Part shown: in pieces, positions 1 through 64,000 of the stretch | How positions within the stretch are numbered: the stretch's first letter is position 1 | Layout of the letters: the number at the start of each line of letters is the position of its first letter | NCBI RefSeq assembly: GCF_007362955.1 | Contig: NZ_CP041696.1 | Location: forward strand, 372,001 to 436,000 | Source of the DNA: Lysinibacillus fusiformis | GTDB lineage: Bacteria > Bacillota > Bacilli > Bacillales_A > Planococcaceae | DNA: 64,000 nt | Reading direction: 5' to 3' | Notes under the pieces: generated by a model | Databases searched by the model: none | What the model saw: only the letters and a program-made list of their open reading frames with translations | What the model was told of the DNA's origin: nothing | Position numbers and translations under genes: made by a program

Positions 1-261
1 GACGACACAGTTGATTTTCATCCTAACACAGCTAAAATGACTACTGATACAAAGCGTCAAATTGAAGCGAATGTCATGATTTCTCCTTTTGAATCTGAAT
101 TTATTGGAAAAGTAATTCAAAAGGGTGAAGTAATTTTTGATTTAGGAGAAGAAGGCTTAGATGGCGTCAAAGAATTAAAATTTGTTTTTGATAGCACTTC
201 AAAAGATAACAGATTTGTTGGGGAAAAAGTAACGGTAGTTGTACCAGTAAATAAAAAATAG
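1..261 (+). CDS. C-terminal part of an unidentified protein (cut by window edge)
   Basis: The reading frame is open from base 1 and ends with a stop at 259-261, so at least 86 residues belong to a gene starting outside the window. An internal ATG at 37 has no convincing ribosome binding site. The visible part is beta-rich and hydrophilic, with no membrane segment. It could be the end of a small extracellular or lipoprotein-type accessory protein, such as those near phage immunity genes, but I do not recognise a family. A terminator follows at once, so this is the last gene of a plus-strand unit. Confidence 0.5.
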   Translation, partial: DDTVDFHPNTAKMTTDTKRQIEANVMISPFESEFIGKVIQKGEVIFDLGEEGLDGVKELKFVFDSTSKDNRFVGEKVTVVVPVNKK

Positions 262-288
262 TCACCCATCCGAGTGGCTTTTTTATTT
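261..288 (+). terminator. Intrinsic terminator
   Basis: The stem GTCAC / GTGGC (one G-T pair) is followed by a T-rich tail directly after the stop of the partial plus-strand gene. A near copy of this hairpin follows the gene ending at 9586. Confidence 0.7.
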
Positions 289-574
289 GATTCATAAAGT
301 AATTTATTTCAAAAATAGTAAAATAAAAGAATAAAAACCATTGTAATTATATATACCTTGGTATACATTTTGAACTCTTTGAATTTTGAGATCCATTTGG
401 TAATAGAGTGGAAATGATTCAAGAAATTTAAAATGATCTATTATTGTCCGAAATGTTAGTAAAGTCTCTAATGTCCTTAATCCTGTGAAAGAAACATATA
501 GAATTTATCTAGCTCAACAGTTGAACAGAATTTACCTTCGATTCAACTGTTTTTCCTTCCTGTACAATATCTTT
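289..574. other. Non-coding AT-rich stretch with one hairpin
   Basis: I see no credible gene on either strand. The only structure is an inverted repeat, ACAGTTGAA (517-525) with TTCAACTGT (542-550), followed by TTTT. It is probably a plus-strand terminator left from a deleted gene. Confidence 0.5.
517..554 (+). terminator. Probable orphan terminator
   Basis: A nine-base stem (ACAGTTGAA / TTCAACTGT) is followed by a run of T on the plus strand. No intact gene precedes it, so it may mark the end of a decayed plus-strand gene. Confidence 0.5.
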
Positions 575-736
575 CTAGCATTTAAAAGGAATAATTTCAG
601 TAACGATACACCCTGTTAGATTAGGGTAATCTGTATATAATTTTTCTATTGCTTTTTCTTCATTGTTTGCTGTAACGAAAGCACAAAGAATAATCTTTGG
701 ATGATTTGCAAAGTGAAATTTTAATTTCCATCCTAT
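575..736 (-). pseudogene. Relic of a small phage gene
   Basis: The minus strand is open for about 53 codons, ending in FKC and a stop at 575-577. It has a protein-like composition (ANNEEKAIEKLYTDYPN within it). There is no in-frame start: the only ATG is in another frame, and a stop codon lies directly upstream. I take this as the tail of a small early phage gene that lost its beginning. Function unknown. Confidence 0.4.
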
Positions 737-784
737 CTAAATCACTCCTACACATTTTCTTTCGAATAATACTCAAAATGTTTA

Positions 785-1039
785 TTAACGTTGCAACAAA
801 AAGATTCCATCTACTAATCTTTCTGAACCTAACTTAACTGTTCCTGAGTCAGTTAGATATTCTTCTTTATCCCACTTAACTTTTACGAAAAGACCACCAT
901 GAGATATGCTTTCTACCGTACCTGTCGCTTCTACACCATCTCTTTCTTTGCATGTAATCACTCTGTTATCTTTTTGGTATAAAGGTAATTCCATTTTTCT
1001 ATTGTTAATGTTAAATATCTTAGTTCGTATTATTACCAT
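785..1039 (-). CDS. Small phage protein, possible SH3-like barrel
   Basis: 84 residues starting at ATG 1039, preceded by AGAAAGGATAG. The C-terminal half is predicted by eye to be a compact beta-rich domain: GTVESISHGGLFVKVKWD reads like alternating strands with glycine turns, as in small SH3-like barrels. No cysteines cluster and there is no membrane segment. It lies 27 bases downstream of the ArpU-like gene and is probably co-transcribed. It has no homologue in the intact prophage of this window. Function unknown. Confidence 0.5.
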   Translation of the reverse strand: MVIIRTKIFNINNRKMELPLYQKDNRVITCKERDGVEATGTVESISHGGLFVKVKWDKEEYLTDSGTVKLGSERLVDGIFLLQR

Positions 1040-1066
1040 CTATCCTTTCTGAACAATATCTTTCAA

Positions 1067-1468
1067 TCACCCATTTACACTCTCCGCGTATTTATACTTA
1101 ACCATTTTCATAATTTGTGCATGTTTGTTATAAATGTAATTTGGACTTTTATCTAACTCATCTGCAATGGATATAAGCGTTTTACCCTCCACGTGATGCT
1201 TGTACAATATCTGATTATCTAACCCTCTGAATGAACTAATCAGTTTTTTCATTTCCTCTAAGTCATTCATTTTATGTGCTAATTCATGTTCAGCAGCTTC
1301 GATAATTTCTTCTAATTGAGCACCATGGCTTTCAGAAGTTAATTTTACTTTTGTTAAGTCACCATATACCAATCGTTTTAATTCCTTTTTGCTACGTTCG
1401 AGTTTAAATTCGATGTCTGCAATTTCATCCTCTAATTTTTGATAGTTCTTTAACCATTCATAATGCAT
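1067..1468 (-). CDS. ArpU/RinA-like late transcription regulator (remnant copy)
   Basis: Close relative of the protein encoded at 33396-33788. Residues about 1-85 are a charged coiled coil. The C-terminal 45 residues form a sigma-70-region-4-like helix-turn-helix (TLISIADELDKSPNYIYNKH). Proteins of this type switch on packaging and lysis genes in phages of Firmicutes. I chose ATG 1468 over the upstream GTG because AGGTG lies six bases before it. The gene is intact, so this remnant might still supply a late activator in trans. Its own targets, if any, are outside the window. Confidence 0.7.
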   Translation of the reverse strand: MHYEWLKNYQKLEDEIADIEFKLERSKKELKRLVYGDLTKVKLTSESHGAQLEEIIEAAEHELAHKMNDLEEMKKLISSFRGLDNQILYKHHVEGKTLISIADELDKSPNYIYNKHAQIMKMVKYKYAESVNG

Positions 1469-1592
1469 GTGCAGCACCTATCTTGTTTGTTTATTCTTTA
1501 CTCATATTGTGCAGTAATAAAATTGGTTTTAAAACCCAATTCATGTTAACCTTAAAGCGTGATTAGATTTACATAATTTAGGGGTGTGAAAA

Positions 1593-1766
1593 ATGCTTGG
1601 TAATTTACGTTTCTATACGCAAATTGTTTCAACAATTTTAGCTATCATCTTTGTTTTCATGAATTTTTTGGGGCATTGGTCAGCAGACAGATTCTTTCAA
1701 ATCGTATTTTTCTTTGGTATGGTATTCGCTATTTTCAGTGCGGGTATTGAAACGGAAAAAAACTAA
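1593..1766 (+). CDS. Small membrane protein, 57 aa
   Basis: ATG 1593 follows GGGGTGTG and opens a 57-codon frame. It encodes two hydrophobic stretches (TQIVSTILAIIFVFMNFLG and a second near FQIVFFFGMVFAIFSAG) and a charged tail (ETEKN). It is the only plus-strand gene between minus-strand early genes and has its own terminator, so it is an independent unit, perhaps a lysogeny-expressed accessory gene. A two-helix membrane protein; function unknown. Confidence 0.6.
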   Translation: MLGNLRFYTQIVSTILAIIFVFMNFLGHWSADRFFQIVFFFGMVFAIFSAGIETEKN

Positions 1767-1773
1767 AAAACAG

Positions 1774-1806
1774 AAGCTGATTGGAATATTCTAATCGGCT
1801 TTATTA
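1774..1806 (+). terminator. Intrinsic terminator
   Basis: A long stem AGCTGATT / AATCGGCT with GAATATTC in the middle, followed by TTTATT, directly after the 57-residue membrane protein gene. Confidence 0.7.
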
Positions 1807-1956
1807 CTACACAATATCTTTCTGTTGAATTAATTCCTTCAGTAGTTTTAGTGCCTGTTTTTTAGATTTTTTATCTAAAACATCACCTTTATCAACATTT
1901 ATAAGTAGTACCGTATTTTGAATTTCCTTTAGTTTTTCAATTGTTTTTTCATCCAC
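1807..1956 (-). CDS. Small helical phage protein, 49 aa
   Basis: GTG 1956, with GAGG nine bases upstream, opens a 49-residue lysine-rich, helix-prone protein (EKTIEKLKEIQNTVLL, then KKSKKQALKLLKELIQQ). It lies downstream of the frameshifted MazG-like gene on the same strand. There are no cysteines and no membrane segment. It could be a small DNA-binding or regulatory phage protein, but no family is recognised. Confidence 0.5.
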   Translation of the reverse strand: MDEKTIEKLKEIQNTVLLINVDKGDVLDKKSKKQALKLLKELIQQKDIV

Positions 1957-1991
1957 TTAGCACAACCTCATTTCTGAACAAAATCTTTCTA

Positions 1992-2334
1992 TTACTCCGT
2001 ATCCACACGTTTGATACTATCCTCAGCACTAAATCCATTTGGATAACGTTTTTGTAATTTAATTAAATTCGCAACTGCTATATCTTCAAGTTCTAAGCCA
2101 ACAATTGTCGCAATACCTGATAAATAATGTAGTACGTCGCCTAACTCTTTCTTCACGTCCTCCACAGGTAAATCATGCAGATTTGAACACATGTTTTTTG
2201 ATAATGTCGCCAACTTCACCAGCTTCTCCACATAAACCTAAAGCGTAATTTGATAGTGCATGTGGTTTTTCAACAACGTTTTTATGCGCTGGTAATGTAC
2301 GCTTTGATAACTCTTGAAATTTATTTAATTCCAT
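1992..2334 (-). pseudogene. MazG-like nucleotide pyrophosphohydrolase, frameshifted
   Basis: Frame one starts at ATG 2334 (MELNKFQELSKRT) and runs to a stop at 2173-2175. The second frame carries the rest (DLPVEDVKKELGDVLHYL ... RYPNGF). Joined, they give the all-alpha MazG-like fold with the E-x-x-E and ELGD metal-binding signature. The intact relative at 34265-34801 has the same start. One base gained or lost near 2175-2185 breaks the gene. Enzymes of this family hydrolyse NTPs or dNTPs to monophosphates, in phages probably to tune nucleotide pools. It overlaps the upstream gene by 14 bases. Confidence 0.75.
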
Positions 2335-2548
2335 TTTGCATTTCCTCCAATTTCTGTTTTAAAACTGTCAAATAAACAAGTTCGTCCATTAACTCTTGTC
2401 TTGCATGTTCGATCCATTCAATTGCTGTATAATCCATTGGATTAACCGTTGTACCATATTTCGCTAAACCTTTTGCAGTCTGTAATTCTAGTAAATTTTG
2501 CATATCTCGTAATACTGGATTTGCTAAGATTTGTTCTTCAATTGTCAT
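2321..2548 (-). CDS. Small MazG-like/NTP-PPase-fold phage protein
   Basis: 75 residues matching the N-terminal two thirds of the protein at 34798-35127 (QILANPVLR...GLAKYGTTV...WIEHARQELMDELVYL). The pattern of a YG-x-x-V loop, then a W-x-x-HA helix, then an acidic helix, is typical of short all-alpha NTP pyrophosphohydrolase-fold proteins in Gram-positive phages. The start overlaps the end of the zinc-finger gene by four bases (ATGA-type coupling). It is shorter than the intact copy because the C-terminus differs. Confidence 0.6.
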   Translation of the reverse strand: MTIEEQILANPVLRDMQNLLELQTAKGLAKYGTTVNPMDYTAIEWIEHARQELMDELVYLTVLKQKLEEMQNGIK

Positions 2549-2922
2549 CTCACGTTATATCTCCTTCTTATTACACGTTCAGTTACGATGTTATTCGCTA
2601 TTTTCCAGTTCTTAATTGTTCCTGGAGATACATTGCATATTTGAGCTATTTCTCTATCTGTTTTATTGACACGTTTGAACGCAAGGTATTTTTCTTTTGT
2701 TAAAGAAAGTTTTGTTCTTTTAACAACTTGAATATCATCCAAATCTAGGATTTTAATATTTCGTTTATTTACTAAACAGAGTAACTTTTGACCGTATTTT
2801 GCAATTTTTTTGCAATTGGAACATGATTCAGATTCGTGTGCTGTTTGGCAATGGCATTTAGATTGGAGGTTATCGATTTTCTGTAATATTTCAATACGCT
2901 TTTCAAGCATTTCTGCGTTCAT
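2545..2922 (-). CDS. Phage protein with zinc-binding cysteines and C-terminal helix-turn-helix
   Basis: 125 residues. The N-terminal part has a coiled helix, then a cysteine cluster (KCHCQ ... CSNCKK, residues about 23-38) that probably binds zinc. The C-terminal 50 residues (TDREIAQICNVSPGTIKNWK) form a clear helix-turn-helix of the AraC/resolvase-like kind used by phage regulators. It starts inside the end of the upstream gene (20-base overlap) and so is translationally coupled. The intact prophage has no counterpart at this position, which marks a cassette difference between the two phages. Likely DNA-binding; target unknown. Confidence 0.6.
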   Translation of the reverse strand: MNAEMLEKRIEILQKIDNLQSKCHCQTAHESESCSNCKKIAKYGQKLLCLVNKRNIKILDLDDIQVVKRTKLSLTKEKYLAFKRVNKTDREIAQICNVSPGTIKNWKIANNIVTERVIRRRYNVR

Positions 2923-3142
2923 TTACATCCCACGCTTTCTTGGTATACCAGCCTTCTTCAATATACTGCTGCACCCATTCGTTTTTGTAAGGCATAATGA
3001 CACTTGCTTTGCATCCATCTACGATTATTGCCATTTCTATAAATCGTGTATATGGATTGGGTATGGCCTTCCACAATCTATCCTGTGGCTTTTTAGCTTT
3101 AGTCACCGACTGAACAATAGGAATCCCATTGCGCATGTTCAT
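2903..3142 (-). CDS. Conserved small phage protein (remnant copy)
   Basis: 79 residues, strongly similar along its length to the product of 35124-35345 (MNMRNGIPIVQSV ... LWKAIPNPYTRFIEMAII ... GW). Two independent phages keeping it implies a real gene. It has no recognised domain. The first 20 residues are basic and the middle is strand-rich. The copy of the repeated 10-mer at 3066-3075 encodes the LWKA segment. Function unknown; it sits in the nucleotide-metabolism and recombination gene block. Confidence 0.6.
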   Translation of the reverse strand: MNMRNGIPIVQSVTKAKKPQDRLWKAIPNPYTRFIEMAIIVDGCKASVIMPYKNEWVQQYIEEGWYTKKAWDVNERRNA

Positions 3143-3150
3143 AGCGAGCC

Positions 3151-3306
3151 CTATAACTTGATTCCAAGTTCATTTTTGAACCATTCTTCAATAGCGTTAT
3201 ATTCTTCCTCGCTAATTTCCCATTCTTCTAGAAAGTCTATCAAAGAACTACGTCGGGCCTCTTTCATTAATGCATACATGAATGTGTCTAATTTATTTGG
3301 TTTCAT
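3151..3306 (-). CDS. Small acidic phage protein, 51 aa
   Basis: ATG 3306 overlaps the stop of the ERCC4-type nuclease gene, indicating translational coupling. It encodes 51 residues, helical and acidic (LIDFLEEWEISEEEYNAIEEWF). In the intact prophage the same slot is filled by an unrelated zinc-ribbon gene (35351-35551), so this is a cassette exchange. Function unknown. Confidence 0.55.
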   Translation of the reverse strand: MKPNKLDTFMYALMKEARRSSLIDFLEEWEISEEEYNAIEEWFKNELGIKL

Positions 3307-3845
3307 CAAAACGCCCCACTCTTTAGATAGTTTTTCATCTGGTAGTAAAAGTGATAGTATATAAAATTCCCACTAAACTTATTATCTAAGTAAACAATTT
3401 CAAAGCCGTAACGAGCCTTGAAAGTATTCAACGAGCCAAGTAATGCAAGTGGGTCGTATTTACTCCTGTAGGTTCCGTTTAGTATTTTCTTATAGCCTTC
3501 TGGATCTTCTAATAACAATGTTAAAGGTATATCTTGCGAACGGATTAATTCATTTTCGAAGCGTGTACGCTCGTCTTTACCTAAGTTGCCCACAATCTCA
3601 TCTACACTAGCTTTGCGCTCAACCCGGCTATTTAAATAAATGTCTCGCGCAATACCCAACTCTTCATTCTTAGGAATCATTGCTCCATAATCGCTAGTGT
3701 CGAGTTTTTTTAATTTGATTGGCACATCCTTACTGCGTAAATAATCCATGATATGACCATTTACTTGTTCACGAGTATCAACCACAATTGTGAGTGTTTT
3801 TAGGATTTTATTTAGTTCGGTATCTGTGTAATGGTAGTGAATCAT
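3306..3845 (-). CDS. ERCC4-type nuclease (remnant copy)
   Basis: 179 residues, almost identical to the product of 35551-36090. The XPF/ERCC4 nuclease core is visible: VDTREQ at residues 22-27, D-Y-G at 52-54 and V-ERK-A-S at 75-80, matching the GDX(n)ERKX3D-type active site (here ERKASVDE). Such phage nucleases cut branched or flapped DNA during replication and recombination. One difference from the intact copy is S for G in the LDT-x-DYG segment, on the nuclease face. The gene is full length, so it may still be functional in this remnant. Confidence 0.75.
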   Translation of the reverse strand: MIHYHYTDTELNKILKTLTIVVDTREQVNGHIMDYLRSKDVPIKLKKLDTSDYGAMIPKNEELGIARDIYLNSRVERKASVDEIVGNLGKDERTRFENELIRSQDIPLTLLLEDPEGYKKILNGTYRSKYDPLALLGSLNTFKARYGFEIVYLDNKFSGNFIYYHFYYQMKNYLKSGAF

Positions 3846-3988
3846 TTATAAGACACCACCATATTTAAAATTAAAGCAAGAAACAAAAACGCCCCTATTG
3901 AAGAAATAATAATTGTCAGAAATGCTCCAAAAAAGTGCTTTGCAAAATACTCAGAATCTGTAAAAAAAAGAACTAAAAACTCTTTCAT
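3842..3988 (-). CDS. Small membrane protein, 48 aa (remnant copy)
   Basis: ATG 3988 opens a 48-residue protein with one long hydrophobic helix (FLTIIISSIGAFLFLALIL). Its stop overlaps the nuclease start in an ATGA arrangement. The same gene, nearly identical, lies at 36087-36233, so it is conserved between the two phages. Single-pass membrane protein of unknown role, translationally coupled to the nuclease. Confidence 0.6.
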   Translation of the reverse strand: MKEFLVLFFTDSEYFAKHFFGAFLTIIISSIGAFLFLALILNMVVSYK

Positions 3989-4252
3989 TCACCAGCACCA
4001 CCTAGCAATTCAGGATTTTCGTAAATGTTGCCAATGACGATAGAATTATATATTCTGTGTTCGTCATACAAGAAGGTGTATTCATCATCATTTTTTAACC
4101 AATAGACACAATCTGAATAAACTACCTCGCCCACAAACGCTTGGCTTTGGTTATACACATCTTTGTAATTTTACTGAACAACATCCCCCTCAAAAATCCC
4201 CTTGCCGTTCTTGTCCTTTAAGCCTGTGTATTGCATTAAATCATAAGTTCCT
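3985..4252 (-). pseudogene. YopX-like protein, broken
   Basis: The C-terminal part matches the protein at 36230-36634 (YTGLKDKNGK ... GNIYENPELLGGAGE). A CAA-to-TAA change right after EGDVVQ stops translation, and the N-terminal part is cut at about 4252, where sequence of a different gene begins in the opposite orientation. YopX-family proteins are common in phages and plasmids of Bacillales and have no known biochemical role. Confidence 0.75.
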
Positions 4253-4393
4253 GTATCAGAATTAGAACGCTGCTTGTTATCAAATCTTGGATACATCGGA
4301 AAAAATCAAGGTGTGCCAGCTCAAGGTGATTATCAAAAAAATGCAATTCCGAGTTGTTAATTCATTATGGATGAAAAACCCAGCGGATCGTAT
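4253..4393 (+). pseudogene. Inverted fragment of a Sak4-like AAA ATPase gene
   Basis: On the plus strand this segment encodes SELERCLLSNLGYIGK followed by a recognisable continuation. It corresponds to an internal part of the ATPase encoded on the minus strand at 41166-41882. An extra A in the A-run at 4335-4341 shifts the frame. The fragment is therefore both decayed and in opposite orientation to its counterpart, and it abuts the integrase remnant at about 4393. This is a rearrangement scar. Confidence 0.8.
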
Positions 4394-5348
4394 CCTTTGG
4401 ATGGAAGAATATGTGGACCTAAAATTAGAGCCCAATACGTTTTATAATTATGAATCTACTATAAAAAATCATATATTACCTCATTTAGGTAAATATAAAG
4501 TAAAATCCTTAACTCCACATGTGTTACAGCAATTTATTAATTTGAAGACACGTGAAGGCTATGCTCGCCAAACATTAAGTATAATCATAGGTATCTTAAG
4601 CAAAGCATTAAATCATGCAGTATACCCATACAAATACATCAAAGAAAATCCTATGCATTATGTAGAACTAATGAAGGACAAAAAACGAAAACCTACTCGT
4701 GAAGACTTAAAGATTTAAACAAAAGAAAATCTAAGACTTATTAATAGTTCTTTAGATGAGGAACATCCTTTTTATTTACCATTTCACATTGGATTACATT
4801 GTGGTTTGCGTGTAGGAGAAGTTTGTGGACTCGAATGGAAACACATAAATTTTGAAGAAATGACATTGGAGGTTGAACAACAATTAGTTGGTATTAAAGA
4901 TGAAAATGGGAAAGCACAATGGCAGCCTAGACCACCTAAATCAAAGGCAGGTTATCGAACAATTCCATTTGGCAATACCCTAACCGAAATGTTAAGACGT
5001 ACAAAAAAAAGACACCTTCAAAATCGTTTAAAGTACGGTGAATTTTAACGGCAGGACCCTGAACATGATTATGTATGTAAAAAAGAAAATGGCGAACATT
5101 GTACGCCAAGTGTCATCAAATATAATACTAGAAAAATCAGTGAAAAATTAAACATTAGTTTTAACTATCACTCCTTGCGCCATACACATGCAACAACATT
5201 AATAGAGAATGGTACGCCTGTTAAAACCGTACAAAAAAGATTAGGACATAGTCGAGCTGCCGTAACAGAAGATCACTATGTCCTCCTCACTGAGAAAATG
5301 GCCAGAGATGCTGCGAACATCTTTGATTCATTCGCTCAAGATATATAA
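4394..5348 (+). pseudogene. Tyrosine integrase, truncated and with internal stops
   Basis: From LWMEEYVDL onwards the translation follows the intact integrase at 47636-48817 (core-binding domain, then the catalytic domain with GLRVGEVCGLEW, HSLRHTHAT, LGHS and the EDHYV tyrosine segment). The first about 75 residues, including the arm-binding domain, are missing. In-frame TAA codons occur at 4716-4718 and 5046-5048. The catalytic residues are still readable, so decay is recent. It lies just before a 42-bp att core, as the intact integrase does. Confidence 0.9.
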
Positions 5349-5369
5349 GAATTACTAACGTATTTTTTT

Positions 5370-5387
5370 ATGGTGGGGAATTGGTGG
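5370..5387 (+). other. Probable integrase arm-type sites of the remnant prophage
   Basis: GGTGGGG occurs twice with starts 11 bases apart (5370 and 5381), just after the broken integrase. The intact prophage has GGTGGCA repeats with the same 11-base spacing at the same place, so these are probably the arm sites of a related integrase with a slightly different specificity. Confidence 0.55.
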
Positions 5388-5453
5388 GGAGCCCCACCAT
5401 TTAACCCTTATTTCAAATAACTTAATACGCCACAAACCCTTATCATTACTGAA

Positions 5454-5495
5454 TTACTTCGTATCATCCATTTTCAGAACAGCCATGAATGCTTC
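5454..5495. other. attL: Left attachment site core (42-bp direct repeat)
   Basis: These 42 bases are identical to 48921-48962, which are the last 13 codons and stop of lepA. Flanking bases differ on both sides. The repeat is the natural crossover core of the integrase at 47636-48817. In the tandem arrangement this copy is the junction between the remnant and the intact prophage. Confidence 0.92.
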
Positions 5496-5638
5496 TTACC
5501 GTATTGTTATATTGTAGTAGATTTTTTTATATCATTTTATATCCGACAATCCTTTTAATATCAAGGGATTGTCGATCTATTTTTACCCTATTTTATCTTT
5601 CTATAACTGTTAATATATCAAGTTTATTTGCTAAACAT

Positions 5639-5656
5639 GGTGGCATGAAGGTGGCA
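5639..5656 (+). other. Probable integrase arm-type sites, left end
   Basis: GGTGGCA occurs at 5639-5645 and 5650-5656, 11 bases apart and in the same orientation as the pair at 48840-48857 near the other end. Paired direct repeats flanking the core at both ends are the usual pattern for arm-binding sites of phage tyrosine integrases. Confidence 0.65.
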
Positions 5657-5690
5657 AAAAATCAAGACCACCCATCACGGAGTGGTCTTA
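5650..5690 (-). terminator. Intrinsic terminator
   Basis: The eight-base stem AAGACCAC / GTGGTCTT (5664-5671 and 5682-5689) is followed on the minus strand by GATTTTTTG. It ends the last minus-strand gene before the attachment site. It shares its loop with the terminator at 5996-6026. Confidence 0.8.
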
Positions 5691-5692
5691 AT

Positions 5693-5902
5693 TTACTTCT
5701 GTTTACACTCAAAATAATATTCACTTGTTAGATTATTATAGATTTTTAAAATGACTTCTCCTCCTTCTTCATAGCACCGAGAACTTGCAAAATTTATTTC
5801 TTTAGTATGGAAATAACTAGTTACATTCGTTGTAAAAGAGACTACAAGTATAAGAATAACTAAAATCCACAAAACTCCATTAAGATATTTATTTTTAGTC
5901 AT
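5693..5902 (-). CDS. Small exported or membrane-anchored protein
   Basis: About 69 residues from ATG 5902, chosen because AAAGGGGGG lies six bases upstream. A basic N-terminus (MTKNKY) precedes a hydrophobic helix (VLWILVILILVVSFTT), then a short extracytoplasmic domain with two cysteines (SSRCYEEGG and YFECKQ) that could pair. It stands alone between two terminators at the extreme left of the prophage, where lysogenic accessory genes often sit. Function unknown. Confidence 0.55.
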   Translation of the reverse strand: MTKNKYLNGVLWILVILILVVSFTTNVTSYFHTKEINFASSRCYEEGGEVILKIYNNLTSEYYFECKQK

Positions 5903-5995
5903 TTTCATCCCCCCTTTAATTAATAATACCTCAAATCAGATTCATTTGGATATTTATTTCCATTTATCATTCCAGCCAATTAAATGACTAAATAC

Positions 5996-6026
5996 GAAAA
6001 CCACCCATCACGGAGTGGTCTTTTTA
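5996..6026. terminator. Intrinsic terminator, probably bidirectional
   Basis: The stem ACCAC / GTGGT with the same loop as the hairpin at 5664-5689 has CTTTTTAT on the plus side and GGTTTTC on the minus side. It ends the lipoprotein-like gene that lies to its right. Confidence 0.75.
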
Positions 6027-6068
6027 TCCAAAGAGCAACTCTACATTATACAACTACTATATTAGAAA

Positions 6069-6380
6069 TTACTCAACTAATTCTACAGTAAGTGTAGTAA
6101 TCGCAAGTGGTGCTGTATCTTGAACTGTACCATTATAACCAACTTTTACCTTATCACCAACCTGAAATGTTTCGTCTGGATTCTTTGCAAGGTTCACATG
6201 AATTATTCCATAAACTGGATTGCCTTCAGTTTTAGTTACATAAACAACAGCTTTCCGATCATTTATCATCTCTTCAATCTCCCCTATAAAAGATGCTTTA
6301 ACTTTCCTATTTGAGTTACATGTAATTAATAAACCGCAACATATTAGAAATGTAATTATCAAACTAATTTTCTTATTCAA
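6069..6380 (-). CDS. Putative lipoprotein of the DUF3221 type
   Basis: Start TTG 6380 is preferred over an upstream GTG because AAAGGGGG lies eight bases before it; the protein is then about 103 residues. The N-terminus is a typical export signal (MNKKISLIITFLICCGLL) followed by a cysteine in ITCNS that could be lipidated, although T at -1 is unusual. The rest (VGDKVKVGYNGTVQD near the end) resembles YobA/DUF3221 proteins of Bacillus, small beta-barrel domains of unknown role. Probably surface-exposed and expressed in the lysogen. Confidence 0.6.
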   Translation of the reverse strand: MNKKISLIITFLICCGLLITCNSNRKVKASFIGEIEEMINDRKAVVYVTKTEGNPVYGIIHVNLAKNPDETFQVGDKVKVGYNGTVQDTAPLAITTLTVELVE

Positions 6381-6476
6381 AATATAATCCCCCTTTAAAT
6401 CTACTTCAAACACTATAACCTTCTTCTTTAGATTAATATTATCTTAAATTAACATTTATTGGTGCATCAATTTCAT

Positions 6477-6572
6477 TTACCATTCCAGCCAATTATCTAA
6501 CGATGGTTCACCTTGCACTATCGATTGTGGAAGGCTATCACGTTCATTTAACCAGTTATAGAAAGGCACAAG
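6477..6572 (-). pseudogene. Duplicated C-terminal fragment of the winged-helix gene
   Basis: The minus strand encodes VPFYNWLNERDSLPQ and continues to NWLEW and a stop. The first part matches the end of the protein at 7094-7969 (VPFYNWLNERDSFPQ), whose own last residues are different. The original C-terminus therefore seems to lie here, separated from its gene by the spore-surface gene at 6664-7077. A copy of the repeated 10-mer is at 6526-6535. Confidence 0.7.
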
Positions 6573-6663
6573 ACTCCCTCAAATAAATTAAATTTCATCG
6601 AGTTAATAACCCTTCTCTCTTACATTTTTATACATATCATTAAAGATGAAAGGAGGGAAAATA

Positions 6664-7077
6664 ATGTGCATAGACAAAAATAATTGTATTTGTTTATCTA
6701 CACCTAGAAAATGCGATGCGTCTGGTCCATTTGTAGCTATCGATATAAAATGCATAAACACACCTGTTGGCAACAACGAAGGTTCAATAATTTCTTTTTC
6801 CTCTGGAATTTCAAATTCTGTAGTTATTATTGTAGGCACTTTAATGGGAGCTAGTCTCATAGGGTTTGGTACTGCTACAAATGCACGTGTTGATTTAGCT
6901 CCACCTGTCGCCGGAGTTCCAGCAGGAATAACTTTTGGTTCGGCAGAAATAGAGCCAGTACATGTCTCCGTTGGTGATCGTTTATTGATGGTATTTTTTA
7001 TTTCATCTGTAATAAATCCTCCTGCATTAATCACCACAGTTACCGGTAATGCCAGTGCGGGTATTAATATTGTATAA
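6664..7077 (+). CDS. BclB-like exosporium protein C-terminal domain
   Basis: 137 residues from ATG 6664 (AAGGAGGG seven bases upstream). The pattern GPFVAIDIKC ... SIISFSSG ... GASLIGFG ... LAPPVAGVPAG ... VGDRLLMVFFISS ... GNASAGINIV matches the C-terminal domain of BclB-type exosporium glycoproteins, which ends in ASAGVN. The collagen-like repeat is absent and the domain is shorter than usual, so it may be a minimal or reduced version. It is the only plus-strand gene here and sits between two copies of the winged-helix gene end. A spore-surface gene on a prophage suggests lysogenic change of the spore coat. Confidence 0.7.
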   Translation: MCIDKNNCICLSTPRKCDASGPFVAIDIKCINTPVGNNEGSIISFSSGISNSVVIIVGTLMGASLIGFGTATNARVDLAPPVAGVPAGITFGSAEIEPVHVSVGDRLLMVFFISSVINPPALITTVTGNASAGINIV

Positions 7078-7091
7078 AAGAATTCCCTCTA

Positions 7092-7124
7092 AACTAAGTA
7101 CATGATCGATACATGCACTTAGTT
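7092..7124. terminator. Hairpin between convergent genes
   Basis: An inverted repeat (AACTAAGT-x-CATG / CATG-x-ACTTAGTT) lies just after the BclB-like gene and overlaps the stop of the opposing winged-helix gene. It lacks a strong T-run, so termination is only probable. Confidence 0.45.
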
Positions 7125-7969
7125 ATTTGTGGAAAACTATCACGTTCGTTTAACCAATTATAAAACGGTACTGGACGTTCTTTGTGGGTCTTGTCCTCCA
7201 CAGATGATGATTTACTAGACTTCATGCTTGAACGCTCAACAGCCTTACTATAAGCCCCTACAAATACAGCTCTTAATGTACTAGCAACTGTCAGTACACC
7301 TTCTTTAATGTCCATAGCAATTTTGAATAGGACGTTCTTAGCTTTTATGAAGTCAGGTGCACTATGAACCTGAGCAGCTAATACAACCTTATGTAATTCA
7401 TCTTTTAGGTTATCTGCTAAAGGTAAGCTATTCATGAAATCAAACAGTATCACTTGATACTCATTCATGTATTCCTTACAAGCTTCTTTCTCAGCGTGAG
7501 CATCTATATATACTTGCTGTAAAGTGCTTGTTTTAAAAGAAGAAAGATTAAAAGATTTAGATGATTGGTTTTCAGATTGTGGAGGACAAACCGCGTCATT
7601 ACTAGCTTCGTTAGCTGTCTCTCGTTGGGACACGCTCGATGGGACATAAGGTAAAATACGATAAATACTAGCCCCTTTTATGCCGTTTAATTTCGTACCA
7701 GGTACTTTATCGATGATGCCCAATGACTCTAATTTCTTAATTGACCGATAAACTGTCTTTGTACTAATCTCTAATGCTGTAGCAATTGTGGCTGCCTTCA
7801 AATGACAAGCCCCCGGATGTTCCAGTGAATGACTAGCAAGCTTGAAAACGATGGCACGTTCACTCTCAGTTAAATTAAAGTAATGAACTGCTATGTGGTC
7901 CTCCAAACTCTTATCCATATCTGCTACTGATTCAAATGTTGTGTATGCTGCTAAGTATTCAAATGCCAT
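7094..7969 (-). CDS. Winged-helix DNA-binding protein with altered C-terminus
   Basis: 291 residues from ATG 7969 (GAGGTG six bases upstream). Residues about 25-110 form a winged helix-turn-helix (LKAATIATALEISTKTVYRS, IKKLESLGIIDK, then a basic wing ending in YRILPY). The remainder is helical and resembles the DnaD-like or RepX-type extension of phage and plasmid replication regulators. The last 14 residues (ITKCMYRSCT region) do not continue as in the duplicated fragment at 6477-6572, so the C-terminus was replaced by an insertion. Copies of the 10-mer repeat at 7193 and 7578 lie in the gene. Likely regulator or replication accessory protein. Confidence 0.55.
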   Translation of the reverse strand: MAFEYLAAYTTFESVADMDKSLEDHIAVHYFNLTESERAIVFKLASHSLEHPGACHLKAATIATALEISTKTVYRSIKKLESLGIIDKVPGTKLNGIKGASIYRILPYVPSSVSQRETANEASNDAVCPPQSENQSSKSFNLSSFKTSTLQQVYIDAHAEKEACKEYMNEYQVILFDFMNSLPLADNLKDELHKVVLAAQVHSAPDFIKAKNVLFKIAMDIKEGVLTVASTLRAVFVGAYSKAVERSSMKSSKSSSVEDKTHKERPVPFYNWLNERDSFPQITKCMYRSCT

Positions 7970-8032
7970 CGTTTTCACCTCACTTTCAATTCACGAACAT
8001 TCAGGATCCATAAAAGTTAATTTCGTTCGTGT

Positions 8033-8251
8033 TTAAAACTTTTGGACGTAGTGTTGCAAATCTTTAAACTTTGCTTTGACATACTCTGGAATGTCTTTTC
8101 CAAAATAAGCTTCATGCAATCCTGATTTTTTATTAAGCTTGCAGACTGTGATGTCCACCTGTACTAATCCAAGATGTTCAAACACCTTATAAGTTATTTT
8201 CCACTGACCATTTTTAGAGAACCATTCACCACGTTTAAGTATGTTCACCAT
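8033..8251 (-). CDS. Unidentified 72-residue protein
   Basis: From ATG 8251 (or ATG 8290 if longer). The protein is strand-rich and basic (NILKRGEWFSKNGQWKITYK, then VQVDITVCKL) and looks like a small folded cytosolic domain. It is divergent from the helix-turn-helix gene at 8422 and its start region contains one of the two operator-like palindromes, so the HTH protein probably represses it. Function unknown. Confidence 0.5.
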   Translation of the reverse strand: MVNILKRGEWFSKNGQWKITYKVFEHLGLVQVDITVCKLNKKSGLHEAYFGKDIPEYVKAKFKDLQHYVQKF

Positions 8252-8260
8252 AATCCAACT

Positions 8261-8348
8261 TTCACTAAATAGTGTATTTAATACATCCATTGATAATAAT
8301 ATATATCACCAAAGTGTATAAGTAAATAAAAATTCACTAAAAAGTGAA
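8261..8348. promoter_or_regulatory. Two operator-like palindromes in a divergent control region
   Basis: TTCACTAAATAGTGTA (8261-8276) and TTCACTAAAAAGTGAA (8333-8348) share the form TTCACT-N4-AGTGAA, the second being a perfect dyad. A third, looser dyad (TATCACC...GTGTATA) lies between them. A TATAAT box at 8379-8384 precedes the HTH gene. The arrangement fits autoregulation by the HTH protein at 8422-8631. Confidence 0.6.
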
Positions 8349-8421
8349 ATTATATTCCATTCAGGTGTATTTATGCGATATAATAGTGGTAACAATAAAT
8401 GATGAGGTAGGTGTTTGATTA

Positions 8422-8631
8422 ATGGGAATGGCAAAGAAGATTAAATTGTTAATGGTTGAAAGAGATATTACAGCTTCTAAATTAGCTGAAAAGCTTGGTA
8501 CCTCCCAATCGAATATTTCCAACAAACTAAAGAGAGATAATTTCAGCGAAAAGGAATTAGAAGATATTGCAGAAGTATTAGAAGCTAAATACGAGGCTCA
8601 CTTTGTTCTAGAGGATGGACGTAAATTTTAG
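8422..8631 (+). CDS. Cro/CI-type HTH regulator (second switch)
   Basis: 69 residues with an XRE-family helix-turn-helix near the N-terminus (TASKLAEKLGTSQSNISNKL). Length is that of a Cro-like repressor. ATG 8422 follows GAGGTAGGTG at longer than ideal spacing; ATG 8428 is an alternative. It is not the main immunity repressor (46699-47124) but has its own operators and terminator. It may control the divergent 72-residue gene and the plus-strand accessory cluster. Confidence 0.7.
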   Translation: MGMAKKIKLLMVERDITASKLAEKLGTSQSNISNKLKRDNFSEKELEDIAEVLEAKYEAHFVLEDGRKF

Positions 8632-8632
8632 A

Positions 8633-8667
8633 AAGCAGATAACTAATTACGGTTGTCTGTTTTTTAT
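8633..8667 (+). terminator. Intrinsic terminator
   Basis: CAGATAAC / GTTGTCTG stem followed by TTTTTT, right after the HTH gene. Confidence 0.75.
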
Positions 8668-8722
8668 GTGTACATTCAATGTGTAATTTCCTAAAATGGA
8701 AATATAGAGGGAGGTATTTAAA

Positions 8723-9586
8723 ATGAAAAGTTCACTTGAAAAGAAAACAATTGAAAAGAAACCATTTTATAAGAAATGGTGGTTTATTATAATTGTTGTA
8801 TTCTTTATGATTGGCATTTTAGGCAATATTTTTGAATCTGACGAATCAAAGGCAGCACGTGAAGCTGAAAAGAATATAAATAAAGTAACAACAATTACAC
8901 CAGAGGAATTTAAAAAGCTGGAAAAAGGTATGAGTTTAGACGAAGTAAAGAAAACCGTAGGTGGTAAACCGAAAAATCCAGATGCAAAAGAAAATGATGA
9001 TTTATTATTATTTTTAGACTACGATGGAGAAAATGGAGTAAATAAAGAATCATCAGTATCACTCATTTTTAAAGATGGAAAATTAAATACTCTTATTGAA
9101 AGTGGTTTATTAGAACCAAAACAAGAGTTATCTAAAGAAGAGAAAGAAAAAATCGAGGAAAATATAGCACAAATAAAAAGTAAGGTTTCAACAGATGAAG
9201 TAGAAAAAATCATTACAGATAAACTAGGTAAAAATAATAACATGAAGAAAAAAGTAATCGAAAAAATAGAAGCAACTGACATTAGTTTAAATCTAATATT
9301 AAATGCCTCAGAAAACTTCACCTTAGATATGACAAAACGTGGTATATGGATGGATTCGGTTAAAATATTAGAACCACTTTCGAAAGTGAATAATATTAAA
9401 CAAATTAATGTTGCCTGGCAACTACCTCTTGTCGATAAATATGGCAATGAAAAAGATGCTACCGTAATGAAATTTAGTATTGATAAAGCAACACTAGATA
9501 AAATAAATTGGGATAAATTCTTAACTGAAAACTTCCCTGAAGTAGTTAATAGTTATGATGAACATCCTGCTTTAAGCAAAAAATAG
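8723..9586 (+). CDS. Membrane-anchored protein with a BamE-like (SmpA/OmlA-type) motif
   Basis: 287 residues, ATG 8723 after GAGGGAGG. A basic N-terminus precedes one transmembrane helix (WWFIIIVVFFMIGILGNIF, residues about 19-37). The segment FKKLEKGMSLDEVKKTVGG, about residues 70-90, resembles the small BamE-like domain found in Gram-positive lipoproteins. A long lysine- and glutamate-rich helical stretch follows, then a second globular domain. It is transcribed alone and terminated at 9586-9612. Probable surface protein expressed from the lysogen; function unknown. Confidence 0.55.
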   Translation: MKSSLEKKTIEKKPFYKKWWFIIIVVFFMIGILGNIFESDESKAAREAEKNINKVTTITPEEFKKLEKGMSLDEVKKTVGGKPKNPDAKENDDLLLFLDYDGENGVNKESSVSLIFKDGKLNTLIESGLLEPKQELSKEEKEKIEENIAQIKSKVSTDEVEKIITDKLGKNNNMKKKVIEKIEATDISLNLILNASENFTLDMTKRGIWMDSVKILEPLSKVNNIKQINVAWQLPLVDKYGNEKDATVMKFSIDKATLDKINWDKFLTENFPEVVNSYDEHPALSKK

Positions 9587-9612
9587 TCACTCTAAACGAG
9601 TGGCTTTTTTTA
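9586..9612 (+). terminator. Intrinsic terminator
   Basis: GTCACT / GAGTGGC stem with seven T, very like the hairpin at 261-288 in the remnant prophage. Confidence 0.75.
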
Positions 9613-9656
9613 ATGAAAATAATTAGCACAATAGGAAAATAAATCATCAATATCTA

Positions 9657-9685
9657 TTGACTTATGTAAACAGATATTATATAAT
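9657..9685 (+). promoter_or_regulatory. Strong sigma-A-type promoter
   Basis: TTGACT (9657-9662), 17-base spacer, TATAAT (9680-9685). It is close to the ideal housekeeping promoter, with only a short leader before the perfect ribosome binding site AAAGGAGGTG (9697-9706). Confidence 0.8.
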
Positions 9686-9712
9686 AAGAGTATAAGAAAG
9701 GAGGTGAACAAA

Positions 9713-9859
9713 GTGGATTACGATAAGATTCTAGCTTACCTAGTAGCTATCGCAACAATCGCAAACTTACTTACAAGTTCAGCGAAAAACATAAGCGATA
9801 TGAAAAGTAAGAAAAAAGAAAAGCGACGCCCCTCTCGCAAAGGAAAACGTCGCAAGTAA
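9713..9859 (+). CDS. Small hydrophobic peptide with basic tail, 48 aa
   Basis: GTG 9713, seven bases after AAAGGAGGTG. The first half is hydrophobic (ILAYLVAIATIANLLT) and the second half is extremely basic (KKKEKRRPSRKGKRRK). Strong promoter, strong ribosome binding site and a following hairpin are features of type I toxin genes, but I see no antisense promoter and the sequence does not match a toxin family I know. Alternatively a small membrane-associated nucleic-acid or lipid binder. It is followed by another small membrane protein. Confidence 0.6.
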   Translation: MDYDKILAYLVAIATIANLLTSSAKNISDMKSKKKEKRRPSRKGKRRK

Positions 9860-9866
9860 CCATATG

Positions 9867-9888
9867 AAGGAGGTTAGCCCCTCCTTTC
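9867..9888 (+). terminator. Hairpin containing a ribosome-binding-site sequence
   Basis: AAGGAGG (9867-9873) pairs with CCTCCTT (9880-9886). It may be an intrinsic terminator for the 48-residue gene. It also buries a perfect Shine-Dalgarno sequence upstream of the gene at 9915, so control of translation is possible. Confidence 0.55.
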
Positions 9889-9914
9889 TATAATCTTATC
9901 ACATCCATTTCATT

Positions 9915-10088
9915 ATGAAAAATATTGGATATGTTGCAGCGTTAGCATTCGCCCTTTACGTATTAACCGATATGGTTAACTGGCAAGAACCAAAGTTTTT
10001 TGATTACTTCATGATTGTCACTTACACAATCTGTCTTTTATTAGTTATATTTAATATTGTCCTGTATTTTAAGAAGAAAAGAGGTTAG
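9915..10088 (+). CDS. Two-helix small membrane protein, 57 aa
   Basis: ATG 9915 opens 57 codons encoding two hydrophobic helices (YVAALAFALYVLTDM and MIVTYTICLLLVIFNIVLYF) and a basic end (KKKRG). No good ribosome binding site lies just upstream other than the one inside the hairpin at 9867-9886, about 40 bases away. The next gene starts five bases after its stop, so the two are co-transcribed. Function unknown. Confidence 0.5.
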   Translation: MKNIGYVAALAFALYVLTDMVNWQEPKFFDYFMIVTYTICLLLVIFNIVLYFKKKRG

Positions 10089-10092
10089 CCAA

Positions 10093-10341
10093 TTGACGGC
10101 ATACAAAGTAGATACTAAAGATGAATTTATTAAGTTGGTACAATCTGAAATATTAACAACCTCAGAAGTTTTGGAGGAACTACAAATATCTCGACAAGCT
10201 TTAAACTCGCTTGTAAAGCGCGGTAAGTTAGTTCCAGTAAAAGAATTAAGTCGAGATAAATTATTTTTAAGAGAAGATATAGAAAGTCGAAAAGAAGCTG
10301 CTAAGGAGCTTCATACAAAATACAGACCATATGATGAATAA
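10093..10341 (+). CDS. Excisionase-like/MerR-type HTH protein
   Basis: 82 residues from TTG 10093, chosen because AAGAGG lies eight bases upstream. The central LTTSEVLEELQISRQALNSLVKRGKL followed by LFLREDIESRKE is a classic HTH_17 winged helix with the RxDIE-type end, as in excisionases and small plasmid regulators. It lies far from the integrase, so a role in accessory gene control is more likely than excision. Confidence 0.6.
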   Translation: MTAYKVDTKDEFIKLVQSEILTTSEVLEELQISRQALNSLVKRGKLVPVKELSRDKLFLREDIESRKEAAKELHTKYRPYDE

Positions 10342-10344
10342 CCA

Positions 10345-10390
10345 AAAAAGACCAGGTACTCACAATTTATATGAGCGCCTGGTCACTTTT
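10345..10390. terminator. Bidirectional terminator
   Basis: GACCAGG / CCTGGTC stem between convergent genes, with T-runs on both sides (ACTTTTG on plus, TTTTTTGG on minus). Confidence 0.8.
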
Positions 10391-10392
10391 GT

Positions 10393-11079
10393 TTAAAATT
10401 TTTGTATAAATAAACCTCCATCAGATTGAATTTCAGCATAAAACACTTCTTCCACATCTTTTATTTTTACCTTGCTTAACTCTTTATTTAACCAATCTCT
10501 ACTTTTACCAACTTCCAATAAATTTTTAGGTAATAATTTCCCATCAGTAATAATTTCTATGGGCAAGTATGCTGGAGATGAAGGATATATTTTTAAATCA
10601 CTTTTTTGTGTACCTTGATATTCAGGCTTTTTGAGAATACTAAGTCTACCATTCGGTTCTAGAATAGCGTAATCTATTTCTGTTATTGAAAAAGTTTGAT
10701 ATTGCCTAATCATCATCGTTAAGTCATCGATATTAACACCTGTTCTTTTTAATGCTTTTCTGTCTATCTCTCCATGCTTTATAATGATTGTAGGTTGACC
10801 ATCAAGGATGACTCTAATTTTCCCAGACTTAAGACTTATATAACTAAGAATTGTAGTAAGTAAACACCAAATTACTAAGCTGAGTAAATCTTTTGTGTAA
10901 TCATTTGTACTCAGAACAACCATATTTGCAGCCATCGAACCTATTGTTATTCCTGTTACATAGTTAAAAAAGGTTAGATGACTTAATTGTTTTTTTCCTA
11001 AAAAGCGTGTAAGAGTTAGAAGGACAAAAAAAGTTATAACTGTTTCAATGGCTATCCGCAAGTAGCTTATATCGTTCAT
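10393..11079 (-). CDS. YetF-family (DUF421) membrane protein
   Basis: 228 residues. Three N-terminal transmembrane helices (AIETVITFFVLLTLTRFLG; a second around TFFNYVTGITIGSMAA; a third near LLSLVIWCLLTTILSYIS) are followed by the soluble DUF421 domain (ILDGQPTIIIKHGEID ... LMMIRQ). This is the architecture of Bacillus YetF, YdfS and YrbG. These proteins appear in spore germination and membrane contexts, but their activity is not settled. On a prophage it is an accessory cargo gene. It is followed by a bidirectional terminator and has its own upstream region, so it is probably expressed in the lysogen. Confidence 0.75.
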   Translation of the reverse strand: MNDISYLRIAIETVITFFVLLTLTRFLGKKQLSHLTFFNYVTGITIGSMAANMVVLSTNDYTKDLLSLVIWCLLTTILSYISLKSGKIRVILDGQPTIIIKHGEIDRKALKRTGVNIDDLTMMIRQYQTFSITEIDYAILEPNGRLSILKKPEYQGTQKSDLKIYPSSPAYLPIEIITDGKLLPKNLLEVGKSRDWLNKELSKVKIKDVEEVFYAEIQSDGGLFIQKF

Positions 11080-11135
11080 TTTTTCACTCCTATCTACTAC
11101 AATAGAATAGTCAAGTATTTAATAAATTAGACAGC

Positions 11136-11175
11136 AAAGCCCAGGCTCAAAATTAATAATTGAGTCCTGGGCTTT
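11136..11175 (-). terminator. Strong intrinsic terminator
   Basis: AAAGCCCAGG pairs with CCTGGGCTTT around a loop that itself contains CAA / TTG. It lies downstream of the Big-2 protein gene and upstream of the YetF-like gene, separating the two. Confidence 0.8.
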
Positions 11176-11230
11176 GTCCTTAAGATAACTAATGCTAGCC
11201 TTCATCAAATTTTATTTAAAATGACTATGA

Positions 11231-12265
11231 TTACTTATATTCATCGACTGTAAAACTAACAATTTTGTCATACATAATATACTCTGTTCTTGAAACGATA
11301 TTTCCAGTCGTTACATTCAAATTAAATTTATAGTACGGCTTCCCCTGTCCAATTTCACGACCATCTAACCAATTCATGAATTGCTCTATTTCTGTTATAG
11401 ATAAATCATACTCATGAATATCTTTAGTCGTCGTTGTAAGTCTTAAAATTGCTCTATTTGCATCGATTTCTGCTTCTTTTACTGTAACCTCTGTTGTTGC
11501 TGATAAGTTGCTTTCATCAGTATTTGTTGCAGTAATTGTCACCTTACCAGCTTTCTTTCCAATTACATTTCCATTGCTATCGACAGAAGCAATCTCTGGA
11601 TCACTACTTGTCCATTGAATTACTTTGTTTTTGTTGGTTGCGTTTTCTGGAAGAATTGTTGCAATAAGTGATTCACTGGAACCAACAGTCAAATCCAATG
11701 TTTCTTTATTTATTTCAAGTGATTCTACAATTGTATCGGGTGGATAAATTTCACCGTCAACATCTATGTCTATTGCATCTATGACAAGAACTTTATTATC
11801 ATCCGTGTATATTTCCACTGAATGCACAACATCTTCCAAACCAGTTTTCTCGTACAATAATATTTGATATCCAAAAGTATCATCACTATTTATAGGATTA
11901 TATGTTTGTGTTATACCGTCAATATTAACCTTCACATTTGAACTAGCAAAAGCATTACCGTTTCGAATTTTAAGTGATATTATTCTAAATTGTGTACCCT
12001 TAAATTTAAATTCAAGACTCCCGTTTCCTGGGTTTGTACTAGGAACTAAACGATGATCTCCCTGAAATGCTTTTGAATCTGTGTGTGTAATCATATTGCT
12101 GCTATACTTAAAAGATTTATAATCATTATTAAACCTTTTCCAACCTTCTTCTGGTTGTAATAACTGCTGTCCAATAGTCGCTGCCACTGCCTTGCTTTCA
12201 TAAAACGTATCTAATGAAAAACTAAATAAAATAATCGCTATTAACAAGCCTAAAATTTTTTTCAT
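11231..12265 (-). CDS. Secreted protein with a Big-2 Ig-like domain
   Basis: 344 residues. A signal peptide (MKKILGLLIAIILFSFSLD, cleavage probably after AVA-A near residue 29) is followed by a beta-sandwich region (about 30-175) resembling carbohydrate-binding modules. A Big-2 domain (about 183-264: LEINKETLDLTVGSS ... WTSSDPEIASVDSNG ... GKVTITATN) and a unique C-terminal domain complete it. Big-2 domains occur in surface adhesins and phage tail proteins. With a signal peptide it is exported by the host, so this is a lysogenic conversion gene rather than a virion part. Ligand unknown. Confidence 0.7.
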   Translation of the reverse strand: MKKILGLLIAIILFSFSLDTFYESKAVAATIGQQLLQPEEGWKRFNNDYKSFKYSSNMITHTDSKAFQGDHRLVPSTNPGNGSLEFKFKGTQFRIISLKIRNGNAFASSNVKVNIDGITQTYNPINSDDTFGYQILLYEKTGLEDVVHSVEIYTDDNKVLVIDAIDIDVDGEIYPPDTIVESLEINKETLDLTVGSSESLIATILPENATNKNKVIQWTSSDPEIASVDSNGNVIGKKAGKVTITATNTDESNLSATTEVTVKEAEIDANRAILRLTTTTKDIHEYDLSITEIEQFMNWLDGREIGQGKPYYKFNLNVTTGNIVSRTEYIMYDKIVSFTVDEYK

Positions 12266-12335
12266 AATTTCCCTCCTAATATTTACTATTATTAAGTATA
12301 CTTTGAATTACTAAATATACCAATGATATAAATAG

Positions 12336-12378
12336 AAAAAGCCCCGGCTTGATTTGATGAGTACCGGGCTTTTTTTAT
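12336..12378 (-). terminator. Intrinsic terminator after the lysis genes
   Basis: AAAAAGCCC / GGGCTTTTT stem overlapping the stop of the endolysin gene; it can act on both strands. Confidence 0.8.
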
Positions 12379-13046
12379 TTAGTTGTTCGTCGCTGTTGAA
12401 TCGTAATATACAATCCAATCAAACGATCAGTTGTCATAGTACCATTCTGTAAATCCTTCAAATGTGAAGCCTGAATAATCCCATCCTTTACAGCCTTAGC
12501 AACATAGTTTTCTGTTTCAGTTTTCATAGCTGGTGAACCTGGATTCCAATTAGTATTTTGTGCCACTTTAATTTCCTCCTTTTTGTCTTCCACAATTAAT
12601 TGGACTTGCATCTTACTGTTACTTGGTACAATTACTTTTCCTAGCACATAACCTTTTGGCATCTTCCAACTTGCTTTAACTTCAAAGTGTGGTCGGTCAA
12701 TACTGCCTACCCAATCACCGCCCCATGTAATGCCTAGCTTTCGTGCGATAGCCCCTACTCGATTAAGAGTAGTCACATCATATAAAGATTGTGGAGGACC
12801 AACAGCAATGTCCCATGCTAAACGTGATTTGTGATTGCTATTTAAGGTCCAGGTAACAATTTGCCCAGGTCTAGTACGACCCTGAGCATATAAGTACTTT
12901 TGGCGTTCCTGTGAGCGATATGTTTCTGTAATGAAGATGTTATAGATGCCTGCCTTGAAGCACTCCTGAAATAGCAATCGACATGCCGTCTGTGCTGCAG
13001 GCGTTAACTCCGCTAAGTCTCGACATGTTGTTGTTACGCTTGTCAT
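12375..13046 (-). CDS. Endolysin, M15 L-Ala-D-Glu/D-Ala-D-Ala peptidase
   Basis: 223 residues. The catalytic domain (about 1-130) has the M15B/C zinc site: N-H-x6-D in SNHKSRLAWD (H72, D79) and DRPHFE (H120). This is the Ply500/CwlK fold that cuts the peptide stems of peptidoglycan. There is no signal peptide, as expected for a holin-released lysin. The C-terminal 60 residues (ENYVAKAVKDGIIQASHL ...) form a helical wall-binding or dimerisation module. It overlaps the holin stop by four bases. Copies of the 10-mer repeat at 12585 and 12790 lie in the gene. Confidence 0.85.
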   Translation of the reverse strand: MTSVTTTCRDLAELTPAAQTACRLLFQECFKAGIYNIFITETYRSQERQKYLYAQGRTRPGQIVTWTLNSNHKSRLAWDIAVGPPQSLYDVTTLNRVGAIARKLGITWGGDWVGSIDRPHFEVKASWKMPKGYVLGKVIVPSNSKMQVQLIVEDKKEEIKVAQNTNWNPGSPAMKTETENYVAKAVKDGIIQASHLKDLQNGTMTTDRLIGLYITIQQRRTTK

Positions 13047-13447
13047 TTAACATTCCCCTCCCCTGATTTATCCTTCACGATTGCTAAAATGTTTTTAATA
13101 AAGTCAGGTGTAGGTAAGCCCATCTTTGTACCGTTTTCCGTGATAGAAATAAATTCGAGTACACAGAATGCAATGGCTGCACCATCACCTGCGTACTCGA
13201 TACCTGGAATAACTAATGCTAGTAAATACACCGAACCGACTAGCATTAAGTAATAAATTTTTCGTATGATGCCGTTAAAACCAATCCGGCTGTTAAGATT
13301 GCGATTTACGATTCCACCCATAATTCCTGTAAAGTAGTCAATAGCCATGAAGCCAATTAATACGGTCACAGCCATCCCTAAACCGTCCACAGAATAAGAC
13401 ACCAAAGTGCCAATTAATCCACTTACTGCAGCAATCCATCTTTCCAT
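13043..13447 (-). CDS. Holin, phage holin family 4
   Basis: 134 residues from ATG 13447, which follows AAAGGAAG; an upstream GTG would place the start inside a terminator-like hairpin and is rejected. Hydrophobic helices (AVSGLIGTLVSYSV, MAVTVLIGFMAIDYFTGIMGGI, YYLMLVGSVYLLALVIPG, AIAFCVLEFISI) with a conserved DY-x-TG turn and the NRNLNSRIGFNGIIRK loop are typical of the TIGR01593 holin family. It forms membrane lesions at the end of the lytic cycle to release the endolysin. Immediately upstream of the endolysin and overlapping it. Confidence 0.85.
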   Translation of the reverse strand: MERWIAAVSGLIGTLVSYSVDGLGMAVTVLIGFMAIDYFTGIMGGIVNRNLNSRIGFNGIIRKIYYLMLVGSVYLLALVIPGIEYAGDGAAIAFCVLEFISITENGTKMGLPTPDFIKNILAIVKDKSGEGNVK

Positions 13448-13467
13448 TACAACACTTCCTTTTTTCG

Positions 13468-13503
13468 CATAATAAAAGCCCTCCACAGATAATCGTGGAA
13501 GAC
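13468..13503 (-). terminator. Terminator-like hairpin made from an inverted pair of the 10-mer
   Basis: On the minus strand GTCTTCCAC and GTGGAGGGC pair around a short loop and are followed by TTTTATTATG. The stem consists of one exact (13478-13487) and one near-exact (13494-13503) copy of the dispersed repeat. It lies between the small gene at 13543 and the holin and could attenuate lysis transcripts. Confidence 0.65.
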
Positions 13504-13542
13504 CTAAAATTTTAATATTTAATTACTAACAAAATGGAACTG

Positions 13543-13701
13543 TTATACACCTTCAGTAGCCGTTAAGATATAATTCTCTACAGCTTGTCTGTAATCTTGA
13601 TTTGTAATGTCATCAATAATATAAGTTTTCTCTGTCTTTGGATTTAACCCGCCATTCATAATTCGTTCCGATGCAATTCTCACTACTACTTGATTTACCA
13701 T
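13543..13701 (-). CDS. Small tail-region protein, 52 aa
   Basis: ATG 13701 (GCAGGAGG nine bases upstream, overlapping the preceding stop as TAATG) opens 52 codons. The form MVNQVVVRIASERIMNGG...AVENYIL resembles short conserved proteins between the tail fibre and lysis genes of Bacillales phages. Such genes often pair with XkdX-type genes, but I do not see the XkdX signature. Function unknown. Confidence 0.55.
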   Translation of the reverse strand: MVNQVVVRIASERIMNGGLNPKTEKTYIIDDITNQDYRQAVENYILTATEGV

Positions 13702-13997
13702 TATAAAATTCCTCCTGCTTGATTATCTGTTTGTAATAATAAAATATCGTCTTTGAGTTTCTTGTTCTCAATTTCTGCTTCTGATAATTCATTTCCCATT
13801 TGCTTTATAACTGGAGTACCACCAACAATTTTTTCAATGTATTGTGTTTTACTATCAAAATCTTTCTCATGCAACATCAATACTTTAACATCGTTTGTAT
13901 CCATATCTGATTCAACCTTCATGTGGTATAACAACTCACCAGTATTTTCATAGTACAATACTCTATAAAACACGCAATTCAACTCTCCTTCATGCAT
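13701..13997 (-). CDS. Tail-region protein with C-terminal coiled coil
   Basis: 98 residues. The N-terminal half is beta-rich (CVFYRVLYYENTGELLYHMK) and the C-terminal 30 residues are a short coiled coil (LSEAEIENKKLKDDILLLQ) ending in GGIL. This form is common for small proteins encoded after the tail fibre, perhaps fibre chaperones or trimer caps. It starts 12 bases downstream of the fibre gene and overlaps the next gene. Not assigned to a family. Confidence 0.5.
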   Translation of the reverse strand: MHEGELNCVFYRVLYYENTGELLYHMKVESDMDTNDVKVLMLHEKDFDSKTQYIEKIVGGTPVIKQMGNELSEAEIENKKLKDDILLLQTDNQAGGIL

Positions 13998-14008
13998 TCA
14001 ATTTAAAG

Positions 14009-15889
14009 TTATGCAAATATATAATAATTTAACGATGATGCTGGTTTTGTCATACTGCTGTAATTTGTTAGTGCAAATTGCATTCTCCACTGATTTCCAA
14101 TTTGTTGAACTCCTATTGCTTGAACCATTTCTCCTCCTCCTTGTGGAGACGCAGTTAATAATCCAGTTGGATCAATATATCTGTCTTTTATATAAACCAT
14201 GCCACCCCAATCAGAAAACGCATAAGTTGGTTTAAAGTCTATTAATGTAGAATAAACTGACACATCACCTTTGTTTGGTACCTCAGGTGTTGCTACGTTT
14301 CCTACGAAAACTCTACCACCAAGTTTCCTAATATTAGCAGCTGTAACCTCGAAAGGTGCATCAGGCGCAGTGTATATATCCATGTCAGTAACCGCCTGAT
14401 TAACTGCTGCTTTACCGTTACTGACAGATTGAAAAAGCTTTCTAGGTGAAGTCTCAACCCATGCACCCCAAACACCGTCTTGTTTCTTGCGTTCATACTC
14501 TAAGTCACCAACTACACAAACTACTTTCTGAACAATAAATAAATCATTATGAACAATATTGAAACCCATATACCAGTGATTCATATCAGGAGAGTTATGT
14601 GCGCCATGTGCCATATACATACCATTTGCCGGAAGGTTGTTCCAGTCTGTCATATTCATACAAACACCTTGAAATCTTGTATAAGCGTCATACCCTGCAT
14701 CCCATTTCCCTCTATCTGTTACGGTAGGAACACGATAGTTTAAGTCATGCTGTAAAGTAGTTGGTGCAGTAATACCACTAGAATATACTACACCCGCGGT
14801 AAAGCTTTTTAATAAGTCGAAAGAAGTTTGGAAGTTAGCGGCTCTTGTAAATTTAGCAGTTACAGTTACAGGGTCATTGTACTTCCTTTTATAAACTTTA
14901 ATAAGGAGGTATCTTGCATCTCCTCTATGCTCAACTTGTATATAAAAGTTTTCTGTAAACCCCTTACTTGCTGATATTACTTTCATAACATTAAGACCCT
15001 CAATAGATGGTTGTCCTGCTGTATTAGGTACGTTTATTCCTAACTCAACAACAATCTTTGCACCACCTGCCGAAGCTGAGAAACTAGCTATATCTAACTC
15101 TAATGTTCCCCAAAATGACTCAGTTAAAGTTGTAACACATTCCCACAACTCAATAGTGCTTTCCGTACTTTTCCAATCTATTTGCCTAAAGGTTCTAGTA
15201 GCAACATGTTTGCTTAAGTTAGTAATATTAGCATCGTTGTAAACACCTTTTTGCCACGAGTTATCAACTTTAGGTTTAATTTCAGCCAAATGTTCATTAC
15301 TTGCTGCTCCAACGTCACTAGCTGTTAAAATAACTTCTCCTCCACCATCTGGTTCCTTGCCATTTACCTTAGATACAGCACCATCGCCACTTGCACCTTT
15401 AGCGGCTGTCATTTGCCAATAGACGTTAGATAATGTCGGATATTTAGGCGGTGGATTACCAGCACTTGACGTCTCGTTCGTGTAAATATAAGAACTACCT
15501 TCATGGAATACCATGTTATTTATTGAGTATTCTATTTCGTTATTATATGTCCCTTTGTTACGAAAACCATTTATAATATTTTGCATATCATTAATTGCAT
15601 TTAAAGCTGATTGTGTTGCATCATTGGCATTATCTGTAGCATTTTGAGCATTTGTTATGATTTCTGCTACATTATTCAAAGCCGATTCTAATTCACCTAA
15701 AATAATAGTTCCGTCACTTAATAACCTATTTAATTCGTCGATAAGTTCTTGTACGTTTACATCACCTGTAAGGAGATTAATTTGCCCCTGTAAACCAGAT
15801 AAATATCTTTCGATAATATCCCAATTTCCATTAAGTCGTTCTCGTTCTTGGCGTGACCAATTCGATGCTATTCGATTTAAAATTGTCAT
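14009..15889 (-). CDS. Tail fibre / receptor-binding protein
   Basis: About 626 residues from ATG 15889 (GAGGTGATGTA just upstream; a longer frame lacks a site). N-terminal 110 residues are a helical, coiled-coil attachment region rich in Asn and Ala (NAQNATDNANDATQSALNA), then SGDGAVSKVNGKEPDGGG, a linker typical of Gram-positive phage fibres. The C-terminal part includes a pyocin-knob-like motif (DGVWGAWVE) and a beta-rich end. This is the likely host-surface binding fibre. Encoded right after Dit and Tal, as in most siphoviruses of Firmicutes. Confidence 0.75.
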   Translation of the reverse strand: MTILNRIASNWSRQERERLNGNWDIIERYLSGLQGQINLLTGDVNVQELIDELNRLLSDGTIILGELESALNNVAEIITNAQNATDNANDATQSALNAINDMQNIINGFRNKGTYNNEIEYSINNMVFHEGSSYIYTNETSSAGNPPPKYPTLSNVYWQMTAAKGASGDGAVSKVNGKEPDGGGEVILTASDVGAASNEHLAEIKPKVDNSWQKGVYNDANITNLSKHVATRTFRQIDWKSTESTIELWECVTTLTESFWGTLELDIASFSASAGGAKIVVELGINVPNTAGQPSIEGLNVMKVISASKGFTENFYIQVEHRGDARYLLIKVYKRKYNDPVTVTAKFTRAANFQTSFDLLKSFTAGVVYSSGITAPTTLQHDLNYRVPTVTDRGKWDAGYDAYTRFQGVCMNMTDWNNLPANGMYMAHGAHNSPDMNHWYMGFNIVHNDLFIVQKVVCVVGDLEYERKKQDGVWGAWVETSPRKLFQSVSNGKAAVNQAVTDMDIYTAPDAPFEVTAANIRKLGGRVFVGNVATPEVPNKGDVSVYSTLIDFKPTYAFSDWGGMVYIKDRYIDPTGLLTASPQGGGEMVQAIGVQQIGNQWRMQFALTNYSSMTKPASSLNYYIFA

Positions 15890-15899
15890 TACATCACCT

Positions 15900-16715
15900 C
15901 TATTTGTATAAATATCTGAAATCAAAAACGACACTATTTACAGTGCCGCCTTCCACAGTTATTGAATTATCTCCTGGTGCCAAAGTTATTAATTTGTGAT
16001 TAGTATGTTTGAATGCACTTAGGCTATTTTTTAAAGTCCTTATTCCTGATAGCTTCAATGTATCTGTGGAGGACAAAGCATTGTTGAATCTATATACATC
16101 ACCAGTTGTATTATTTTTGATTTGTACAAAGCTGCCGAAATTGCCCTTTAAGGTAATCTCTAATGTCGATTGTCGTGGGTCAATCTTATGATTACCGATG
16201 TTTTTAATAACAAAACTGTTTGTATTAAACGTGTAATTGTATGGCGTATCATAATCAATACCTGAACCGAATCCCCATATGTCTGCATCCCATTCACCGT
16301 GGTTTTGTAAATCTAGAGAGGTTCCGAACGATTCGGCAAATAAATCATCCATTCGGAATTCCACATCAAAACTTTCCATACGGCGATTAGGATTTATGGA
16401 TAGTTGTTTGGCTAAACGGACTTTATACCGTTTCCAATGCTCGCGTTTGAATATGATATAAAATGTCTCATCCCTTGCAAACAGCCCATTTAATTCATCC
16501 CTTAAAAGGTCATAATCGCAAATGTCTCGGACAATATACAAAAACGTTACTGTTATAACTCTTTGTTGGTATTGGGTGCCTACTACTAAATTCCCTCTGC
16601 CCTCCACACTTTCAGTCATGTGGTTAAGTTCTAGTGATGGTATGCGGTGAAATAATCGCTTAAGGTTATAATCCTGAATTTCCTTTGTGGTGCCATCTAA
16701 AAATTGAATAATCAT
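15900..16715 (-). CDS. Distal tail protein (Dit-like, sipho_tail family)
   Basis: 271 residues. The N-terminal half (FHRIPSLELNHMTESVEGRGN ... YQQRVITVTFLY) matches the Dit N-domain that forms the ring at the end of the tail tube; the remainder is a galectin-like C-domain. RMESFDVEFRMDDLFAES is a conserved strand and loop of this family. Unusually, it is encoded after the Tal-like gene and a small linking gene rather than before. Three exact copies of the repeated 10-mer lie in this gene (15948, 16065, 16599). Confidence 0.7.
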   Translation of the reverse strand: MIIQFLDGTTKEIQDYNLKRLFHRIPSLELNHMTESVEGRGNLVVGTQYQQRVITVTFLYIVRDICDYDLLRDELNGLFARDETFYIIFKREHWKRYKVRLAKQLSINPNRRMESFDVEFRMDDLFAESFGTSLDLQNHGEWDADIWGFGSGIDYDTPYNYTFNTNSFVIKNIGNHKIDPRQSTLEITLKGNFGSFVQIKNNTTGDVYRFNNALSSTDTLKLSGIRTLKNSLSAFKHTNHKLITLAPGDNSITVEGGTVNSVVFDFRYLYK

Positions 16716-16924
16716 GACAACACCTCTTTTTTAAGGACCTTAATTTTACGTAAATCACTAGCCATTCTTTGACGTTGGTGAAGATCATTCTTTTTATTTG
16801 TTTCTGTAATAACCATTGATTTTAGACATCTTTCTTTCTTGCGTTCAGTGTCTATTAATTGCTTGGTTTTTAAATCTTCAACATGAAAGGTTTCGATACT
16901 GCCATCTTTATTTTTGCGAAGCAT
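16712..16924 (-). CDS. Small basic protein between tail genes
   Basis: 70 residues from ATG 16924 (TTG 16933 is an alternative; neither has ideal spacing to the GAGG upstream). Highly charged and helical (DLKTKQLIDTERKKERCLKS, then ITETNKKNDLHQRQR). It overlaps the end of the Tal-like gene by 17 bases and the start of the Dit-like gene by four, so translation is coupled. No known family. Confidence 0.5.
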   Translation of the reverse strand: MLRKNKDGSIETFHVEDLKTKQLIDTERKKERCLKSMVITETNKKNDLHQRQRMASDLRKIKVLKKEVLS

Positions 16925-18929
16925 TTTGTACAATATCCTCTACCTCGCTTTCGTGTGATAATTCTAAGCGAACATCTTCATAGCCATTACGTTTTGCCTT
17001 GATTTCGTAAGCAAATGGGATGTCATCACCCTTAATAATGAAATAACCTGGTGTCATTTCATCCACGTAAATTAAGCCTTTCCCATACGGTGTGAGAAAG
17101 ACTTCGTAATCAATATCTGTATTAACTGTTTCTTTAAACAGCGATTCTATGTCGATAATACATTGCCCCTCCACAACTTTGCTACGACCAATATCGCCGA
17201 AATAGTACTCTGCCGTTTCATAGGCGCTGACATTTACATCACCGATACTTGTATGCACTTTGGCATTTTTACTTCCACTTACAGAAAAATCACCATTAAT
17301 ATTAACACCGCCATTAAGTGCCCATATTTCTAGTGGAGCACCATTACTAGATAGCATTGTACGGTCATTGTATGCTTGGAGCCGCATATCTACTGAGTCA
17401 GACTTTACAGTTAAACCCGCGTATCCATCCCAATCCATAGTGTCAATAACAATCGTTGAATCACCATTGGTTGCTTCAAACTTTGACCCACCCATATAAA
17501 TTCTAGGCAAATAAGGATTATCGTTTGTTTGAATAATAAAACCTGTTAATATACCAGCGATAAGTTTTTGTACATCAATACTATTTGTTGTGATACGGCC
17601 ACCATCAATTGTAGTCATCCCTTCATCATTGATACCTCTAATAAGTCCTGTTACATCAATGTTATTAGCTTTTAATTGACCAATAGCACCAGCCGATAAT
17701 ACAAATCCATCTGCTGTTATGGCTTCTTTAAATGTAGCACCACCGTTGTCACTAATACCGATACCTTTTGAATTAATTAATACTAACCTATTTGGATTAG
17801 ATGGATCTCGAGCAATAATGCCGTTGTCAAATATTAATTCGGTCATTGCAGATGTTAAGGCTTCAGTTGCTCGTAAAACAGCATCGTCCAATACGTTATA
17901 CGGCAATTTTTGATTACCATTTAAAATGGCATCCACATTGTCTTTTGTTTTTTGGAAGCCTGCCATTTCGCTAGTAAAGTTATTTTGGAAGTTTCCGAAT
18001 GTATACTCAGCTGGTTTAGATGACTCTGGGTAATCCACAATTTCAAGTACACGTGCTATCAAATCAATTCCAAGTGGTTCGTAGATGACAAATACTCTAT
18101 CACCTTCGTTCAGTTGTTCTGTTAATACGCCCATCTTTTTAAGCTCAAGTGCATCTACTTTAAAGCTAACTTGTGGCTCGTCTATTAATTCGGATTTTAT
18201 ACGTTCTAACAAAGATTCGTAATCAGTGTAACGTTCATCATATACAGGCTTTGCATCACGTATGCCATATATAGTGTGATTAGGCGATAAATACTCAGCC
18301 GTTACAACATAACTGTCATCCTCATTTTTCTTACCAAAACCACGAATACGAGTTGATAAATTATTAGTATTAACGTACTTTTCCAACGTTTTAACATTGT
18401 AACTGTAACGTATTTGCGTTTCTGTATCCGTACCAATTTGACGATAAAATTTTAAGTGTTTGTTGTTAATTTGAACCTCGGCGCCATATACGTTTAAAGC
18501 TTTTTGTACTAAGCTTAAAGCATTATCTTCACCAAACTTTTCAAAGATAGCACTAGAAAACGAATCGATCACTTCGAACGTGTAGCCAGTACCATCTAAT
18601 GCAAATGTTAAGCATGACTGTAGGTGCTGTGTATTTTTCAGATAATCGTATTTATGAGTATCAATTAAATCAAAAAAGATGTGAGTGGCTTGTACTGTTT
18701 TAATAGGCGTAACACCTGCAAGTACTTCCTTCACATCTTTTATTCGATATTGCTGTCCTTCATATTTAACAATGCTTTCTTCTTCAACAAATGGGTATGC
18801 ATGGGCATTTTTCTCAGTCCTTAAAATAAAGAATGATATCGAATAATCACCATTTACTTTGCGTACACGCTTAAGTCCACTATAGTCTGTTAATAATTCT
18901 GTTTCGCCTGCTAAATTTGTGACTATCAC
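16908..18929 (-). CDS. Tail tip protein, Tal-like (prophage tail endopeptidase family)
   Basis: 673 residues. Residues 1-330 follow the gp27/Tal-like baseplate hub fold (IVTNLAGETELLTDY ... KVNGDYSISF, AHAYPFVEEESIVKYEGQQY). The rest contains beta-helical spike-like repeats (DNGIIARDPSNPNRLVLIN, NNIDVTGLIRG). Family members sit at the tail tip and often carry a domain that digests the cell wall during injection, but I do not see a catalytic motif here. Directly downstream of the tape measure. Confidence 0.8.
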   Translation of the reverse strand: MIVTNLAGETELLTDYSGLKRVRKVNGDYSISFFILRTEKNAHAYPFVEEESIVKYEGQQYRIKDVKEVLAGVTPIKTVQATHIFFDLIDTHKYDYLKNTQHLQSCLTFALDGTGYTFEVIDSFSSAIFEKFGEDNALSLVQKALNVYGAEVQINNKHLKFYRQIGTDTETQIRYSYNVKTLEKYVNTNNLSTRIRGFGKKNEDDSYVVTAEYLSPNHTIYGIRDAKPVYDERYTDYESLLERIKSELIDEPQVSFKVDALELKKMGVLTEQLNEGDRVFVIYEPLGIDLIARVLEIVDYPESSKPAEYTFGNFQNNFTSEMAGFQKTKDNVDAILNGNQKLPYNVLDDAVLRATEALTSAMTELIFDNGIIARDPSNPNRLVLINSKGIGISDNGGATFKEAITADGFVLSAGAIGQLKANNIDVTGLIRGINDEGMTTIDGGRITTNSIDVQKLIAGILTGFIIQTNDNPYLPRIYMGGSKFEATNGDSTIVIDTMDWDGYAGLTVKSDSVDMRLQAYNDRTMLSSNGAPLEIWALNGGVNINGDFSVSGSKNAKVHTSIGDVNVSAYETAEYYFGDIGRSKVVEGQCIIDIESLFKETVNTDIDYEVFLTPYGKGLIYVDEMTPGYFIIKGDDIPFAYEIKAKRNGYEDVRLELSHESEVEDIVQNASQK

Positions 18930-18933
18930 GTTT

Positions 18934-21900
18934 TCACCCCTTTGATCCTTGTAATCGTAAATTGTTATTGAATCTACTTCCTAGTTCCTTTTCTACAATA
19001 TCAACAATGTTGAAAGCATCTCGTTCAGATCCAGTACCGTTATAATTTAATGTAATATTGATAGGGGTATTATTGGTATTGTTTGTAGTTACAGATGCAG
19101 CTCTGTTTAAACTGTTAGTATCTGCAGTAAATGACATACTGCCTTCCACAGATGCGGCTAACCTACCAGCAGCATTAGAAACATTATTAATCATGTCATC
19201 CATTCCGATTACTAAACCTTCACCAATGTTTGCGCCGAATCCCATCATTACTCTACTAGGTGATTTGATTTGTAGCGCTTTTGAAATAGTTTTGCTTACA
19301 GATTCAGCGATTTCTTGCGCCTTCTTCTGAATTGCATCAGTTGTGGAGGACAAGCCTTTTAACAAGCCATTCCCTGCATCTCTACCTATTTGCTCTAAGC
19401 TTGATAGTTCAGTAGATGTAGATTGAGTTACAGATTTAATCTTTGCATTCCACTCTTTTTCAAGTGTAGTTAATTGTTTATTGGCTACCTCTCGTAAAGA
19501 CTTAATTTGTTTATCAGTATCATCTTTCATACCTTTTAATTCAGTTTCAGCTTGTGTTCTGGCTAACTTTGATTTCTCTTTATACAAATTACTGTATTGT
19601 TGCAATTGCGAATCTGTAAGCTGATTAAGAGCAACTAATTGTGGTAAAGCATTTGGACCCATCTGGCGCAATTCTTCTAGAAGCCCATCATCGATTGCCC
19701 TACCTGAGATTTTTTCAATTTCGCTTTGCCATAGCTTGAAACCATCTACTTGTGAAAATAGATTAGCTATTAATTGTTCCCCTGTTACATCAATCTCAAC
19801 TTTAAATGCATCAAAAAGCCCCTTGAATGATACAAGAGACTTAGCACGTTTATCTACAGCATCTTCATATGCTTTTGTTAAAGCTTCTTCCTGCTTAATT
19901 AAGTCCTCGTTAATTTTGCTGATTTGATTAGAAAAGTCAATGTTAATTGCAGTAATTTCTTTATTAATTGCCTCAGTAGCTTTTTTATAATTCTTCTGAG
20001 CTTCTATACGCTCTTTGCTTCCTTCCTCGAATAATCCGATTGTTCTTTCCCAAATCTTTACTTCCTCAACAAGTGATAGTTCCTCTGAGGATTTTTTATC
20101 TGCTATATATTGCTTAATGTTTTCTAAATCAGCTTTATTGAGGTCCTCTACAGCTTTGTTGTAGGCTTTCTGTACCTCTACACGTTCCTTAGAGGATATA
20201 TCAAAATGTTCTAAAGACTCTTTCCAAATTTTCGCTTCTTTTTCTAAGCTTAATTCTCCTAAAGATTTTTTGTCTTCGATAAATAATTTAATCTCTTTGA
20301 GCTTGTCTTGCTGATCTTTAGCGAGCAAATTCCAAGAATCTTTTTTAGCTTTCTTTTCAATATCAGCGATTTTCTTAGCAGCATCTTCTTGAATCCGTTG
20401 AATTTTAATATTTTCATCCTGTGTAGTTTTACGCTTTTTTGATGCAGCTGTACGATAGATTTTATCTACATCTTCCTTAGACCGTTTTTCAATCTTTGCG
20501 ATCTCAACATTAGCTTTATCAGTGATTTTCTTTTCTTCAGATTTATAATGGTCAGTGATGTCAATCAAGTTATTTCCTAAATCTTTCATGACATTTGCTA
20601 CTCGTTCATTTTTGTCCTCAATACCAATAGCTAGACCTTCGCCGACATCTTTACCAATTGCAATCATGACACGGGATGGTGATTTACGCTGTAAGACATT
20701 TGATACAGAAGTTATTACTTTATTTCCTAATTCAGCAGCTTTCTTACCAACAGCATCAATCATGTCCCCCATACCATTTATTAAACCTCGGACAATATCT
20801 TTACCAATCTCAACTAGATTAACATTTTTGAAAAATTTTTCGATATTACTCCATATTTTTTTTGCTGTTTCCTCTACCGTTTTCCAAGCACCTTCCCAGT
20901 CGCCTTGGATTAATTTCAAAACGGTTTGAATAATACCTAAAACTAAATCTAGTGCTGTACCTATTGTTAATTTGATAGATTCCCAAACATATTTAACAAC
21001 TCCTGCAATAATCGGCCAAACAATTTCGAAGATCCCTTTGATAATACCCATGACCATTTCTATATTACCTTTAATATTATCAAAATGAAATTTCACTAAA
21101 GTAAAAATAGCTTCTCCGTTTTCGTCCCAAAATTCTTTTAGTTTATCAAGCTGTTCTTTTACAAAATCAACAACTCCGCTTAGTTTTTCGTCTACTGTTG
21201 TTTTTATAAAATCATAGGCAGTGGATGTAATTTCTTTTAAGGAATCAGTAACTTTTGTGTAATATTCTTCGATTTTATCGAATATTTCAGAGTGTTTATT
21301 TTTGAATACTTCCCACTTAGATAAAATTTCACCGGTTTCCCAATTCACTTTATCTACATGTTCATCAGCTTGCTTTTGCGCGGTTTCTATAATATTTTGA
21401 TGCTGATCTTTTGCCCAGTAAATTGATTCGTCTCTTGCCTTTTTTGCTTCAGCAATCATCTTATCAGCTTGCTCAGTTGAAATATCTCCTGTTTCATCGC
21501 GCATTTGGATAATTTGAGCAATCCTTTTTTCATAAGTGTCATTTGCTTCTTTTAGTACTTCTTCTTTTTGTTTTACTGCATTTTTAACAACCTCTGCAGC
21601 TTGTTCAGCGGATATAATAGATGCATTTTCTTTCATACGTTCGAGTATTACTTTCTGCTCTAATTCACTTTCACTGAACACTCTAACCGCATTCTCTTTC
21701 ATACTTTCGTTGTAATTATTGATAATTTCTTGCTCACGCGCTGTCAATTCTCGCTTCTCATCTAAAGCCTTTTGAGTAATTGCCTTTACCCGTTCATTCA
21801 TAGTATTTTGTTCTTGGAGTTCTCTTTCATGACGTTTTTGAGTATTAACAATTATTTTCTCTTCTTCTTCAGATGATAAAGCTGACGAATTCATAAAGAA

Positions 21901-23925
21901 CGCTTTTAAATCAGTCAATTGTTCAGTATTACGTTTCTTCATGCCTTCCACAATTTGAGTATTCATTTGGTCAAACTTTGAAGTAAGTTCTGCAGCCATC
22001 TCACTTGTTACTTTTGTGGAAGTCACGTACATATTTGCAACAGATTGTGATGCACTTTCACTTAAATCAAAGAATCCATTTAGAGCTTCTTTAGTAGCGT
22101 CAGAAACACCTTTTCCGAACCTCTCAACACTTGGCAATGCATCATTGCTCATGTGTTTTGCAAATGCGATAGTGCCAATTGTTAATCCGCCTATAGCTGC
22201 AACAGTCAATCCGATGGGTCCAGTCAATGCTGCAAAAGCAGAACCTAATACAGCAGATGCCCCTCCAGCTCCTGCAATAGCTGTGGACGCAGCTCCCAGA
22301 GCAGATATGATGGTACCGATTGAAGAAATAAACATACCAACAACTAAAATAACGGGACCAATAGCTGCCGCTAATCCTGCAATAACTAAAATAACTAATT
22401 TCATGGATGAATCCATTTCAGCAATTTTTGTGATTAATGGTGATAAGGTATCGACTATTTGAATTAAAAAAGGAAGCATGATATCCCCGAAAGAAATACC
22501 GACTTCCACAACTTTATTTTTTAATATAGCTAATTGGGATGCTGTAGTTTTGTACCTTTGTTCAGCTTCATTAGTTAATGCTGTGTTTTCTTCCCATGCA
22601 CTTGTTGACGTTTCGACTGCTGATGATAATAAATCACTAGCTCCAACCATACGCATCATGACGTCTGATTCGTATATTCCTTTGATGCCCATATCTCTTA
22701 AAACTTCAGTTAGGTTTTCTCCACGTGAAGATATTGTCGCAAGTCCGTTTACAACTGCATCTAATCCATCGATAGCACTGTTATCATAGAGTTTCTTAAA
22801 TTCACCACTAGACATTTGAGCCACCTCTGCCCACGTGCCTAAAGCTGCTCCACCATCCATGGCAGCTGATTGCATCTTTTTAAGAATTGTTGTCATGGCA
22901 GTACCGCCCATTTCAGCTTGTATACCTAAACTGGACATCGTACCTGCTAATGCCATAATTTGTGCTTCTGACATTCCTACTTGTGCGCCTTGTGCAGCAA
23001 GTCTCATACCCATGGACATAATTTCAGATTCAGTAGTCGCCATTGAGTTACCAAGGCCAACTATTGAAGATCCTAAACGGTCAAAATTATCCTGACTCAT
23101 GCCAACGATATTAGCAAAACGAGCAAACTCTGTTGCTGCTTGTTCACGTGTCATATTGGTTGATTCACCTAAATCAATAATCGTTCGGGAAAAGGATAAT
23201 ATTTTATCTTCTGCAATTCCGAGTTGTCCGGCTGATTCAGCAACCGCTGCAATATCTGATGCGCTTGCTGGGAGTTCTTTTGCCATATCTCGAATACCTT
23301 TTTCTAACTTTTTGAAACCTTCCTCACTTGTATCAACAGTTTTTCGAACGCCTGCAAATGCCGATTCAAAGTCAATAGCCGCCTTTGCCGCACCAACGCC
23401 GAGTGCTGCAAGTGGCGCTGTAACTTTCATTGATAAATCTTTACCAATGTCTTTCATTTTGTCGCCGACTGCTTTTAGTTTTTCACCTGCAGCAGTAGCA
23501 GCTGCGCCAAATCTCCCCCATGCAGTTTGGGATTGTGCTAACTCACGTTCTTGACGTTCCAACTCTGCTGTCGTTTCATTCAACTCTCGCTGCGTACGGT
23601 CCATTTCTGCTGAAGCTCTGTTAAGCTGCACAGCCAATCGTTCAGCTTGTACCGAGTTTTCTCCATACTGTTGTTTAGCCTTTTCATATTCTTGGGCTAA
23701 ACGCCGTACTTTTGTTTGTTGTCCTTCAAGTAAACGACTATATGCCTCTTGCTTTTGACGTAATCCATCAATAGATGAGCCCCATTCACGCCCTCGATTT
23801 TGTAAGCCTCGTATTTCTTGACCCATTGCTTGGAGTGTCCTGTTCATACTTGCGACAGAGCGCTCGAACTGTGCATTATCAAGCGATAATTTAACCCTTA
23901 AATTCCCTACATCACCTGTTGTCAT
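18934..23925 (-). CDS. Tape measure protein (TP901 family)
   Basis: 1663 residues. The N-terminal 140 residues are a coiled coil, then the conserved TP901 core (AAIDFESAFAGVRKTVDTSEEGFKKLE ends it at about 200; ELPASASDIAAVAESAGQLG), membrane-like helices around 510-590 (ILVIAGLAAAIGPVILVVGMF) that could enter the host membrane, and long coiled coils. Two copies of a QRKSPSRVM / QIKSPSRVM-GIGEDVGEGL-like motif mark repeat units. Length predicts a tail of roughly 240 nm at 0.15 nm per residue. Four exact or near copies of the 10-mer lie in the gene. Confidence 0.92.
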   Translation of the reverse strand: MTTGDVGNLRVKLSLDNAQFERSVASMNRTLQAMGQEIRGLQNRGREWGSSIDGLRQKQEAYSRLLEGQQTKVRRLAQEYEKAKQQYGENSVQAERLAVQLNRASAEMDRTQRELNETTAELERQERELAQSQTAWGRFGAAATAAGEKLKAVGDKMKDIGKDLSMKVTAPLAALGVGAAKAAIDFESAFAGVRKTVDTSEEGFKKLEKGIRDMAKELPASASDIAAVAESAGQLGIAEDKILSFSRTIIDLGESTNMTREQAATEFARFANIVGMSQDNFDRLGSSIVGLGNSMATTESEIMSMGMRLAAQGAQVGMSEAQIMALAGTMSSLGIQAEMGGTAMTTILKKMQSAAMDGGAALGTWAEVAQMSSGEFKKLYDNSAIDGLDAVVNGLATISSRGENLTEVLRDMGIKGIYESDVMMRMVGASDLLSSAVETSTSAWEENTALTNEAEQRYKTTASQLAILKNKVVEVGISFGDIMLPFLIQIVDTLSPLITKIAEMDSSMKLVILVIAGLAAAIGPVILVVGMFISSIGTIISALGAASTAIAGAGGASAVLGSAFAALTGPIGLTVAAIGGLTIGTIAFAKHMSNDALPSVERFGKGVSDATKEALNGFFDLSESASQSVANMYVTSTKVTSEMAAELTSKFDQMNTQIVEGMKKRNTEQLTDLKAFFMNSSALSSEEEEKIIVNTQKRHERELQEQNTMNERVKAITQKALDEKRELTAREQEIINNYNESMKENAVRVFSESELEQKVILERMKENASIISAEQAAEVVKNAVKQKEEVLKEANDTYEKRIAQIIQMRDETGDISTEQADKMIAEAKKARDESIYWAKDQHQNIIETAQKQADEHVDKVNWETGEILSKWEVFKNKHSEIFDKIEEYYTKVTDSLKEITSTAYDFIKTTVDEKLSGVVDFVKEQLDKLKEFWDENGEAIFTLVKFHFDNIKGNIEMVMGIIKGIFEIVWPIIAGVVKYVWESIKLTIGTALDLVLGIIQTVLKLIQGDWEGAWKTVEETAKKIWSNIEKFFKNVNLVEIGKDIVRGLINGMGDMIDAVGKKAAELGNKVITSVSNVLQRKSPSRVMIAIGKDVGEGLAIGIEDKNERVANVMKDLGNNLIDITDHYKSEEKKITDKANVEIAKIEKRSKEDVDKIYRTAASKKRKTTQDENIKIQRIQEDAAKKIADIEKKAKKDSWNLLAKDQQDKLKEIKLFIEDKKSLGELSLEKEAKIWKESLEHFDISSKERVEVQKAYNKAVEDLNKADLENIKQYIADKKSSEELSLVEEVKIWERTIGLFEEGSKERIEAQKNYKKATEAINKEITAINIDFSNQISKINEDLIKQEEALTKAYEDAVDKRAKSLVSFKGLFDAFKVEIDVTGEQLIANLFSQVDGFKLWQSEIEKISGRAIDDGLLEELRQMGPNALPQLVALNQLTDSQLQQYSNLYKEKSKLARTQAETELKGMKDDTDKQIKSLREVANKQLTTLEKEWNAKIKSVTQSTSTELSSLEQIGRDAGNGLLKGLSSTTDAIQKKAQEIAESVSKTISKALQIKSPSRVMMGFGANIGEGLVIGMDDMINNVSNAAGRLAASVEGSMSFTADTNSLNRAASVTTNNTNNTPINITLNYNGTGSERDAFNIVDIVEKELGSRFNNNLRLQGSKG

Positions 23926-23943
23926 TATTATTTCACCATCTTT

Positions 23944-24479
23944 CTACCACTGGACTTGGTCTGCATAAGCACGTGGTACTTGCTTTTCGTCCTTCTTCCA
24001 ACCTTTGAAAATACAATGCCTATCCCATAGAGCTAGTAGCTTGCGAGGTGTTGCCCTCCACACTGTTGATTCAGTCATGTTCAAATGGACAGTTCCGATG
24101 TATATAAAAAAATCCGCTGGTAACTCACTGTCACCTTGTGGGCTGTTTACTTTCCCTCTTTTTCATCTGTGGAAGGCATCGCATTGCCGAAAGCTTCTGT
24201 TAGCGCATCTGTCACAATTGAAATATTTTTCATATTAATTAATGCGCCGACTTCTTTTTCAGTAATGTCCTCATTTGCACCATTCGCTAAGCCAATATGT
24301 AACAGCGAACGTATTTTTTTGAAGTCCCTTTTATCTAATCCATCAAATGCTTTTGTGAAATCACCAAATTTATCTTGTAGATTACATAAAGCGTTTAAGT
24401 CGAAACGAACTTCAAATTCTTCACTGCCTAACGTAATTTTTACGCCTTCATCTTTCATTACTTTTGCTTTACTAGTCAT
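23944..24479 (-). CDS. Tail assembly chaperone gpGT, made by -1 frameshift
   Basis: The minus strand has GGGAAAG (24150-24156) positioned as G-GGA-AAG just before the gpG stop, the same heptamer used by phage lambda. After a -1 slip, translation continues through 69 codons to a stop at 23944-23946. The extension contains MTESTVWRATPRKLLALWD, the MT-x-x-E-V-W-R-x-T-P-R-K pattern typical of T-domains. The full product is about 178 residues. gpGT binds tape measure and tube protein during tail assembly. The extension has no start codon of its own. Confidence 0.85.
24147..24479 (-). CDS. Tail assembly chaperone gpG
   Basis: 110 residues, between the tail tube and tape measure genes, ending in PSTDEKEGK at the slippery site. 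The middle (DLNALCNLQDKFGDFTKAFDGL ... EVGALINM) is the helical G-domain of Firmicutes tail chaperones. It is the unshifted product; most ribosomes are expected to stop here, with a small fraction making gpGT. Confidence 0.85.
   Translation of the reverse strand: MTSKAKVMKDEGVKITLGSEEFEVRFDLNALCNLQDKFGDFTKAFDGLDKRDFKKIRSLLHIGLANGANEDITEKEVGALINMKNISIVTDALTEAFGNAMPSTDEKEGK
24150..24156 (-). other. Programmed -1 frameshift heptamer GGGAAAG
   Basis: X-XXY-YYZ slippery sequence in the gpG frame, immediately followed by the TAA stop. Identical to the lambda G-GT site. Confidence 0.85.
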
Positions 24480-24505
24480 TAAAATCGCTCCCTTTAATTA
24501 AATTT

Positions 24506-24545
24506 GCATAATAAAAAGAGAGCGAGATTAATCGCCCTCTTAAAA
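24506..24545 (-). terminator. Intrinsic terminator after the tail tube gene
   Basis: GAGGGCGA / TCGCTCTC stem on the minus strand followed by TTTTTATTATG. It could lower expression of the chaperone relative to the tail tube protein. Confidence 0.7.
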
Positions 24546-24554
24546 ATTTTTGTA

Positions 24555-25160
24555 TTAAGGTGTAGGTGTTGTTGGTCCCGTGTAAACTTCTGTAAACCAA
24601 TTTGCAATTACATCTGGTGTTACATTTTCGTCATCCTCATCTACAAACATACGTTTAATGCCTTCACCTTTAGAGTTTTTAACAAAATCAGAGTTAACAA
24701 ATACACCTTTGACAGATGGTGTATTGTACTCAACACTTTCGCCTTTTGTTTTGTAGTTTTCCTCCGGTAATTGGAAGTTACCTTTGTAGTACCAGAAATA
24801 ACGGTACTTACCGTTCGATTTTAAAGAACGGAATGCTAATGCAATATTAGGCGCTACATCACCAGATGCGTCAATTACAACACCATCTTCATTAATTTCT
24901 TTGCCTAAAATATCTGCATAGACCGCGTTAGTCAGTGCGTCAATTTTAAATTCCATTTCCGTTTCACCTTCTGCTGATGTTGACTCTGCTGCACCATCAT
25001 CAGCGTATAAAACTGTGTTAGAAGTCTTTGGTGTAACTTTAGCCTCGATTGCTTTAGCGAGCTTTTGGATTGAATTAGCAAATGCTGTCGTAGCATCTTT
25101 AGCACCTGATGCAATTTTTGTGTAATGAATATCTGATAAACCGATTAATACTCCTGCCAT
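24555..25160 (-). CDS. Major tail protein (tail tube)
   Basis: 201 residues starting MAGVLIGLSDIHYTKIAS. The pattern of an N-terminal GLSDIHYA-type start, a central KSNGKYRYFWYYKGNFQLPEE and an acidic C-terminus (DEDDENVTPD) is that of phi13-type major tail proteins. It polymerises into the tail tube. Position between the tail completion genes and the chaperones is standard. The C-terminus PTTPTP resembles that of the capsid protein (PVPTPTP), a small oddity. Confidence 0.85.
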   Translation of the reverse strand: MAGVLIGLSDIHYTKIASGAKDATTAFANSIQKLAKAIEAKVTPKTSNTVLYADDGAAESTSAEGETEMEFKIDALTNAVYADILGKEINEDGVVIDASGDVAPNIALAFRSLKSNGKYRYFWYYKGNFQLPEENYKTKGESVEYNTPSVKGVFVNSDFVKNSKGEGIKRMFVDEDDENVTPDVIANWFTEVYTGPTTPTP

Positions 25161-25177
25161 AATTAAATAGCCTCCTT

Positions 25178-25501
25178 TTATTTGTCATAATAAAAACGAT
25201 AGGCTTTGTGATATATTTTGGTATCCTTTTCGTAATCTTCGAAAAAGGAATTCCGCACAAATCCTATCGCTTGTAATTGGTCTTTTACGCTCTCTGTGAG
25301 CGATTCTATATCTTCCTTGCCCCAAATATCAACTTGAACCGAATAACGTGTCATTTGCTCTGTATCATCAGCCTGTAACGCTCCTCGTTCGTTATATTTA
25401 AAGAAGGTGATATAAGTTGTTTCGGTGCCTGTATATGTCATATACATAACTGGCACGCCTAATGGAAGCAAGGCATCTCGTATTATTTTATTAATACTCA
25501 T
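25178..25501 (-). CDS. Tail terminator/completion protein
   Basis: 107 residues. The form (SINKIIRDALLPLGVPV, then ITFFKYNERGALQADD, then RYSVQVDIWGKED) matches the DUF3168/DUF806-type tail terminator fold of siphoviruses, the gpU-like ring that stops tube growth and joins the connector. It lies directly before the tail tube gene and overlaps the upstream HK97 gp10-like gene by four bases. Confidence 0.7.
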   Translation of the reverse strand: MSINKIIRDALLPLGVPVMYMTYTGTETTYITFFKYNERGALQADDTEQMTRYSVQVDIWGKEDIESLTESVKDQLQAIGFVRNSFFEDYEKDTKIYHKAYRFYYDK

Positions 25502-25878
25502 AGCCTCATCCTCATACTTAATTCATTTTTCATAATTTCAATGATTCGATTCATTTCGCGTTCGAATGTAGGGCGGAACCATGGACGTGCTGGCATTTTT
25601 GATGTACCTATTTCATGAAAGTAGAGGTAGAAAGCATCATTGTTTTGATTACTTAAACCAACAGCAAGGGAATTGTCCACGATTTTACTGTCAATAACCA
25701 TTGATTCTTTCGATTTCCCTGAACGCTTTTTAAATCCGAAATTATACACGTTTTCTTCTAACTTTTCTTTTAGATGTTCAGCCGCTTTATTTAAAGTAGG
25801 CTCTAGTATACTATCAGAATCTAACCTTCGTACTAATTCTCTTTGTAGTTCCTCTAAGCCTGTAAAATCAATCCTCAT
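25498..25878 (-). CDS. HK97 gp10-like tail completion protein
   Basis: 126 residues from ATG 25878, preceded by AGGTGATGTT; the longer frame lacks a site and overlaps the upstream gene. The start (MRIDFTGLEELQRELVRRL) and the AFYLYFHEIGTSKMPARPWFRP segment (HEIGT-x-x-x-PARPF) are diagnostic for the HK97-gp10 family, a neck and tail-joining protein. Confidence 0.85.
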   Translation of the reverse strand: MRIDFTGLEELQRELVRRLDSDSILEPTLNKAAEHLKEKLEENVYNFGFKKRSGKSKESMVIDSKIVDNSLAVGLSNQNNDAFYLYFHEIGTSKMPARPWFRPTFEREMNRIIEIMKNELSMRMRL

Positions 25879-25888
25879 AACATCACCT

Positions 25889-26248
25889 CTAAGGCTTGCG
25901 TACAACTGCAATAATCGTTTGTGTATTTTGCAATTCGTCATCATTTAAAACAGCTTGTATATCATAAATACGATTTTTAAACACAATGCGTTGTTTGGCA
26001 TTTAAACCTTCTGTATATCGCACAATAAAGCGATATGTTTCGGTATTTACTTCTGCTGCTGCTTTGATAACTTCTGAGCCTTTTACTGTTTTAATTTTTG
26101 CCCATAGATGGTGCTTCGTTTGCCAGTCCTCTACAGGATAGCCATTTTCATTGACCGTTTCGACAAACTCTTGTACTTCGATTCTATTTCGCATTTCTCC
26201 AGTGTTTAATTTCTTCTGCTCAACAATCGGCTTCGGGATATGCTTCAT
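25889..26248 (-). CDS. Head-tail adaptor / head closure protein
   Basis: 119 residues. RNRIEVQEFVETVNENGYPVEDW and WAKIKTVKGSEVIKAAAEVN, then RIVFKNRIYDIQAV, match the SPP1 gp16-like head closure family (PF05521). It closes the portal after packaging. The start overlaps the preceding connector gene by four bases. Confidence 0.85.
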   Translation of the reverse strand: MKHIPKPIVEQKKLNTGEMRNRIEVQEFVETVNENGYPVEDWQTKHHLWAKIKTVKGSEVIKAAAEVNTETYRFIVRYTEGLNAKQRIVFKNRIYDIQAVLNDDELQNTQTIIAVVRKP

Positions 26249-26526
26249 TCATCATTTTCCTCCATTGCTTTAGCTATAGATAAATTTACAATCTGCGTCA
26301 AAAAATTATCGGAGAAATACTCTAATACATCGTTATAAGCATAGCGTGAGCGCTCGAATACAAGCTCTTTGAAACGTTCGCTAGTGTTTATATCATAATC
26401 ACCACAAATGGCTTGTAAGTCCTCTGTAGAGGCTTTTAGAATACGAAGTAAATTATCGTCCTCATCATCACCTAGCTTCATTCGCTCTTTAAATTCGACT
26501 AAAATTTCATTACTAATTTGTATCAT
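26245..26526 (-). CDS. Head-tail connector (gp15/gp6-like)
   Basis: 93 residues from ATG 26526, inside the end of the upstream small gene. Helical protein (LVEFKERMKLGDDEDDNLL ... RILKASTEDLQAICGDYD ... ERSRYAYNDVLEYFSDNF) typical of DNA-packaging connectors of the gp6/SPP1 gp15 family. A longer frame exists upstream but overlaps another gene heavily and is not used. Confidence 0.8.
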   Translation of the reverse strand: MIQISNEILVEFKERMKLGDDEDDNLLRILKASTEDLQAICGDYDINTSERFKELVFERSRYAYNDVLEYFSDNFLTQIVNLSIAKAMEENDE

Positions 26527-26707
26527 CTTCATCACTCGTTTCAGCAATGAAAATTTGCTTGTATTTATTTTCTGTTGTAGATAACTCTGTGATACGGGCT
26601 TTAGTTGCACGTTTGCCCTCCACAGGATAGTAGTCACCCATTTCATAAATATGTCCATCGTGTTTCACTTCTTTAAAGCGCTGTACGACCTTATATTTCT
26701 TTGCCAC
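26513..26707 (-). CDS. Small capsid-region protein, 64 aa
   Basis: KYKVVQRFKEVKHDGHIYEMGDYYPVEGKR forms a small SH3-like beta unit, followed by an acidic tail. Similar 60-residue proteins between major capsid and connector genes are frequent in Gram-positive siphoviruses. Possibly a capsid decoration or connector accessory protein. The VEG residues come from a copy of the repeated 10-mer at 26615. Confidence 0.55.
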   Translation of the reverse strand: MAKKYKVVQRFKEVKHDGHIYEMGDYYPVEGKRATKARITELSTTENKYKQIFIAETSDEDDTN

Positions 26708-26750
26708 GTTCTACTACCTCCTTTCGTTAAAAAACACCTAACACCCTAAA

Positions 26751-27911
26751 TTAAGGTGTTGGTGTAGGCACAGGGAATTGTACATCTAAATCATAAACTA
26801 ACGCTGCTTTATTATCTTTAGGGCGACCATTAGCAAAACGTTTGATTGTATAAAGAGTCGCATCTTCCATAGCTAATGTTTGGTCAAACTTTTTAAGTTT
26901 ATAACCACCTGCAATAGCCGCGATGTATTCACCTTGTACAAGGAATAAAACCTTGCCAACAGGGATTTCTTCTGAATCGACAACCGTTAAGTTGTACGGT
27001 AAATTCATCACGAATACACCAGAATCGTTCTGAATCGTATGACGAGCCTGGACGGCTAATGCATCAATTGGATTTAATACCATAACAACTTTATTTAGGA
27101 TTTTGCGGAATTTACCTTTTTCGTCAGTTGATAAATTTTTAAGCACGCCATATAACTCGCCTACGACAACCTCACCGCGTTCAGACGGGGCAAATGTTAA
27201 TGTACCACTTGATGTTTTATCAGTCACAGCACCTGTTGTCGAATCGACATTTTTCATTAAACCAACTGGCTCATTTTGTACAGGACCACGACCATTTACC
27301 AAACCGTATTCTAAACCAGTTGCTAATGCTTCAATTAATAATGTCACCATGTAACGGTCTACCCACACAGGACCAAGTTCTAACATATCGTTTGGAATAG
27401 CTCCAAAGGCTGTTAATTTAAGTTGAGTGATTTTTTCATCACGGAATGCAGCATTTACTTGTCCGCTGATTTCCCCGAAAATCTCTTTCCATGCATAAGC
27501 AAGTGTTGGATCAGAATAAATAAACTTCGTCGCTGCACCTAAGTCCTGTAAGCCGATAGCAGCTAATAATGGGCGTTCCTTTGTTAAGCCTTCGAATACT
27601 CGCTCCTGTACAGATTCAGGGAAAATTGATTCATCATTGAAGCCGCCATCCGATACAACTTTGTTATAAAACGCCGTTTCTTCTGACGTTAAAATATGCT
27701 GGCCACGTGCTACTAAAATTTGAGTGTCGTTTGCTTCATTACGTGCCTCAGCTGTAATCTTTTCTGATAAATCATCTTGTAATGCTGTAAACATTTCATC
27801 TACGGCATTTTGTAGTTGCTCAGGTGTTGCATTTTCATTGTTTAATAAATCTGTATAAGCTTTCTTTTTTGCTTTAAAATTATCCATTTGTCCTTTTAAT
27901 TTCATAACCAT
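26751..27911 (-). CDS. Major capsid protein, HK97 fold
   Basis: 386 residues from ATG 27911 (GGAGG upstream). Residues 1-95 are the helical delta/scaffold region, probably removed by the protease. The shell domain begins near 100 (ESIFPESVQERVFEGLTKE), with the long spine helix and A-domain signatures (IPNDMLELGPVWVDRYM, ALATGLEYGLVNGRGPVQNEPVGL). Ends with PVPTPTP. Built in the order protease, capsid as usual. Confidence 0.9.
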   Translation of the reverse strand: MVMKLKGQMDNFKAKKKAYTDLLNNENATPEQLQNAVDEMFTALQDDLSEKITAEARNEANDTQILVARGQHILTSEETAFYNKVVSDGGFNDESIFPESVQERVFEGLTKERPLLAAIGLQDLGAATKFIYSDPTLAYAWKEIFGEISGQVNAAFRDEKITQLKLTAFGAIPNDMLELGPVWVDRYMVTLLIEALATGLEYGLVNGRGPVQNEPVGLMKNVDSTTGAVTDKTSSGTLTFAPSERGEVVVGELYGVLKNLSTDEKGKFRKILNKVVMVLNPIDALAVQARHTIQNDSGVFVMNLPYNLTVVDSEEIPVGKVLFLVQGEYIAAIAGGYKLKKFDQTLAMEDATLYTIKRFANGRPKDNKAALVYDLDVQFPVPTPTP

Positions 27912-27938
27912 TAATGATTACCTCCGTTTTTTTAAGTA

Positions 27939-28646
27939 TTAAAAAAAGAACCCTTTATGACGAGCTGCAACTTTTTGTGTTGGCTCTATAGGTTCCTCTC
28001 CTGATTGTTTTAATTTTGTTTGTAAATCAGCCATCTGAGTTTTCAAGCTATTGATTTCCTTTAATAATCCTTCGTTGCCTTCCACAGTAGAGGAGAAAGT
28101 AGTGATTGAATTGTTAAATTGTTCAGCTTTATTCGAGAAGATTTCCGACTCGACCTCTTCAGCTTTTGCATCAATAATTTCATCAATAAAGCCTAATTCC
28201 TTCGCTTTACTTGCGGATAAATACGTTTCTTCATCAAGCAATTTTTTCACGGTTGCCTCATCAACACGATGCGTATAAGATGCTAGAACTGATTCTCCAA
28301 TACTTTCTAAGTCATCAGCAACCTTGCGCAATTCTTTAGCGTTTCCAGCTGCATAAGTCCAAGCGTTATGAACCATCAATTGAGTATTTGAGTACATTTT
28401 AATTGTATCTGCACCCATAGCAATAATTGACGCTGCACTTGCTGCTATTCCAGTAATGGTAATCGTTACATTACCCGCATGACCTCGCAATGTATTCATA
28501 AGATCGATACCTAAAAATACATCTCCACCATACGAATTAATTTCGAGTTCAATGTCTTCATCTTCTTTAATTGACTTCATTTTATAGTTGAAATCCCAAA
28601 TGCTCGAATTCCAAGAAATAATGTCACCCTTAATTCTATGTTTCAT
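27939..28646 (-). CDS. ClpP-like prohead protease
   Basis: 235 residues. The S14 fold is clear: INSYGGDVFLGIDLMNTLR, catalytic serine in GIAASAAS (about residue 70), histidine in QLMVHNAW (H93) and an aspartate in the helix that follows. The C-terminal 60 residues are a coiled coil that probably anchors the enzyme in the prohead. It cleaves the capsid delta domain during maturation. Overlaps the portal stop by four bases. Confidence 0.9.
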   Translation of the reverse strand: MKHRIKGDIISWNSSIWDFNYKMKSIKEDEDIELEINSYGGDVFLGIDLMNTLRGHAGNVTITITGIAASAASIIAMGADTIKMYSNTQLMVHNAWTYAAGNAKELRKVADDLESIGESVLASYTHRVDEATVKKLLDEETYLSASKAKELGFIDEIIDAKAEEVESEIFSNKAEQFNNSITTFSSTVEGNEGLLKEINSLKTQMADLQTKLKQSGEEPIEPTQKVAARHKGFFF

Positions 28647-29800
28647 CCATTCTCACCTCCTTCAACGGAATCTAATTCTTGATAGTTCTTTGTGAAATAA
28701 TGCTTGTTTAATCGTTCATCTGTGGAAGGCTCATCACCTAGCATCACACGAACTTCATTTGGTGTGTAAACCATACTAGCCACTAGCTTATCGATTGCTG
28801 TAGCTAATTCTAAAGGATCCATTTCAGCGACACCGAAAATTTTAATACGCTCGCCACTCATGTAATTCTCTTTATCAATTAATTTAGCATTCAACTCATC
28901 TTGAATTTTCTTAATAAGTGGTTTAATACAAAACTTGATATAAGCTTTTAAAGCTGTTTCATACTCCGCCATGTTTCCATGTATAAGCGTTGCTGGAATA
29001 CCTAAAATGTTAGCTACATGACTTGTTAGATCCTTTTTAAACTTTTCTAATTCTTCAACTGAACGCCCTTCGTTTTTTACGCCCTTTGTGATTTCTTCGT
29101 AATCGAAACCTTTAATCTTTGGTATAATGGCAAAGGCTTTTTTTCTAAAAGCATTGAACATACGGTCAATGAAATTCTCTAATTTACCTCGGTTTTCATC
29201 ATCTAATTTCGTATTACCTTCAATACCAGCAAGTGCGCGAATCTGATTGGCATACATATTTGTTTCAATCATCCGACTGAATAATTCTGTATAATCCTTA
29301 AACATGCCATCAAGGAACTTTGTGAATTTTTCATTGTTATATGAAATGTGGATGACTTCACCCATTTCAAAAGACTTTTTAAACTCATAACCTTTTACAA
29401 CAACATTTTTAAAAATATCTGGATAAACAGCGTATTCAATACGATTAAAACTATCCGCTATTAGCAAGTCGTTATTGTCACTTAAAATTACGAGCACTTC
29501 ATTGTCATGCAATAATTTATAGACAAAGTCCTGCCAAAAGTCCGCCGCGCTTTGGTCTGTGTTCGGTCTTACATTGAGTAAATAATCCCAATCGTTTTTT
29601 TGGCGTTTTCCGTCTTTTGTAAAACGAAATTCGGATAACGAAATGGTTCGGCCAATAAAATTAATACACGTTTCGATTGCAGTTTTTTTCAAGTAAGTTC
29701 GCTGATCAATATCAACACCGAAAATATCTAGATCCCACATTTCAGCAGCCTCTTGTCCAATTTGTTTATTACGCTTAAGTGCACCTAAAATTACCCCAAT
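28643..29800 (-). CDS. Portal protein, HK97 type, probable ATT start
   Basis: About 385 residues. DIDQRTYLKKTAIETCINFI and YLLNVRPNTDQSAADFWQDF are portal-family signatures, as are the clip and wing regions further on. The first ATG in frame is at 29740, too far inside. The frame is open upstream to an ATT at 29798-29800 next to GGGGGTGAGGT, and the residues so added (GVILGALKRNKQIGQEAAE) look like a normal portal N-terminus. A TGA lies two codons upstream of the ATT, so no standard start is available. Overlaps the protease gene. Confidence 0.85.
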   Translation of the reverse strand: MGVILGALKRNKQIGQEAAEMWDLDIFGVDIDQRTYLKKTAIETCINFIGRTISLSEFRFTKDGKRQKNDWDYLLNVRPNTDQSAADFWQDFVYKLLHDNEVLVILSDNNDLLIADSFNRIEYAVYPDIFKNVVVKGYEFKKSFEMGEVIHISYNNEKFTKFLDGMFKDYTELFSRMIETNMYANQIRALAGIEGNTKLDDENRGKLENFIDRMFNAFRKKAFAIIPKIKGFDYEEITKGVKNEGRSVEELEKFKKDLTSHVANILGIPATLIHGNMAEYETALKAYIKFCIKPLIKKIQDELNAKLIDKENYMSGERIKIFGVAEMDPLELATAIDKLVASMVYTPNEVRVMLGDEPSTDERLNKHYFTKNYQELDSVEGGENG

Positions 29801-29816
29801 ACCTCACCCCCTTCCA

Positions 29817-31529
29817 TCAAAATGCAATGCTGTCTAAGAAATCGAGCACGCCGTCCACATCGGTATCATCTAAATCACGTGAGCCCCATACGCCATATAA
29901 GAACATCATGAAACCATCCGTTTTTCTTTTTACTTCCTCTTTTTTTCGGTAAACCTTATTACCGTTAGGCAACCGTTTAACAAGCACATTGTTCGTGTAC
30001 CAACGCATTAATGGATTGTCACCAAATATGACTTGCTCATTTTCAAAAGCAATCTCTATTCGTGGCGCTAATAATCCACTAGCAGCATCTGGATTCCGTA
30101 TAACTTCAACCTCGAAGCCTGTTGCTTCAAATAACGGTTTCAATATATCCATTTTAAAGTTGTCTCCGACAATCTTTTTAATGTTCCAACCTTCATCGCG
30201 CTTATCAACGAACCATTTAACTACAAGGTGTGGATCCATTGTTTCAATGTCCAGGACACTCAAAAGACCACCGTTTTCCCACTCCTTAATTGGAGCAAAT
30301 TTTCGATGGTCTTTCTTATTGTTGTTTTCTGCTTTTTCTTTGCTGTATGCATAATGCTTATCAGCGAATGGCTTACATACATATGAGTGCGTCAGTTCTT
30401 TGGGAACAATAAAATTATCATCTTTCAAAAACAATAAGCCCATTGCTACAAAATCACGAACAGCAGCATAATCCAAGCAACCGATACATTCACGCTTTTT
30501 TAATTCATCCAAATTGTATGATTGATCAGTTGCCTTAATTTTCTCCCATGACGTTACACTTTTTTCTAGGTCTACTTTCGGGAGATTCATGCGCTTTGTA
30601 ATGAATTCCTCATATCCATCTGGATCATGTTCTAATTTGTTGTACTGTTTCATCACCGTTTTAAAAAGTGTTTTCGCGTAATTAGTTAACGGTGGATGGA
30701 ATTGTGAATTAGCCTTTTGCCACATATCAGGATTATGCATTTCTGCTTCATCGTCCAAATTACACATGAATGCAAAAAGACCATCGTCGCGTATACTGAC
30801 ATGGCCATCTAAAATATTATCTGCACGTTCTAATAACTTATCTAAGAAACCCTCTCGCACGAATCCGTCAGAACCGACATAGAATACTCGCGGGTTAGAA
30901 ACTTTACCAAGTCCAGAAGTGAATACATTTACAACCCCAGAATCCTCATACCTGTGTACCTCTTCGAAAATTACACAACCATCACGCAATCCATCTTTTG
31001 TAGAAGCGTTGGAAGTGTGGTACTGGAATACAGATTTTGTACTCCCAGATTCAATTAATGCTTTTTTGTTAACGAAGTGCTCTTTCAGTGTATTATCTTT
31101 ATCAATCGTGTTATACACTTCGGTAAATGACATTTTCGCTTGCTTTTCACTGTTCGCGACTACTGACACATTGTAATTATCGATGCCGTGCAAATCGCTG
31201 ATAAAATAGTTGGCTAATGTCGATATACGCCCTGTTTTACCGCCGCCACGACCTTCGTAATCTAAATGTTCATCGAATACCAAGGAGCCATCGTTGTAGT
31301 ATAAAAAAATAAAACACGTCTTAAATTTCTGTGTCAACGTAAGTGGGAAGTAATACTTTTCTGTGAATGTAATATAATTTTCGATTTGTTCTTCATCAAA
31401 ATACATATCATCTGCAGTAAGTATGTCGCGCTCTATTAACTCGATTAATTTCTTGCGCCGTTTATTTAAAATTATTTTGCCGTCACGCCACAGCTTAATA
31501 TATTCATCGATGTACTTATAGCTAATCAA
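29817..31529 (-). CDS. terL: Terminase large subunit
   Basis: 570 residues. The ATPase half has Walker A GRGGGKT (93-99) and Walker B CVIFEEVH. The nuclease half (after about 350) has the RNase H-like acidic residues (CIGCLDYAA, VGDNFK, LDDTDVDGVLDF). Family Terminase_1 (PF03354). It pumps DNA into the prohead and cuts the concatemer. Overlaps the small subunit gene by four bases. Confidence 0.92.
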   Translation of the reverse strand: MISYKYIDEYIKLWRDGKIILNKRRKKLIELIERDILTADDMYFDEEQIENYITFTEKYYFPLTLTQKFKTCFIFLYYNDGSLVFDEHLDYEGRGGGKTGRISTLANYFISDLHGIDNYNVSVVANSEKQAKMSFTEVYNTIDKDNTLKEHFVNKKALIESGSTKSVFQYHTSNASTKDGLRDGCVIFEEVHRYEDSGVVNVFTSGLGKVSNPRVFYVGSDGFVREGFLDKLLERADNILDGHVSIRDDGLFAFMCNLDDEAEMHNPDMWQKANSQFHPPLTNYAKTLFKTVMKQYNKLEHDPDGYEEFITKRMNLPKVDLEKSVTSWEKIKATDQSYNLDELKKRECIGCLDYAAVRDFVAMGLLFLKDDNFIVPKELTHSYVCKPFADKHYAYSKEKAENNNKKDHRKFAPIKEWENGGLLSVLDIETMDPHLVVKWFVDKRDEGWNIKKIVGDNFKMDILKPLFEATGFEVEVIRNPDAASGLLAPRIEIAFENEQVIFGDNPLMRWYTNNVLVKRLPNGNKVYRKKEEVKRKTDGFMMFLYGVWGSRDLDDTDVDGVLDFLDSIAF

Positions 31530-31849
31530 ATTAAGCTCTTCCTGACTTTGTCATCCACGGTTGCGGCAGAGGGAGTAGGGTCACTGTCATTCTTTATCCC
31601 AAGTGCATCCTCCAATTTTTCAATCTCTTTTGAAATTGCTAACTTTGTCGCAATCGCTGGATGCTGCTTTAAAAAACGTTGTGCGCCATTCTCTATTTCG
31701 ATTGTCGTTCCATCTTTATCAATATCTTTGTCGCATTTTAAATCAATTTTTAATAATCGAATGTAACGATGTACTTTTGATTTTTTTATCGAATCGTCGG
31801 CGTGACGTGCTAATAAATCTCTTTCGACTTCTTTGATTCCTTTGATCAT
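31526..31849 (-). CDS. terS: Terminase small subunit, P27-like
   Basis: 107 residues, helical, with a DNA-binding N-terminus (GIKEVERDLLARHADDS...KVHRYIRLL) and a central KQHPAIATKLAISKEIEKLE helix pair followed by an acidic tail. This fits the P27/phage_terminase_4 family, which recognises cos DNA. It lies between the probable cos region and terL. Confidence 0.75.
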   Translation of the reverse strand: MIKGIKEVERDLLARHADDSIKKSKVHRYIRLLKIDLKCDKDIDKDGTTIEIENGAQRFLKQHPAIATKLAISKEIEKLEDALGIKNDSDPTPSAATVDDKVRKSLI

Positions 31850-31975
31850 ACCTCCCCCTCCCTCCTATGAGTGTTTTTTGCATTTATTTTTAGACAGTTG
31901 GGGGACCCGTCGGTCTGGGGACTTTTATATATTGAAAAACCTTTTTGACCGGGGGTATGTGGTTTTAACATTTCT
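31850..31975. other. Probable cos region
   Basis: A gap of 126 bases between the HNH and terS genes, with GC-rich clusters in AT-rich phage DNA: a C-rich tract at 31853-31865, GGGGGACCCGTCGGTCTGGGG (two parts, within 31910-31920) and GACCGGGGGT near 31950. HNH-terS-terL phages have their cohesive ends here. I cannot place the nick positions. Confidence 0.5.
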
Positions 31976-32275
31976 TTACCACATTTCGTCATCCCACTTT
32001 TTTTCTTTTCCGTCAAAGCGATTATGCCGTTTGTTGTGACAAGCTTTGCATAATGTGCGTAGGTTATCTAAGTCGAGTGCTAGTTCTGGATGGTATTCGA
32101 TTTCGTTTATATGATCGACTTCAAGGACTGCATCATGTTTCGTTGTGACTCTGCCTTCTTCAGCGCACCATATGCATTCGTGATTATCACGTTCAAGTGC
32201 TTTAAGTCGTAGCTTTTGCCATGCCGATGATTTGTAGAATGTACTTTTTTCTTGCTTTGTTTTATATTGCTGCAT
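31976..32275 (-). CDS. HNH endonuclease, packaging-associated
   Basis: 99 residues. Zinc-binding CxxC at 34/37 and CKACHNKRH at 76-84, catalytic histidine in EVDHINEI (D54-H55). This short HNH type, encoded right before terS, assists the terminase in cleaving cos in HK97-like phages. Start ATG 32275. It lies six bases from the next gene. Confidence 0.85.
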   Translation of the reverse strand: MQQYKTKQEKSTFYKSSAWQKLRLKALERDNHECIWCAEEGRVTTKHDAVLEVDHINEIEYHPELALDLDNLRTLCKACHNKRHNRFDGKEKKWDDEMW

Positions 32276-32280
32276 GGTTG

Positions 32281-32559
32281 TTAGTCGCTGCCTTCTAACT
32301 GTGTTGGTAGTTCATTATCGTTCGGAATGATGTACGATTCTTTACACTTATCACAAACCCTTGTAACTAATGAACCGCTAGGATAAGTGTGGTCTGAATA
32401 ATCGAGTGAACCACAATCACATTGCCATGCATTATCAATAGCATCCAACTCATCAGCCAATGCTCCTGCATGCTTTGCTATTGCTCGTAGTTTTAATTCA
32501 AATTGTTTAGAATCTAAGTCAATACCCATTGATGCTAAGATGTTTTTTGCTTCTGCCAT
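32281..32559 (-). CDS. Zinc-ribbon protein of unknown function
   Basis: 92 residues. N-terminal helices (LKLRAIAKHAGALADELDAI) are followed by a zinc ribbon (WQCDCGSLDY ... TRVCDKCKESY). Located between the late promoter region and the packaging genes. Probably binds nucleic acid or a partner via the ribbon; not assigned. Confidence 0.6.
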   Translation of the reverse strand: MAEAKNILASMGIDLDSKQFELKLRAIAKHAGALADELDAIDNAWQCDCGSLDYSDHTYPSGSLVTRVCDKCKESYIIPNDNELPTQLEGSD

Positions 32560-32589
32560 TGTTCATCCCTCCACAATTAATAGTTCTAC

Positions 32590-32723
32590 TCGCAAAGTCC
32601 ATTCGATACATCAATAAGACTTTGCGTACATAATAAAAGACGATAGTTCAATATGAACCACCGTCTAATATAGGTCTGGTTCACAATGCACCAGAGCATA
32701 ATAAAAAGCCACACCTTGTTAGA
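32590..32723 (-). other. Cluster of hairpins between DUF6173 and zinc-ribbon genes
   Basis: Four successive inverted repeats: CGCAAAGTC / GACTTTGCG (32591-32626), AGACG-x-GTTC / GAAC-CGTCT (32638-32666), CTGGT / ACCAG (about 32676-32695) and CACA / TGTG before 32730. Two are followed on the minus strand by TTTTATTATG or TTTTTATTATG. They may be serial attenuators or a small structured RNA at the head of the late operon. Confidence 0.55.
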
Positions 32724-32743
32724 TGTGACTGTCTATGTACTAC

Positions 32744-33097
32744 TTATTCTTCCTCTGTTCCGAAACCAATTTTACGTTTCGGTTCTTCTGGATTTAATCT
32801 CTTTACAGCCATTAATAAGAAACTGATTTGACTAACATGTTGAATTAATTCGATGTCCGAACCATCCTCATTTTTACCAAAAAATCTTATTAAACTTGGA
32901 TTATAATATCCTAAGTCTTGAACATGAAATTGAATAGTTTGTCCAAAAGAAACTAACCTCATTCCAACTTCTTCTGTTTCATCCAAATCCTCATCAAACT
33001 GATTAATCATTTCGACCAATCTTTTATAAAATTCGCTTGCTAGATTTGGGTTAGTTGGAGCTTTAATATCAGGTAAATTTAATTGTCCTAAATTCAT
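32744..33097 (-). CDS. DUF6173 family protein
   Basis: 117 residues. FDEDLDETEEVGMRLVSFGQTIQFHV, then DLGYYNPSLIRFFG and VELIQHVSQISFLLMAVKR-like end (IELIQHVSQISFLLMA), match DUF6173 proteins, found singly in many Bacillales genomes and phages. The activity is unknown. It is the first gene after the probable late promoter. Confidence 0.7.
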   Translation of the reverse strand: MNLGQLNLPDIKAPTNPNLASEFYKRLVEMINQFDEDLDETEEVGMRLVSFGQTIQFHVQDLGYYNPSLIRFFGKNEDGSDIELIQHVSQISFLLMAVKRLNPEEPKRKIGFGTEEE

Positions 33098-33127
33098 TTT
33101 TACGCCTCCATTCTTCTTTCTACCTAC

Positions 33128-33156
33128 ATGATAGTATAAATGGAATGTATTGTCAT
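33128..33156 (-). promoter_or_regulatory. Probable late promoter
   Basis: On the minus strand ATGACA (33156-33151), a 17-base spacer and TATCAT (33133-33128), about 30 bases upstream of the DUF6173 start. It lies immediately after a terminator and below two palindromes that could bind an activator. Confidence 0.5.
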
Positions 33157-33187
33157 ATAAAAAGAGACTACCAATTCAGTAGCCTCT
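33157..33187 (-). terminator. Intrinsic terminator after the late regulator
   Basis: AGAGGCTAC / GTAGTCTCT stem followed by TTTTTATATG on the minus strand. It separates the early or middle operon from the late operon. Confidence 0.75.
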
Positions 33188-33206
33188 CATGCTTGATTCT
33201 TCACAA

Positions 33207-33263
33207 GACGTACAAGCGAACGTCTATATGCTTGTTTTCGAAACACACGTACAAGCGAACGTG
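33207..33263. promoter_or_regulatory. Two palindromic activator-like sites
   Basis: GACGTACAAGCGAACGTC (33207-33224) and CACGTACAAGCGAACGTG (33246-33263) share 16 internal bases and have perfect five-base dyad arms; centres are 39 bases apart. They lie between the ArpU-like gene and the late promoter, a natural place for the late activator to bind. Confidence 0.65.
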
Positions 33264-33395
33264 CTTATTAATGTAATGCATTTTGTTTACGCATTTCCGT
33301 GCGCTTTTTGATACTCCTATAATATCTCGATTATTCAATAGGTTCTATAATTTTATTACAACTTAACATTATATTAAGTTAGGAAATTGATAAAT

Positions 33396-33788
33396 TTATT
33401 GATTCACACTCTTTGCATACTTAACCATTTTCATAATTTGAGCGTGACGATTGTAAATATAGTTTGGGCTTTTACCTAACTCATCTGCAATGGATATAAG
33501 CGTTTTTCCTTCCACATGGTGATTGTATAATATCTGATTATCTAATCCTCTGAATGTATTAATCAGCTTTTTCATATCGTCTAAGTCATTCATTTTATGA
33601 GCCAATTCACGTTCAGAGGCTTCGATAATTTCTTCTAATTGAGCACCATGACTTTCCGAAGTTAATTTTATTTTTATTAAATCACCCTGTACCCATCGTT
33701 TTAATTCTTTCTTGCTACGTTCGAGATTAAATTCGATGTCTGCAATTTCATCCTCTAATTTTTGATAGTTTTTGAGCCATTCGTACAT
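33396..33788 (-). CDS. ArpU/RinA-like late transcription regulator
   Basis: 130 residues from ATG 33788 (AGGTG upstream, upstream GTG rejected). N-terminal coiled coil, then a sigma region-4-like HTH (KTLISIADELGKSPNYIYNRH). It probably activates the late operon beginning at 33097 through the palindromes at 33207-33263. Highly similar to the remnant copy at 1067-1468. It is the last gene of the early/middle operon and is followed by a terminator. Confidence 0.75.
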   Translation of the reverse strand: MYEWLKNYQKLEDEIADIEFNLERSKKELKRWVQGDLIKIKLTSESHGAQLEEIIEASERELAHKMNDLDDMKKLINTFRGLDNQILYNHHVEGKTLISIADELGKSPNYIYNRHAQIMKMVKYAKSVNQ

Positions 33789-33896
33789 GTGCAGCACCTA
33801 CCTTGTTTGTTAATTTTGATCAGACTTTTTACTCACCATCGGCTCACCGCCTGTAATGCTTAGTGTTTTTAAATGTGGATTCTTTTCTCAAAATGT

Positions 33897-34268
33897 TTAA
33901 CAACCTATTTTCTTACGTAAATCAAAAATAAATGATTGTATTTTAGCTTTGTTGAATTTATACAATCTGCCAGTTGTTGTATACGGACCTTCTATTCTTA
34001 AACCGTTTTCGATAATGCTCAAATAACCATTGTTATCAAACTCTTTATCGTAATACTCTGAGTAATCGGTACCCATACTATCAGCAACTTTAGGAGTAAC
34101 ATTATTCCATGATTCATTAGCTATTTCCTCAATGTAAGAAGTAAATTCTTTGAATTCGTGTTCTGTGAAACGGAATATGCAATCATAATATTCTCCTTCT
34201 CCTATTTCAAAAAATATAGCTGATTTACGATGTTTTATGATTAAGTCTCCAAATATACGTTCTTTCAT
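33897..34268 (-). CDS. Hypothetical phage protein
   Basis: 123 residues, soluble. The N-terminal half is beta-rich (DLIIKHRKSAIFFEIGEGEYYDCIF), the C-terminal end helical. No homologue in the remnant, no motif recognised. It overlaps the MazG-like gene by four bases and so is co-translated; its role may relate to nucleotide handling. Confidence 0.5.
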   Translation of the reverse strand: MKERIFGDLIIKHRKSAIFFEIGEGEYYDCIFRFTEHEFKEFTSYIEEIANESWNNVTPKVADSMGTDYSEYYDKEFDNNGYLSIIENGLRIEGPYTTTGRLYKFNKAKIQSFIFDLRKKIGC

Positions 34269-34801
34269 TTCGCCACCTCTTCCACATCTATACGCTTTTT
34301 ACTATCCTCAACATTGAAGTTTTCTGGATAACGCAATTTCAATTTATCGATGTTCATTTCGCAGATTTCTTCAAGTGTTGTATCGTATTTTTCAGCCAGT
34401 GCAATCAAATTTTTGATTAACATTTTTAATGCTAAATTAACTTTAGGTGAATTCAGTTCATGACGATGAAACACAAACTTTTTAACTTGTTCTGAAATCT
34501 CACCTGATAGAATGATTATTTTTTCAATTACCTTTTCTTTTGGGCCATCCACAACATAGTTAGTTAGTGGCTCATACGATTCATTTAGGAAGGTTAAAAG
34601 CCCAAATGCATAATGTGCCACGTCACCTAATTCTTTCAGAATAGATTCGCGATTATTGGCAACACTTAATACTTCTGCACATTCACCAATCAATCCCATA
34701 GCGTAATTTGTTAATCCATTTTCATGCTCAATGTTGTTTTTCGGCTCACCATTGAAAGGCATTGTGCGCTTTGATAACTCTTGAAATTTATTTAGATTCA
34801 T
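34265..34801 (-). CDS. MazG-like nucleotide pyrophosphohydrolase
   Basis: 178 residues. The N-terminal half MNLNKFQELSKRTMPF, GLIGECAEVL and SILKELGDVAHY carry the E-x-x-E / E-x-x-D metal-binding helices of the all-alpha NTP-PPase fold. The second half is a further helical domain ending in RYPENF. It is longer than the related frameshifted gene at 1992-2334 because of an inserted helical region. It probably cleaves (d)NTPs or alarmone-like nucleotides. Confidence 0.75.
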   Translation of the reverse strand: MNLNKFQELSKRTMPFNGEPKNNIEHENGLTNYAMGLIGECAEVLSVANNRESILKELGDVAHYAFGLLTFLNESYEPLTNYVVDGPKEKVIEKIIILSGEISEQVKKFVFHRHELNSPKVNLALKMLIKNLIALAEKYDTTLEEICEMNIDKLKLRYPENFNVEDSKKRIDVEEVAK

Positions 34802-35127
34802 TGTTCAACACTCTCCAATTGTTTTTTTCTGAAATTTACTAGAAAATCAACCTTATACGCCATTTCTGATGCCTCGGATTTGAATAGCTGAACGATTAAA
34901 TCAATTTCTTTAATACCTGATTCAATCAATTTTTTTATTATGCAATTGTAATAAACTATCATGTCCATAGCTTCTTCGATAGCATGATCAATCCATTCAA
35001 CTAATGAATAATCATCAATATTTACTGTTGTTCCGTACTTAGCTAAACCTTTTGCAGTTTGATTTTCGAGTAAATTTTGTACTTCTCGTAAAACAGGATT
35101 CGCTAAGATTTGTTCATCAATTTTCAT
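34798..35127 (-). CDS. Small NTP-PPase-fold phage protein
   Basis: 109 residues from ATG 35127, which overlaps the upstream stop in ATGA form. QILANPVLREVQNLL ... GLAKYGTTVNIDDYSLVEWIDHAIEEAMDMIVYY has the YG loop and W-x-x-HA helix of short MazG-like proteins. Coupled to the longer MazG-like gene downstream. Confidence 0.65.
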   Translation of the reverse strand: MKIDEQILANPVLREVQNLLENQTAKGLAKYGTTVNIDDYSLVEWIDHAIEEAMDMIVYYNCIIKKLIESGIKEIDLIVQLFKSEASEMAYKVDFLVNFRKKQLESVEQ

Positions 35128-35345
35128 ATTTCCCACACTTTCTTTGTGTGCCAACCTTCTTTAATATACTGCTGCACCCATTCTTTTTTATATGGCATAA
35201 TGACACTTGCTTCGCATCCATCTACGATTATTGCCATTTCTATAAAACGCGTATATGGATTGGGTATTGCCTTCCACAATCTGCCCTGTGGTTGTTTCTT
35301 ACTTTTCACCGACTGAACAATAGGAATCCCATTGCGCATGTTCAT
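35124..35345 (-). CDS. Conserved small phage protein
   Basis: 73 residues, homologue of 2903-3142 in the remnant. The two differ mainly at the C-terminus. Contains a copy of the 10-mer at 35269 read in the LWKA register. Unknown function; conserved position before the MazG-like genes. Confidence 0.6.
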   Translation of the reverse strand: MNMRNGIPIVQSVKSKKQPQGRLWKAIPNPYTRFIEMAIIVDGCEASVIMPYKKEWVQQYIKEGWHTKKVWEI

Positions 35346-35350
35346 GATGA

Positions 35351-35551
35351 TTAAAAAGCACCTTGTCGTTCATATACCTCTTGCCAATCGATTGAATCAT
35401 GTTCATCCATACACGTTTTGCACCATGCTTTACCCTGTGAATCAAAGCGTATTTGATTATGTTTTTCTGTACCTGGTATATCCCATCGTGCTGTATTTTC
35501 TTCAGTCAAAACTGTATTACAAATTGGACAATTAATTGTTTTTGCATTCAT
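35351..35551 (-). CDS. Zinc-ribbon protein, 66 aa
   Basis: Two CxxC pairs (CPICNTVL near residue 8 and CKTCMDEH near 44) form a zinc ribbon. It occupies the slot held by an unrelated 51-residue gene in the remnant. The start overlaps the stop of the nuclease gene by one base. Unknown function. Confidence 0.6.
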   Translation of the reverse strand: MNAKTINCPICNTVLTEENTARWDIPGTEKHNQIRFDSQGKAWCKTCMDEHDSIDWQEVYERQGAF

Positions 35552-36090
35552 TAAAAAGCACCTCGTTTCAGATAGTTTTTCATTTGGTGATAGAAATGGT
35601 AGTAAATAAAATTCCCACTAAACTTATTATCTAAGTAGACAATTTCAAAGCCATAACGAGCCTTGAAAGTATTCAACGAGCCAAGTAATGCAAGTGGGTC
35701 GTATTTACTCCTGTATTGTCCATTTATGATTTTTTTGTACCCTTCTGGATCTTCAAGCAAGAGTGTGAACGGTATATTTTGTGACCGAATTAATTCATTT
35801 TCAAAGCGTGTACGCTCGTCCTTACCTAAGTTGCCAACAATCTCATCTACACTGGCTTTTCGTTCTACTCGGCTATTTAAATAAATGTCTCGCGCAATAC
35901 CCAACTCTTCATTCTTAGGAATCATTGCTCCATAATCGCCAGTGTCGAGTTTTTTTAATTTGATTGGCACATCCTTACTGCGTAAATAATCCATGATATG
36001 ACCGTTTACTTGTTCACGAGTATCAACCACGATTGTTAGTGTTTTTAGGATTTTGTTTAATTCGGTGTCTGTGTAATGGTAGTGAATCAT
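35551..36090 (-). CDS. ERCC4-type nuclease
   Basis: 179 residues. VDTREQ (22-27), DTGDYG (49-54) and VERKAS (75-80) form the XPF-type active site. It is likely to cut branched DNA in phage replication or recombination. Only a handful of residues differ from the remnant copy at 3306-3845. Co-translated with a small membrane protein upstream. Confidence 0.85.
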   Translation of the reverse strand: MIHYHYTDTELNKILKTLTIVVDTREQVNGHIMDYLRSKDVPIKLKKLDTGDYGAMIPKNEELGIARDIYLNSRVERKASVDEIVGNLGKDERTRFENELIRSQNIPFTLLLEDPEGYKKIINGQYRSKYDPLALLGSLNTFKARYGFEIVYLDNKFSGNFIYYHFYHQMKNYLKRGAF

Positions 36091-36233
36091 TTATAAGACA
36101 CCACCATATTTAAAATTAATGCAAGAAACAGAAACGCCCCTATCGAAGAAATAATAATTGTCAGAAACGCTCCAAAAAAGTGCTTTGCAAAATACTCAGA
36201 ATCTGTAAAAAAAAGAACTAAAAACTCTTTCAT
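36087..36233 (-). CDS. Small membrane protein, 48 aa
   Basis: Same arrangement as 3842-3988: one hydrophobic helix (FLTIIISSIGAFLFLALIL), stop overlapping the nuclease start. Conservation in both prophages supports it as a real gene. Confidence 0.6.
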   Translation of the reverse strand: MKEFLVLFFTDSEYFAKHFFGAFLTIIISSIGAFLFLALILNMVVSYK

Positions 36234-36634
36234 TCACCAGCACCACCTAGCAATTCAGGATTTTCGTAAATGTTGCCAATGACGATAGAATTATATATTC
36301 TGTGTTCGTCATACAAGAAGGTGTAATCATCATCATTTTTTAACCAATAGACACAATCCGAATAAACTACTTCTCCCACAAACGCTTGGTTTTGGTTATA
36401 CACATCTTTGTAATTTTGTTGAACAATATCCCCCTCATAAATCTCCTTGCCGTTCTTGTCCTTTAAGCCTGTGTATTCAGAAACTGATTCCCATACAACT
36501 GCATGACCATTAATGTAAGCCGAACATTCGGCATAGTTTAAATAGACTTCATGATATTCTTCATAAGACGTAATCCACTTTTCTCCACTTGCTAGAGGTT
36601 CAATCACTAGACCTCGACACTTAATCTTTCTCAT
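36230..36634 (-). CDS. YopX-family protein
   Basis: 134 residues from ATG 36634, preceded by AAGGAGG. IKCRGLVIEP at the start, VVWESVSEYTGLKDKNGKEI and YEGDIVQ, and GNIYENPELL at the end are YopX landmarks. Widespread in phages; structure known as a mixed alpha/beta fold but role unknown. Its remnant homologue (3985-4252) is broken. Confidence 0.8.
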   Translation of the reverse strand: MRKIKCRGLVIEPLASGEKWITSYEEYHEVYLNYAECSAYINGHAVVWESVSEYTGLKDKNGKEIYEGDIVQQNYKDVYNQNQAFVGEVVYSDCVYWLKNDDDYTFLYDEHRIYNSIVIGNIYENPELLGGAGE

Positions 36635-36743
36635 TCTCTCAACCTCCTTATTTTCGCCCAATACCATCGCCGTACACACGTTCTATTTCGAAGTTGGATA
36701 TATTTATCACCCGTCCTCTAAAACGTCTTAAAACGGCTGTAAA

Positions 36744-37172
36744 TCACTTATTTTGATTAGCATATAAAATAGCCCGTTCATATAGTTTTTGTTTCATCAC
36801 ATTTGATTCATCATTTTCAAATTGTCGATAGTCTTCGTAAATGTCAGTCCATCCGTTTTTCGCTAATGTTTCTTGCCACTCCATGAACAATGTCAATGCT
36901 TCAACGTCCACGCATATCCATTCATTCAACTTTGGATTGTGTTGCCATCCACAGGATTGATGGACCATCTTTTGCATTGTTTGATCAATTCCATTGGCAT
37001 CTTCCCATGACTTGAACCATTCTTCGATTTGATTGAAAATTGGTTCGGCTGCTTTCAATACTTCACTTGGAACATTTTCATGATTTTTTAATTCAAGTCG
37101 GCCATCTAATGGATCACGTTCGATTACTCCACCAGATTTCCAAATTTGTGATAGTACATGAAGGGTTTTCAA
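36744..37172 (-). CDS. Hypothetical phage protein
   Basis: About 142 residues from TTG 37172 (AAGGAAG eight bases before); GTG 37181 would be too close to that site. Helical and Trp-rich (FNQIEEWFKSWEDANG, HQSCGWQHNPKLNEWICVD). No known family. First gene after the AT-rich iteron region on the minus strand. Confidence 0.55.
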   Translation of the reverse strand: MKTLHVLSQIWKSGGVIERDPLDGRLELKNHENVPSEVLKAAEPIFNQIEEWFKSWEDANGIDQTMQKMVHQSCGWQHNPKLNEWICVDVEALTLFMEWQETLAKNGWTDIYEDYRQFENDESNVMKQKLYERAILYANQNK

Positions 37173-37181
37173 AAATACCAC

Positions 37182-37492
37182 TTCCTTACATTTCAGTAGT
37201 TACTATATTTCTTTAAAAATGGCGTTTTAACCCCTATTAAATAACTCAGTTACTTTTAAGTAACTCCTTTGAACCTTACAGCCACATAGGTTTAAGCAAT
37301 TTTAGTTAAAATCGTTACTCAGAAAGTGCATTACGCTCTTATATATATATATATTTATATTTTTTATTTTTTTATTAATATAAAAACCAAATAACAAAAG
37401 TAACTTTAGTAATATAAAAACACTCTTAAACTATTGATATGACTGGATTTCGAAGAGTTACTTATGATAGTTACTTTGTTAACTCAAAGTTA
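37182..37492. other. AT-rich region with iterated AGTTACT, candidate origin
   Basis: AGTTACT or its complement occurs at 37198, 37248, 37259, 37399, 37456, 37469 and 37488 (seven copies in 300 bases). Two form the perfect 18-bp palindrome AGTTACTTTTAAGTAACT (37248-37265). A long AT tract (37340-37382) lies in the middle. It directly follows the primase-helicase gene. Iterons next to an AT-rich stretch are typical of replication origins, but repressor sites are also possible. Confidence 0.55.
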
Positions 37493-39862
37493 CTAAACTA
37501 GCTTAAATGATGTATTTTCAGCCTCTTTTGTAACTATTTTTTCTTCAAAAGTAACTCCTTTAGGGGCACGCTCTTGTAAAGTAATTCCAATGAAAAAGTT
37601 TTTGTTTCCTGTGCCACGTTCTTTTTTAAAGCCCTTAGTTTCCAACATTCGGTAAAAACTTCGATTACTTACCGTACGTTCACCTGATTTATAACCAAAA
37701 CTGTCATAGACGTTGTATAATTCTTTTGCTTCGATTTTGATATTTTCGTTGTTTTTTTCTACATAGCAACACTCTGCTAAAAACGGTCCGAGAATGTCCA
37801 TGTCTTCTTTATAGTTACCTGTTGCTTTTGCTACCACTGCTGGCTCGATTAAACCGTCCTTCTGCCACTTTAAGCAGCCTTCAATTGCCCAGTTAAGTAT
37901 TCCACTCATTTCTAACGACAACTTCTCTGGAAGCTTTTTATCACGCTTATGCGCTGGCAAGTTTAAATCAAATGGAATCAATTTAACTCGGCGCCATATA
38001 CCCTCATCCAAGCCACCGATAATTGGTTTATGGTTAGTAGTGAAGAACACTTTAAACTCGGGAATGTACTCAAAATACTCTTGTCGTAAAAAGCGAGCTA
38101 ATACAGGTTCACCGCCTGTTATTTGCTTAACGAATGATTCTGAAAGCTTTTCGCCTTCCTCACTCTCAATTGCTGATACAAAGCGCGATCCTACTAATCT
38201 GGCAATATCGTTATTGGCACCAGTTTCTTTTTTCTTGATAAAAGTATCTGATTTAGCTTGCTTGCCATATTCACCTACAAGGTCTTTGATTGTGTTGATA
38301 AAAGTTGATTTACCATTACTACCTCCACCAACCAAGAACATCATTATTTGCTCTGAAATATCACCAGTGAGGCTATAACCAATCAGTCGTTGCATGTATT
38401 CTGACAGCTCTTTATCTCCCAAAAATATTTGGTCCAAAAACGCCAACCAATTTGGACATTTTGCATTTTCTTCATAAGAGATATTTGTTATTTTCGTTAG
38501 CTTCAATTCCCTATCATGCGGTTGTAGCTTTCCTGTTTTCAGGTCCACTACTCCGTTTGCTACATTAAGCAAATATTTATGTTGGTCAAAGTCACTACGA
38601 TCTCCTGGAACCAATACTTTTAAATCTTTAATGGCACTTTCACGCACATTATGCTTTTCACAATGCCTAGCCCATTTTTGCTCTGTTTCATCTGTTGATT
38701 CACCAAGCTTGCGAACGACCTTGGCTACGATGCGATGTAACTTTCCTTTTTCGTCATATTCCCAATACTTGCCGTTCCAGATGTACCAACCAACTGATGG
38801 AATGAGACGAATAACGTGGCCATATTCGTATGCAATACGTTCTGCATTTCCTAAGTCAGTTAACTTGAATTTACGAGCTGGCTTATCTACTCCCTCTACC
38901 ACATCATCATTGTGGAAGCTGAATGAAAATTCGCTGTCATTTTGATGGTCCAATACAGTTGTAGTGGTAGATGATATAGCTTCCGCAATAGTTCGCTCTC
39001 CGTATGTTTCTCCTGTATCTGAAAAGTGAATTCTGTCCCATTTATCTCGCATAAGGCTTGTTTCCCTAAACATTGAATCCATTCTTGATGCACTTTTACC
39101 AGTCCAGAAAGCTAAATGATTACATAATGCCAAGTCACTACTTGAATGGTCATCATTTATTAAATTTCCGTTATACAGAGAGCGTATTTCGTCACCTGAT
39201 TTACTACGGAACATTCGCTCCCAAAGTGCATCATTTGAAAGCTTGATTTCATCTTTTTCAAACTCGGCTAAATTGACTCGACCTTGCACATCACTGTCAT
39301 CAAAATACTTTTCAAATATCTCGGCCAACTCATCTGTACGATCATAAATTTCATTGGCATTTTCACGGTTACCAGTCATAGTGAAGTAGCGTCCGTATTG
39401 ATAAATCTCTAGACCATGCTTTGTACTTTTACGCCCAGTACCTACTACAGACTGTGGAAGACTACCTTTGATGATGATGTGAATGCCTGTACCACTCACA
39501 CTAAATTCTGTATAGCTGTCTAATGTATCTATAATTTCTTGAGCAAAAGAGTTAATTATAGGATTCACTTTTTCCGTATCATCTGCTGCATACGTAACAC
39601 ATTTATCAATATCAATGCCGATGTACGAATCTTGACGACTAAAGACAAAGCCAATACCATCTGCATTTGATTCTGTATAGAACTTGGCAGCTGTCGCAAA
39701 TGTGGACCATGTTCTACGGTCATTTGACCGTGCTTCATTCCCATTTACTTGATATGGAATTTTTGTATAGCGTCCGCCTTTTTCTTCTGACCTCCACAGG
39801 ATCCATTGAGGTAGCAACCTTAACTCTGATGGTATTTCGTTAAAATTAATTGGTGCTTTCAT
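37493..39862 (-). CDS. Primase-helicase of the P4/D5 type
   Basis: 789 residues. N-terminal primase-like domain (residues about 1-200: PQWILWRSEEKGGRYTKIPY, GIGFVFSRQDSYIGIDIDKC with paired aspartates) followed by a D5_N region and an SF3 helicase with Walker A GGGSNGKST (about residue 510). VFFTTNHKPII and GIWRRVKLIPF further on are SF3 sensor and arginine-finger motifs. It probably opens and primes the phage origin. The iteron region lies just downstream. Confidence 0.9.
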   Translation of the reverse strand: MKAPINFNEIPSELRLLPQWILWRSEEKGGRYTKIPYQVNGNEARSNDRRTWSTFATAAKFYTESNADGIGFVFSRQDSYIGIDIDKCVTYAADDTEKVNPIINSFAQEIIDTLDSYTEFSVSGTGIHIIIKGSLPQSVVGTGRKSTKHGLEIYQYGRYFTMTGNRENANEIYDRTDELAEIFEKYFDDSDVQGRVNLAEFEKDEIKLSNDALWERMFRSKSGDEIRSLYNGNLINDDHSSSDLALCNHLAFWTGKSASRMDSMFRETSLMRDKWDRIHFSDTGETYGERTIAEAISSTTTTVLDHQNDSEFSFSFHNDDVVEGVDKPARKFKLTDLGNAERIAYEYGHVIRLIPSVGWYIWNGKYWEYDEKGKLHRIVAKVVRKLGESTDETEQKWARHCEKHNVRESAIKDLKVLVPGDRSDFDQHKYLLNVANGVVDLKTGKLQPHDRELKLTKITNISYEENAKCPNWLAFLDQIFLGDKELSEYMQRLIGYSLTGDISEQIMMFLVGGGSNGKSTFINTIKDLVGEYGKQAKSDTFIKKKETGANNDIARLVGSRFVSAIESEEGEKLSESFVKQITGGEPVLARFLRQEYFEYIPEFKVFFTTNHKPIIGGLDEGIWRRVKLIPFDLNLPAHKRDKKLPEKLSLEMSGILNWAIEGCLKWQKDGLIEPAVVAKATGNYKEDMDILGPFLAECCYVEKNNENIKIEAKELYNVYDSFGYKSGERTVSNRSFYRMLETKGFKKERGTGNKNFFIGITLQERAPKGVTFEEKIVTKEAENTSFKLV

Positions 39863-40622
39863 TTCATCACCTTGTATTCATCAACTAATTCAGGAAAATT
39901 TAAAATTGCTTTGTCACCATGGAGTTCATACGCTTTTTGGTCATAGGCTTTAGCTGCAGTAATTTCAATTGGATATGAGCCTATATGGAATTTCTCGCCA
40001 TTCTGAGTGATGCTAGCAATAAAAGATTTCCGTTGCGCGTCGGTATATACACCTTGGTATTTAGAAGTTGTGTTCTTCTTCGATCTGTAAGAAACAACCT
40101 TTTCTAATTCGTGCGTTTGGGCATTGTTGTCTTTGTCGATGGCGTTCAAAAAACAGTCATCACCCCAAGCTTTTGACGCCGCGGCATTATATGCTACAGC
40201 TGCATCATCCTCATTTGTAAATTGTCCTAATCTTTAATCTTGCCGTTGACATAAATTTGCGCTACCCACTTTTCTTTGGTTTTATCCCAAGAAACACCTT
40301 TGTATTTTGAAGTAGTTCCCCTGTGCCCTTTTGCATTTCGAATTACCTCAGCTTTTGTTGCGACCACCAGATTACTCTTTCGGAAATTTAAATGATCGCC
40401 GTCAGCGAAGCGTACCATCTTGTCACTTTCTAGGTCATTGACAATGAAGTGGGTTAGTTTAATTCCGGTTGTAGCATTTCGAACTTCTAAAGTACTTCCA
40501 TTAGATTTAGCAAAGACTGTCCAATTGAATGCTGCACATCGTTCGTGTTCCTCATCATCTACAATAGCTACAAACCCGTTTTGTAATGGTATTTCTTTGA
40601 CCACCTTATTCACCCTTTCCAC
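39859..40622 (-). pseudogene. HNH/AP2 homing endonuclease, frameshifted
   Basis: Frame one (ATG 40622 to TAG 40227) carries an N-terminal region, an HNH-like core (DGDHLNFRKSNLVV, residues about 74-87) and an AP2 domain (TSKYKGVSWDKTKEKWVAQI). After one lost base the second frame reads GQFTNEDDAAVAYN and on through a further AP2-like unit (TSKYQGVYTDAQRKSFIASI). Together this is one AP2-HNH homing endonuclease. It invades between the primase and SSB-like genes and is now broken. Confidence 0.8.
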
Positions 40623-40633
40623 TGTTTTTAGGT

Positions 40634-40676
40634 ATAAAAATAGAGAAGTCCGCCTAAAACAGACCTCTCTATTAAG
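40634..40676 (-). terminator. Intrinsic terminator
   Basis: AATAGAGA-x-GTC / GAC-x-TCTCTATT stem followed by TTTTTAT on the minus strand, after the SSB-like gene and before the homing endonuclease. Confidence 0.75.
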
Positions 40677-40682
40677 TTTTAT

Positions 40683-41162
40683 TTAGAACGGTAAATCATC
40701 TTCACCGACAACGATTGGTGCATCTTGTGAAACAGGTGGATTTGTATCCGATACATCATAATACTTCGCTTTAGGAGCAGTACGTTTCTGCTTCACCCCA
40801 TCAACAACCTTGTCATATTCCTCATGTTTTACAGTGATTTTCAGATTTTTGTTGATAAACTGTTTTGCCATGTCATCCGGTGAATTGAAAGGATGTCCGT
40901 CCGCAAATCCGCAAGCTTTAATTAAACTATTTACAATCTTGATTGATACCTCATGTTCGAAAGTAAACGTGTTGTATAAGATTTTTGCGCCCTGGTGTTT
41001 CTGCGGAACATCACTACGAATCTCGAAGTCTACCGAAAGTTTCGGTTTTCCTGCTTGTGTGGTACCAGGTTCGGCATTCACGATAACGGCTTCGTATTTC
41101 CCTTCTGCTACTAATTCAAATGCTGTACTCGCGTTAGATTCATCAAATTTAAAAAATGACAT
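40683..41162 (-). CDS. DUF669 protein, SSB-like
   Basis: 159 residues. KYEAVIVNAEPGTTQAGKP, LSVDFEIRSDVPQKHQGAKI and an acidic end VGEDDLPF are typical of DUF669, an OB-fold-like single-strand binding family found next to Sak4 ATPases. The acidic DDLPF tail resembles the partner-binding tail of bacterial SSB. Starts three bases from the ATPase stop. Confidence 0.8.
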   Translation of the reverse strand: MSFFKFDESNASTAFELVAEGKYEAVIVNAEPGTTQAGKPKLSVDFEIRSDVPQKHQGAKILYNTFTFEHEVSIKIVNSLIKACGFADGHPFNSPDDMAKQFINKNLKITVKHEEYDKVVDGVKQKRTAPKAKYYDVSDTNPPVSQDAPIVVGEDDLPF

Positions 41163-41165
41163 ATA

Positions 41166-41882
41166 TTATTTCTCTCCCTTTTCTTCTTCAATTGTGGAAG
41201 GCAGAACAAAAATTTCTTCTTGCTTGCATCCCTTGCGATCATCTAATTGGTTTTTTGCATAAATACTGTTTGTTCCTTCTAACACAAACCCCCGATTACC
41301 ATCTGCTTTAATCATTAATCGGCCAACAACATCACATAGCCCTAAAACATTATTGATGATTTTTGCGTTGATTTGAGGATAGCTGCGGTTGTATCCTTGA
41401 CCGTCAGATGAAGTGTATAAATCCGTTGTTTCCCAAGCTGTAAAAACAATACGATTTGCTAGGTTTTTCATCCATCTGAATGAATTAACAACTCGGAATT
41501 GCATTTTTTGATAATCACCTTGAGCTGGCACACCTTGATTTTTTCCGATGTATCCAAGATTCGATAACAAGCAGCGTTCTAATTCTGATACGTTATCAAT
41601 GGCGATATTGTCATACTGACCTTTGATAGTTTCTAAATGAAGCAATAGCGCTTGCCAAAAATCCCAAGTGTTTTGATTATCAACATAAATAATGTCGATA
41701 TTCGGATTACCTTTTAGTACATGACTTGTACGATCTACATCAAGTACCAATGTTTTACCTGGTAAAAAGTTTAGCGTGTGCGATTTCCCTAGTCCTGGCG
41801 GGCAATAAGTTAAATATGTCTTGCCGGGTTTGTCCGAAATCTCACTTGCATTGTGAGCACTAAAGTCGAATTCCTGTGTCAT
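41166..41882 (-). CDS. Sak4-like RecA-fold ATPase (AAA_24)
   Basis: 238 residues from ATG 41882; a GTG at 41891 in frame is also possible. Walker A CPPGLGKS (27-34), a conserved VLDVD strand and KNLANRIVFTAWE later match the AAA_24/Sak4 phage recombinases. With the adjacent SSB-like gene it probably forms a single-strand annealing or exchange system. Between AGGAG and the ATG lies an exact copy of the repeated 10-mer (41883-41892). A fragment of its homologue is inverted at 4253-4393. Confidence 0.85.
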   Translation of the reverse strand: MTQEFDFSAHNASEISDKPGKTYLTYCPPGLGKSHTLNFLPGKTLVLDVDRTSHVLKGNPNIDIIYVDNQNTWDFWQALLLHLETIKGQYDNIAIDNVSELERCLLSNLGYIGKNQGVPAQGDYQKMQFRVVNSFRWMKNLANRIVFTAWETTDLYTSSDGQGYNRSYPQINAKIINNVLGLCDVVGRLMIKADGNRGFVLEGTNSIYAKNQLDDRKGCKQEEIFVLPSTIEEEKGEK

Positions 41883-41903
41883 GCCTTCCACACTCCTAAT
41901 CTA

Positions 41904-42236
41904 TTAATATGGCAAGTCCTCATCTGGGACATCTTTTTTATCTGCGAATGGATCTTCGAAATCCGGCAATTTTTCTACTTCAGGATCTTGTACTTCATCC
42001 ATGTTCATTTGACCATCTGGTGCATCAACTTTCGGCTTACCCTCCATAACCTCTTTAGGTGTGCCGTATTGATAAGTTAAGTCAACCAAGAAATACTGAC
42101 CATATTTGTTGTACTTCTCGCTGATTTTATTCATAATCAGTGCTTCATTTTCCTTAGCAGCAATTACGATTTCTTCTGCTTCCTCACGTGTATCTGCGTA
42201 GTGCTGTTCTTTTTGATTGAGTAATTTTTTAGTCAT
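41904..42236 (-). CDS. Hypothetical acidic phage protein
   Basis: 110 residues, helical (DTREEAEEIVIAAKENEALI) then a long acidic, Pro-rich tail (EVEKLPDFEDPFADKKDVPD) ending in DEDLPY, similar to the DDLPF end of the SSB-like protein. The shared tail suggests that both contact the same partner. No domain recognised. Confidence 0.55.
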   Translation of the reverse strand: MTKKLLNQKEQHYADTREEAEEIVIAAKENEALIMNKISEKYNKYGQYFLVDLTYQYGTPKEVMEGKPKVDAPDGQMNMDEVQDPEVEKLPDFEDPFADKKDVPDEDLPY

Positions 42237-42249
42237 TTAATTAGCTCCT

Positions 42250-42336
42250 TTAATAGATAATTTTCTTTTGTTTGAAATCTACGAATATTACATTGTGGAA
42301 GGCCTGTGCATATGCCTGTTGAAGTTGTTCGAGCAT
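42250..42336 (-). CDS. Possible 28-residue peptide
   Basis: ATG 42336 with AGGAGGG eight bases upstream opens 28 codons (MLEQLQQAYAQAFHNVIF ...). The good ribosome binding site and operon position suggest a translated peptide. A copy of the 10-mer at 42294 is read as AFH here, a third register in that orientation. Confidence 0.4.
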   Translation of the reverse strand: MLEQLQQAYAQAFHNVIFVDFKQKKIIY

Positions 42337-42346
42337 GTAAGCCCTC

Positions 42347-42934
42347 CTATACTGTTTCAACTTTAAACGTTGTATTTTTAGGTTTAATAGTTACACCTGG
42401 AACATCTTGACCGTTTTCATTAATGACTTTTTCAACACCATCAATTTCAACAACTTGAAGTGTTTCCTTGAATTCGCCCCACTTCACTTCCTCGGTGATT
42501 TTAATCAACTCTTCGTTATTCGCTTTTACAAATTCTAATAACTTTTCTTCATCAACTTTAGTCGGCTTATCAGGTTGTGCTGAAGATGTAGTTGATTTCG
42601 ACTTACCGTATGACGTAGAAATTGTTTTCTTCTTCGGATTTTCAGCCAATTCTTTCGCATGATATTCAGCGATTAAATGTTGGAAAAATTCCACTGTATT
42701 GAGATGAGACTTCGATTCATCTTCTTGCCAACGTTTGATGCGGTCGATTTCAGCATCTGCTAATGCTTGATTTTTCTTTAACTCAGCTTGTGCATTAGCA
42801 ATTTGACGGAATGCCCAATTTAAACTTTCGAGACTAGTAATTTCATAACGTTGTTTGATTTCTTCTTTTTGTTCACCTTCCACAATTTCTAATTCTGGCG
42901 CTTCGAGTTCGTACTCACGTAATGGATTAACCAT
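42347..42934 (-). CDS. Gam-like host nuclease inhibitor
   Basis: 195 residues. SLNWAFRQIANAQAELKKNQ and a following long helix form the antiparallel coiled coil of the Mu Gam/Ku-like family, with the later KKTISTSYGKSKS and KWGEFKETLQVV segments typical of Gam homologues. It probably protects linear phage DNA ends from AddAB. In the recombination module with the Sak4-like ATPase. Confidence 0.7.
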   Translation of the reverse strand: MVNPLREYELEAPELEIVEGEQKEEIKQRYEITSLESLNWAFRQIANAQAELKKNQALADAEIDRIKRWQEDESKSHLNTVEFFQHLIAEYHAKELAENPKKKTISTSYGKSKSTTSSAQPDKPTKVDEEKLLEFVKANNEELIKITEEVKWGEFKETLQVVEIDGVEKVINENGQDVPGVTIKPKNTTFKVETV

Positions 42935-42936
42935 AT

Positions 42937-44067
42937 TTATTCAACACCTCCATAAATAGCGTTAGTATCGTTGATGATTGTTAAGTATTTAGCATGACAC
43001 CAACTATCATCATCATCACTACCACCAATAGGCTTGCGGTACACATGATCACCATATGTCACTTTAGTAACTTCTCTTTGCTCCGGATATGCGCTACCAC
43101 CGACTACAATTTGTCCTTTAGTAAATTCCATAGGCTGCACCGCCTGTTCAAACTCACTAACATCAAGACCAAGCGCTCGTCCTAGTGCGATAGCTTTTCC
43201 AATGTGTTCGTTGAATACGTCAGATGGATTGCATTTTGCACGATTGATTAAATCAGGTTTATTTCCAAGTCGATCACCTTTAGAATTAGTTAAGAATACT
43301 AATGCAGTAACTTTATTATTTTTCACATGTAAATCAACGTTATAGAAATTATTTCGATAAAACATATGCCCTTCATTAACCATTGGAGCATCTCTGTTTT
43401 TACCACGTTCGATAACTTGCTCAACAAACTTCATCGCCTTCTCAATAATTGCAGCACGTTGTTGATTTGGTGTTAATGGTTTGGATTCGATTAGTTCGTA
43501 GACATCCACGTTTTCTGGTGTACGACCAAATCCTTCTTCGTAAACTCGATATTTGCCATTTTCATTTGTTAAAAATCTAGGTTCGCCCCATGCTTCAATA
43601 ACTTCATATGGCTTCCCTTCCGTAATTGCGTTTTCGTTCGTTTTTTCAACATGTTCTTGCGTAAATACAACCACATCACCATATTCAGCTTCACGATCAA
43701 CCTTACGATATTGCTTACCTTCAAATTCGATGATGTCCTCCACAAATAATTGTGTGGAAGGCTCATCCGCATAACTTACACCATCAATGACTTTACTTTC
43801 ACGAATTTGATGCACGATTAATTTCAGTTCAGCTACCTCGGTTTCGAGTGCTGTGATACGTTGGTTTTTGGTTGGTTTTGAATCTGCTAATTTAAAATTC
43901 TTATTTAAATAGTTGAAAGTTATTTTATATGGTTGACCATAATTATTTTTTAAACTAACACCTTCACTAAACGTGTCCAAAACTTTGTAATTTTGATTTT
44001 TAGTAAAGAACCCTGTATTTTTTTTACTAATATATATAAATGAATCCCCAACATTAAACTTTGTCAT
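42937..44067 (-). CDS. Large hypothetical phage protein
   Basis: 376 residues with repeated small beta modules (KFNVGDSFIYISKKN, EDIIEFEGKQYRKVDREAEYGDVVVF, VTYGDHVYRKPIGG), each resembling SH3-like KOW or DUF-type units found in phage early proteins, and a coiled coil (RITALETEVAELKLIVHQIR). No enzyme motif. A pair of inverted copies of the 10-mer (43735-43762) lies in the gene. Confidence 0.5.
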   Translation of the reverse strand: MTKFNVGDSFIYISKKNTGFFTKNQNYKVLDTFSEGVSLKNNYGQPYKITFNYLNKNFKLADSKPTKNQRITALETEVAELKLIVHQIRESKVIDGVSYADEPSTQLFVEDIIEFEGKQYRKVDREAEYGDVVVFTQEHVEKTNENAITEGKPYEVIEAWGEPRFLTNENGKYRVYEEGFGRTPENVDVYELIESKPLTPNQQRAAIIEKAMKFVEQVIERGKNRDAPMVNEGHMFYRNNFYNVDLHVKNNKVTALVFLTNSKGDRLGNKPDLINRAKCNPSDVFNEHIGKAIALGRALGLDVSEFEQAVQPMEFTKGQIVVGGSAYPEQREVTKVTYGDHVYRKPIGGSDDDDSWCHAKYLTIINDTNAIYGGVE

Positions 44068-44252
44068 TTCGCATCCTCCTGTGGTAAAATACCAGTGATT
44101 TGATTTTGATTTGATTTTTCAACTTGCTCGCTCTCGGTTGCAGCCTTGAGTGAGTTTTTTTGTGCCTCAATTTGGGCATTCTGTGCATCTTCGATGTCTT
44201 GCCAATAGTCGCCTTCACGGTCGTACTCTGCGTGTGTGTAGCCTATACGCAT
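44064..44252 (-). CDS. Hypothetical small phage protein
   Basis: 62 residues, hydrophilic, Gln-rich (DAQNAQIEAQKNSLKAATES). Overlaps the next gene by four bases; no recognisable domain. Confidence 0.4.
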   Translation of the reverse strand: MRIGYTHAEYDREGDYWQDIEDAQNAQIEAQKNSLKAATESEQVEKSNQNQITGILPQEDAK

Positions 44253-44260
44253 GTGGTCAC

Positions 44261-44518
44261 CTACTTAATTAACTTGATTGCACGTTGCAGTACATCAACA
44301 ACATTCTGATTCTTCATTTCAGAAACCATTTTCTCAAGCGCTATTGTTACTTCTGATTTTTCTGTGTTAGGCTGATATTTTTGTAGAATGATTTGATTGT
44401 CATTGATGAATATTTCTACTGGATCCTTTTCTTCAATATTCAACGTGCGACGTAACTCCTTTGGAATAACTAAACGACCTAATTCATCGACTTTACGAAC
44501 GATACCTGTTGATTTCAT
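44261..44518 (-). CDS. AbrB/SpoVT-type transcription regulator
   Basis: 85 residues. KSTGIVRKVDELGRLVIPKELRR and IEEKDPVEIFINDNQIIL form the swapped-hairpin AbrB DNA-binding domain; the C-terminal helix could form dimers. In Bacillus, AbrB proteins act in the transition to stationary phase and sporulation. A phage copy may influence host or phage gene timing. Overlaps the Cse60-like gene by one base. Confidence 0.85.
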   Translation of the reverse strand: MKSTGIVRKVDELGRLVIPKELRRTLNIEEKDPVEIFINDNQIILQKYQPNTEKSEVTIALEKMVSEMKNQNVVDVLQRAIKLIK

Positions 44519-44670
44519 TACTCGTTCACCCCTATTTTTTTATAAACAACCATGATGTACTCGCCATCGTTATTCATAGCAATTTTCACATCAATAACCT
44601 TTATAGAATCGTGGTGCTCTGCTAACCATTTGTTAATGCCGTTCTCATCATTGCAATAAACTTGTATCAC
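44518..44670 (-). CDS. Cse60-like small protein
   Basis: 50 residues from GTG 44670 (GGAGGTG nine bases upstream). IQVYCNDENGINKWLAEH and IKVIDVKIAMNNDGEYIMVVYKK resemble sporulation protein Cse60 of Bacillus and its many phage relatives. The function of the family is unknown. Coupled to the AbrB-like gene. Confidence 0.6.
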   Translation of the reverse strand: MIQVYCNDENGINKWLAEHHDSIKVIDVKIAMNNDGEYIMVVYKKIGVNE

Positions 44671-44687
44671 TATTCGTTCACCTCCAC

Positions 44688-44828
44688 TCAATTATCAGCA
44701 GCACGTTTAAGCGCTAATGTTTTCAACAATGTGGAATACAACACTTCATCCAATGGCAGTCCTTCAATTTCATGAACATCAAACTTTTTCAACTGTTCAA
44801 TGACTGCTTTGCGCTTCATCGGCTTCAT
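44688..44828 (-). CDS. Small helical phage protein, 46 aa
   Basis: ATG 44828 (ATG 44819 possible) opens 46 codons: KRKAVIEQLKKFDVHEIEGL, then LLKTLALKRAADN. It overlaps the upstream gene by 32 bases in another frame. Unknown function. Confidence 0.5.
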   Translation of the reverse strand: MKPMKRKAVIEQLKKFDVHEIEGLPLDEVLYSTLLKTLALKRAADN

Positions 44829-45282
44829 CATCGACATTTAGGAAATACCCCTCCGTGAATGCTTTGACTTCTTCAACCCCATCAATCAAACCAAATAAAC
44901 GTTGTTGTCTAAGCTTGTACTCATGTTGCTTTCTTGATAGTTGACTATCAAACGGTAAGTCTGGCTTACTTTCCATACCTTCAATTGCTATATTTGTTAG
45001 TTCAATATTTTCATGCTCAAGCATTTTATCAAGATGCTCAATAAGCCTGTTGTTGCCTTCCACAATTCTTGCTTCAAGCTCTGGATATTCAAGCGCTGTC
45101 TTTAAATCAAGGAAACCATCGTAAATATCTGCTGCATTACCTTCTAAGGATTTGTCAGCATAAGTTTTATCCAAGCGCCCTTTTTCATCTCTTGTGTTAA
45201 CTGATGTTGGCTCACCATCGCGATTATAATGAATTGTTAACACTGACATTTTTGTACCTTTAACGTTAATTACTGCTTTCAT
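44797..45282 (-). CDS. Hypothetical early phage protein
   Basis: 161 residues with an N-terminal beta hairpin (KMSVLTIHYNRDGEP) and a helical C-terminus. Contains VEGN at a 10-mer copy (45055). Starts the long leftward early operon together with the small genes to its right. No family recognised. Confidence 0.5.
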   Translation of the reverse strand: MKAVINVKGTKMSVLTIHYNRDGEPTSVNTRDEKGRLDKTYADKSLEGNAADIYDGFLDLKTALEYPELEARIVEGNNRLIEHLDKMLEHENIELTNIAIEGMESKPDLPFDSQLSRKQHEYKLRQQRLFGLIDGVEEVKAFTEGYFLNVDDEADEAQSSH

Positions 45283-45340
45283 TTTTATTCCTCCTTATAT
45301 TTCCTTTCTGTTAAACTATTGGTAGAAAGGTGGTGTTAAA

Positions 45341-45688
45341 ATGGCTATAGAAACTCATGAAAATAAATACTTAAAAAATTGTTTAAGATGTAATCATGAG
45401 ATTACTGATCTAACTGAAGACCATATTTATTGCACTCAATGCGGTTCACCTATTCGTAATGAATGTACTGGAACATCTTCATTCATTACTGACATCAACG
45501 AACCTGTAGAGCATGATTTTGAAGATGAAGAAGTATTCATTCTCGAACCTGACGCAGCATACTGTCCAAAATGTGCTTCACCATCGCTTTTCAATCAAGA
45601 ACAATTGATTGAAGTAAGGTATGCAACGCTTGAATTAGTTAAACAAACAGGATTTAAAATTAGTGATGATGATGAAATTCCGTTTTAG
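45341..45688 (+). CDS. Double zinc-ribbon protein
   Basis: 115 residues, ATG 45341 after AGAAAGGTGG. Four CxxC motifs: LRCNH at about 16, CTQCGS at 31, then YCPKCAS at about 73. It is a plus-strand gene inside the minus-strand early region and ends by overlapping the opposite zinc-ribbon gene at 45660-45836. Probably an accessory or regulatory zinc protein. Confidence 0.6.
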   Translation: MAIETHENKYLKNCLRCNHEITDLTEDHIYCTQCGSPIRNECTGTSSFITDINEPVEHDFEDEEVFILEPDAAYCPKCASPSLFNQEQLIEVRYATLELVKQTGFKISDDDEIPF

Positions 45689-45836
45689 TAATAGCATTTT
45701 TTAAATCAAGTTTTGTCCCGCAGCGTGTGCAATACATAGCTTCTTCTATGTGAAATTCTTTACTGCACACGTTGCATTTACATTGCATTGATTCTACTGG
45801 CATTAGTTTTCGTTTTGTGTCATCCACACTCTTCAT
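45660..45836 (-). CDS. Small zinc-ribbon protein, 58 aa
   Basis: ATG 45836 (GGGAG upstream) opens 58 codons with CKCNVCSKEF and MYCTRCGTKLD, a complete zinc ribbon, and a His-rich end (TEFHHHH). Its 3' end overlaps the opposing gene 45341-45688 by 29 bases, so the transcripts are antisense to each other at their ends. Confidence 0.6.
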   Translation of the reverse strand: MKSVDDTKRKLMPVESMQCKCNVCSKEFHIEEAMYCTRCGTKLDLKNAITKTEFHHHH

Positions 45837-45858
45837 CTCCCTTCATAGTTTGATAGAT

Positions 45859-45933
45859 TTACTTTTTGCGTGATGCTACAGCTTTCGTTATTGCTTGCGC
45901 TACTAATGCAACTAGTACTGGTTTAATGTTCAT
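45859..45933 (-). CDS. Possible 24-residue peptide
   Basis: ATG 45933 overlaps the region of the excisionase-like stop. MNIKPVLVALVAQAITKAV then ASRKK would be a short amphipathic or membrane peptide. No strong ribosome binding site; it may be translationally coupled. Confidence 0.3.
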   Translation of the reverse strand: MNIKPVLVALVAQAITKAVASRKK

Positions 45934-46149
45934 TTAGTTAACCTTGCTTTCAAGTGCCTTAACATTCAAAGGATCCGTTAAATCTTTACCTGTATTTCGC
46001 ACCATAAAGTTATCGAGTTCGATAGTTGAAACTTTCATTCGCCCTAATTTAAGACCTTGCAACATACCACTTTTAATTAATTCATATACTTTGTTTTTAT
46101 TGCATTTAAGTCTTTTGGCTACTTCTGCAACTTCTAAAAGTTCATTCAA
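45934..46149 (-). CDS. Excisionase-type HTH protein
   Basis: 71 residues. ELLEVAEVAKRLKCNKNKVYELIKSGML and LGRMKVSTIELDNFMVRN form the HTH_17/excisionase winged helix. Located next to the Cro-like gene at the start of the early operon; may be the directionality factor for the integrase or a second regulator. Confidence 0.7.
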   Translation of the reverse strand: MNELLEVAEVAKRLKCNKNKVYELIKSGMLQGLKLGRMKVSTIELDNFMVRNTGKDLTDPLNVKALESKVN

Positions 46150-46166
46150 GATAAATCACCTCTTTG

Positions 46167-46349
46167 TTAAATGCTCAGTATTTTACGAATGTGCTTTATA
46201 TGCTCTTGTGCTTTCGGGCCATCTTTACGTCCACGAATTATGTCCGATAGATAAGCGTTCGAAATACCGACCATTTCAGCTAATTTCTTTTGACTCATTT
46301 TACGTTTGAACAGTTCAGAACGAACTTCTGCACCTAAATCTTCTGGCAT
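46167..46349 (-). CDS. Cro-like XRE regulator
   Basis: 60 residues. MSQKKLAEMVGISNAYLSDII is a typical XRE helix-turn-helix. First gene of the leftward early operon, divergent from the CI-like repressor; it plays the part of Cro. Confidence 0.8.
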   Translation of the reverse strand: MPEDLGAEVRSELFKRKMSQKKLAEMVGISNAYLSDIIRGRKDGPKAQEHIKHIRKILSI

Positions 46350-46424
46350 AATAACACCTCATTTCTTTGAAAAATCATACCGTCATCGGCTCGGTATCAC
46401 AGCGCTTTACTTAATTGGAAAATA

Positions 46425-46445
46425 TTAAGCTAAATTATTTGCTAA
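46425..46445. promoter_or_regulatory. Operator A of the immunity region
   Basis: On the minus strand it reads TTAGCAAATAATTTAGCTTA plus one base, 17-18 of 20 positions identical to operator B. It lies just upstream of the plus-strand promoter at 46451-46479. Confidence 0.6.
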
Positions 46446-46450
46446 TCTAG

Positions 46451-46479
46451 TTGACCTAAAATGACTTTTTTGCTATTAT
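46451..46479 (+). promoter_or_regulatory. Probable repressor promoter
   Basis: TTGACC (46451-46456), 17-base spacer, TATTAT (46474-46479), pointing to the CI-like repressor with a leader of about 210 bases. Confidence 0.55.
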
Positions 46480-46583
46480 AAACCCATAGCTAAATAAGAC
46501 TTTAAGAAAGCCTTTAAACCAACATTTAAGCCGTTCCCCAACGAAAAAATGTTTATAAATAGGTCGTATTTTTTATACTCTTT

Positions 46584-46603
46584 TTAGCCAATAAATTAGC
46601 TTA
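46584..46603. promoter_or_regulatory. Operator B of the immunity region
   Basis: TTAGCCAATAAATTAGCTTA, matching operator A. It covers the expected transcription start of the leftward early promoter, an ideal position for repression. Confidence 0.6.
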
Positions 46604-46610
46604 TGAACAC

Positions 46611-46639
46611 AGTATAATGACTTTATAGTTAGTTGTCAA
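46611..46639 (-). promoter_or_regulatory. Early leftward promoter
   Basis: On the minus strand a perfect TTGACA (46639-46634), 17-base spacer and TATACT (46616-46611). It should drive the Cro-like gene and early operon with a leader of about 250 bases, and its start point is at operator B. Confidence 0.75.
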
Positions 46640-46698
46640 TCTATTAATGACTAAAAAGTTAATATTGTTTCGTTAAGCCTTGCGAAGGGTTGGTATAT

Positions 46699-47124
46699 GT
46701 GAGTTTAGTGAAAAGAATAAAAATGCTATGCGATGAGAGAACAGTAACTTTTGCCGAAGTAGAAAGAGAAATAGGTATCTCAAATGGTCAAATAAGAAGA
46801 TGGGATAATGTTTCTCCTAAAAGTGAAACATTACAAAAAGTTGCAGACTACTTCGATGTTAGTACTGATTATTTACTTGGACGCACTAACGAGAAACGTT
46901 ACTACGATTTAACTGAAAAAGATGAGCTTGCTATCCAAAGAGAACTAAAGAAAATAATTAATGGCGAGGACGTAGATAATGCATTCGCTGCCTTCGATGG
47001 AAGGATTTTAGATGAATTAGATGAAGAAGATAGAGAATTGTTAATAGCCTCTTGGGAAAATACTTTACGATTAACTAAGCGTATGGCAAAACAAAAATTT
47101 ACACCTAATAAATATAGAGATTAA
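46699..47124 (+). CDS. CI-like repressor
   Basis: 141 residues from GTG 46699 (GAAGGG upstream). An N-terminal XRE domain (VTFAEVEREIGISNGQIRRW ... ADYFDVSTDYLLGR) is followed by a helical oligomerisation tail. It has no LexA-type peptidase domain, so induction would depend on ImmA-type cleavage, whose gene is next but broken. Divergent from the Cro-like gene. Confidence 0.85.
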   Translation: MSLVKRIKMLCDERTVTFAEVEREIGISNGQIRRWDNVSPKSETLQKVADYFDVSTDYLLGRTNEKRYYDLTEKDELAIQRELKKIINGEDVDNAFAAFDGRILDELDEEDRELLIASWENTLRLTKRMAKQKFTPNKYRD

Positions 47125-47140
47125 AGTCGGTGGTGTTTTG

Positions 47141-47556
47141 ATGAATATTAAAAAGATTATAGGGCAATTAGTTAAAAAATATGGTACGAGTGATCCTTTT
47201 AAGTTGGCTGAACTACTAGGGATAGTTGTTGTTTTTGAGCCACTAGGGGGGATTTTTGGATATTATAGTAGATCTTACCGTACATCAAACAATTTTTAAC
47301 GTGCGCTCATGAACTAGGACACGCTATATTACACCCAGACGAAAATACGGCATTTTTAAAAAAGAATACTTTATTTTCTACCGACAAAATTGAAATCGAA
47401 GCTAATACATTCTTTGTCGAGTTATTGTTACCTGATGAATTATTTAATGAACAATGTTGTTCAGGTTTTACCATCTATGATGCTATAGAAGAGAAAGGAG
47501 TTCCAATTGAGCTACTTTCTTTAAAAAGCGTAGATGGTAAAAAAATTTTACCCTAA
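47141..47556 (+). pseudogene. ImmA/IrrE-type metallopeptidase, broken
   Basis: The first frame (ATG 47141: MNIKKIIGQLVKKYGTSDPF...) ends in TAA at 47297-47299. The zinc motif HELGH (preceded by A) and the rest (EIEANTFFVELLLPDE) are in another frame, and about 10-15 residues between the two parts are missing. ImmA proteins cleave repressors when the host SOS response is on. Loss here suggests that the lysogen cannot be induced by that route. Confidence 0.8.
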
Positions 47557-47635
47557 AAAGAACACATATTCCCATTAAAGGTGGTGATTCATAAAAGAGT
47601 TAAACATTACAATAATTTTGAAAGGAGAAATTATT

Positions 47636-48817
47636 ATGCAAGGCGGCGTAAGGAAACGAGGTAACAAATGGTATTACTATTTTGAATTAGGATTGGTTGA
47701 TGGTAAGCGAAAAAAAATCGAACGTACAGCTGAAGGTGCTCAAACAAAAGCCGAAGCAGAATCTGTTTTAAGAAGAAAAATATTAGAGTATGAAAATGCA
47801 GGCACAGTATTTAAACCATCTGAAATGACTCTTCATGATTTTTTAATGTTTTGGCAAATTGAATATGTACAATTAAGGTTAAAACCAAATACGCAAGACA
47901 ACTATCGTATAACAATTAAAAATCATATATTACCACACATTGGTAAATACAAATTGAAGTCGCTTACTCCGCATACTTTACAACAGTTTATGAATATGAA
48001 AGTACGTGAAGGGTTGGCTCGACAAACGGTTAGTATAATACAAGGGATATTAAATAAAGCATTGAAGCAAGCAGTTTATCCATATAAATATATTAATGAA
48101 AATCCAATGCAATATGTTGAATTATTAAAAGATAAGGATCGTAAACCAACTAAGGATGATTTAAAAATACAATCAAAAGAAAATTTAAGATTAATGAACG
48201 AAAGATTAACAGAAGATCATCCATTCTATTTGCCTTTTCATATTGGTTTTCATTGTGGAGTTCGAGTAGGAGAATTATGTGGACTTGAATGGAAGCATAT
48301 TAATTTTGATGAAATGACAGTGGAAATTGAACAGCAATTAGTTAGCAAAAGAACTAAAGCTGAAAACGGAAAGGTTTATTATAAATGGGGTGTTGGTTCG
48401 CCTAAATCTAAATCTGGATATCGAACTATCCCAATCGGTAGATCCTTAATGGATATACTAAAAAAAGCGAAAAAGAAACAAATTGAAAATCGATTAAAAT
48501 ATGGAGAGTTTTATCTTCAAGACTCCGATCACGATTTTGTTTGCAAAAAAGAAAACGGAGAACATTACACACCTGCTGTTATAAAGTATCAAACAAGAGA
48601 GTTGATTACAAAAAAACTTGGTATCGATTTTAATTACCACTCTCTAAGGCATACCCATGCAACAATGTTAATCGAAAATGGACAACCTATAAAAACAGTC
48701 CAAAAAAGATTAGGACACAGCAGATCAGCAATTACTGAAGACCGCTATGTCCATTTAACTCAGAAGATGGCAAGAGATGCTGCCGATATTTTTGATTCCA
48801 TCGCGAAAGATTTATAA
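47636..48817 (+). CDS. int: Tyrosine integrase
   Basis: 393 residues from ATG 47636, after GAAAGGAG. Order: arm-binding AP2-like domain (VRKRGNKWYYYFELG), core-binding SAM-like domain (about 60-160), catalytic domain with arginine in GVRVGELCGLEW (about 216), HSLRHTHAT (about 340), LGHS and tyrosine in DRYVHLT (about 377). It acts at the 42-bp core that starts 104 bases downstream and probably binds the GGTGGCA pairs at both ends. Confidence 0.95.
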   Translation: MQGGVRKRGNKWYYYFELGLVDGKRKKIERTAEGAQTKAEAESVLRRKILEYENAGTVFKPSEMTLHDFLMFWQIEYVQLRLKPNTQDNYRITIKNHILPHIGKYKLKSLTPHTLQQFMNMKVREGLARQTVSIIQGILNKALKQAVYPYKYINENPMQYVELLKDKDRKPTKDDLKIQSKENLRLMNERLTEDHPFYLPFHIGFHCGVRVGELCGLEWKHINFDEMTVEIEQQLVSKRTKAENGKVYYKWGVGSPKSKSGYRTIPIGRSLMDILKKAKKKQIENRLKYGEFYLQDSDHDFVCKKENGEHYTPAVIKYQTRELITKKLGIDFNYHSLRHTHATMLIENGQPIKTVQKRLGHSRSAITEDRYVHLTQKMARDAADIFDSIAKDL

Positions 48818-48839
48818 AATGCTGGCACAATTTAAAAGC

Positions 48840-48857
48840 GGTGGCAAATCGGTGGCA
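48840..48857 (+). other. Probable integrase arm-type sites, right end
   Basis: GGTGGCA at 48840-48846 and 48851-48857, same orientation and spacing as the pair at 5639-5656. Confidence 0.65.
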
Positions 48858-48920
48858 ATCTCCACCCAACTGATATAAAAACACTTATTTAAAACCCTTA
48901 TAAACGTTGTTATATCAACG

Positions 48921-48962
48921 TTACTTCGTATCATCCATTTTCAGAACAGCCATGAATGCTTC
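48921..48962. other. attR: Right attachment site core within lepA
   Basis: Identical to 5454-5495. It encodes the last 13 residues ([12 protein letters not shown] preceded by E) and stop of LepA on the minus strand, so the phage carries a copy of the gene end and keeps the protein intact after insertion. Confidence 0.92.
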
Positions 48963-50747
48963 CTGTGGGACTTCGACCGAACCAACTTGTTTCATACGTT
49001 TCTTACCCGCTTTTTGTTTTTCAAGTAATTTACGTTTACGCGAAATGTCACCACCGTAACATTTTGCAAGTACATTTTTACCCATTGATTTAATTGTTGA
49101 ACGTGCTACAATTTTTTGCCCAATTGCTGCTTGAATTGGTACTTCGAATTGTTGACGTGGGATTAATTCTTTCAGTTTTTCTACAATCACTTTACCACGC
49201 TCGTAAGCAAAGTCACGGTGAACGATGAAACTAAGTGCATCAACTTGTTCACTATTAAGGAGGATATCCATTTTTACAAGTTTCGATGTTTTGTAACCAA
49301 TTAACTCATAGTCAAACGATGCATAACCTTTTGTGTTCGATTTTAGGTAATCGAAGAAATCATAGACAATTTCTGATAATGGCATTTCATAAATGATACT
49401 AACACGTGTTGTATCGATATAATCCATCATCTTGAAATTACCACGTTTGATTTGGCAAAGCTCCATAACAGCCCCTACATAATCATTTGGCACCATAATC
49501 GTCGCTTTAACATATGGTTCTTCTACGCGGTCAATTTTTTGTGGATCTGGCATCATTGACGGGTTATCGACCTTCACTGACGAGCCATCTGTCATATGCA
49601 CATCGTAAATTACAGATGGTGCCGTTGTGATTAGGTCAATATTGAATTCACGCTCGATACGTTCCTGAATGATTTCCATATGTAAAAGTCCTAAGAATCC
49701 ACAACGGAAACCGAAACCAAGTGCTTGTGATGTTTCAGGCTCATATTGAAGCGCAGAGTCATTTAACTCTAATTTTTCTAATGCATCACGTAAGTCATTA
49801 TATTTCGCTGCGTCTATAGGATATAAACCGCAATATACCATTGGATTTAAACGACGGTAACCAGCTAATGCTTCTGTTGCTGGGCGTTTCGCGAATGTCA
49901 CTGTATCCCCTACACGAGTGTCGCCTACATTTTTAATTGACGCTGTTAAATAACCAACATCCCCAACAGTTAGTTCTGCTTGTGGTGTGATTTTCGGTGT
50001 ATGAATACCGACTTCAATAACTTCGAATTCTGCACCAGTGGCCATCATACGGATTTTATCGCCCGCTTTTATTGTACCGTTCATGATACGGATAGAGATG
50101 ATAACACCTTTATACGCATCATACACTGAGTCGAAAATAAGTGCTTGTAAAGGCGCATCTGGATCACCTGTAGGCGCTGGTACTTTTTCTACGATTTGTT
50201 CTAAAATGTCTTCAATACCGATACCTGCTTTAGCAGAAGCTAAAACAGCTTCAGAAGCATCTAAACCAATAACATCCTCGACCTCTTGACGTACACGCTC
50301 TGGGTCTGCCGCTGGTAAATCGATTTTATTGATGACTGGTAAAATTTCAAGGTCATTATCAAGTGCTAAGTAAACATTTGCAAGTGTTTGCGCTTCGATG
50401 CCTTGCGCTGCATCGACGACTAAAATAGCGCCCTCACAAGCAGCTAAACTACGTGATACTTCATATGTGAAATCGACGTGTCCTGGTGTGTCGATTAAAT
50501 GAAATGTATACACTTCGCCATCTTTTGCTTCATATTTTAATTGCACTGCGTTTAATTTAATCGTTATGCCTCGCTCACGCTCTAAATCCATTGAGTCGAG
50601 TAGCTGTGCTTTCATTTCACGGGATGTCAGTGATTTCGTTTGCTCAAGAATACGGTCTGCAAGCGTTGATTTCCCGTGGTCAATATGTGCGATAATAGAG
50701 AAATTTCGAATATTCTCTTGTCTTTTTAAACGTGCTTCTCGGTTCAT
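48921..50747 (-). CDS. lepA: Elongation factor 4 (LepA)
   Basis: 608 residues from ATG 50747 (AGGAG eight bases upstream). GTPase motifs [18 protein letters not shown] and [10 protein letters not shown], then the EF4-specific C-terminal domain ([24 protein letters not shown]). It back-translocates or remodels stalled ribosomes. The phage core site covers its last codons. In Bacillus hemN follows lepA; here prophage DNA follows instead. Confidence 0.97.
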
Positions 50748-51053
50748 ATCTTCCACTCCTAATTAAACTATAATGAATTATACTATGAACTTCATACAAA
50801 CCACAACATTAGAACGGCATAAATGCTGTTAAATCAATAGTTACTCTCATTTATGATTCTTATTTTCTGCAAATCCGTACATTTGAAAGTAGCTAAAGTG
50901 GGCTGAATGGAGTGAAGAATAGTTCGGTTCTGGTCAGGAATGCGCGAAGACAAATTATAAAACTTTAAAGTCCATCTTCTCATCATAGTAGAAGATGAAC
51001 TCTCTCTAAAATAAAAATCTCTGTAGACTTCAGCAAATCCCATTTTTTTGATA
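50748..51053. other. Intergenic region lepA/oatA-like
   Basis: A 69-codon open frame (50834-51043, minus) has no ribosome binding site and an unlikely composition, and I do not accept it as a gene. No clear terminator or other element is visible. Confidence 0.5.
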
Positions 51054-52973
51054 CTAAAGTGTATTATTAATGATTGTTTGCTTAATTAGGTCTGTTAAGG
51101 TTTCAATTCCTTTTGGTACCAAATGAACACCGTCAGCAGCAAAATATTCAGGATGGCCAATAGCTACAGAATGCCAATCAATCAACGTAATATTGTCATG
51201 TTCTTGTGCTATTTTAGATAATGCATTATTCACTTTACTTTCCCACGAGCGTGGTACACGGGTATTTATTAAATAAAGATGAGCATTTGAAAAAGCACCA
51301 AGTAGCGAATTTATTTGATCATTAGTAAAATAACCGTTTGTGCCTAGTTGAATAATAACTGCTTTGTCCTGATCATTGAAATTACTGTAACTGGGTACCA
51401 ATTTGACAGCTTGTGAAACTTGTCTCCCAATTTTCGCATCAATTGTAATGGTAGGGTATATTTTATGTAGGCTTGAAGCAATATCTATCATTACAGAATC
51501 TCCAATGGCTAATATGCCATTATAAGCTTCATTAGAAGGTTTTACACTTGGATTATTATTGTCCTTTTGGGGCGTTTCTTTATTCTGTTCGACGCTAGCT
51601 CCAGATCTTTCTCCATCATCCGGTGATTTCTCCTCTAATGTGGTGCTTTCTAGATTGTTAGCTAAGTCTTTACTACTAGAAGTCTGTTGCTCTCCATCTA
51701 TTTTTACGTGTGTAGGATAAGACTCCTTTGAATCATTTGAATCCTTTTTTTCTTCACCAACAATCCCTGTGATTCCTATAAAGAACACGAGAAGAACTAG
51801 GGGTAAAAGCACCGTTGTTATTTTTCTACCAAAGGAAGCGCTTGTCCACTTTGTCAAATCAATTACTATATACTGCCGATAATATGATCGGAAACCACGT
51901 TTACGAATTGGCGTTTCAATAAAACGATAGGATAGTTCCGCAATCATCAATATAATGACCAGCTGCAAACCGACACGCCAGTATTCCGGGTCCCCTATCT
52001 CATGAACAGGAGTACCCAACACCATAATAGGATAATGCCAAAGATAAATCCCATAAGATCTTGACCCTATCCAGCAAAGGGGTTTCCAAGAGAGTAATTT
52101 CCCTAAAAAGCTAACTGGATGACAAACACAAGCTATCAATATAGCTGCATTTATACAAACAAGAAACATGCCTCCTCTGTATAAAAAACTTTGATATTCA
52201 TCTACAAAGAACACACAAAGTATTAAGGTACCTAAAGCGATAAAACTTGTTATATTGAGTTTATTGACATGCTCAATAGAAAGTTTTTTGGACGTAAGTC
52301 TTTTCATTGGCCAAACTAGAGCTAGCCAACAGCCAATAAGTAATTCAAATGAACGAGTATCTGTCCCGTAATAAACGCGGCTGGGATCCATTCCTGGCTG
52401 ATACAGTATACTCATTAACATCGCTGAACATAATGCACTGATAAAGATGAATATCGATAATTTGCTTTGCTTTTTAAATATAAATAACCCAACAGTCAAT
52501 AAAACGGGCCAAATAATATAAAATTGTTCCTCAATGGCTAATGACCATAAATTTTTCAAAGGAGAGGGTGCTCCGAAACTATCAAAGTATGAGAGTTTAT
52601 GATAAATGAACCACCAATTACTTGTATAAAAAATAGAAGAAACTGTATCTCCACGCAAATTACTTAACAGTTCCTTGTTAAATAGCATCACCCAAACAAA
52701 AGTAACAATAATCATTACATACGCAGCTGGAAGTAGACGTCGAATCCTAGCAATCCAAAATTGGCCTAAACTTAACGTTATCCCAGTTCCTTTTACCGGT
52801 AAAATGGTAGAGGTAATTAAGTAACCCGATAGTACAAAAAAGATATCAACTCCTAGGAACCCTCCACTGGCCCAACTGAAGTTAAAATGGTAAGCAATGA
52901 CAGATAGTACTGCGATGGCTCTAATCCCATCTAATCCAGGGATGTAACGATGATTTAATATCTTGCCTAACAT
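51054..52973 (-). CDS. OatA-like peptidoglycan/surface O-acyltransferase
   Basis: 639 residues, ATG 52973 after TTGGAGGAA. Ten or more transmembrane helices form the acyltransferase-3 domain (YIPGLDGIRAIAVLSVIAYH at the start), followed by a Ser/Glu/Asn-rich linker and an extracytoplasmic SGNH esterase domain: GDSVMID (serine about residue 489), QLGTNGY and DGVHLV (Asp/His about 615). This is the OatA layout; it moves acetyl groups to the wall or other polymers, often giving lysozyme resistance. B. subtilis has yqxA at this position instead. Confidence 0.85.
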   Translation of the reverse strand: MLGKILNHRYIPGLDGIRAIAVLSVIAYHFNFSWASGGFLGVDIFFVLSGYLITSTILPVKGTGITLSLGQFWIARIRRLLPAAYVMIIVTFVWVMLFNKELLSNLRGDTVSSIFYTSNWWFIYHKLSYFDSFGAPSPLKNLWSLAIEEQFYIIWPVLLTVGLFIFKKQSKLSIFIFISALCSAMLMSILYQPGMDPSRVYYGTDTRSFELLIGCWLALVWPMKRLTSKKLSIEHVNKLNITSFIALGTLILCVFFVDEYQSFLYRGGMFLVCINAAILIACVCHPVSFLGKLLSWKPLCWIGSRSYGIYLWHYPIMVLGTPVHEIGDPEYWRVGLQLVIILMIAELSYRFIETPIRKRGFRSYYRQYIVIDLTKWTSASFGRKITTVLLPLVLLVFFIGITGIVGEEKKDSNDSKESYPTHVKIDGEQQTSSSKDLANNLESTTLEEKSPDDGERSGASVEQNKETPQKDNNNPSVKPSNEAYNGILAIGDSVMIDIASSLHKIYPTITIDAKIGRQVSQAVKLVPSYSNFNDQDKAVIIQLGTNGYFTNDQINSLLGAFSNAHLYLINTRVPRSWESKVNNALSKIAQEHDNITLIDWHSVAIGHPEYFAADGVHLVPKGIETLTDLIKQTIINNTL

Positions 52974-53360
52974 AATATTCCTCCAATAATCTGTACAACC
53001 TCTTATGATATTTTAAGATGTTTATAATTCTTCTTATGATCCTTTACAACTTCCCCTTCACTTCGATACGAATCATAAGTTTTCTATATAAAAGACGCCT
53101 GAAATACCTTAAAAGTTTAGAAAAAAATATGTAGCATGGAAAAATGTTTCGGAAAACAAAAATACTTTTTAACTTCATCTCCATGAAAAATCCTTTGGGA
53201 TGAAGCTAAAAAGTATTTTGTTAAAACAAGTGTCCGTATCAGAAATTGGTATCAGGTAAAAAAGGGGCTAACAAGTTGCTTCGATTGGAATTTATCACAA
53301 GCTCACGTTTGCGAAGATTAGCATGAATTTAATGATTTGGCGAAAACGATTCGAAAAATG
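52974..53360. other. Intergenic region with a long hairpin
   Basis: Contains an inverted repeat of about 22 bases per arm (AAATACTTTTTA...CTTCATC against GATGAAG...TAAAAAGTATTTT) at 53159-53219. I see no gene in the remaining bases. Confidence 0.5.
53157..53221 (-). terminator. Long hairpin, probable terminator of spoIIP
   Basis: Arms CAAAAATACTTTTTA and TAAAAAGTATTTTG extend further through CTTCATC / GATGAAG. It lies between spoIIP and the OatA-like gene; T-runs are present on both strands. Confidence 0.55.
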
Positions 53361-54182
53361 TTATTTCTTTTCCGTTGCAAAAGCTTTTGCAATAGCTTTC
53401 CCTAAAACAGCAATTGTTCGATTAATTTCCTCTTCATTATTGCCAATTCCCCCAACCTCTACAATCATCATTTGTTTTGCTAAATCTTGATTGTAACGTC
53501 CATCGACACCATCGCCACTTTTAGATATAACGCCCTTAGAAATATTAGGAACAATCGAATTTAATGTTGTCGATAAACTTTCAGCATATGCAGTGTTCCA
53601 TCGATAATTCGCATGCTCAGCTCCTACAACTAAGGCTATTTTCGCATAGTTTTCACCATTATACGTTAAGGTTGTTCGATCATGTTTTAAAGAATCTCGA
53701 TGTAAATCTAATATTAAATCATATTTATTTGTTTCTAAATTTTTACTCAAATGTGGTCTCATCACATTGTAAGCTTCATGATATCCTCTGCCTTCTAGTT
53801 TAATTTCTTTCATGACATCTACACCTAGAACCTCTGTTTGCAATCCATTTACATTAAAATGATTGACAATCATATCTTGCAAACTAAAAATGTTGGTTGT
53901 TTCATGAGAAGTCGCTACTTTTCCGCTGACAGCTTGCACCATTGGCTCATATGCTTCATGTGTATGGGTAAATAACAATAAAACTTTAAAGGGATCTTTC
54001 GTCTGCTCTAGCACACTTTGTTCAGCCAAATTCGTAGCGGCAAACACGACTTGTTTATCCTCTGGTTGCTTTAACGGAGTCGATGCTTGCTTGTTGAACG
54101 GAAGTTGCCCAGCAATGACAGGTAATACGAAGAAGAACAATAATAGACCAGTTGACCATTGTAGTTTTTTTAGCAAAGTCAC
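53361..54182 (-). CDS. spoIIP: Stage II sporulation protein P
   Basis: 273 residues. One N-terminal transmembrane helix (STGLLLFFFVLPVIAG) and the amidase/endopeptidase domain with zinc ligands in LFTHTHEAYEP and LDLHRDS, and a glutamate in MMIVEVGG. SpoIIP degrades peptidoglycan with SpoIID during engulfment of the forespore. Follows gpr as in Bacillus. Shorter than B. subtilis SpoIIP (about 400), mainly in the linker. Confidence 0.9.
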   Translation of the reverse strand: MTLLKKLQWSTGLLLFFFVLPVIAGQLPFNKQASTPLKQPEDKQVVFAATNLAEQSVLEQTKDPFKVLLLFTHTHEAYEPMVQAVSGKVATSHETTNIFSLQDMIVNHFNVNGLQTEVLGVDVMKEIKLEGRGYHEAYNVMRPHLSKNLETNKYDLILDLHRDSLKHDRTTLTYNGENYAKIALVVGAEHANYRWNTAYAESLSTTLNSIVPNISKGVISKSGDGVDGRYNQDLAKQMMIVEVGGIGNNEEEINRTIAVLGKAIAKAFATEKK

Positions 54183-54233
54183 ACCCTCCTCCCCTTATCG
54201 TATGGAGGGGATGTGTCATTTAGAACGATGAAA

Positions 54234-55250
54234 TTATAGTTCGCTTGCCCATTTCATTAGCATAGATGAAATGAGTGTTGCATACTTATCTATCCAATAA
54301 TCAGCTTCCTTTGGTGTGACCATTAGCTGTGAATGAGAAGCCGCAAATGTTTCTTCAAACAACTGCTGACGCTCCTCCTTTGACCATGTAGCCCATTCCC
54401 CAAAGATTGGTGTTATCAGTGACATATCTAATTCTTTGTTGATATCTGGCTGCCAAGAAGATAGTGATAATTTAGAAGAGGGTTTACCACGTTCTGCGAC
54501 ACGTGCCGCTATAGAGCGTAACATTTGCTCTACTGCATCCGCGATTAAAACGGGTGCATCCACCACTGTCGGGACACCGATTGCTGTTACAGGAACGCCA
54601 AGCATTTCAAATGAAATTTCCTGGCGCTTATTCCCTACGCCAGAACCAGGGTGAATACCCGTATCTGTAAGCTGAATTGTTTTGCATAAACGACTACTTG
54701 CTCTCGTTGCGAGGGCATCTACTACAATAATTAGCTTTGGTTTTAAACGTTCTGCCAATGCTGCGACAAATTCACCTGTTTCATAGCCTGTCTGTCCTGT
54801 TACCCCTGGCGCGTACATGACAAATTTGTCATCGATTTGCTCAAGACTATGCAAATGATCGATTAAATAAGGGCCTATGGCATCAGGTGTAATTGTGCGA
54901 TTTCCTAAACCTATGATTAAAATTTTGTCATCATTTTTCCAGGAAATCGACTCGTGTAATTTTTTAAAATTCGAAAGGAGTGCCTCCTCAAGCTGTTGAA
55001 AACCATCCTTATCTTCCAACGTAAGGGTTGGGACAGACAGTGTAATATACTGCCCTTCCTTTTTACCGATTTGTTTTTCGCCTTCCGGGTTGACTTGCAC
55101 ATCCGTAATTTTTACTCGGCCAGCATTTCGATCTTCCACTTGAACACCACTTGACTGCTCTAGTGTTTCTTTTTGCTCCCTCGTTTGATGTAAAACAACC
55201 TCATCCGATTCATCAATTAAGTCTGTACGTTGCCAATTTAAATTTTGCAT
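54234..55250 (-). CDS. gpr: Germination protease GPR
   Basis: 338 residues from ATG 55250 (GAGGTGAACT upstream). Characteristic segments: ILIIGLGNRTITPDAIGP, YAPGVTGQTGYETGEFV, VVDALATRASSRLCKTIQL, GIHPGSGVGN. It degrades small acid-soluble spore proteins at germination; it is made as an inactive zymogen with an N-terminal propeptide. Divergent from rpsT, as in other Bacillales. Confidence 0.95.
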   Translation of the reverse strand: MQNLNWQRTDLIDESDEVVLHQTREQKETLEQSSGVQVEDRNAGRVKITDVQVNPEGEKQIGKKEGQYITLSVPTLTLEDKDGFQQLEEALLSNFKKLHESISWKNDDKILIIGLGNRTITPDAIGPYLIDHLHSLEQIDDKFVMYAPGVTGQTGYETGEFVAALAERLKPKLIIVVDALATRASSRLCKTIQLTDTGIHPGSGVGNKRQEISFEMLGVPVTAIGVPTVVDAPVLIADAVEQMLRSIAARVAERGKPSSKLSLSSWQPDINKELDMSLITPIFGEWATWSKEERQQLFEETFAASHSQLMVTPKEADYWIDKYATLISSMLMKWASEL

Positions 55251-55413
55251 ATAGTTCACCTCAATCGGTAGTTTGTTCAAACTGTCAAGTAAATATTCTT
55301 TGCGTTTATCTATTGCAATTTAGCCTAGCGTTTGTTAAAATGATTTTTGTTGTATTAACACAAGAAATCAATGAGAAGTTATCATCTCGTACCTATTTTA
55401 GGAGGTGAAAGAT

Positions 55414-55662
55414 ATGCCAAACATTAAATCTGCGATTAAACGCGTAAAAGTTAACGCAAAAGCTAACGCTGCTAACTCTCAAGCTAAATCTGCAATGCGT
55501 ACTACAGTGAAAAAAGCTGAAAACGCTGTTGCTGTTAACGCTGAAAACGCACAAGAACTTTTACAAGCAGCTTATAAATCTTTAGATAAAGCAGCTTCAA
55601 AAGGACTTATCCACAAAAACGCGGCGGCTCGTAAAAAGTCTCGCCTAGCTAAAAAAGCGTAA
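55414..55662 (+). CDS. rpsT: 30S ribosomal protein S20
   Basis: 82 residues from ATG 55414, eight bases after AGGAGGTG. Almost all Lys, Ala and Asn ([20 protein letters not shown]), helical, as typical for S20, which binds 16S rRNA early in 30S assembly. Codon use is strongly biased as in a highly expressed gene. Own terminator downstream. Confidence 0.97.
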
Positions 55663-55672
55663 GTGTTTATAA

Positions 55673-55712
55673 AGGATCAGATTACTCTCTCAGGGGTAGC
55701 TGGTCTTTTTTC
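55673..55712 (+). terminator. rpsT terminator
   Basis: GATCAG-x-TTAC / GGTAG-CTGGTC stem followed by TTTTTTC. Confidence 0.8.
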
Positions 55713-55723
55713 ATTCTTCAACA

Positions 55724-55762
55724 AAAAAAGCTGCCCAAAAATTATTTTTGGACAGCTTTTTT
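55724..55762. terminator. Bidirectional terminator
   Basis: AAAAGCTG-x-CCAAAAA / TTTTTGG-x-CAGCTTTT stem between rpsT and the convergent acyltransferase gene. Confidence 0.85.
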
Positions 55763-55785
55763 AAATTTCATATAAAATACCACAT

Positions 55786-56820
55786 CTAGACAATTCGTTT
55801 TAATAGCGGTATTTTTTGAATGATCCACACAATAAATGTTGATAGAACTAAAATAATGAACACTTGCATCGGAATTGCAATAATCGGCTTAAAAAAAAGC
55901 TCATTGCCTTCAAAAAAATAAGGACGTACTTTATCTAGAATCATTGCATGAACTAAGTACACACCAAAACTGGTTTGCCCAATTAGTTTGATAATGCCGC
56001 TTGTCTCATACGTACCACGTACTACCTTTCGATTGACCCAATATTTCACGAAGACAAAGAGTGCAATACTCATCACGATAACATTTGGGCTAGAGTACGA
56101 AAAAGCATAGCTTGTAAATTGCTCCTGCTCCTCAGTTAAAACATTTGTACGTAATACTGTTTCTATTGCACCGACCATTCCTAAGACATATATTCCTATA
56201 CGCCATTTCCTCGTTAACTCAAAAGCCGCCAAATAATAGCCAAGTAAAAAGAATCCAATGTATTCACTCAGCGGGAAAAACAGTGTAAATTCATTACTCA
56301 CAATATAGGAATAATAGCGGAAGCCGCCATAAAATAAAATCCATAGAACGATTACATAGCCAATCATTTGTCTAGATGCATGATTGATGAATATATTAAA
56401 TATCGGAGCTAATAAATAAATACCGATAAGTGCATAGAAATACCATAGATGATAATATACCTGATTGTTGAAAAACATTATAAAAAATTCTTTCCATGAA
56501 TAGCCGGGGCTCCACATATATGTTGCCCATGCATAATAGATAATTGACCAAGCAATAAATGGAAGTAAAATTTTATTGGCACGTTTTTTGAAAAAATCGC
56601 CTAATGATTCTTCCTTTCGCCCAAGTAAAAGTGCCCCACTAATCATTAAAAAAATTGGTACACACCATCGAGACAATGCGTTATAAATAATACCGAATTG
56701 CCAATCAATTTCATTAATCTTACCATAAAGTACGACATATGGTGTCGCAGCATGTAATAACAGCACGCCTAAAATTGCTATGGCACGTAAGCTGTCCATA
56801 TACTGAATTCGTTTTTGCAC
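55786..56820 (-). CDS. Acyltransferase-3 family membrane protein
   Basis: 344 residues from GTG 56820 (GGGGG six bases upstream). Starts RIQYMDSLRAIAILGVLLLH, the family hallmark, and has about ten hydrophobic helices; no extracytoplasmic SGNH domain. It probably transfers acyl groups to a cell-surface sugar or polymer. The gene is not part of the conserved com-holA-rpsT core and looks like an insertion between holA and rpsT. Confidence 0.8.
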   Translation of the reverse strand: MQKRIQYMDSLRAIAILGVLLLHAATPYVVLYGKINEIDWQFGIIYNALSRWCVPIFLMISGALLLGRKEESLGDFFKKRANKILLPFIAWSIIYYAWATYMWSPGYSWKEFFIMFFNNQVYYHLWYFYALIGIYLLAPIFNIFINHASRQMIGYVIVLWILFYGGFRYYSYIVSNEFTLFFPLSEYIGFFLLGYYLAAFELTRKWRIGIYVLGMVGAIETVLRTNVLTEEQEQFTSYAFSYSSPNVIVMSIALFVFVKYWVNRKVVRGTYETSGIIKLIGQTSFGVYLVHAMILDKVRPYFFEGNELFFKPIIAIPMQVFIILVLSTFIVWIIQKIPLLKRIV

Positions 56821-56876
56821 GTTCAACCCCCCCACGACATTATATAACCATTTATGTCTAAGTAAAAAATAAATAT

Positions 56877-57887
56877 TTACAGTTGTCGTAGTAAAAACAG
56901 TTCTAAGTACCGCTCCCGATTACCACCGGCAGTTTTTAGCTGTAAATCCACTTCAGCTAGCTGATACAGGGCCTTTAGTAAACTTTCCTCAGAAGGGCGG
57001 TTACGCTGCTCGACCATCAACTTGACGCGATAAGGATGGATTTTCAAATTTTTTGCAATTTGCTGCGGATGGTAACCTTTTTTCAATAAATAAAAAACAT
57101 TCGACATTGTGCGTACATTTGACGCAAGAAGACCTACAAGCATGATTGGTTCTTGCTTTTGGCGCAGTAAATCGTGGTAAATAGACAGTGCTGCAACTGG
57201 CTCATTCGCAAAATATGCATTCAACATTTTGAAGGCATCTTGCTCTAATGTTTTTGCCACTAAATCCTCCACTAAAGCAGTCGTAATTTCCCCACCCTCG
57301 CCTAAATATAATGCCAGTTTTTCAATTTCCATTTGTAGCTGAAGCATATTTGATCCAACCATTGTTACAAGCTGCTCGATGGCATTTTGTGTAATCGTAT
57401 TTCCCTCTGCTTTCACAAGGCCTTGAATCCACACAGCTAAGTCTTGCTCTTTTGGTGTTTCCGCTTGTACTAAAAATGCATGTTCTTTCATCATTTTCGT
57501 TACTTTTTTACGTTCATCAAGTTTTTCATATGGTGCAATAAAAACCGTCACAGAAAAATCTGAAGGGTGTCCAAGCCATGCTTCTAACCGCTTCACATCG
57601 TGATCAATTTTTTCCTTGCCTTTTTCAGTCGCTTTTAAAAACGAAGCATTTTTGGCTATAATAAGTTTACGTTCTGAGAAAAAAGGAATGGTATCTGCTT
57701 CATCAATCACTACATCAACGGGCATTTCTTCTAAATCAAATGTACTCACTTCTATCTCTTCATCGGGGCCGATTGCTTCTTTTAAACGTTTTACAGTTTC
57801 ATCTATAAAATAGCTTTCCTCCCCAACGAGCAAATAAACCGGCGAAAGCTCACCTTTTTTTATGTTGTTCCAAACGTTTGAAATCAT
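56877..57887 (-). CDS. holA: DNA polymerase III subunit delta
   Basis: 336 residues from ATG 57887 (GGAGGGG upstream). GELSPVYLLVGEESYFIDETV at the start and AYFANEPVAALSIYHDLLRQ later match HolA. It opens the sliding clamp as part of the clamp loader. Neighbours comEC and yqzM are as in Bacillus. Confidence 0.93.
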   Translation of the reverse strand: MISNVWNNIKKGELSPVYLLVGEESYFIDETVKRLKEAIGPDEEIEVSTFDLEEMPVDVVIDEADTIPFFSERKLIIAKNASFLKATEKGKEKIDHDVKRLEAWLGHPSDFSVTVFIAPYEKLDERKKVTKMMKEHAFLVQAETPKEQDLAVWIQGLVKAEGNTITQNAIEQLVTMVGSNMLQLQMEIEKLALYLGEGGEITTALVEDLVAKTLEQDAFKMLNAYFANEPVAALSIYHDLLRQKQEPIMLVGLLASNVRTMSNVFYLLKKGYHPQQIAKNLKIHPYRVKLMVEQRNRPSEESLLKALYQLAEVDLQLKTAGGNRERYLELFLLRQL

Positions 57888-58051
57888 TGTTTCCCCTCCA
57901 TCTAGCAATACGAATAGTATACATGATTTACGGCCTTTTGTGACTTTGACTGAATTGTGTCGTTTCCTTGCAACCAGGTTAATTCACGTTTTCGATATAG
58001 CTTTTATGAAAATGTTGTCTTATAATAAATAACAGAATTGGAGGGATAACA

Positions 58052-58189
58052 ATGAATCCATTTGAAGGTAAAAATATACAATGCAGACGTAACGATGCAA
58101 TCGACTCAGGCATTGGTTTCGGCGTATCTTTTGCAGTCTTCGCTATTATGTTCATCATCGCAATAGTAGTAGACTATGCTGCAATGTAA
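58052..58189 (+). CDS. yqzM: YqzM family protein
   Basis: 45 residues, ATG 58052 after GGAGGG. RRNDAIDSGIGFGVSFAVFA then a hydrophobic helix match YqzM, the small membrane protein found between comEC and holA in Bacillales. Function unknown. Confidence 0.85.
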   Translation: MNPFEGKNIQCRRNDAIDSGIGFGVSFAVFAIMFIIAIVVDYAAM

Positions 58190-58207
58190 ACCTACCTCTT
58201 AGACAGG

Positions 58208-58245
58208 TGTAAAAGACCTTGTTCACTATTGGACAAGGTCTTTTT
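58208..58245. terminator. Terminator between yqzM and comEC
   Basis: GACCTTGT / ACAAGGTC stem followed by TTTTTC on the plus strand; it can also end the convergent comEC transcript. Confidence 0.8.
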
Positions 58246-60490
58246 CTGTATGCATCATCCAGTTATAATCCTGAATTCGGATTTCAATTGAGCCATCTAC
58301 TGCGGTTGTCCTTGTCATTAATTGTCGTTTTATAAAACGCTCGACAACGATATCATGTGGGTGTTTGTAGCGATTATTAAGCCCTGCACTAAAAATCGTC
58401 AATTCAGGCTGTAAGAGCTCAACAAAGGACTCGCTACTTGACGTTTTACTGCCATGATGCCCTGCCTTTAAAAGCGTCATATTCGCTATCTGGTTGCCAT
58501 AAAGCTTGATGAGCTCTCTTTCCCCATCCTCCTCCAAATCACCTGTTAGCAGCGCTCTAAACGCCCCTTGCTGCATATATAACACAATTGAATCATTATT
58601 GCCCTCATAATCTGTATCACGTGGCCATAAATAGTGAAAGCTTGTTTCGCCCACTCGCCATGCTGTTCCTTGCATCTTTTCTTTAACCGACACCTTTTGT
58701 CGCTGTGCTTCTACTAACAAATCTTGCATCACAGGTTTATCGATTGAGCCTGGTGTTACATGAATTTCTATCATGCGAATTTCCGCTAATACTTCCTCTG
58801 CTCCCTCCACATGATCAGCATCTGCATGTGTAACTAAAAAAATATCTATTGCTCGTATACCCTTGCCCTTTAAAAAAGGCACAACAACCTGTTTACCGAC
58901 CTCATATGGGCTATTAGACGTCTTCCACGCCTCCTGTTCAAAGCGAAGAAGTCCACCGGCATCAACAACATACACAGCTCGCCTAAAAGGCAGTTCAATA
59001 ACCGTACAATCCCCCTGCCCTACATTTAAAAACGTAAGTTTTGTCTCGTTATATAGCATTGGCGCAATGTGAATACAAACAACTGGAACGACGAGCACAG
59101 TTACGAACTTACCAAAGTGTCTTTCCTCTAAAAAATATAAACCTGCTAACACACTGACAAATGCCATACAAACAAGCCAAATTGCAGGCTTACCTGGTGT
59201 CCAAAGCTGATACGGTAGTGCTTGTAAATAGAGTATTGCCTCCGTCAGCCAAACACGCATTGGCTCATATACATTGAACATTAACTTAACCATAGGTATC
59301 GATGTATATGTCATTACAAGCAGTACAATATTAGCGGGTAAAATGATAAATGAAAATAGTGGTACGAAGATTATATTAGCTAAAAATGAGGAAATGGAAA
59401 CTTCATAAAAATGATAGAGCAATAGCGGATAAACAAGTAGTTGGCAAACAAATGTTATCAAAAATGACTGCATCATCCAACCCCTTGATTGTTTAAAAAT
59501 CACTCTTGAATAAACAATGCTCAATGTTGCTAAATACGACAATTGAAAACCTACCTGAAAAATGACACCTGGTTCAAATAGTACAAATCCAATAAAGCTA
59601 ATTGCAAGTGCATCATCAATGGGTACACGCCACTTCACATAACGCATCAGCATGACAAATTCAACTACAGAAACTGCGCGCCATACTGAAGGGGCACCGC
59701 CAGCCAACATCCCGTAGATAGGTAAAATAATAAGTAAAACAACCCTAGCCATTTCTTTGCGTAGGCCTACGCGCAAAAGGCCTTCGTAAAACAACCATGA
59801 CACCAGTGCCACGTGTAGACCTGAAATCGCAAATAAATGCGTAATGCCGAGTTTTTGATATGCCCGTTGAAGGTCCTCGTCAACATAATCCTGCAAGCCT
59901 ATGAGAAGCGCCTGTGCCTCTGCAGCCAATGACTGTGGGAAGGTAGCCTCAATTTGCTTTTTCAAGTGCAATCTTTGTTGTGCAAGAAGTGTTCGAATCG
60001 ATTTCTCTGCGGATACATATTTCCAACTCGTCACTTCGAATATGCCATTTGCACCTTTACTCACTAAATAATCTTGCATCGAGAAAGCGTAAGTATGGGC
60101 GGGTGGCGTCGGCGCTACAAGCTCTCCTTGTACAAGATACCTATAGCCTGAAATCGATGTATTTTCATAAAATTTTTTCTCTTGTTCTGAGGACATGGTA
60201 TACACAACATATAGTTTTTCACCAGTCTCTGTTTGCACAAAGCCACGTAATTTTTGGCCATTAATTTTATATTCACTTGTCCACGTTAATTGAAAAGATG
60301 ACGGTAAAGAGGAGGGTTCCGTCAATTGAACGATTGATAAGAAGAAAAACGAAAGAAGTCCAGCGCTCACAACGAGCGCTGAAATCACATGTGGCTCACC
60401 TTTATAGAGCAGCCACATTGCTAATAGGAGTAAGATAACGAGCAGCCATGTTGACTTGTGCGCAGCTAATGATGCTACAAGTACAGCCAA
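58226..60490 (-). CDS. comEC: DNA internalisation channel ComEC
   Basis: 754 residues as drawn from TTG 60490. N-terminal helices, an OB-like DUF4131 region, the competence domain (GITHLFAISGLHVALVSWLF is diagnostic) and a C-terminal metallo-beta-lactamase domain (FLVTHADADHVEGAEE, KAGHHGSKTSS). It moves single-stranded DNA through the membrane. The frame stays open upstream, and an ATT about ten codons earlier lies next to AAGGTGAG within comEB, so the real N-terminus may be longer. Confidence 0.93.
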   Translation of the reverse strand: MAVLVASLAAHKSTWLLVILLLLAMWLLYKGEPHVISALVVSAGLLSFFFLSIVQLTEPSSLPSSFQLTWTSEYKINGQKLRGFVQTETGEKLYVVYTMSSEQEKKFYENTSISGYRYLVQGELVAPTPPAHTYAFSMQDYLVSKGANGIFEVTSWKYVSAEKSIRTLLAQQRLHLKKQIEATFPQSLAAEAQALLIGLQDYVDEDLQRAYQKLGITHLFAISGLHVALVSWLFYEGLLRVGLRKEMARVVLLIILPIYGMLAGGAPSVWRAVSVVEFVMLMRYVKWRVPIDDALAISFIGFVLFEPGVIFQVGFQLSYLATLSIVYSRVIFKQSRGWMMQSFLITFVCQLLVYPLLLYHFYEVSISSFLANIIFVPLFSFIILPANIVLLVMTYTSIPMVKLMFNVYEPMRVWLTEAILYLQALPYQLWTPGKPAIWLVCMAFVSVLAGLYFLEERHFGKFVTVLVVPVVCIHIAPMLYNETKLTFLNVGQGDCTVIELPFRRAVYVVDAGGLLRFEQEAWKTSNSPYEVGKQVVVPFLKGKGIRAIDIFLVTHADADHVEGAEEVLAEIRMIEIHVTPGSIDKPVMQDLLVEAQRQKVSVKEKMQGTAWRVGETSFHYLWPRDTDYEGNNDSIVLYMQQGAFRALLTGDLEEDGERELIKLYGNQIANMTLLKAGHHGSKTSSSESFVELLQPELTIFSAGLNNRYKHPHDIVVERFIKRQLMTRTTAVDGSIEIRIQDYNWMMHTEKDLVQ

Positions 60491-60513
60491 TGCTACATAA
60501 ATCCATTTATGCT

Positions 60514-61083
60514 TTACAGTGTTTTGCCAAATAATGCACTCACCTTCTGTTCATAAGGGAGTAATTTTTCTGCTGGTAGGCCACTCTCACGTAACTCATT
60601 CAGCATATCTATGTACAAGGCTATTTTTTCATTGCTTAAGAAGTCAATTTTACGTTCATCAAATGGGACATGTAAAACTTCCACTCCAGCTTTTTTAAAA
60701 AGTTCCTGTGCATACGGGTTGTTTTTATAATCTGTTGCATAATACACGCGCTCAATACCAGCTTGTATTATTGATTTTGTACATGGCAGACATGGGAAAT
60801 GTGTAACGTAAAGGTCTGCACCCCTTGTCGGCGTACCGTACTTTGCACATTGTAGGAGTGCATTCATTTCTGCATGTATCGTACGGACACAATGATTATC
60901 AACGACATAGCAGCCTTCTTCAATACAATGTTCATCACCAGTAATCGAACCGTTATACCCCCCTGCAATAATACGTTTATCACGTACAACCGTTGCACCT
61001 ACTGCTAGTCTTGTACAAGTGCTTCGTAAAGCGAGTAAATGACTTTGTGCCATGAAAAATTGATCCCAAGTAATACGCTCCAT
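60514..61083 (-). CDS. comEB: ComE operon protein 2, dCMP deaminase family
   Basis: 189 residues from ATG 61083 (GGAGG upstream). Zinc motif TIHAEMNALLQ and FPCLPCTKSI (HAE and PCxxC) define the deaminase. In B. subtilis comEB has little effect on competence; it may make dUMP. Lies between comEA and comEC. Confidence 0.93.
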   Translation of the reverse strand: MERITWDQFFMAQSHLLALRSTCTRLAVGATVVRDKRIIAGGYNGSITGDEHCIEEGCYVVDNHCVRTIHAEMNALLQCAKYGTPTRGADLYVTHFPCLPCTKSIIQAGIERVYYATDYKNNPYAQELFKKAGVEVLHVPFDERKIDFLSNEKIALYIDMLNELRESGLPAEKLLPYEQKVSALFGKTL

Positions 61084-61196
61084 ATGACTACCTCCAAAAA
61101 TTTTAGGCAACCGCGACTCACTGTCAACGATCGCTTTTCTACTATAGTGTAGCGCTTTTTGAAAAGAGTCGTCAATATCACTAAATATTGAAGAGT

Positions 61197-61844
61197 TTAC
61201 TTTACCGTTATTGAATCTTTTAGTTTTTCAAACGTCTTGTCGCCAATTCCAGTAACCTTTTTTAACTCCTCTATCGATTTAAAGCTACCGTTTTCCTGTC
61301 GAAAAGAAATAATGCTTTGTGCCTTAGACGGTCCAATTCCTGTTAAAGTTGTTAGTGTAGCCTCATCCGCCTGATTTAAATTAATCTTTCCGTCTATGAC
61401 GCCCTCACTATCTTTAGACGTTTCAGCATTCGGCATAGCGATAAAACTAGACGCTACTTGATCTATTTGCTCACCCTTCGAAGGAATATAAATGACCATT
61501 TCATCTAACACTTTTTGAGCATGATTAATAAACTGCGTTTCTGCATCCGGTGTATAGCCACCTGCTAACTGCACTGCATCGATAATACGTTGCTCTGGCT
61601 TAAGCTCATAAACACCTGGATGTAAAACAGCACCTTTAACATCAACAATCACCTGTTTTAAGACCGCTTCTTGATCAGGCTCTATCATTGCTGTTGGTTC
61701 AGTAAGTTGGATTGTTTCGATGAGCTCTTCTTGGGGAGGTGAAGAGTCAGAACTCGAAAAGTAGAAGTAACAAAGTCCACTGATAACAAGCATGCCGGGG
61801 AGCAACACACTTATTCTATACTTTTGCCAAAAAGATTGGATCAT
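61197..61844 (-). CDS. comEA: Competence DNA receptor ComEA
   Basis: 215 residues from ATG 61844 (AAAGGATG six bases upstream). One N-terminal transmembrane helix (ISVLLPGMLVISGLCYFYF), a SLBB domain (VIVDVKGAVLHPGVYEL) and a C-terminal helix-hairpin-helix pair (INLNQADEATLTTLTGIGPS). It binds double-stranded DNA at the cell surface. First gene of the comE operon; comER, next to it in B. subtilis, is absent here. Confidence 0.95.
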   Translation of the reverse strand: MIQSFWQKYRISVLLPGMLVISGLCYFYFSSSDSSPPQEELIETIQLTEPTAMIEPDQEAVLKQVIVDVKGAVLHPGVYELKPEQRIIDAVQLAGGYTPDAETQFINHAQKVLDEMVIYIPSKGEQIDQVASSFIAMPNAETSKDSEGVIDGKINLNQADEATLTTLTGIGPSKAQSIISFRQENGSFKSIEELKKVTGIGDKTFEKLKDSITVK

Positions 61845-61929
61845 TAAAAACATCCTTTCTATGCAAAAGGCACATCATATGGAGCTCCCTCTATCATACA
61901 ATATCCCCTATTAATTGAAAAGTACTCTA

Positions 61930-62079
61930 TCAATCTATAATCGATTTATATTTTAATTGAAGCTCTTTCGTTAACACATTTTCCTTATTGAAATGGCTAA
62001 CATAGACTATCTGCATCGTACCTTCCACGTCAAGTAACATATCCGTTAAAATAAGGTATGCTGTATTGATAAATTCCAC
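61930..62079 (-). CDS. Small hypothetical protein, 49 aa
   Basis: GTG 62079 with GAGGTGA nine bases upstream opens 49 codons (MEFINTAYLILTDMLLDVEG, then MQIVYVSHFNKENVL). It has a good ribosome binding site and coding-like composition. It fills part of the 325-base gap upstream of comEA. Function unknown. Confidence 0.5.
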   Translation of the reverse strand: MEFINTAYLILTDMLLDVEGTMQIVYVSHFNKENVLTKELQLKYKSIID

Positions 62080-62178
62080 ATACAATCACCTCATCTCTAC
62101 TATATATTAGAGTATAAATCGTTAAATTTTCATAAACTTTAGATTGCACTAATGGATTTATAAAGGGGAGGAATAATT

Positions 62179-62694
62179 ATGAAGATCAGAGCTGCAAATC
62201 TTGAAGATGTGGGAAAAATAGCTAGAGTACATGTAGATAGTTGGAAAAGTACATATGCAAATATTATTCCACAAAGTTATCTTGAAAATTTATCTTATGA
62301 AAAAAGAGAAAATTTGTGGCAGCAAAATGTCCTTAATGAACATGTATTTGTTGCGGAAAATGATAATGGTGAAATTATTGGTTTTTGTTGTGGAGGTAAG
62401 AATCGAAGCGATTCATATAGTGATTTTGAAGGGGAATTAAGTGCAATATATTTAATAGAAAATTATCAAGGCAAAGGCATCGGGCAACAGCTCGTAAAAA
62501 CAATTATTCAATGTATAACAAATTCTGGCATGAATTCAATGCTAGTATTCGTATTAGCAGATAATCCATCAAAATACTTTTACGAAAAACTAGGCGCTTC
62601 ATTTATTAATAGCATTGAAATAAAAATAGCTAATAAGAAGCTAATAGCGCATGTCTATGGATGGAAAGATTTAAAGCATCAAGTACTTATTTGA
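62179..62694 (+). CDS. GNAT family N-acetyltransferase
   Basis: 171 residues, ATG 62179 after GGGGAGG. Acetyl-CoA loop in YLIENYQGKGIGQQLVKTII (Q/R-x-x-G-x-G/A) and FYEKLGA near the end are GNAT marks. Substrate unknown. Lower GC and separate promoter region suggest an insertion in the place of comER. Confidence 0.85.
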   Translation: MKIRAANLEDVGKIARVHVDSWKSTYANIIPQSYLENLSYEKRENLWQQNVLNEHVFVAENDNGEIIGFCCGGKNRSDSYSDFEGELSAIYLIENYQGKGIGQQLVKTIIQCITNSGMNSMLVFVLADNPSKYFYEKLGASFINSIEIKIANKKLIAHVYGWKDLKHQVLI

Positions 62695-62781
62695 TGGACT
62701 AAAACTTCTGAAACCTTTTCTTCTCGAATGACTACGTTTAAAAGAACAGCTCCTTCCTAACAACTATATTAAAGCTAAAAA

Positions 62782-62819
62782 CAGCCCGATAAAGTTTAGA
62801 ACTTCAATCGGGCTGTACC
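62782..62819. terminator. Bidirectional terminator
   Basis: ACAGCCCGAT / ATCGGGCTGT perfect stem between the acetyltransferase and the convergent methyltransferase gene. Confidence 0.85.
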
Positions 62820-62821
62820 TA

Positions 62822-63562
62822 TTATTTCACCGCACGTATAAAAATGCGTTCGCTTTCGTCTTCAGGTGCTTCGTCTGTAAAATCAGCGGTTACCTCAACA
62901 TCTGTAAAACCAATCGTACGAAGCCATGTCATATATTGTTCAATCGGGAATGTACGTTGCACATGCTCCTCGTCGAAGCGCTCGTACAAGTCACTTGCCA
63001 CATCACGCACATAAAACGTCATTTGATGGACAACAGAATGCTCAAAGTCACCAGGCTCAGTATGCCATACATAACTAATATCACCGTCATCATACGTAAA
63101 AGGACCATCTAAAAAGATATCATCCATTTTAAATAATGAATGGACATCAAAGAATAGCTGTCCACCATCACGTAAAGCCTCAAAAATATGTTTTAATGTT
63201 GCATATACGTCCTCTTCCTCAACAACATAATTGAGTGAGTCAATAGCAATTGTGACAACATCAAGTTCCGCAAAACCGTCTAATTCATGCATTGACATGC
63301 AGTATAGTGGTACATGCAAGCCTACATCTGCAAAACGCTCCGCCGCAATAGCGAGCATTTCTTCAGATAAATCGACACCACTTACCTTGTAGCCAGCATC
63401 TGCAAGCATTAGACCAAGTACCCCTGTGCCACAGCCAATATCTAAAAGTTTCGGGAATTGTTTGCTCGATGCATGCCGCATCACCCATTCCACATAGCGA
63501 CTATAAGGAATGTCAGTTTGCAGCTCATCATACACCTGAGCAAAACGCTCATAGCTACTCAC
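62822..63562 (-). CDS. yqeM: Class I SAM-dependent methyltransferase YqeM
   Basis: 246 residues from GTG 63562, which overlaps the region just after the rsfS stop (GAGG nine bases before). SAM-binding loop LLDIGCGTGVLGLMLA, then VDLSEEML and a DVVTIAIDSLNYV strand. Gene order yqeK-rsfS-yqeM is standard. Substrate unknown. Confidence 0.9.
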   Translation of the reverse strand: MSSYERFAQVYDELQTDIPYSRYVEWVMRHASSKQFPKLLDIGCGTGVLGLMLADAGYKVSGVDLSEEMLAIAAERFADVGLHVPLYCMSMHELDGFAELDVVTIAIDSLNYVVEEEDVYATLKHIFEALRDGGQLFFDVHSLFKMDDIFLDGPFTYDDGDISYVWHTEPGDFEHSVVHQMTFYVRDVASDLYERFDEEHVQRTFPIEQYMTWLRTIGFTDVEVTADFTDEAPEDESERIFIRAVK

Positions 63563-63907
63563 TTACGCCTCAGGAATGTCTAATTGAGGTGCATCACCCC
63601 AAAGACGCTCTAAGTTATAATAAGCACGCTCATCCTTGTGGAATACGTGTGCCACAACATCACCTAGGTCTACAAGAATCCAACGTGCGCCATCGAAGCC
63701 TTCCACTCGACGAATCTCATGGCCCTCTTTCACTGCCACATCTTGTAATTCACGTGCAATTGCTTGCACTTGGCGGTCTGAGTTACCATGAGCGATAATG
63801 AAGTAATCTGCTAATAGTGAAATACCTTGCATATTTAATACGACAATATCCTCACCATGTTTGTCGTCAATTGCTTTGTAAGCTGCTTGTAATAAAGTTG
63901 AAGTCAT
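63563..63907 (-). CDS. rsfS: Ribosomal silencing factor RsfS
   Basis: 114 residues. GEDIVVLNMQGISLLADYFII, HGNSDRQVQAIA and ARWILVDLGDVVAHVF are RsfS signatures. It binds L14 and blocks subunit joining when nutrients are low. Start overlaps the yqeK stop (ATGA). Confidence 0.95.
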   Translation of the reverse strand: MTSTLLQAAYKAIDDKHGEDIVVLNMQGISLLADYFIIAHGNSDRQVQAIARELQDVAVKEGHEIRRVEGFDGARWILVDLGDVVAHVFHKDERAYYNLERLWGDAPQLDIPEA

Positions 63908-64000
63908 CCTTCACTGTCCTCTCTTTTCATCAAATCGTTATAACAATCTATTGATAGTGGATAAATCGCTTGCTTCGTATCGATTAAAAACGCCAATGTA
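63904..64000 (-). CDS. yqeK: YqeK HD-domain hydrolase, C-terminal end
   Basis: The minus-strand frame from the window edge encodes about 31 residues (DTKQAIYPLSIDCYNDLMK ...) ending at 63904-63906. Position before rsfS and the sequence fit the end of YqeK, an Ap4A hydrolase of the HD family. Most of the gene lies outside the window. Confidence 0.7.
   Translation of the reverse strand, partial: TLAFLIDTKQAIYPLSIDCYNDLMKREDSEG

What the first reader, a model, noticed from the sequence alone, without database searches (positions are those of the whole stretch)
6526..45064. Dispersed, frame-independent 10-mer GYCYTCCACA confined to the phage DNA
I count 25 exact copies in 43.5 kb of prophage and 2 in the 5.4-kb remnant, but none in 15 kb of host DNA. 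A hand estimate for four words on two strands gives about 0.1-0.3 expected copies. The motif is read as VEG/VED (10 genes), PST/SST (6), PPQ/LPQ (3), WKA/WRA (2) and AFH (1), and also occurs between genes, so protein function cannot explain it. The two variable positions are both Y (R on the other strand). Possible roles: binding sites of a phage or host protein spread over the genome (as with mycobacteriophage stoperators), a modification or exclusion signal, a recombination hot-spot, or RNA pairing elements. I know of no described system with this sequence.
Basis: seen in the sequence. Interest (0 to 1): 0.85.

Follow-up and report, generated by a model that had tools for sequence, protein, structure and literature searches.

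The report
Phage-specific dispersed 10-base DNA tag
A group of bacterial viruses carries dozens of copies of one short DNA word that is rare in the host chromosome; the word is kept by selection on the DNA itself and most resembles the 'Chi' words that tell a DNA-degrading enzyme to spare DNA, but what reads it is not known.

Summary
GYCYTCCACA occurs 27 times in the window (0.29 expected): 25 in the prophage, 2 in the remnant, 0 in 15 kb of host. The genome has 66, 28 of them at this locus. Synonymous shuffles give 0.7-1.6 in-gene copies against 21 seen, and copies survive in homologs more often than control 10-mers: selection acts on DNA. The motif recurs at 3.5-9 per 10 kb in 15 of 18 element sets examined, from this genus and two others of its family, including a myovirus-type record and a plasmid-like fragment. 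A sister word, TTGTGGANG, marks a second phage group. On the gene-sense strand the motif reads G-rich TGTGGARGRC; between inferred origin and cos nearly every independent copy is sense (37:1 pooled; 115:62 elsewhere; near-miss words 131:41, p=0.0015; first group alone not significant). First-group phages, not the second, are poor in AGCGG, part of the candidate host Chi. Best reading (0.32): a Chi-like polar signal for an end-degrading helicase-nuclease, phage-specified because the host is not enriched. Stoperator-like repressor sites are the main named rival. Inverted pairs also form terminator stems.

The parts
2157..2166 (+). motif copy in prophage remnant
3066..3075 (+). motif copy in remnant; context near-identical to 35269
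6526..6535 (-). motif copy outside called genes (antisense to phage genes)
7193..7202 (+). motif copy in DnaD-like gene (sense TGTGGARGRC); retained in 3 of 21 aligned homologs
7578..7587 (-). motif copy in DnaD-like gene (antisense); retained in 5 of 22
12585..12594 (+). motif copy in endolysin gene (sense); retained in 21 of 26
12790..12799 (-). motif copy in endolysin gene (antisense); retained in 25 of 34
13478..13503 (.). motif copy at 13478-13487 (+) with a one-mismatch inverted partner at 13494-13503: hairpin over the called start of the holin gene, followed by a T-rich stretch
15948..15957 (+). motif copy in Dit gene (sense)
16065..16074 (-). motif copy in Dit gene (antisense)
16599..16608 (+). 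motif copy in Dit gene (sense)
19141..19150 (+). motif copy in tape-measure gene (sense)
19342..19351 (-). motif copy in tape-measure gene (antisense)
21943..21952 (+). motif copy in tape-measure gene (sense)
24053..24062 (+). motif copy in small ORF 23944-24084 (sense)
24168..24177 (-). motif copy in ORF 24147-24479 (antisense)
26615..26624 (+). motif copy in gene 26245-26658 (sense)
28077..28086 (+). motif copy in head protease gene (sense)
28721..28730 (-). motif copy in portal gene (antisense); retained in 3 of 11
35269..35278 (+). motif copy in 73-aa ORF (sense); the only copy between inferred origin and cos
39453..39462 (-). motif copy in primase gene (antisense); retained in 44 of 84
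41193..41202 (-). motif copy in Sak4 gene (antisense); retained in 4 of 36
41883..41892 (+). motif copy over the start of the Sak4 gene (sense); retained in 11 of 11
42294..42303 (-). motif copy outside called genes
43735..43762 (.). inverted motif pair (43735 +, 43753 -) inside the 376-aa gene 42937-44067, read as PST...VED
45055..45064 (+). motif copy in the 161-aa gene (sense)
37182..37492 (.). inferred replication origin: AT-rich gap after the primase gene with AGTAACT/AGTTACT repeats; holds no motif copy
31850..31975 (.). inferred cos region between the HNH and small-terminase genes
   Evidence: gene order only; not mapped
44797..45282 (-). 161-aa orphan protein family that accompanies the motif in the first phage group; candidate partner, not shown

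Best explanation
The motif is a Chi-like polar recognition word, read on the gene-sense strand as TGTGGARGRC. Inferred mechanism: a helicase-nuclease that enters phage DNA at a free right end (for example at cos) and runs left toward the origin meets the word and switches from degradation to recombination or stops, which spares phage DNA and helps concatemer formation. Shown: enrichment, selection at DNA level, restriction to certain phages and related elements, a pooled polarity bias between inferred origin and cos, and an AGCGG deficit in the first group. Inferred: the enzyme, its direction, the outcome, and the positions of origin and cos. Inverted pairs reused as terminator stems are a secondary use.
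For: G-rich on one strand and polar, as known Chi words are (GCTGGTGG, AGCGG, GAAGCGG; passages of PMC11442139 and PMC8022716). Inferred origin to cos, strictly deduplicated: motif A 18 sense:0 anti (24 loci), sister word B 19:1 (44 loci); elsewhere 66:33 and 49:29; pooled p=1.8e-5. One-mismatch words in the same interval 131:41, p=0.0015 against the motifs' 37:1. Bobay 2013 reports Chi concentrated in that same interval in lambdoid phages, and Chi avoidance in phages with recombinase plus RecBCD inhibitor (PMC3784561: passages and section 8); the window prophage has Sak4-like and Mu Gam-like genes. In 20 motif-A loci the motif is 203 vs 1.5 expected while AGCGG is 144 vs 230.7 and GRAGCGG 14 vs 26.2. 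Chromosome sample: GAAGCGG 57 vs 22.4, commonest of its 105 permutations, 45:12 on the G-rich strand. Motif-poor virus record G231 is instead enriched in GRAGCGG, 39 vs 3.8 in its first 40 kb. Phage proteins that re-programme RecBCD exist (Abc2; passages of PMC9836394).
Against: Motif density is not higher between origin and cos (4.1 per 10 kb against 4.3-6.5 elsewhere for A), unlike lambdoid Chi. For motif A alone near-miss words are also mostly sense (24:3), so its polarity rests on pooling two groups; near-miss words themselves lean to sense more in that interval than elsewhere (p=0.003), so part of the bias is regional composition. Primase and upstream genes hold many antisense copies. The AGCGG deficit is summed over related loci, is absent in G227 (38 vs 34.4) and G104C18 (31 vs 20.1), and absent in 29 group-B loci (AGCGG 349 vs 337.6, GAAGCGG 43 vs 30.1). 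GAAGCGG as host Chi is itself only a candidate: it is not among the 15 most over-represented 7-mers of the chromosome sample, where GCAGGTG stands at 75 vs 26.8. One AddB over the cut-off per genome in 32 of 32 genus genomes, so no sign of a second AddAB. In the clustering no gene is in all motif-rich and no motif-poor sets; the best candidate, in 11 of 18 and 0 of 10, is missing from most group-B loci. Ten specific bases is long for a Chi.
Confidence: 0.32

Rival explanations
1. Stoperator-like sites: a phage repressor binds each asymmetric site as a monomer and blocks transcription across the prophage.
For: Asymmetric word in many copies over a temperate phage genome, as described for stoperators of cluster A mycobacteriophages (abstract starts in the search listing).
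Against: 21 of 25 copies lie inside genes; orientation in the prophage is 14 sense, 11 antisense; the prophage CI-like repressor has a homolog in 2 of 18 other element sets, control sets included, and in 7 of 17 high- and 9 of 38 low-density loci; copies persist in the late half of SDFMU_Pfc, whose first 19 kb has none.
Confidence: 0.15
2. Binding site of another phage DNA-organising protein (packaging, segregation, genome entry), spread over the genome without a role in transcription.
For: Spread over genes and gaps; spacing in the window is near random (CV 1.02, simulated 0.93); presence in a plasmid-like record with a ParM-like gene.
Against: No candidate shared by all rich sets; the sense bias between inferred origin and cos needs a separate reason; spacing is not uniform in kind: 7 of 36 loci are more even than 94% of simulations.
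Confidence: 0.17
3. A strand signal of phage replication (priming or fork restart on the lagging-strand template) set by the origin next to the primase gene.
For: Orientation changes near the inferred origin: the primase gene holds excess antisense copies (14 of 32 and 29 of 57 before strict deduplication); 185 of 250 neighbouring pairs are 0.4-3.2 kb apart.
Against: With strict deduplication the primase counts are 3 of 7 and 4 of 9, not significant; left of the origin there is no antisense rule (21:15 and 27:21); the inferred origin repeats are a different word.
Confidence: 0.12
4. RNA-level element: sense transcripts carry UGUGGARGRC, which pairs with a regulatory RNA or binds a protein; the R positions allow A-U or G-U pairs.
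For: Sense bias overall (102:42 distinct contexts in 16 loci); both variable positions are A/G on the sense strand; five of five inverted pairs tested fold as stems.
Against: Outside the origin-cos interval 33 of 99 (A) and 29 of 78 (B) independent copies are antisense; no partner RNA was sought.
Confidence: 0.1
5. Passive spread: an inserted or gene-converted repeat, or a biased mutational process, with no present function.
For: Inverted pairs act as terminator stems and could seed copies; a chance-level background exists in chromosomes.
Against: Flanks are unrelated beyond about 3 bases; retention in homologs is 36-81% against 5-24% for control 10-mers in the bins from 60 to 85% identity.
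Confidence: 0.06

Closest known systems
Chi sites of RecBCD/AddAB/RexAB (GCTGGTGG, AGCGG, GAAGCGG), including Chi-rich lambdoid phages (Bobay 2013, PMC3784561)
   Same: G-rich on one strand, polar bias, over-represented, spread through genes, sense-biased between inferred origin and cos
   Different: ten bases, not enriched in the host chromosome, not concentrated between origin and cos, reader unknown
Stoperators of cluster A mycobacteriophages (PMC9283540, PMC6550527; search listing only)
   Same: asymmetric word in many copies over a temperate phage genome
   Different: mostly inside genes, both orientations, shared by elements without a common detectable repressor
SPBRE elements of SPbeta, tied to the MrpR/YopR master repressor (PMC10516654; search listing only)
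   Same: word repeated in the phage of a Bacillales host
   Different: SPBRE are recalled as intergenic operator-type elements; here most copies are in genes
DNA uptake sequences of Neisseria/Haemophilus (recalled)
   Same: about ten bases, in genes, inverted pairs reused as terminators
   Different: those fill the host chromosome; here the host is not enriched

Membership tests
Chi site | over-represented in the DNA it protects | tested here: met
   25 vs 0.1 in the prophage; 203 vs 1.5 in 20 loci
Chi site | over-represented in the host chromosome | tested here: not met
   3 vs 1.6 in 400 kb; whole genome 66 vs 29 reversed control, 28 of the 66 at this locus
Chi site | polar with respect to origin or entry end | tested here: inconclusive
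   37:1 between inferred origin and cos against 131:41 for near-miss words, p=0.0015 pooled; motif A alone 18:0 vs 24:3
Chi site | recognised by a RecBCD/AddAB-type enzyme and stimulates recombination | not testable with these tools
   needs biochemistry
Stoperator | sites mainly in short gaps between genes (recalled feature) | tested here: not met
   21 of 25 inside genes
Stoperator | one orientation relative to transcription (recalled feature) | tested here: not met
   14:11 in the prophage; 84 on the gene strand, 153 opposite, 53 outside called genes in 33 high-density loci
Stoperator | bound by the phage immunity repressor | not testable with these tools
   the own repressor has homologs in 2 of 18 other element sets
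DNA uptake sequence | hundreds of copies in the host genome (recalled feature) | tested here: not met
   66 copies in 4.97 Mb
Origin iteron of the primase module | clustered at the origin | tested here: not met
   gap after the primase gene holds AGTAACT-type repeats and no motif

The most novel reading that the evidence does not exclude
Phages of several related hosts share a private Chi code: a phage product makes the host's end-degrading AddAB (or replaces it with an enzyme that) read TGTGGARGRC instead of the host's own Chi, so phage DNA is spared while host DNA is not, and otherwise different mobile elements converge on the code; a second phage group runs a sister code, TTGTGGANG.
Probability: 0.2. 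Interest if true: 0.93.

Novelty: new variant of a known kind. Interest (0 to 1): 0.73.

Why it matters
If Chi-like, phages would be using their own 'do not degrade' word in place of the host's, which would change how self and non-self DNA are told apart in Gram-positive bacteria and would give a sequence read-out of which recombination machinery a phage obeys. Even without the mechanism, a selected 10-base word shared by phages with different late modules and by a plasmid-like record, but not enriched in the host, is a marker of this mobile gene pool and a defined bait for finding the protein that reads it.

Tried and rejected
Host Chi: rejected, chromosome not enriched. Protein-level explanation: rejected by codon shuffles. 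Origin iterons of the primase: rejected. Primase family as determinant: not sufficient, since phi105 and PSA carry a relative with 0 copies and B025 with 1; and G001A has the motif with another replication module and a motif-free gap over it (the module was named by eye, without a family search). The 161-aa protein as determinant: promising in the first group (11 of 18 rich, 0 of 10 poor sets; 15 of 17 high- vs 0 of 38 low-density loci), weakened because an HMM finds it in 3 of 37 low-group loci (L094, L038, L039) and as a partial hit in PVJ1, one of the poor sets; no structural match at E<=0.001, no sequence match in solved structures below E 0.6, no Pfam hit over cut-off, no PADLOC hit, no tblastn hit among phage records. 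Alternating orientation in the window (19 changes, 12.3 expected, p=0.005) was seen at p<0.05 in 1 of 29 other loci. Even spacing: not in the window. High counts in genomes G074 and G099 show spacings of tandem or IS-like repeats and are set aside. Literature: 12 papers hold at least two of the six 10-mers and none is about phages of bacteria by title; listings on Chi, on Lysinibacillus repeats, on phage-altered Chi and on dispersed motifs showed no account of this word.

Rows dropped or grouped before counts: alignments under 200 bp or over 96% identity; contexts over 60% alike or sharing 28 of 50 flank bases; loci without detectable primase plus HNH anchors; one empty set. In one search the '18 rich' sets include two thin ones (G006C9 1.5 and G090C8 3.0 per 10 kb) and several fragments, and the '10 poor' include 'own2', a stretch of the own genome not verified to be phage. 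In one search two of the 18 sets, G090C14 and L225, are the same region. In some searches group B means every anchored locus with under 4 motif-A copies per 10 kb, so it includes G090C2, which one search counts as rich; some records enter twice as overlapping loci, with repeats removed by the flank filter.
Full report
Observation. The 10-mer GYCYTCCACA occurs 27 times in the window: 25 in the prophage (6526-45064), 2 in the remnant, none in the 15 kb of host DNA; 0.29 expected, at most 2 in 100 shuffles. The whole 4.97-Mb genome has 66 against 29 for the reversed pattern, and 28 of the 66 lie at this locus. Twenty 20-kb chromosome samples hold 3 against 1.6 expected. In a k-mer screen of the prophage the five strongest 9-mer pairs are pieces of this motif.

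Selection on DNA. Twenty-one prophage copies lie in 54 listed genes; synonymous shuffles give 1.57 (within gene) or 0.70 (pooled) on average and never more than 5 in 300. In alignments to related loci the exact pattern is retained in 35 of 96, 32 of 82, 39 of 72 and 57 of 70 comparisons in the 60, 70, 75 and 80% identity bins, against 5, 9, 18 and 24% for control 10-mers with two tolerant positions; 15 of 23 against 36% in the 85% bin and 0 of 1 in the 95% bin. Loci are related, so these are not independent, and single sites vary widely (11 of 11 at 41883, 3 of 21 at 7193). From 185 non-redundant contexts (of 472 distinct ones) the flanks show a preference for T before the word and purine after it, then little.

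Spread. Of the 31 other same-genus genomes searched, six hold 61-88 copies; many of these sit in clusters that look like prophages. Two genomes of other genera of the family, G090 and G104, have similar clusters. Raised counts in G074 and G099 come with repeat-like spacings (about 123-125 bp; 1336 bp) and are not this phenomenon. Of 18 element sets taken as rich, 15 have 3.5-8.9 copies per 10 kb, one 12.5, two 1.5 and 3.0. In virus records density reaches 29 in 39.5 kb (G227), 32 in 53.5 kb (G234) and 31 in 45.6 kb (G236), with 0-1 reversed-control hits each. G227 has myovirus-type baseplate genes in its late half, without tblastx similarity to the window prophage in the 11.3 kb first fetched, but shares its early replication module. 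G228, a 16.8-kb record with a ParM-like gene, has 16 copies. The named phage SDFMU_Pfc (host Lysinibacillus fusiformis) has 13, all between 20 and 40 kb of 41 kb. phi105 and PSA have 0, B025 and vB_BhaS-171 1 each, Wrath 6; Curly has 1, and the first 50 kb of Lietuvens and of PVJ1 have 0 and 1. That the window's own host is Lysinibacillus is inference; no tool named it.

A second group. Among 55 primase-bearing virus loci with enough upstream DNA, density outside the primase gene splits into 17 high (median 5.5 per 10 kb) and 38 low (median 1.1). The low group is not random: its top words include TTGTGGAAGA (84 distinct contexts against 3.0 expected) and CTTCCACA, core C-N-TCCACA; phage Wrath has TGTGGAAG 20 against 1.2. 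So a first group (A, TGTGGARGRC) and a second (B, TTGTGGANG) carry sister words. Hosts of group B were not established.

Mosaic modules. The first 19 kb of SDFMU_Pfc (0 copies) and the replication-recombination module of prophage G001A (no copy between 391,998 and 400,555) are motif-free, while the rest of each element carries it. I read this as recently imported modules (inference): the word would belong to a gene pool rather than to the host.

Orientation. Read on the gene-sense strand the word is G-rich TGTGGARGRC. The inferred origin lies just after the primase gene (AT-rich gap with AGTAACT-type repeats in the window and phi105; other repeats in PSA, B025 and LP-101). cos is placed by gene order next to the HNH and terminase genes, not mapped. 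Counting by distance, 2.4 to 10 kb after the primase start gave 65 sense and 0 antisense for A, 70 and 1 for B. These raw numbers overstate the case: composition-matched permuted words are 79-83% sense there, and strict removal of similar copies leaves 18:0 and 19:1, against 66:33 and 49:29 elsewhere. Against one-mismatch words (24:3 for A, 107:38 for B) the pooled 37:1 has p=0.0015; group A alone is not distinguishable from its near-miss words; near-miss words also lean to sense more there than elsewhere (p=0.003). Copies are not denser in that interval.

Chi comparison. Chi in lambdoid phages is concentrated between the replication genes and the terminase, and phages with recombinase plus RecBCD inhibitor avoid Chi (PMC3784561; passages and section 8 seen). 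The chromosome sample is enriched 2.5-fold in GAAGCGG (57 vs 22.4), the commonest of its 105 permutations, 45:12 on the G-rich strand; it is the word given for S. aureus (PMC11442139, passages). It is not among the 15 top 7-mers of the sample, where GCAGGTG has 75 vs 26.8, so it is a candidate host Chi only. The window prophage has no GRAGCGG (2.5 expected) and 14 AGCGG (24.8 expected); 20 motif-A loci together have 144 AGCGG against 230.7 and 14 GRAGCGG against 26.2. G227 and G104C18 lack this deficit, and so do 29 group-B loci (AGCGG 349 vs 337.6; GAAGCGG 43 vs 30.1). Conversely, motif-poor record G231 has 39 GRAGCGG against 3.8 in its first 40 kb, and Staphylococcus phage phiSP119-2 has 17 GAAGCGG against 1.4. 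Some phages therefore look as if they use the host word and others their own, but the split is not strict. One AddB over the cut-off was found per genome in 32 of 32. A precedent for a phage protein that re-programmes the enzyme is P22 Abc2 (PMC9836394, passages). That cos orientation sets the active orientation of Chi in lambda is recalled, not looked up.

Partner gene. Of gene clusters over 18 motif-rich and 10 motif-poor element sets, the 161-aa protein at 44797-45282 is in 11 and 0, including G227, G104C5 and G228; 15 of 17 high- and 0 of 38 low-density loci carry it by tblastn. Other small early genes are also skewed (for example 44064-44252 in 16 of 17 and 0 of 38), so lineage is confounded with motif. 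An HMM adds 3 of 37 low-group loci and a partial hit in PVJ1, so the protein cannot be the general reader. Its predicted fold is a small beta sheet plus an antiparallel coiled coil (mean pLDDT 80, pTM 0.55) without a match at E<=0.001 in PDB or BFVD. It remains a candidate for the first group only.

Terminators. Inverted copies less than 30 bp apart are convergent in 9 of 9 non-redundant pairs; five tested pairs fold as stems with z from -2.2 to -6.0, one of them over the start of the window's holin gene; 23 of 32 genus genomes have at least one such pair, with no reversed-control hit. This is a secondary use and cannot explain the single copies inside genes.

Verdict. A real, selected, phage-associated word whose reader is unknown. 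Chi-like action is the best single reading at 0.32; a private phage Chi code is the most novel reading that the evidence leaves open.

Noticed in passing
L251, L252 (first 40 kb of virus record G231): Record with 1 motif copy in 50.9 kb but about tenfold enriched in GAAGCGG/GGAGCGG; it bears the same source-genome number as record G230, which has 6 motif copies in 40 kb.
   Followed up: partly
L287 (phiSP119-2), L286, L288: Staphylococcus phages enriched in GAAGCGG, 17 vs 1.4 in the strongest; in phiSP119-2 the five GRAGCGG copies left of the terminase genes are all sense, while 2638A and QT1 have antisense copies near their right ends.
   Followed up: partly
window 37182-37492; L129, L293; L131, L132, L294: Probable phage origins directly after the primase gene: AGTAACT-type repeats in window, phi105 and rho14; CAACTATCCACC repeats in the three Listeria phages looked at.
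   Followed up: partly
genome G074: GCCTTCCACA recurs at about 123-125 bp steps, as in a dispersed, partly tandem repeat unrelated to the phage motif.
   Followed up: no
genome G099: GCCTTCCACA recurs as inverted pairs 1336 bp apart, as if in an IS-like element.
   Followed up: no
window 42937-44067 and homologs: Members of the 376-aa protein family tend to keep PST...VED in a linker, i.e. an inverted motif pair, while surrounding residues vary.
   Followed up: partly
window 3306-3845 and 35551-36090: The remnant keeps a second ERCC4-type nuclease gene like that of the prophage, with a near-identical motif context beside it.
   Followed up: no
L233 (Bacillus phage Curly): Strong enrichment of GAGGCGGC/AGGCGGCT (11 vs 0.3-0.4 each), another possible dispersed phage word.
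   Followed up: no
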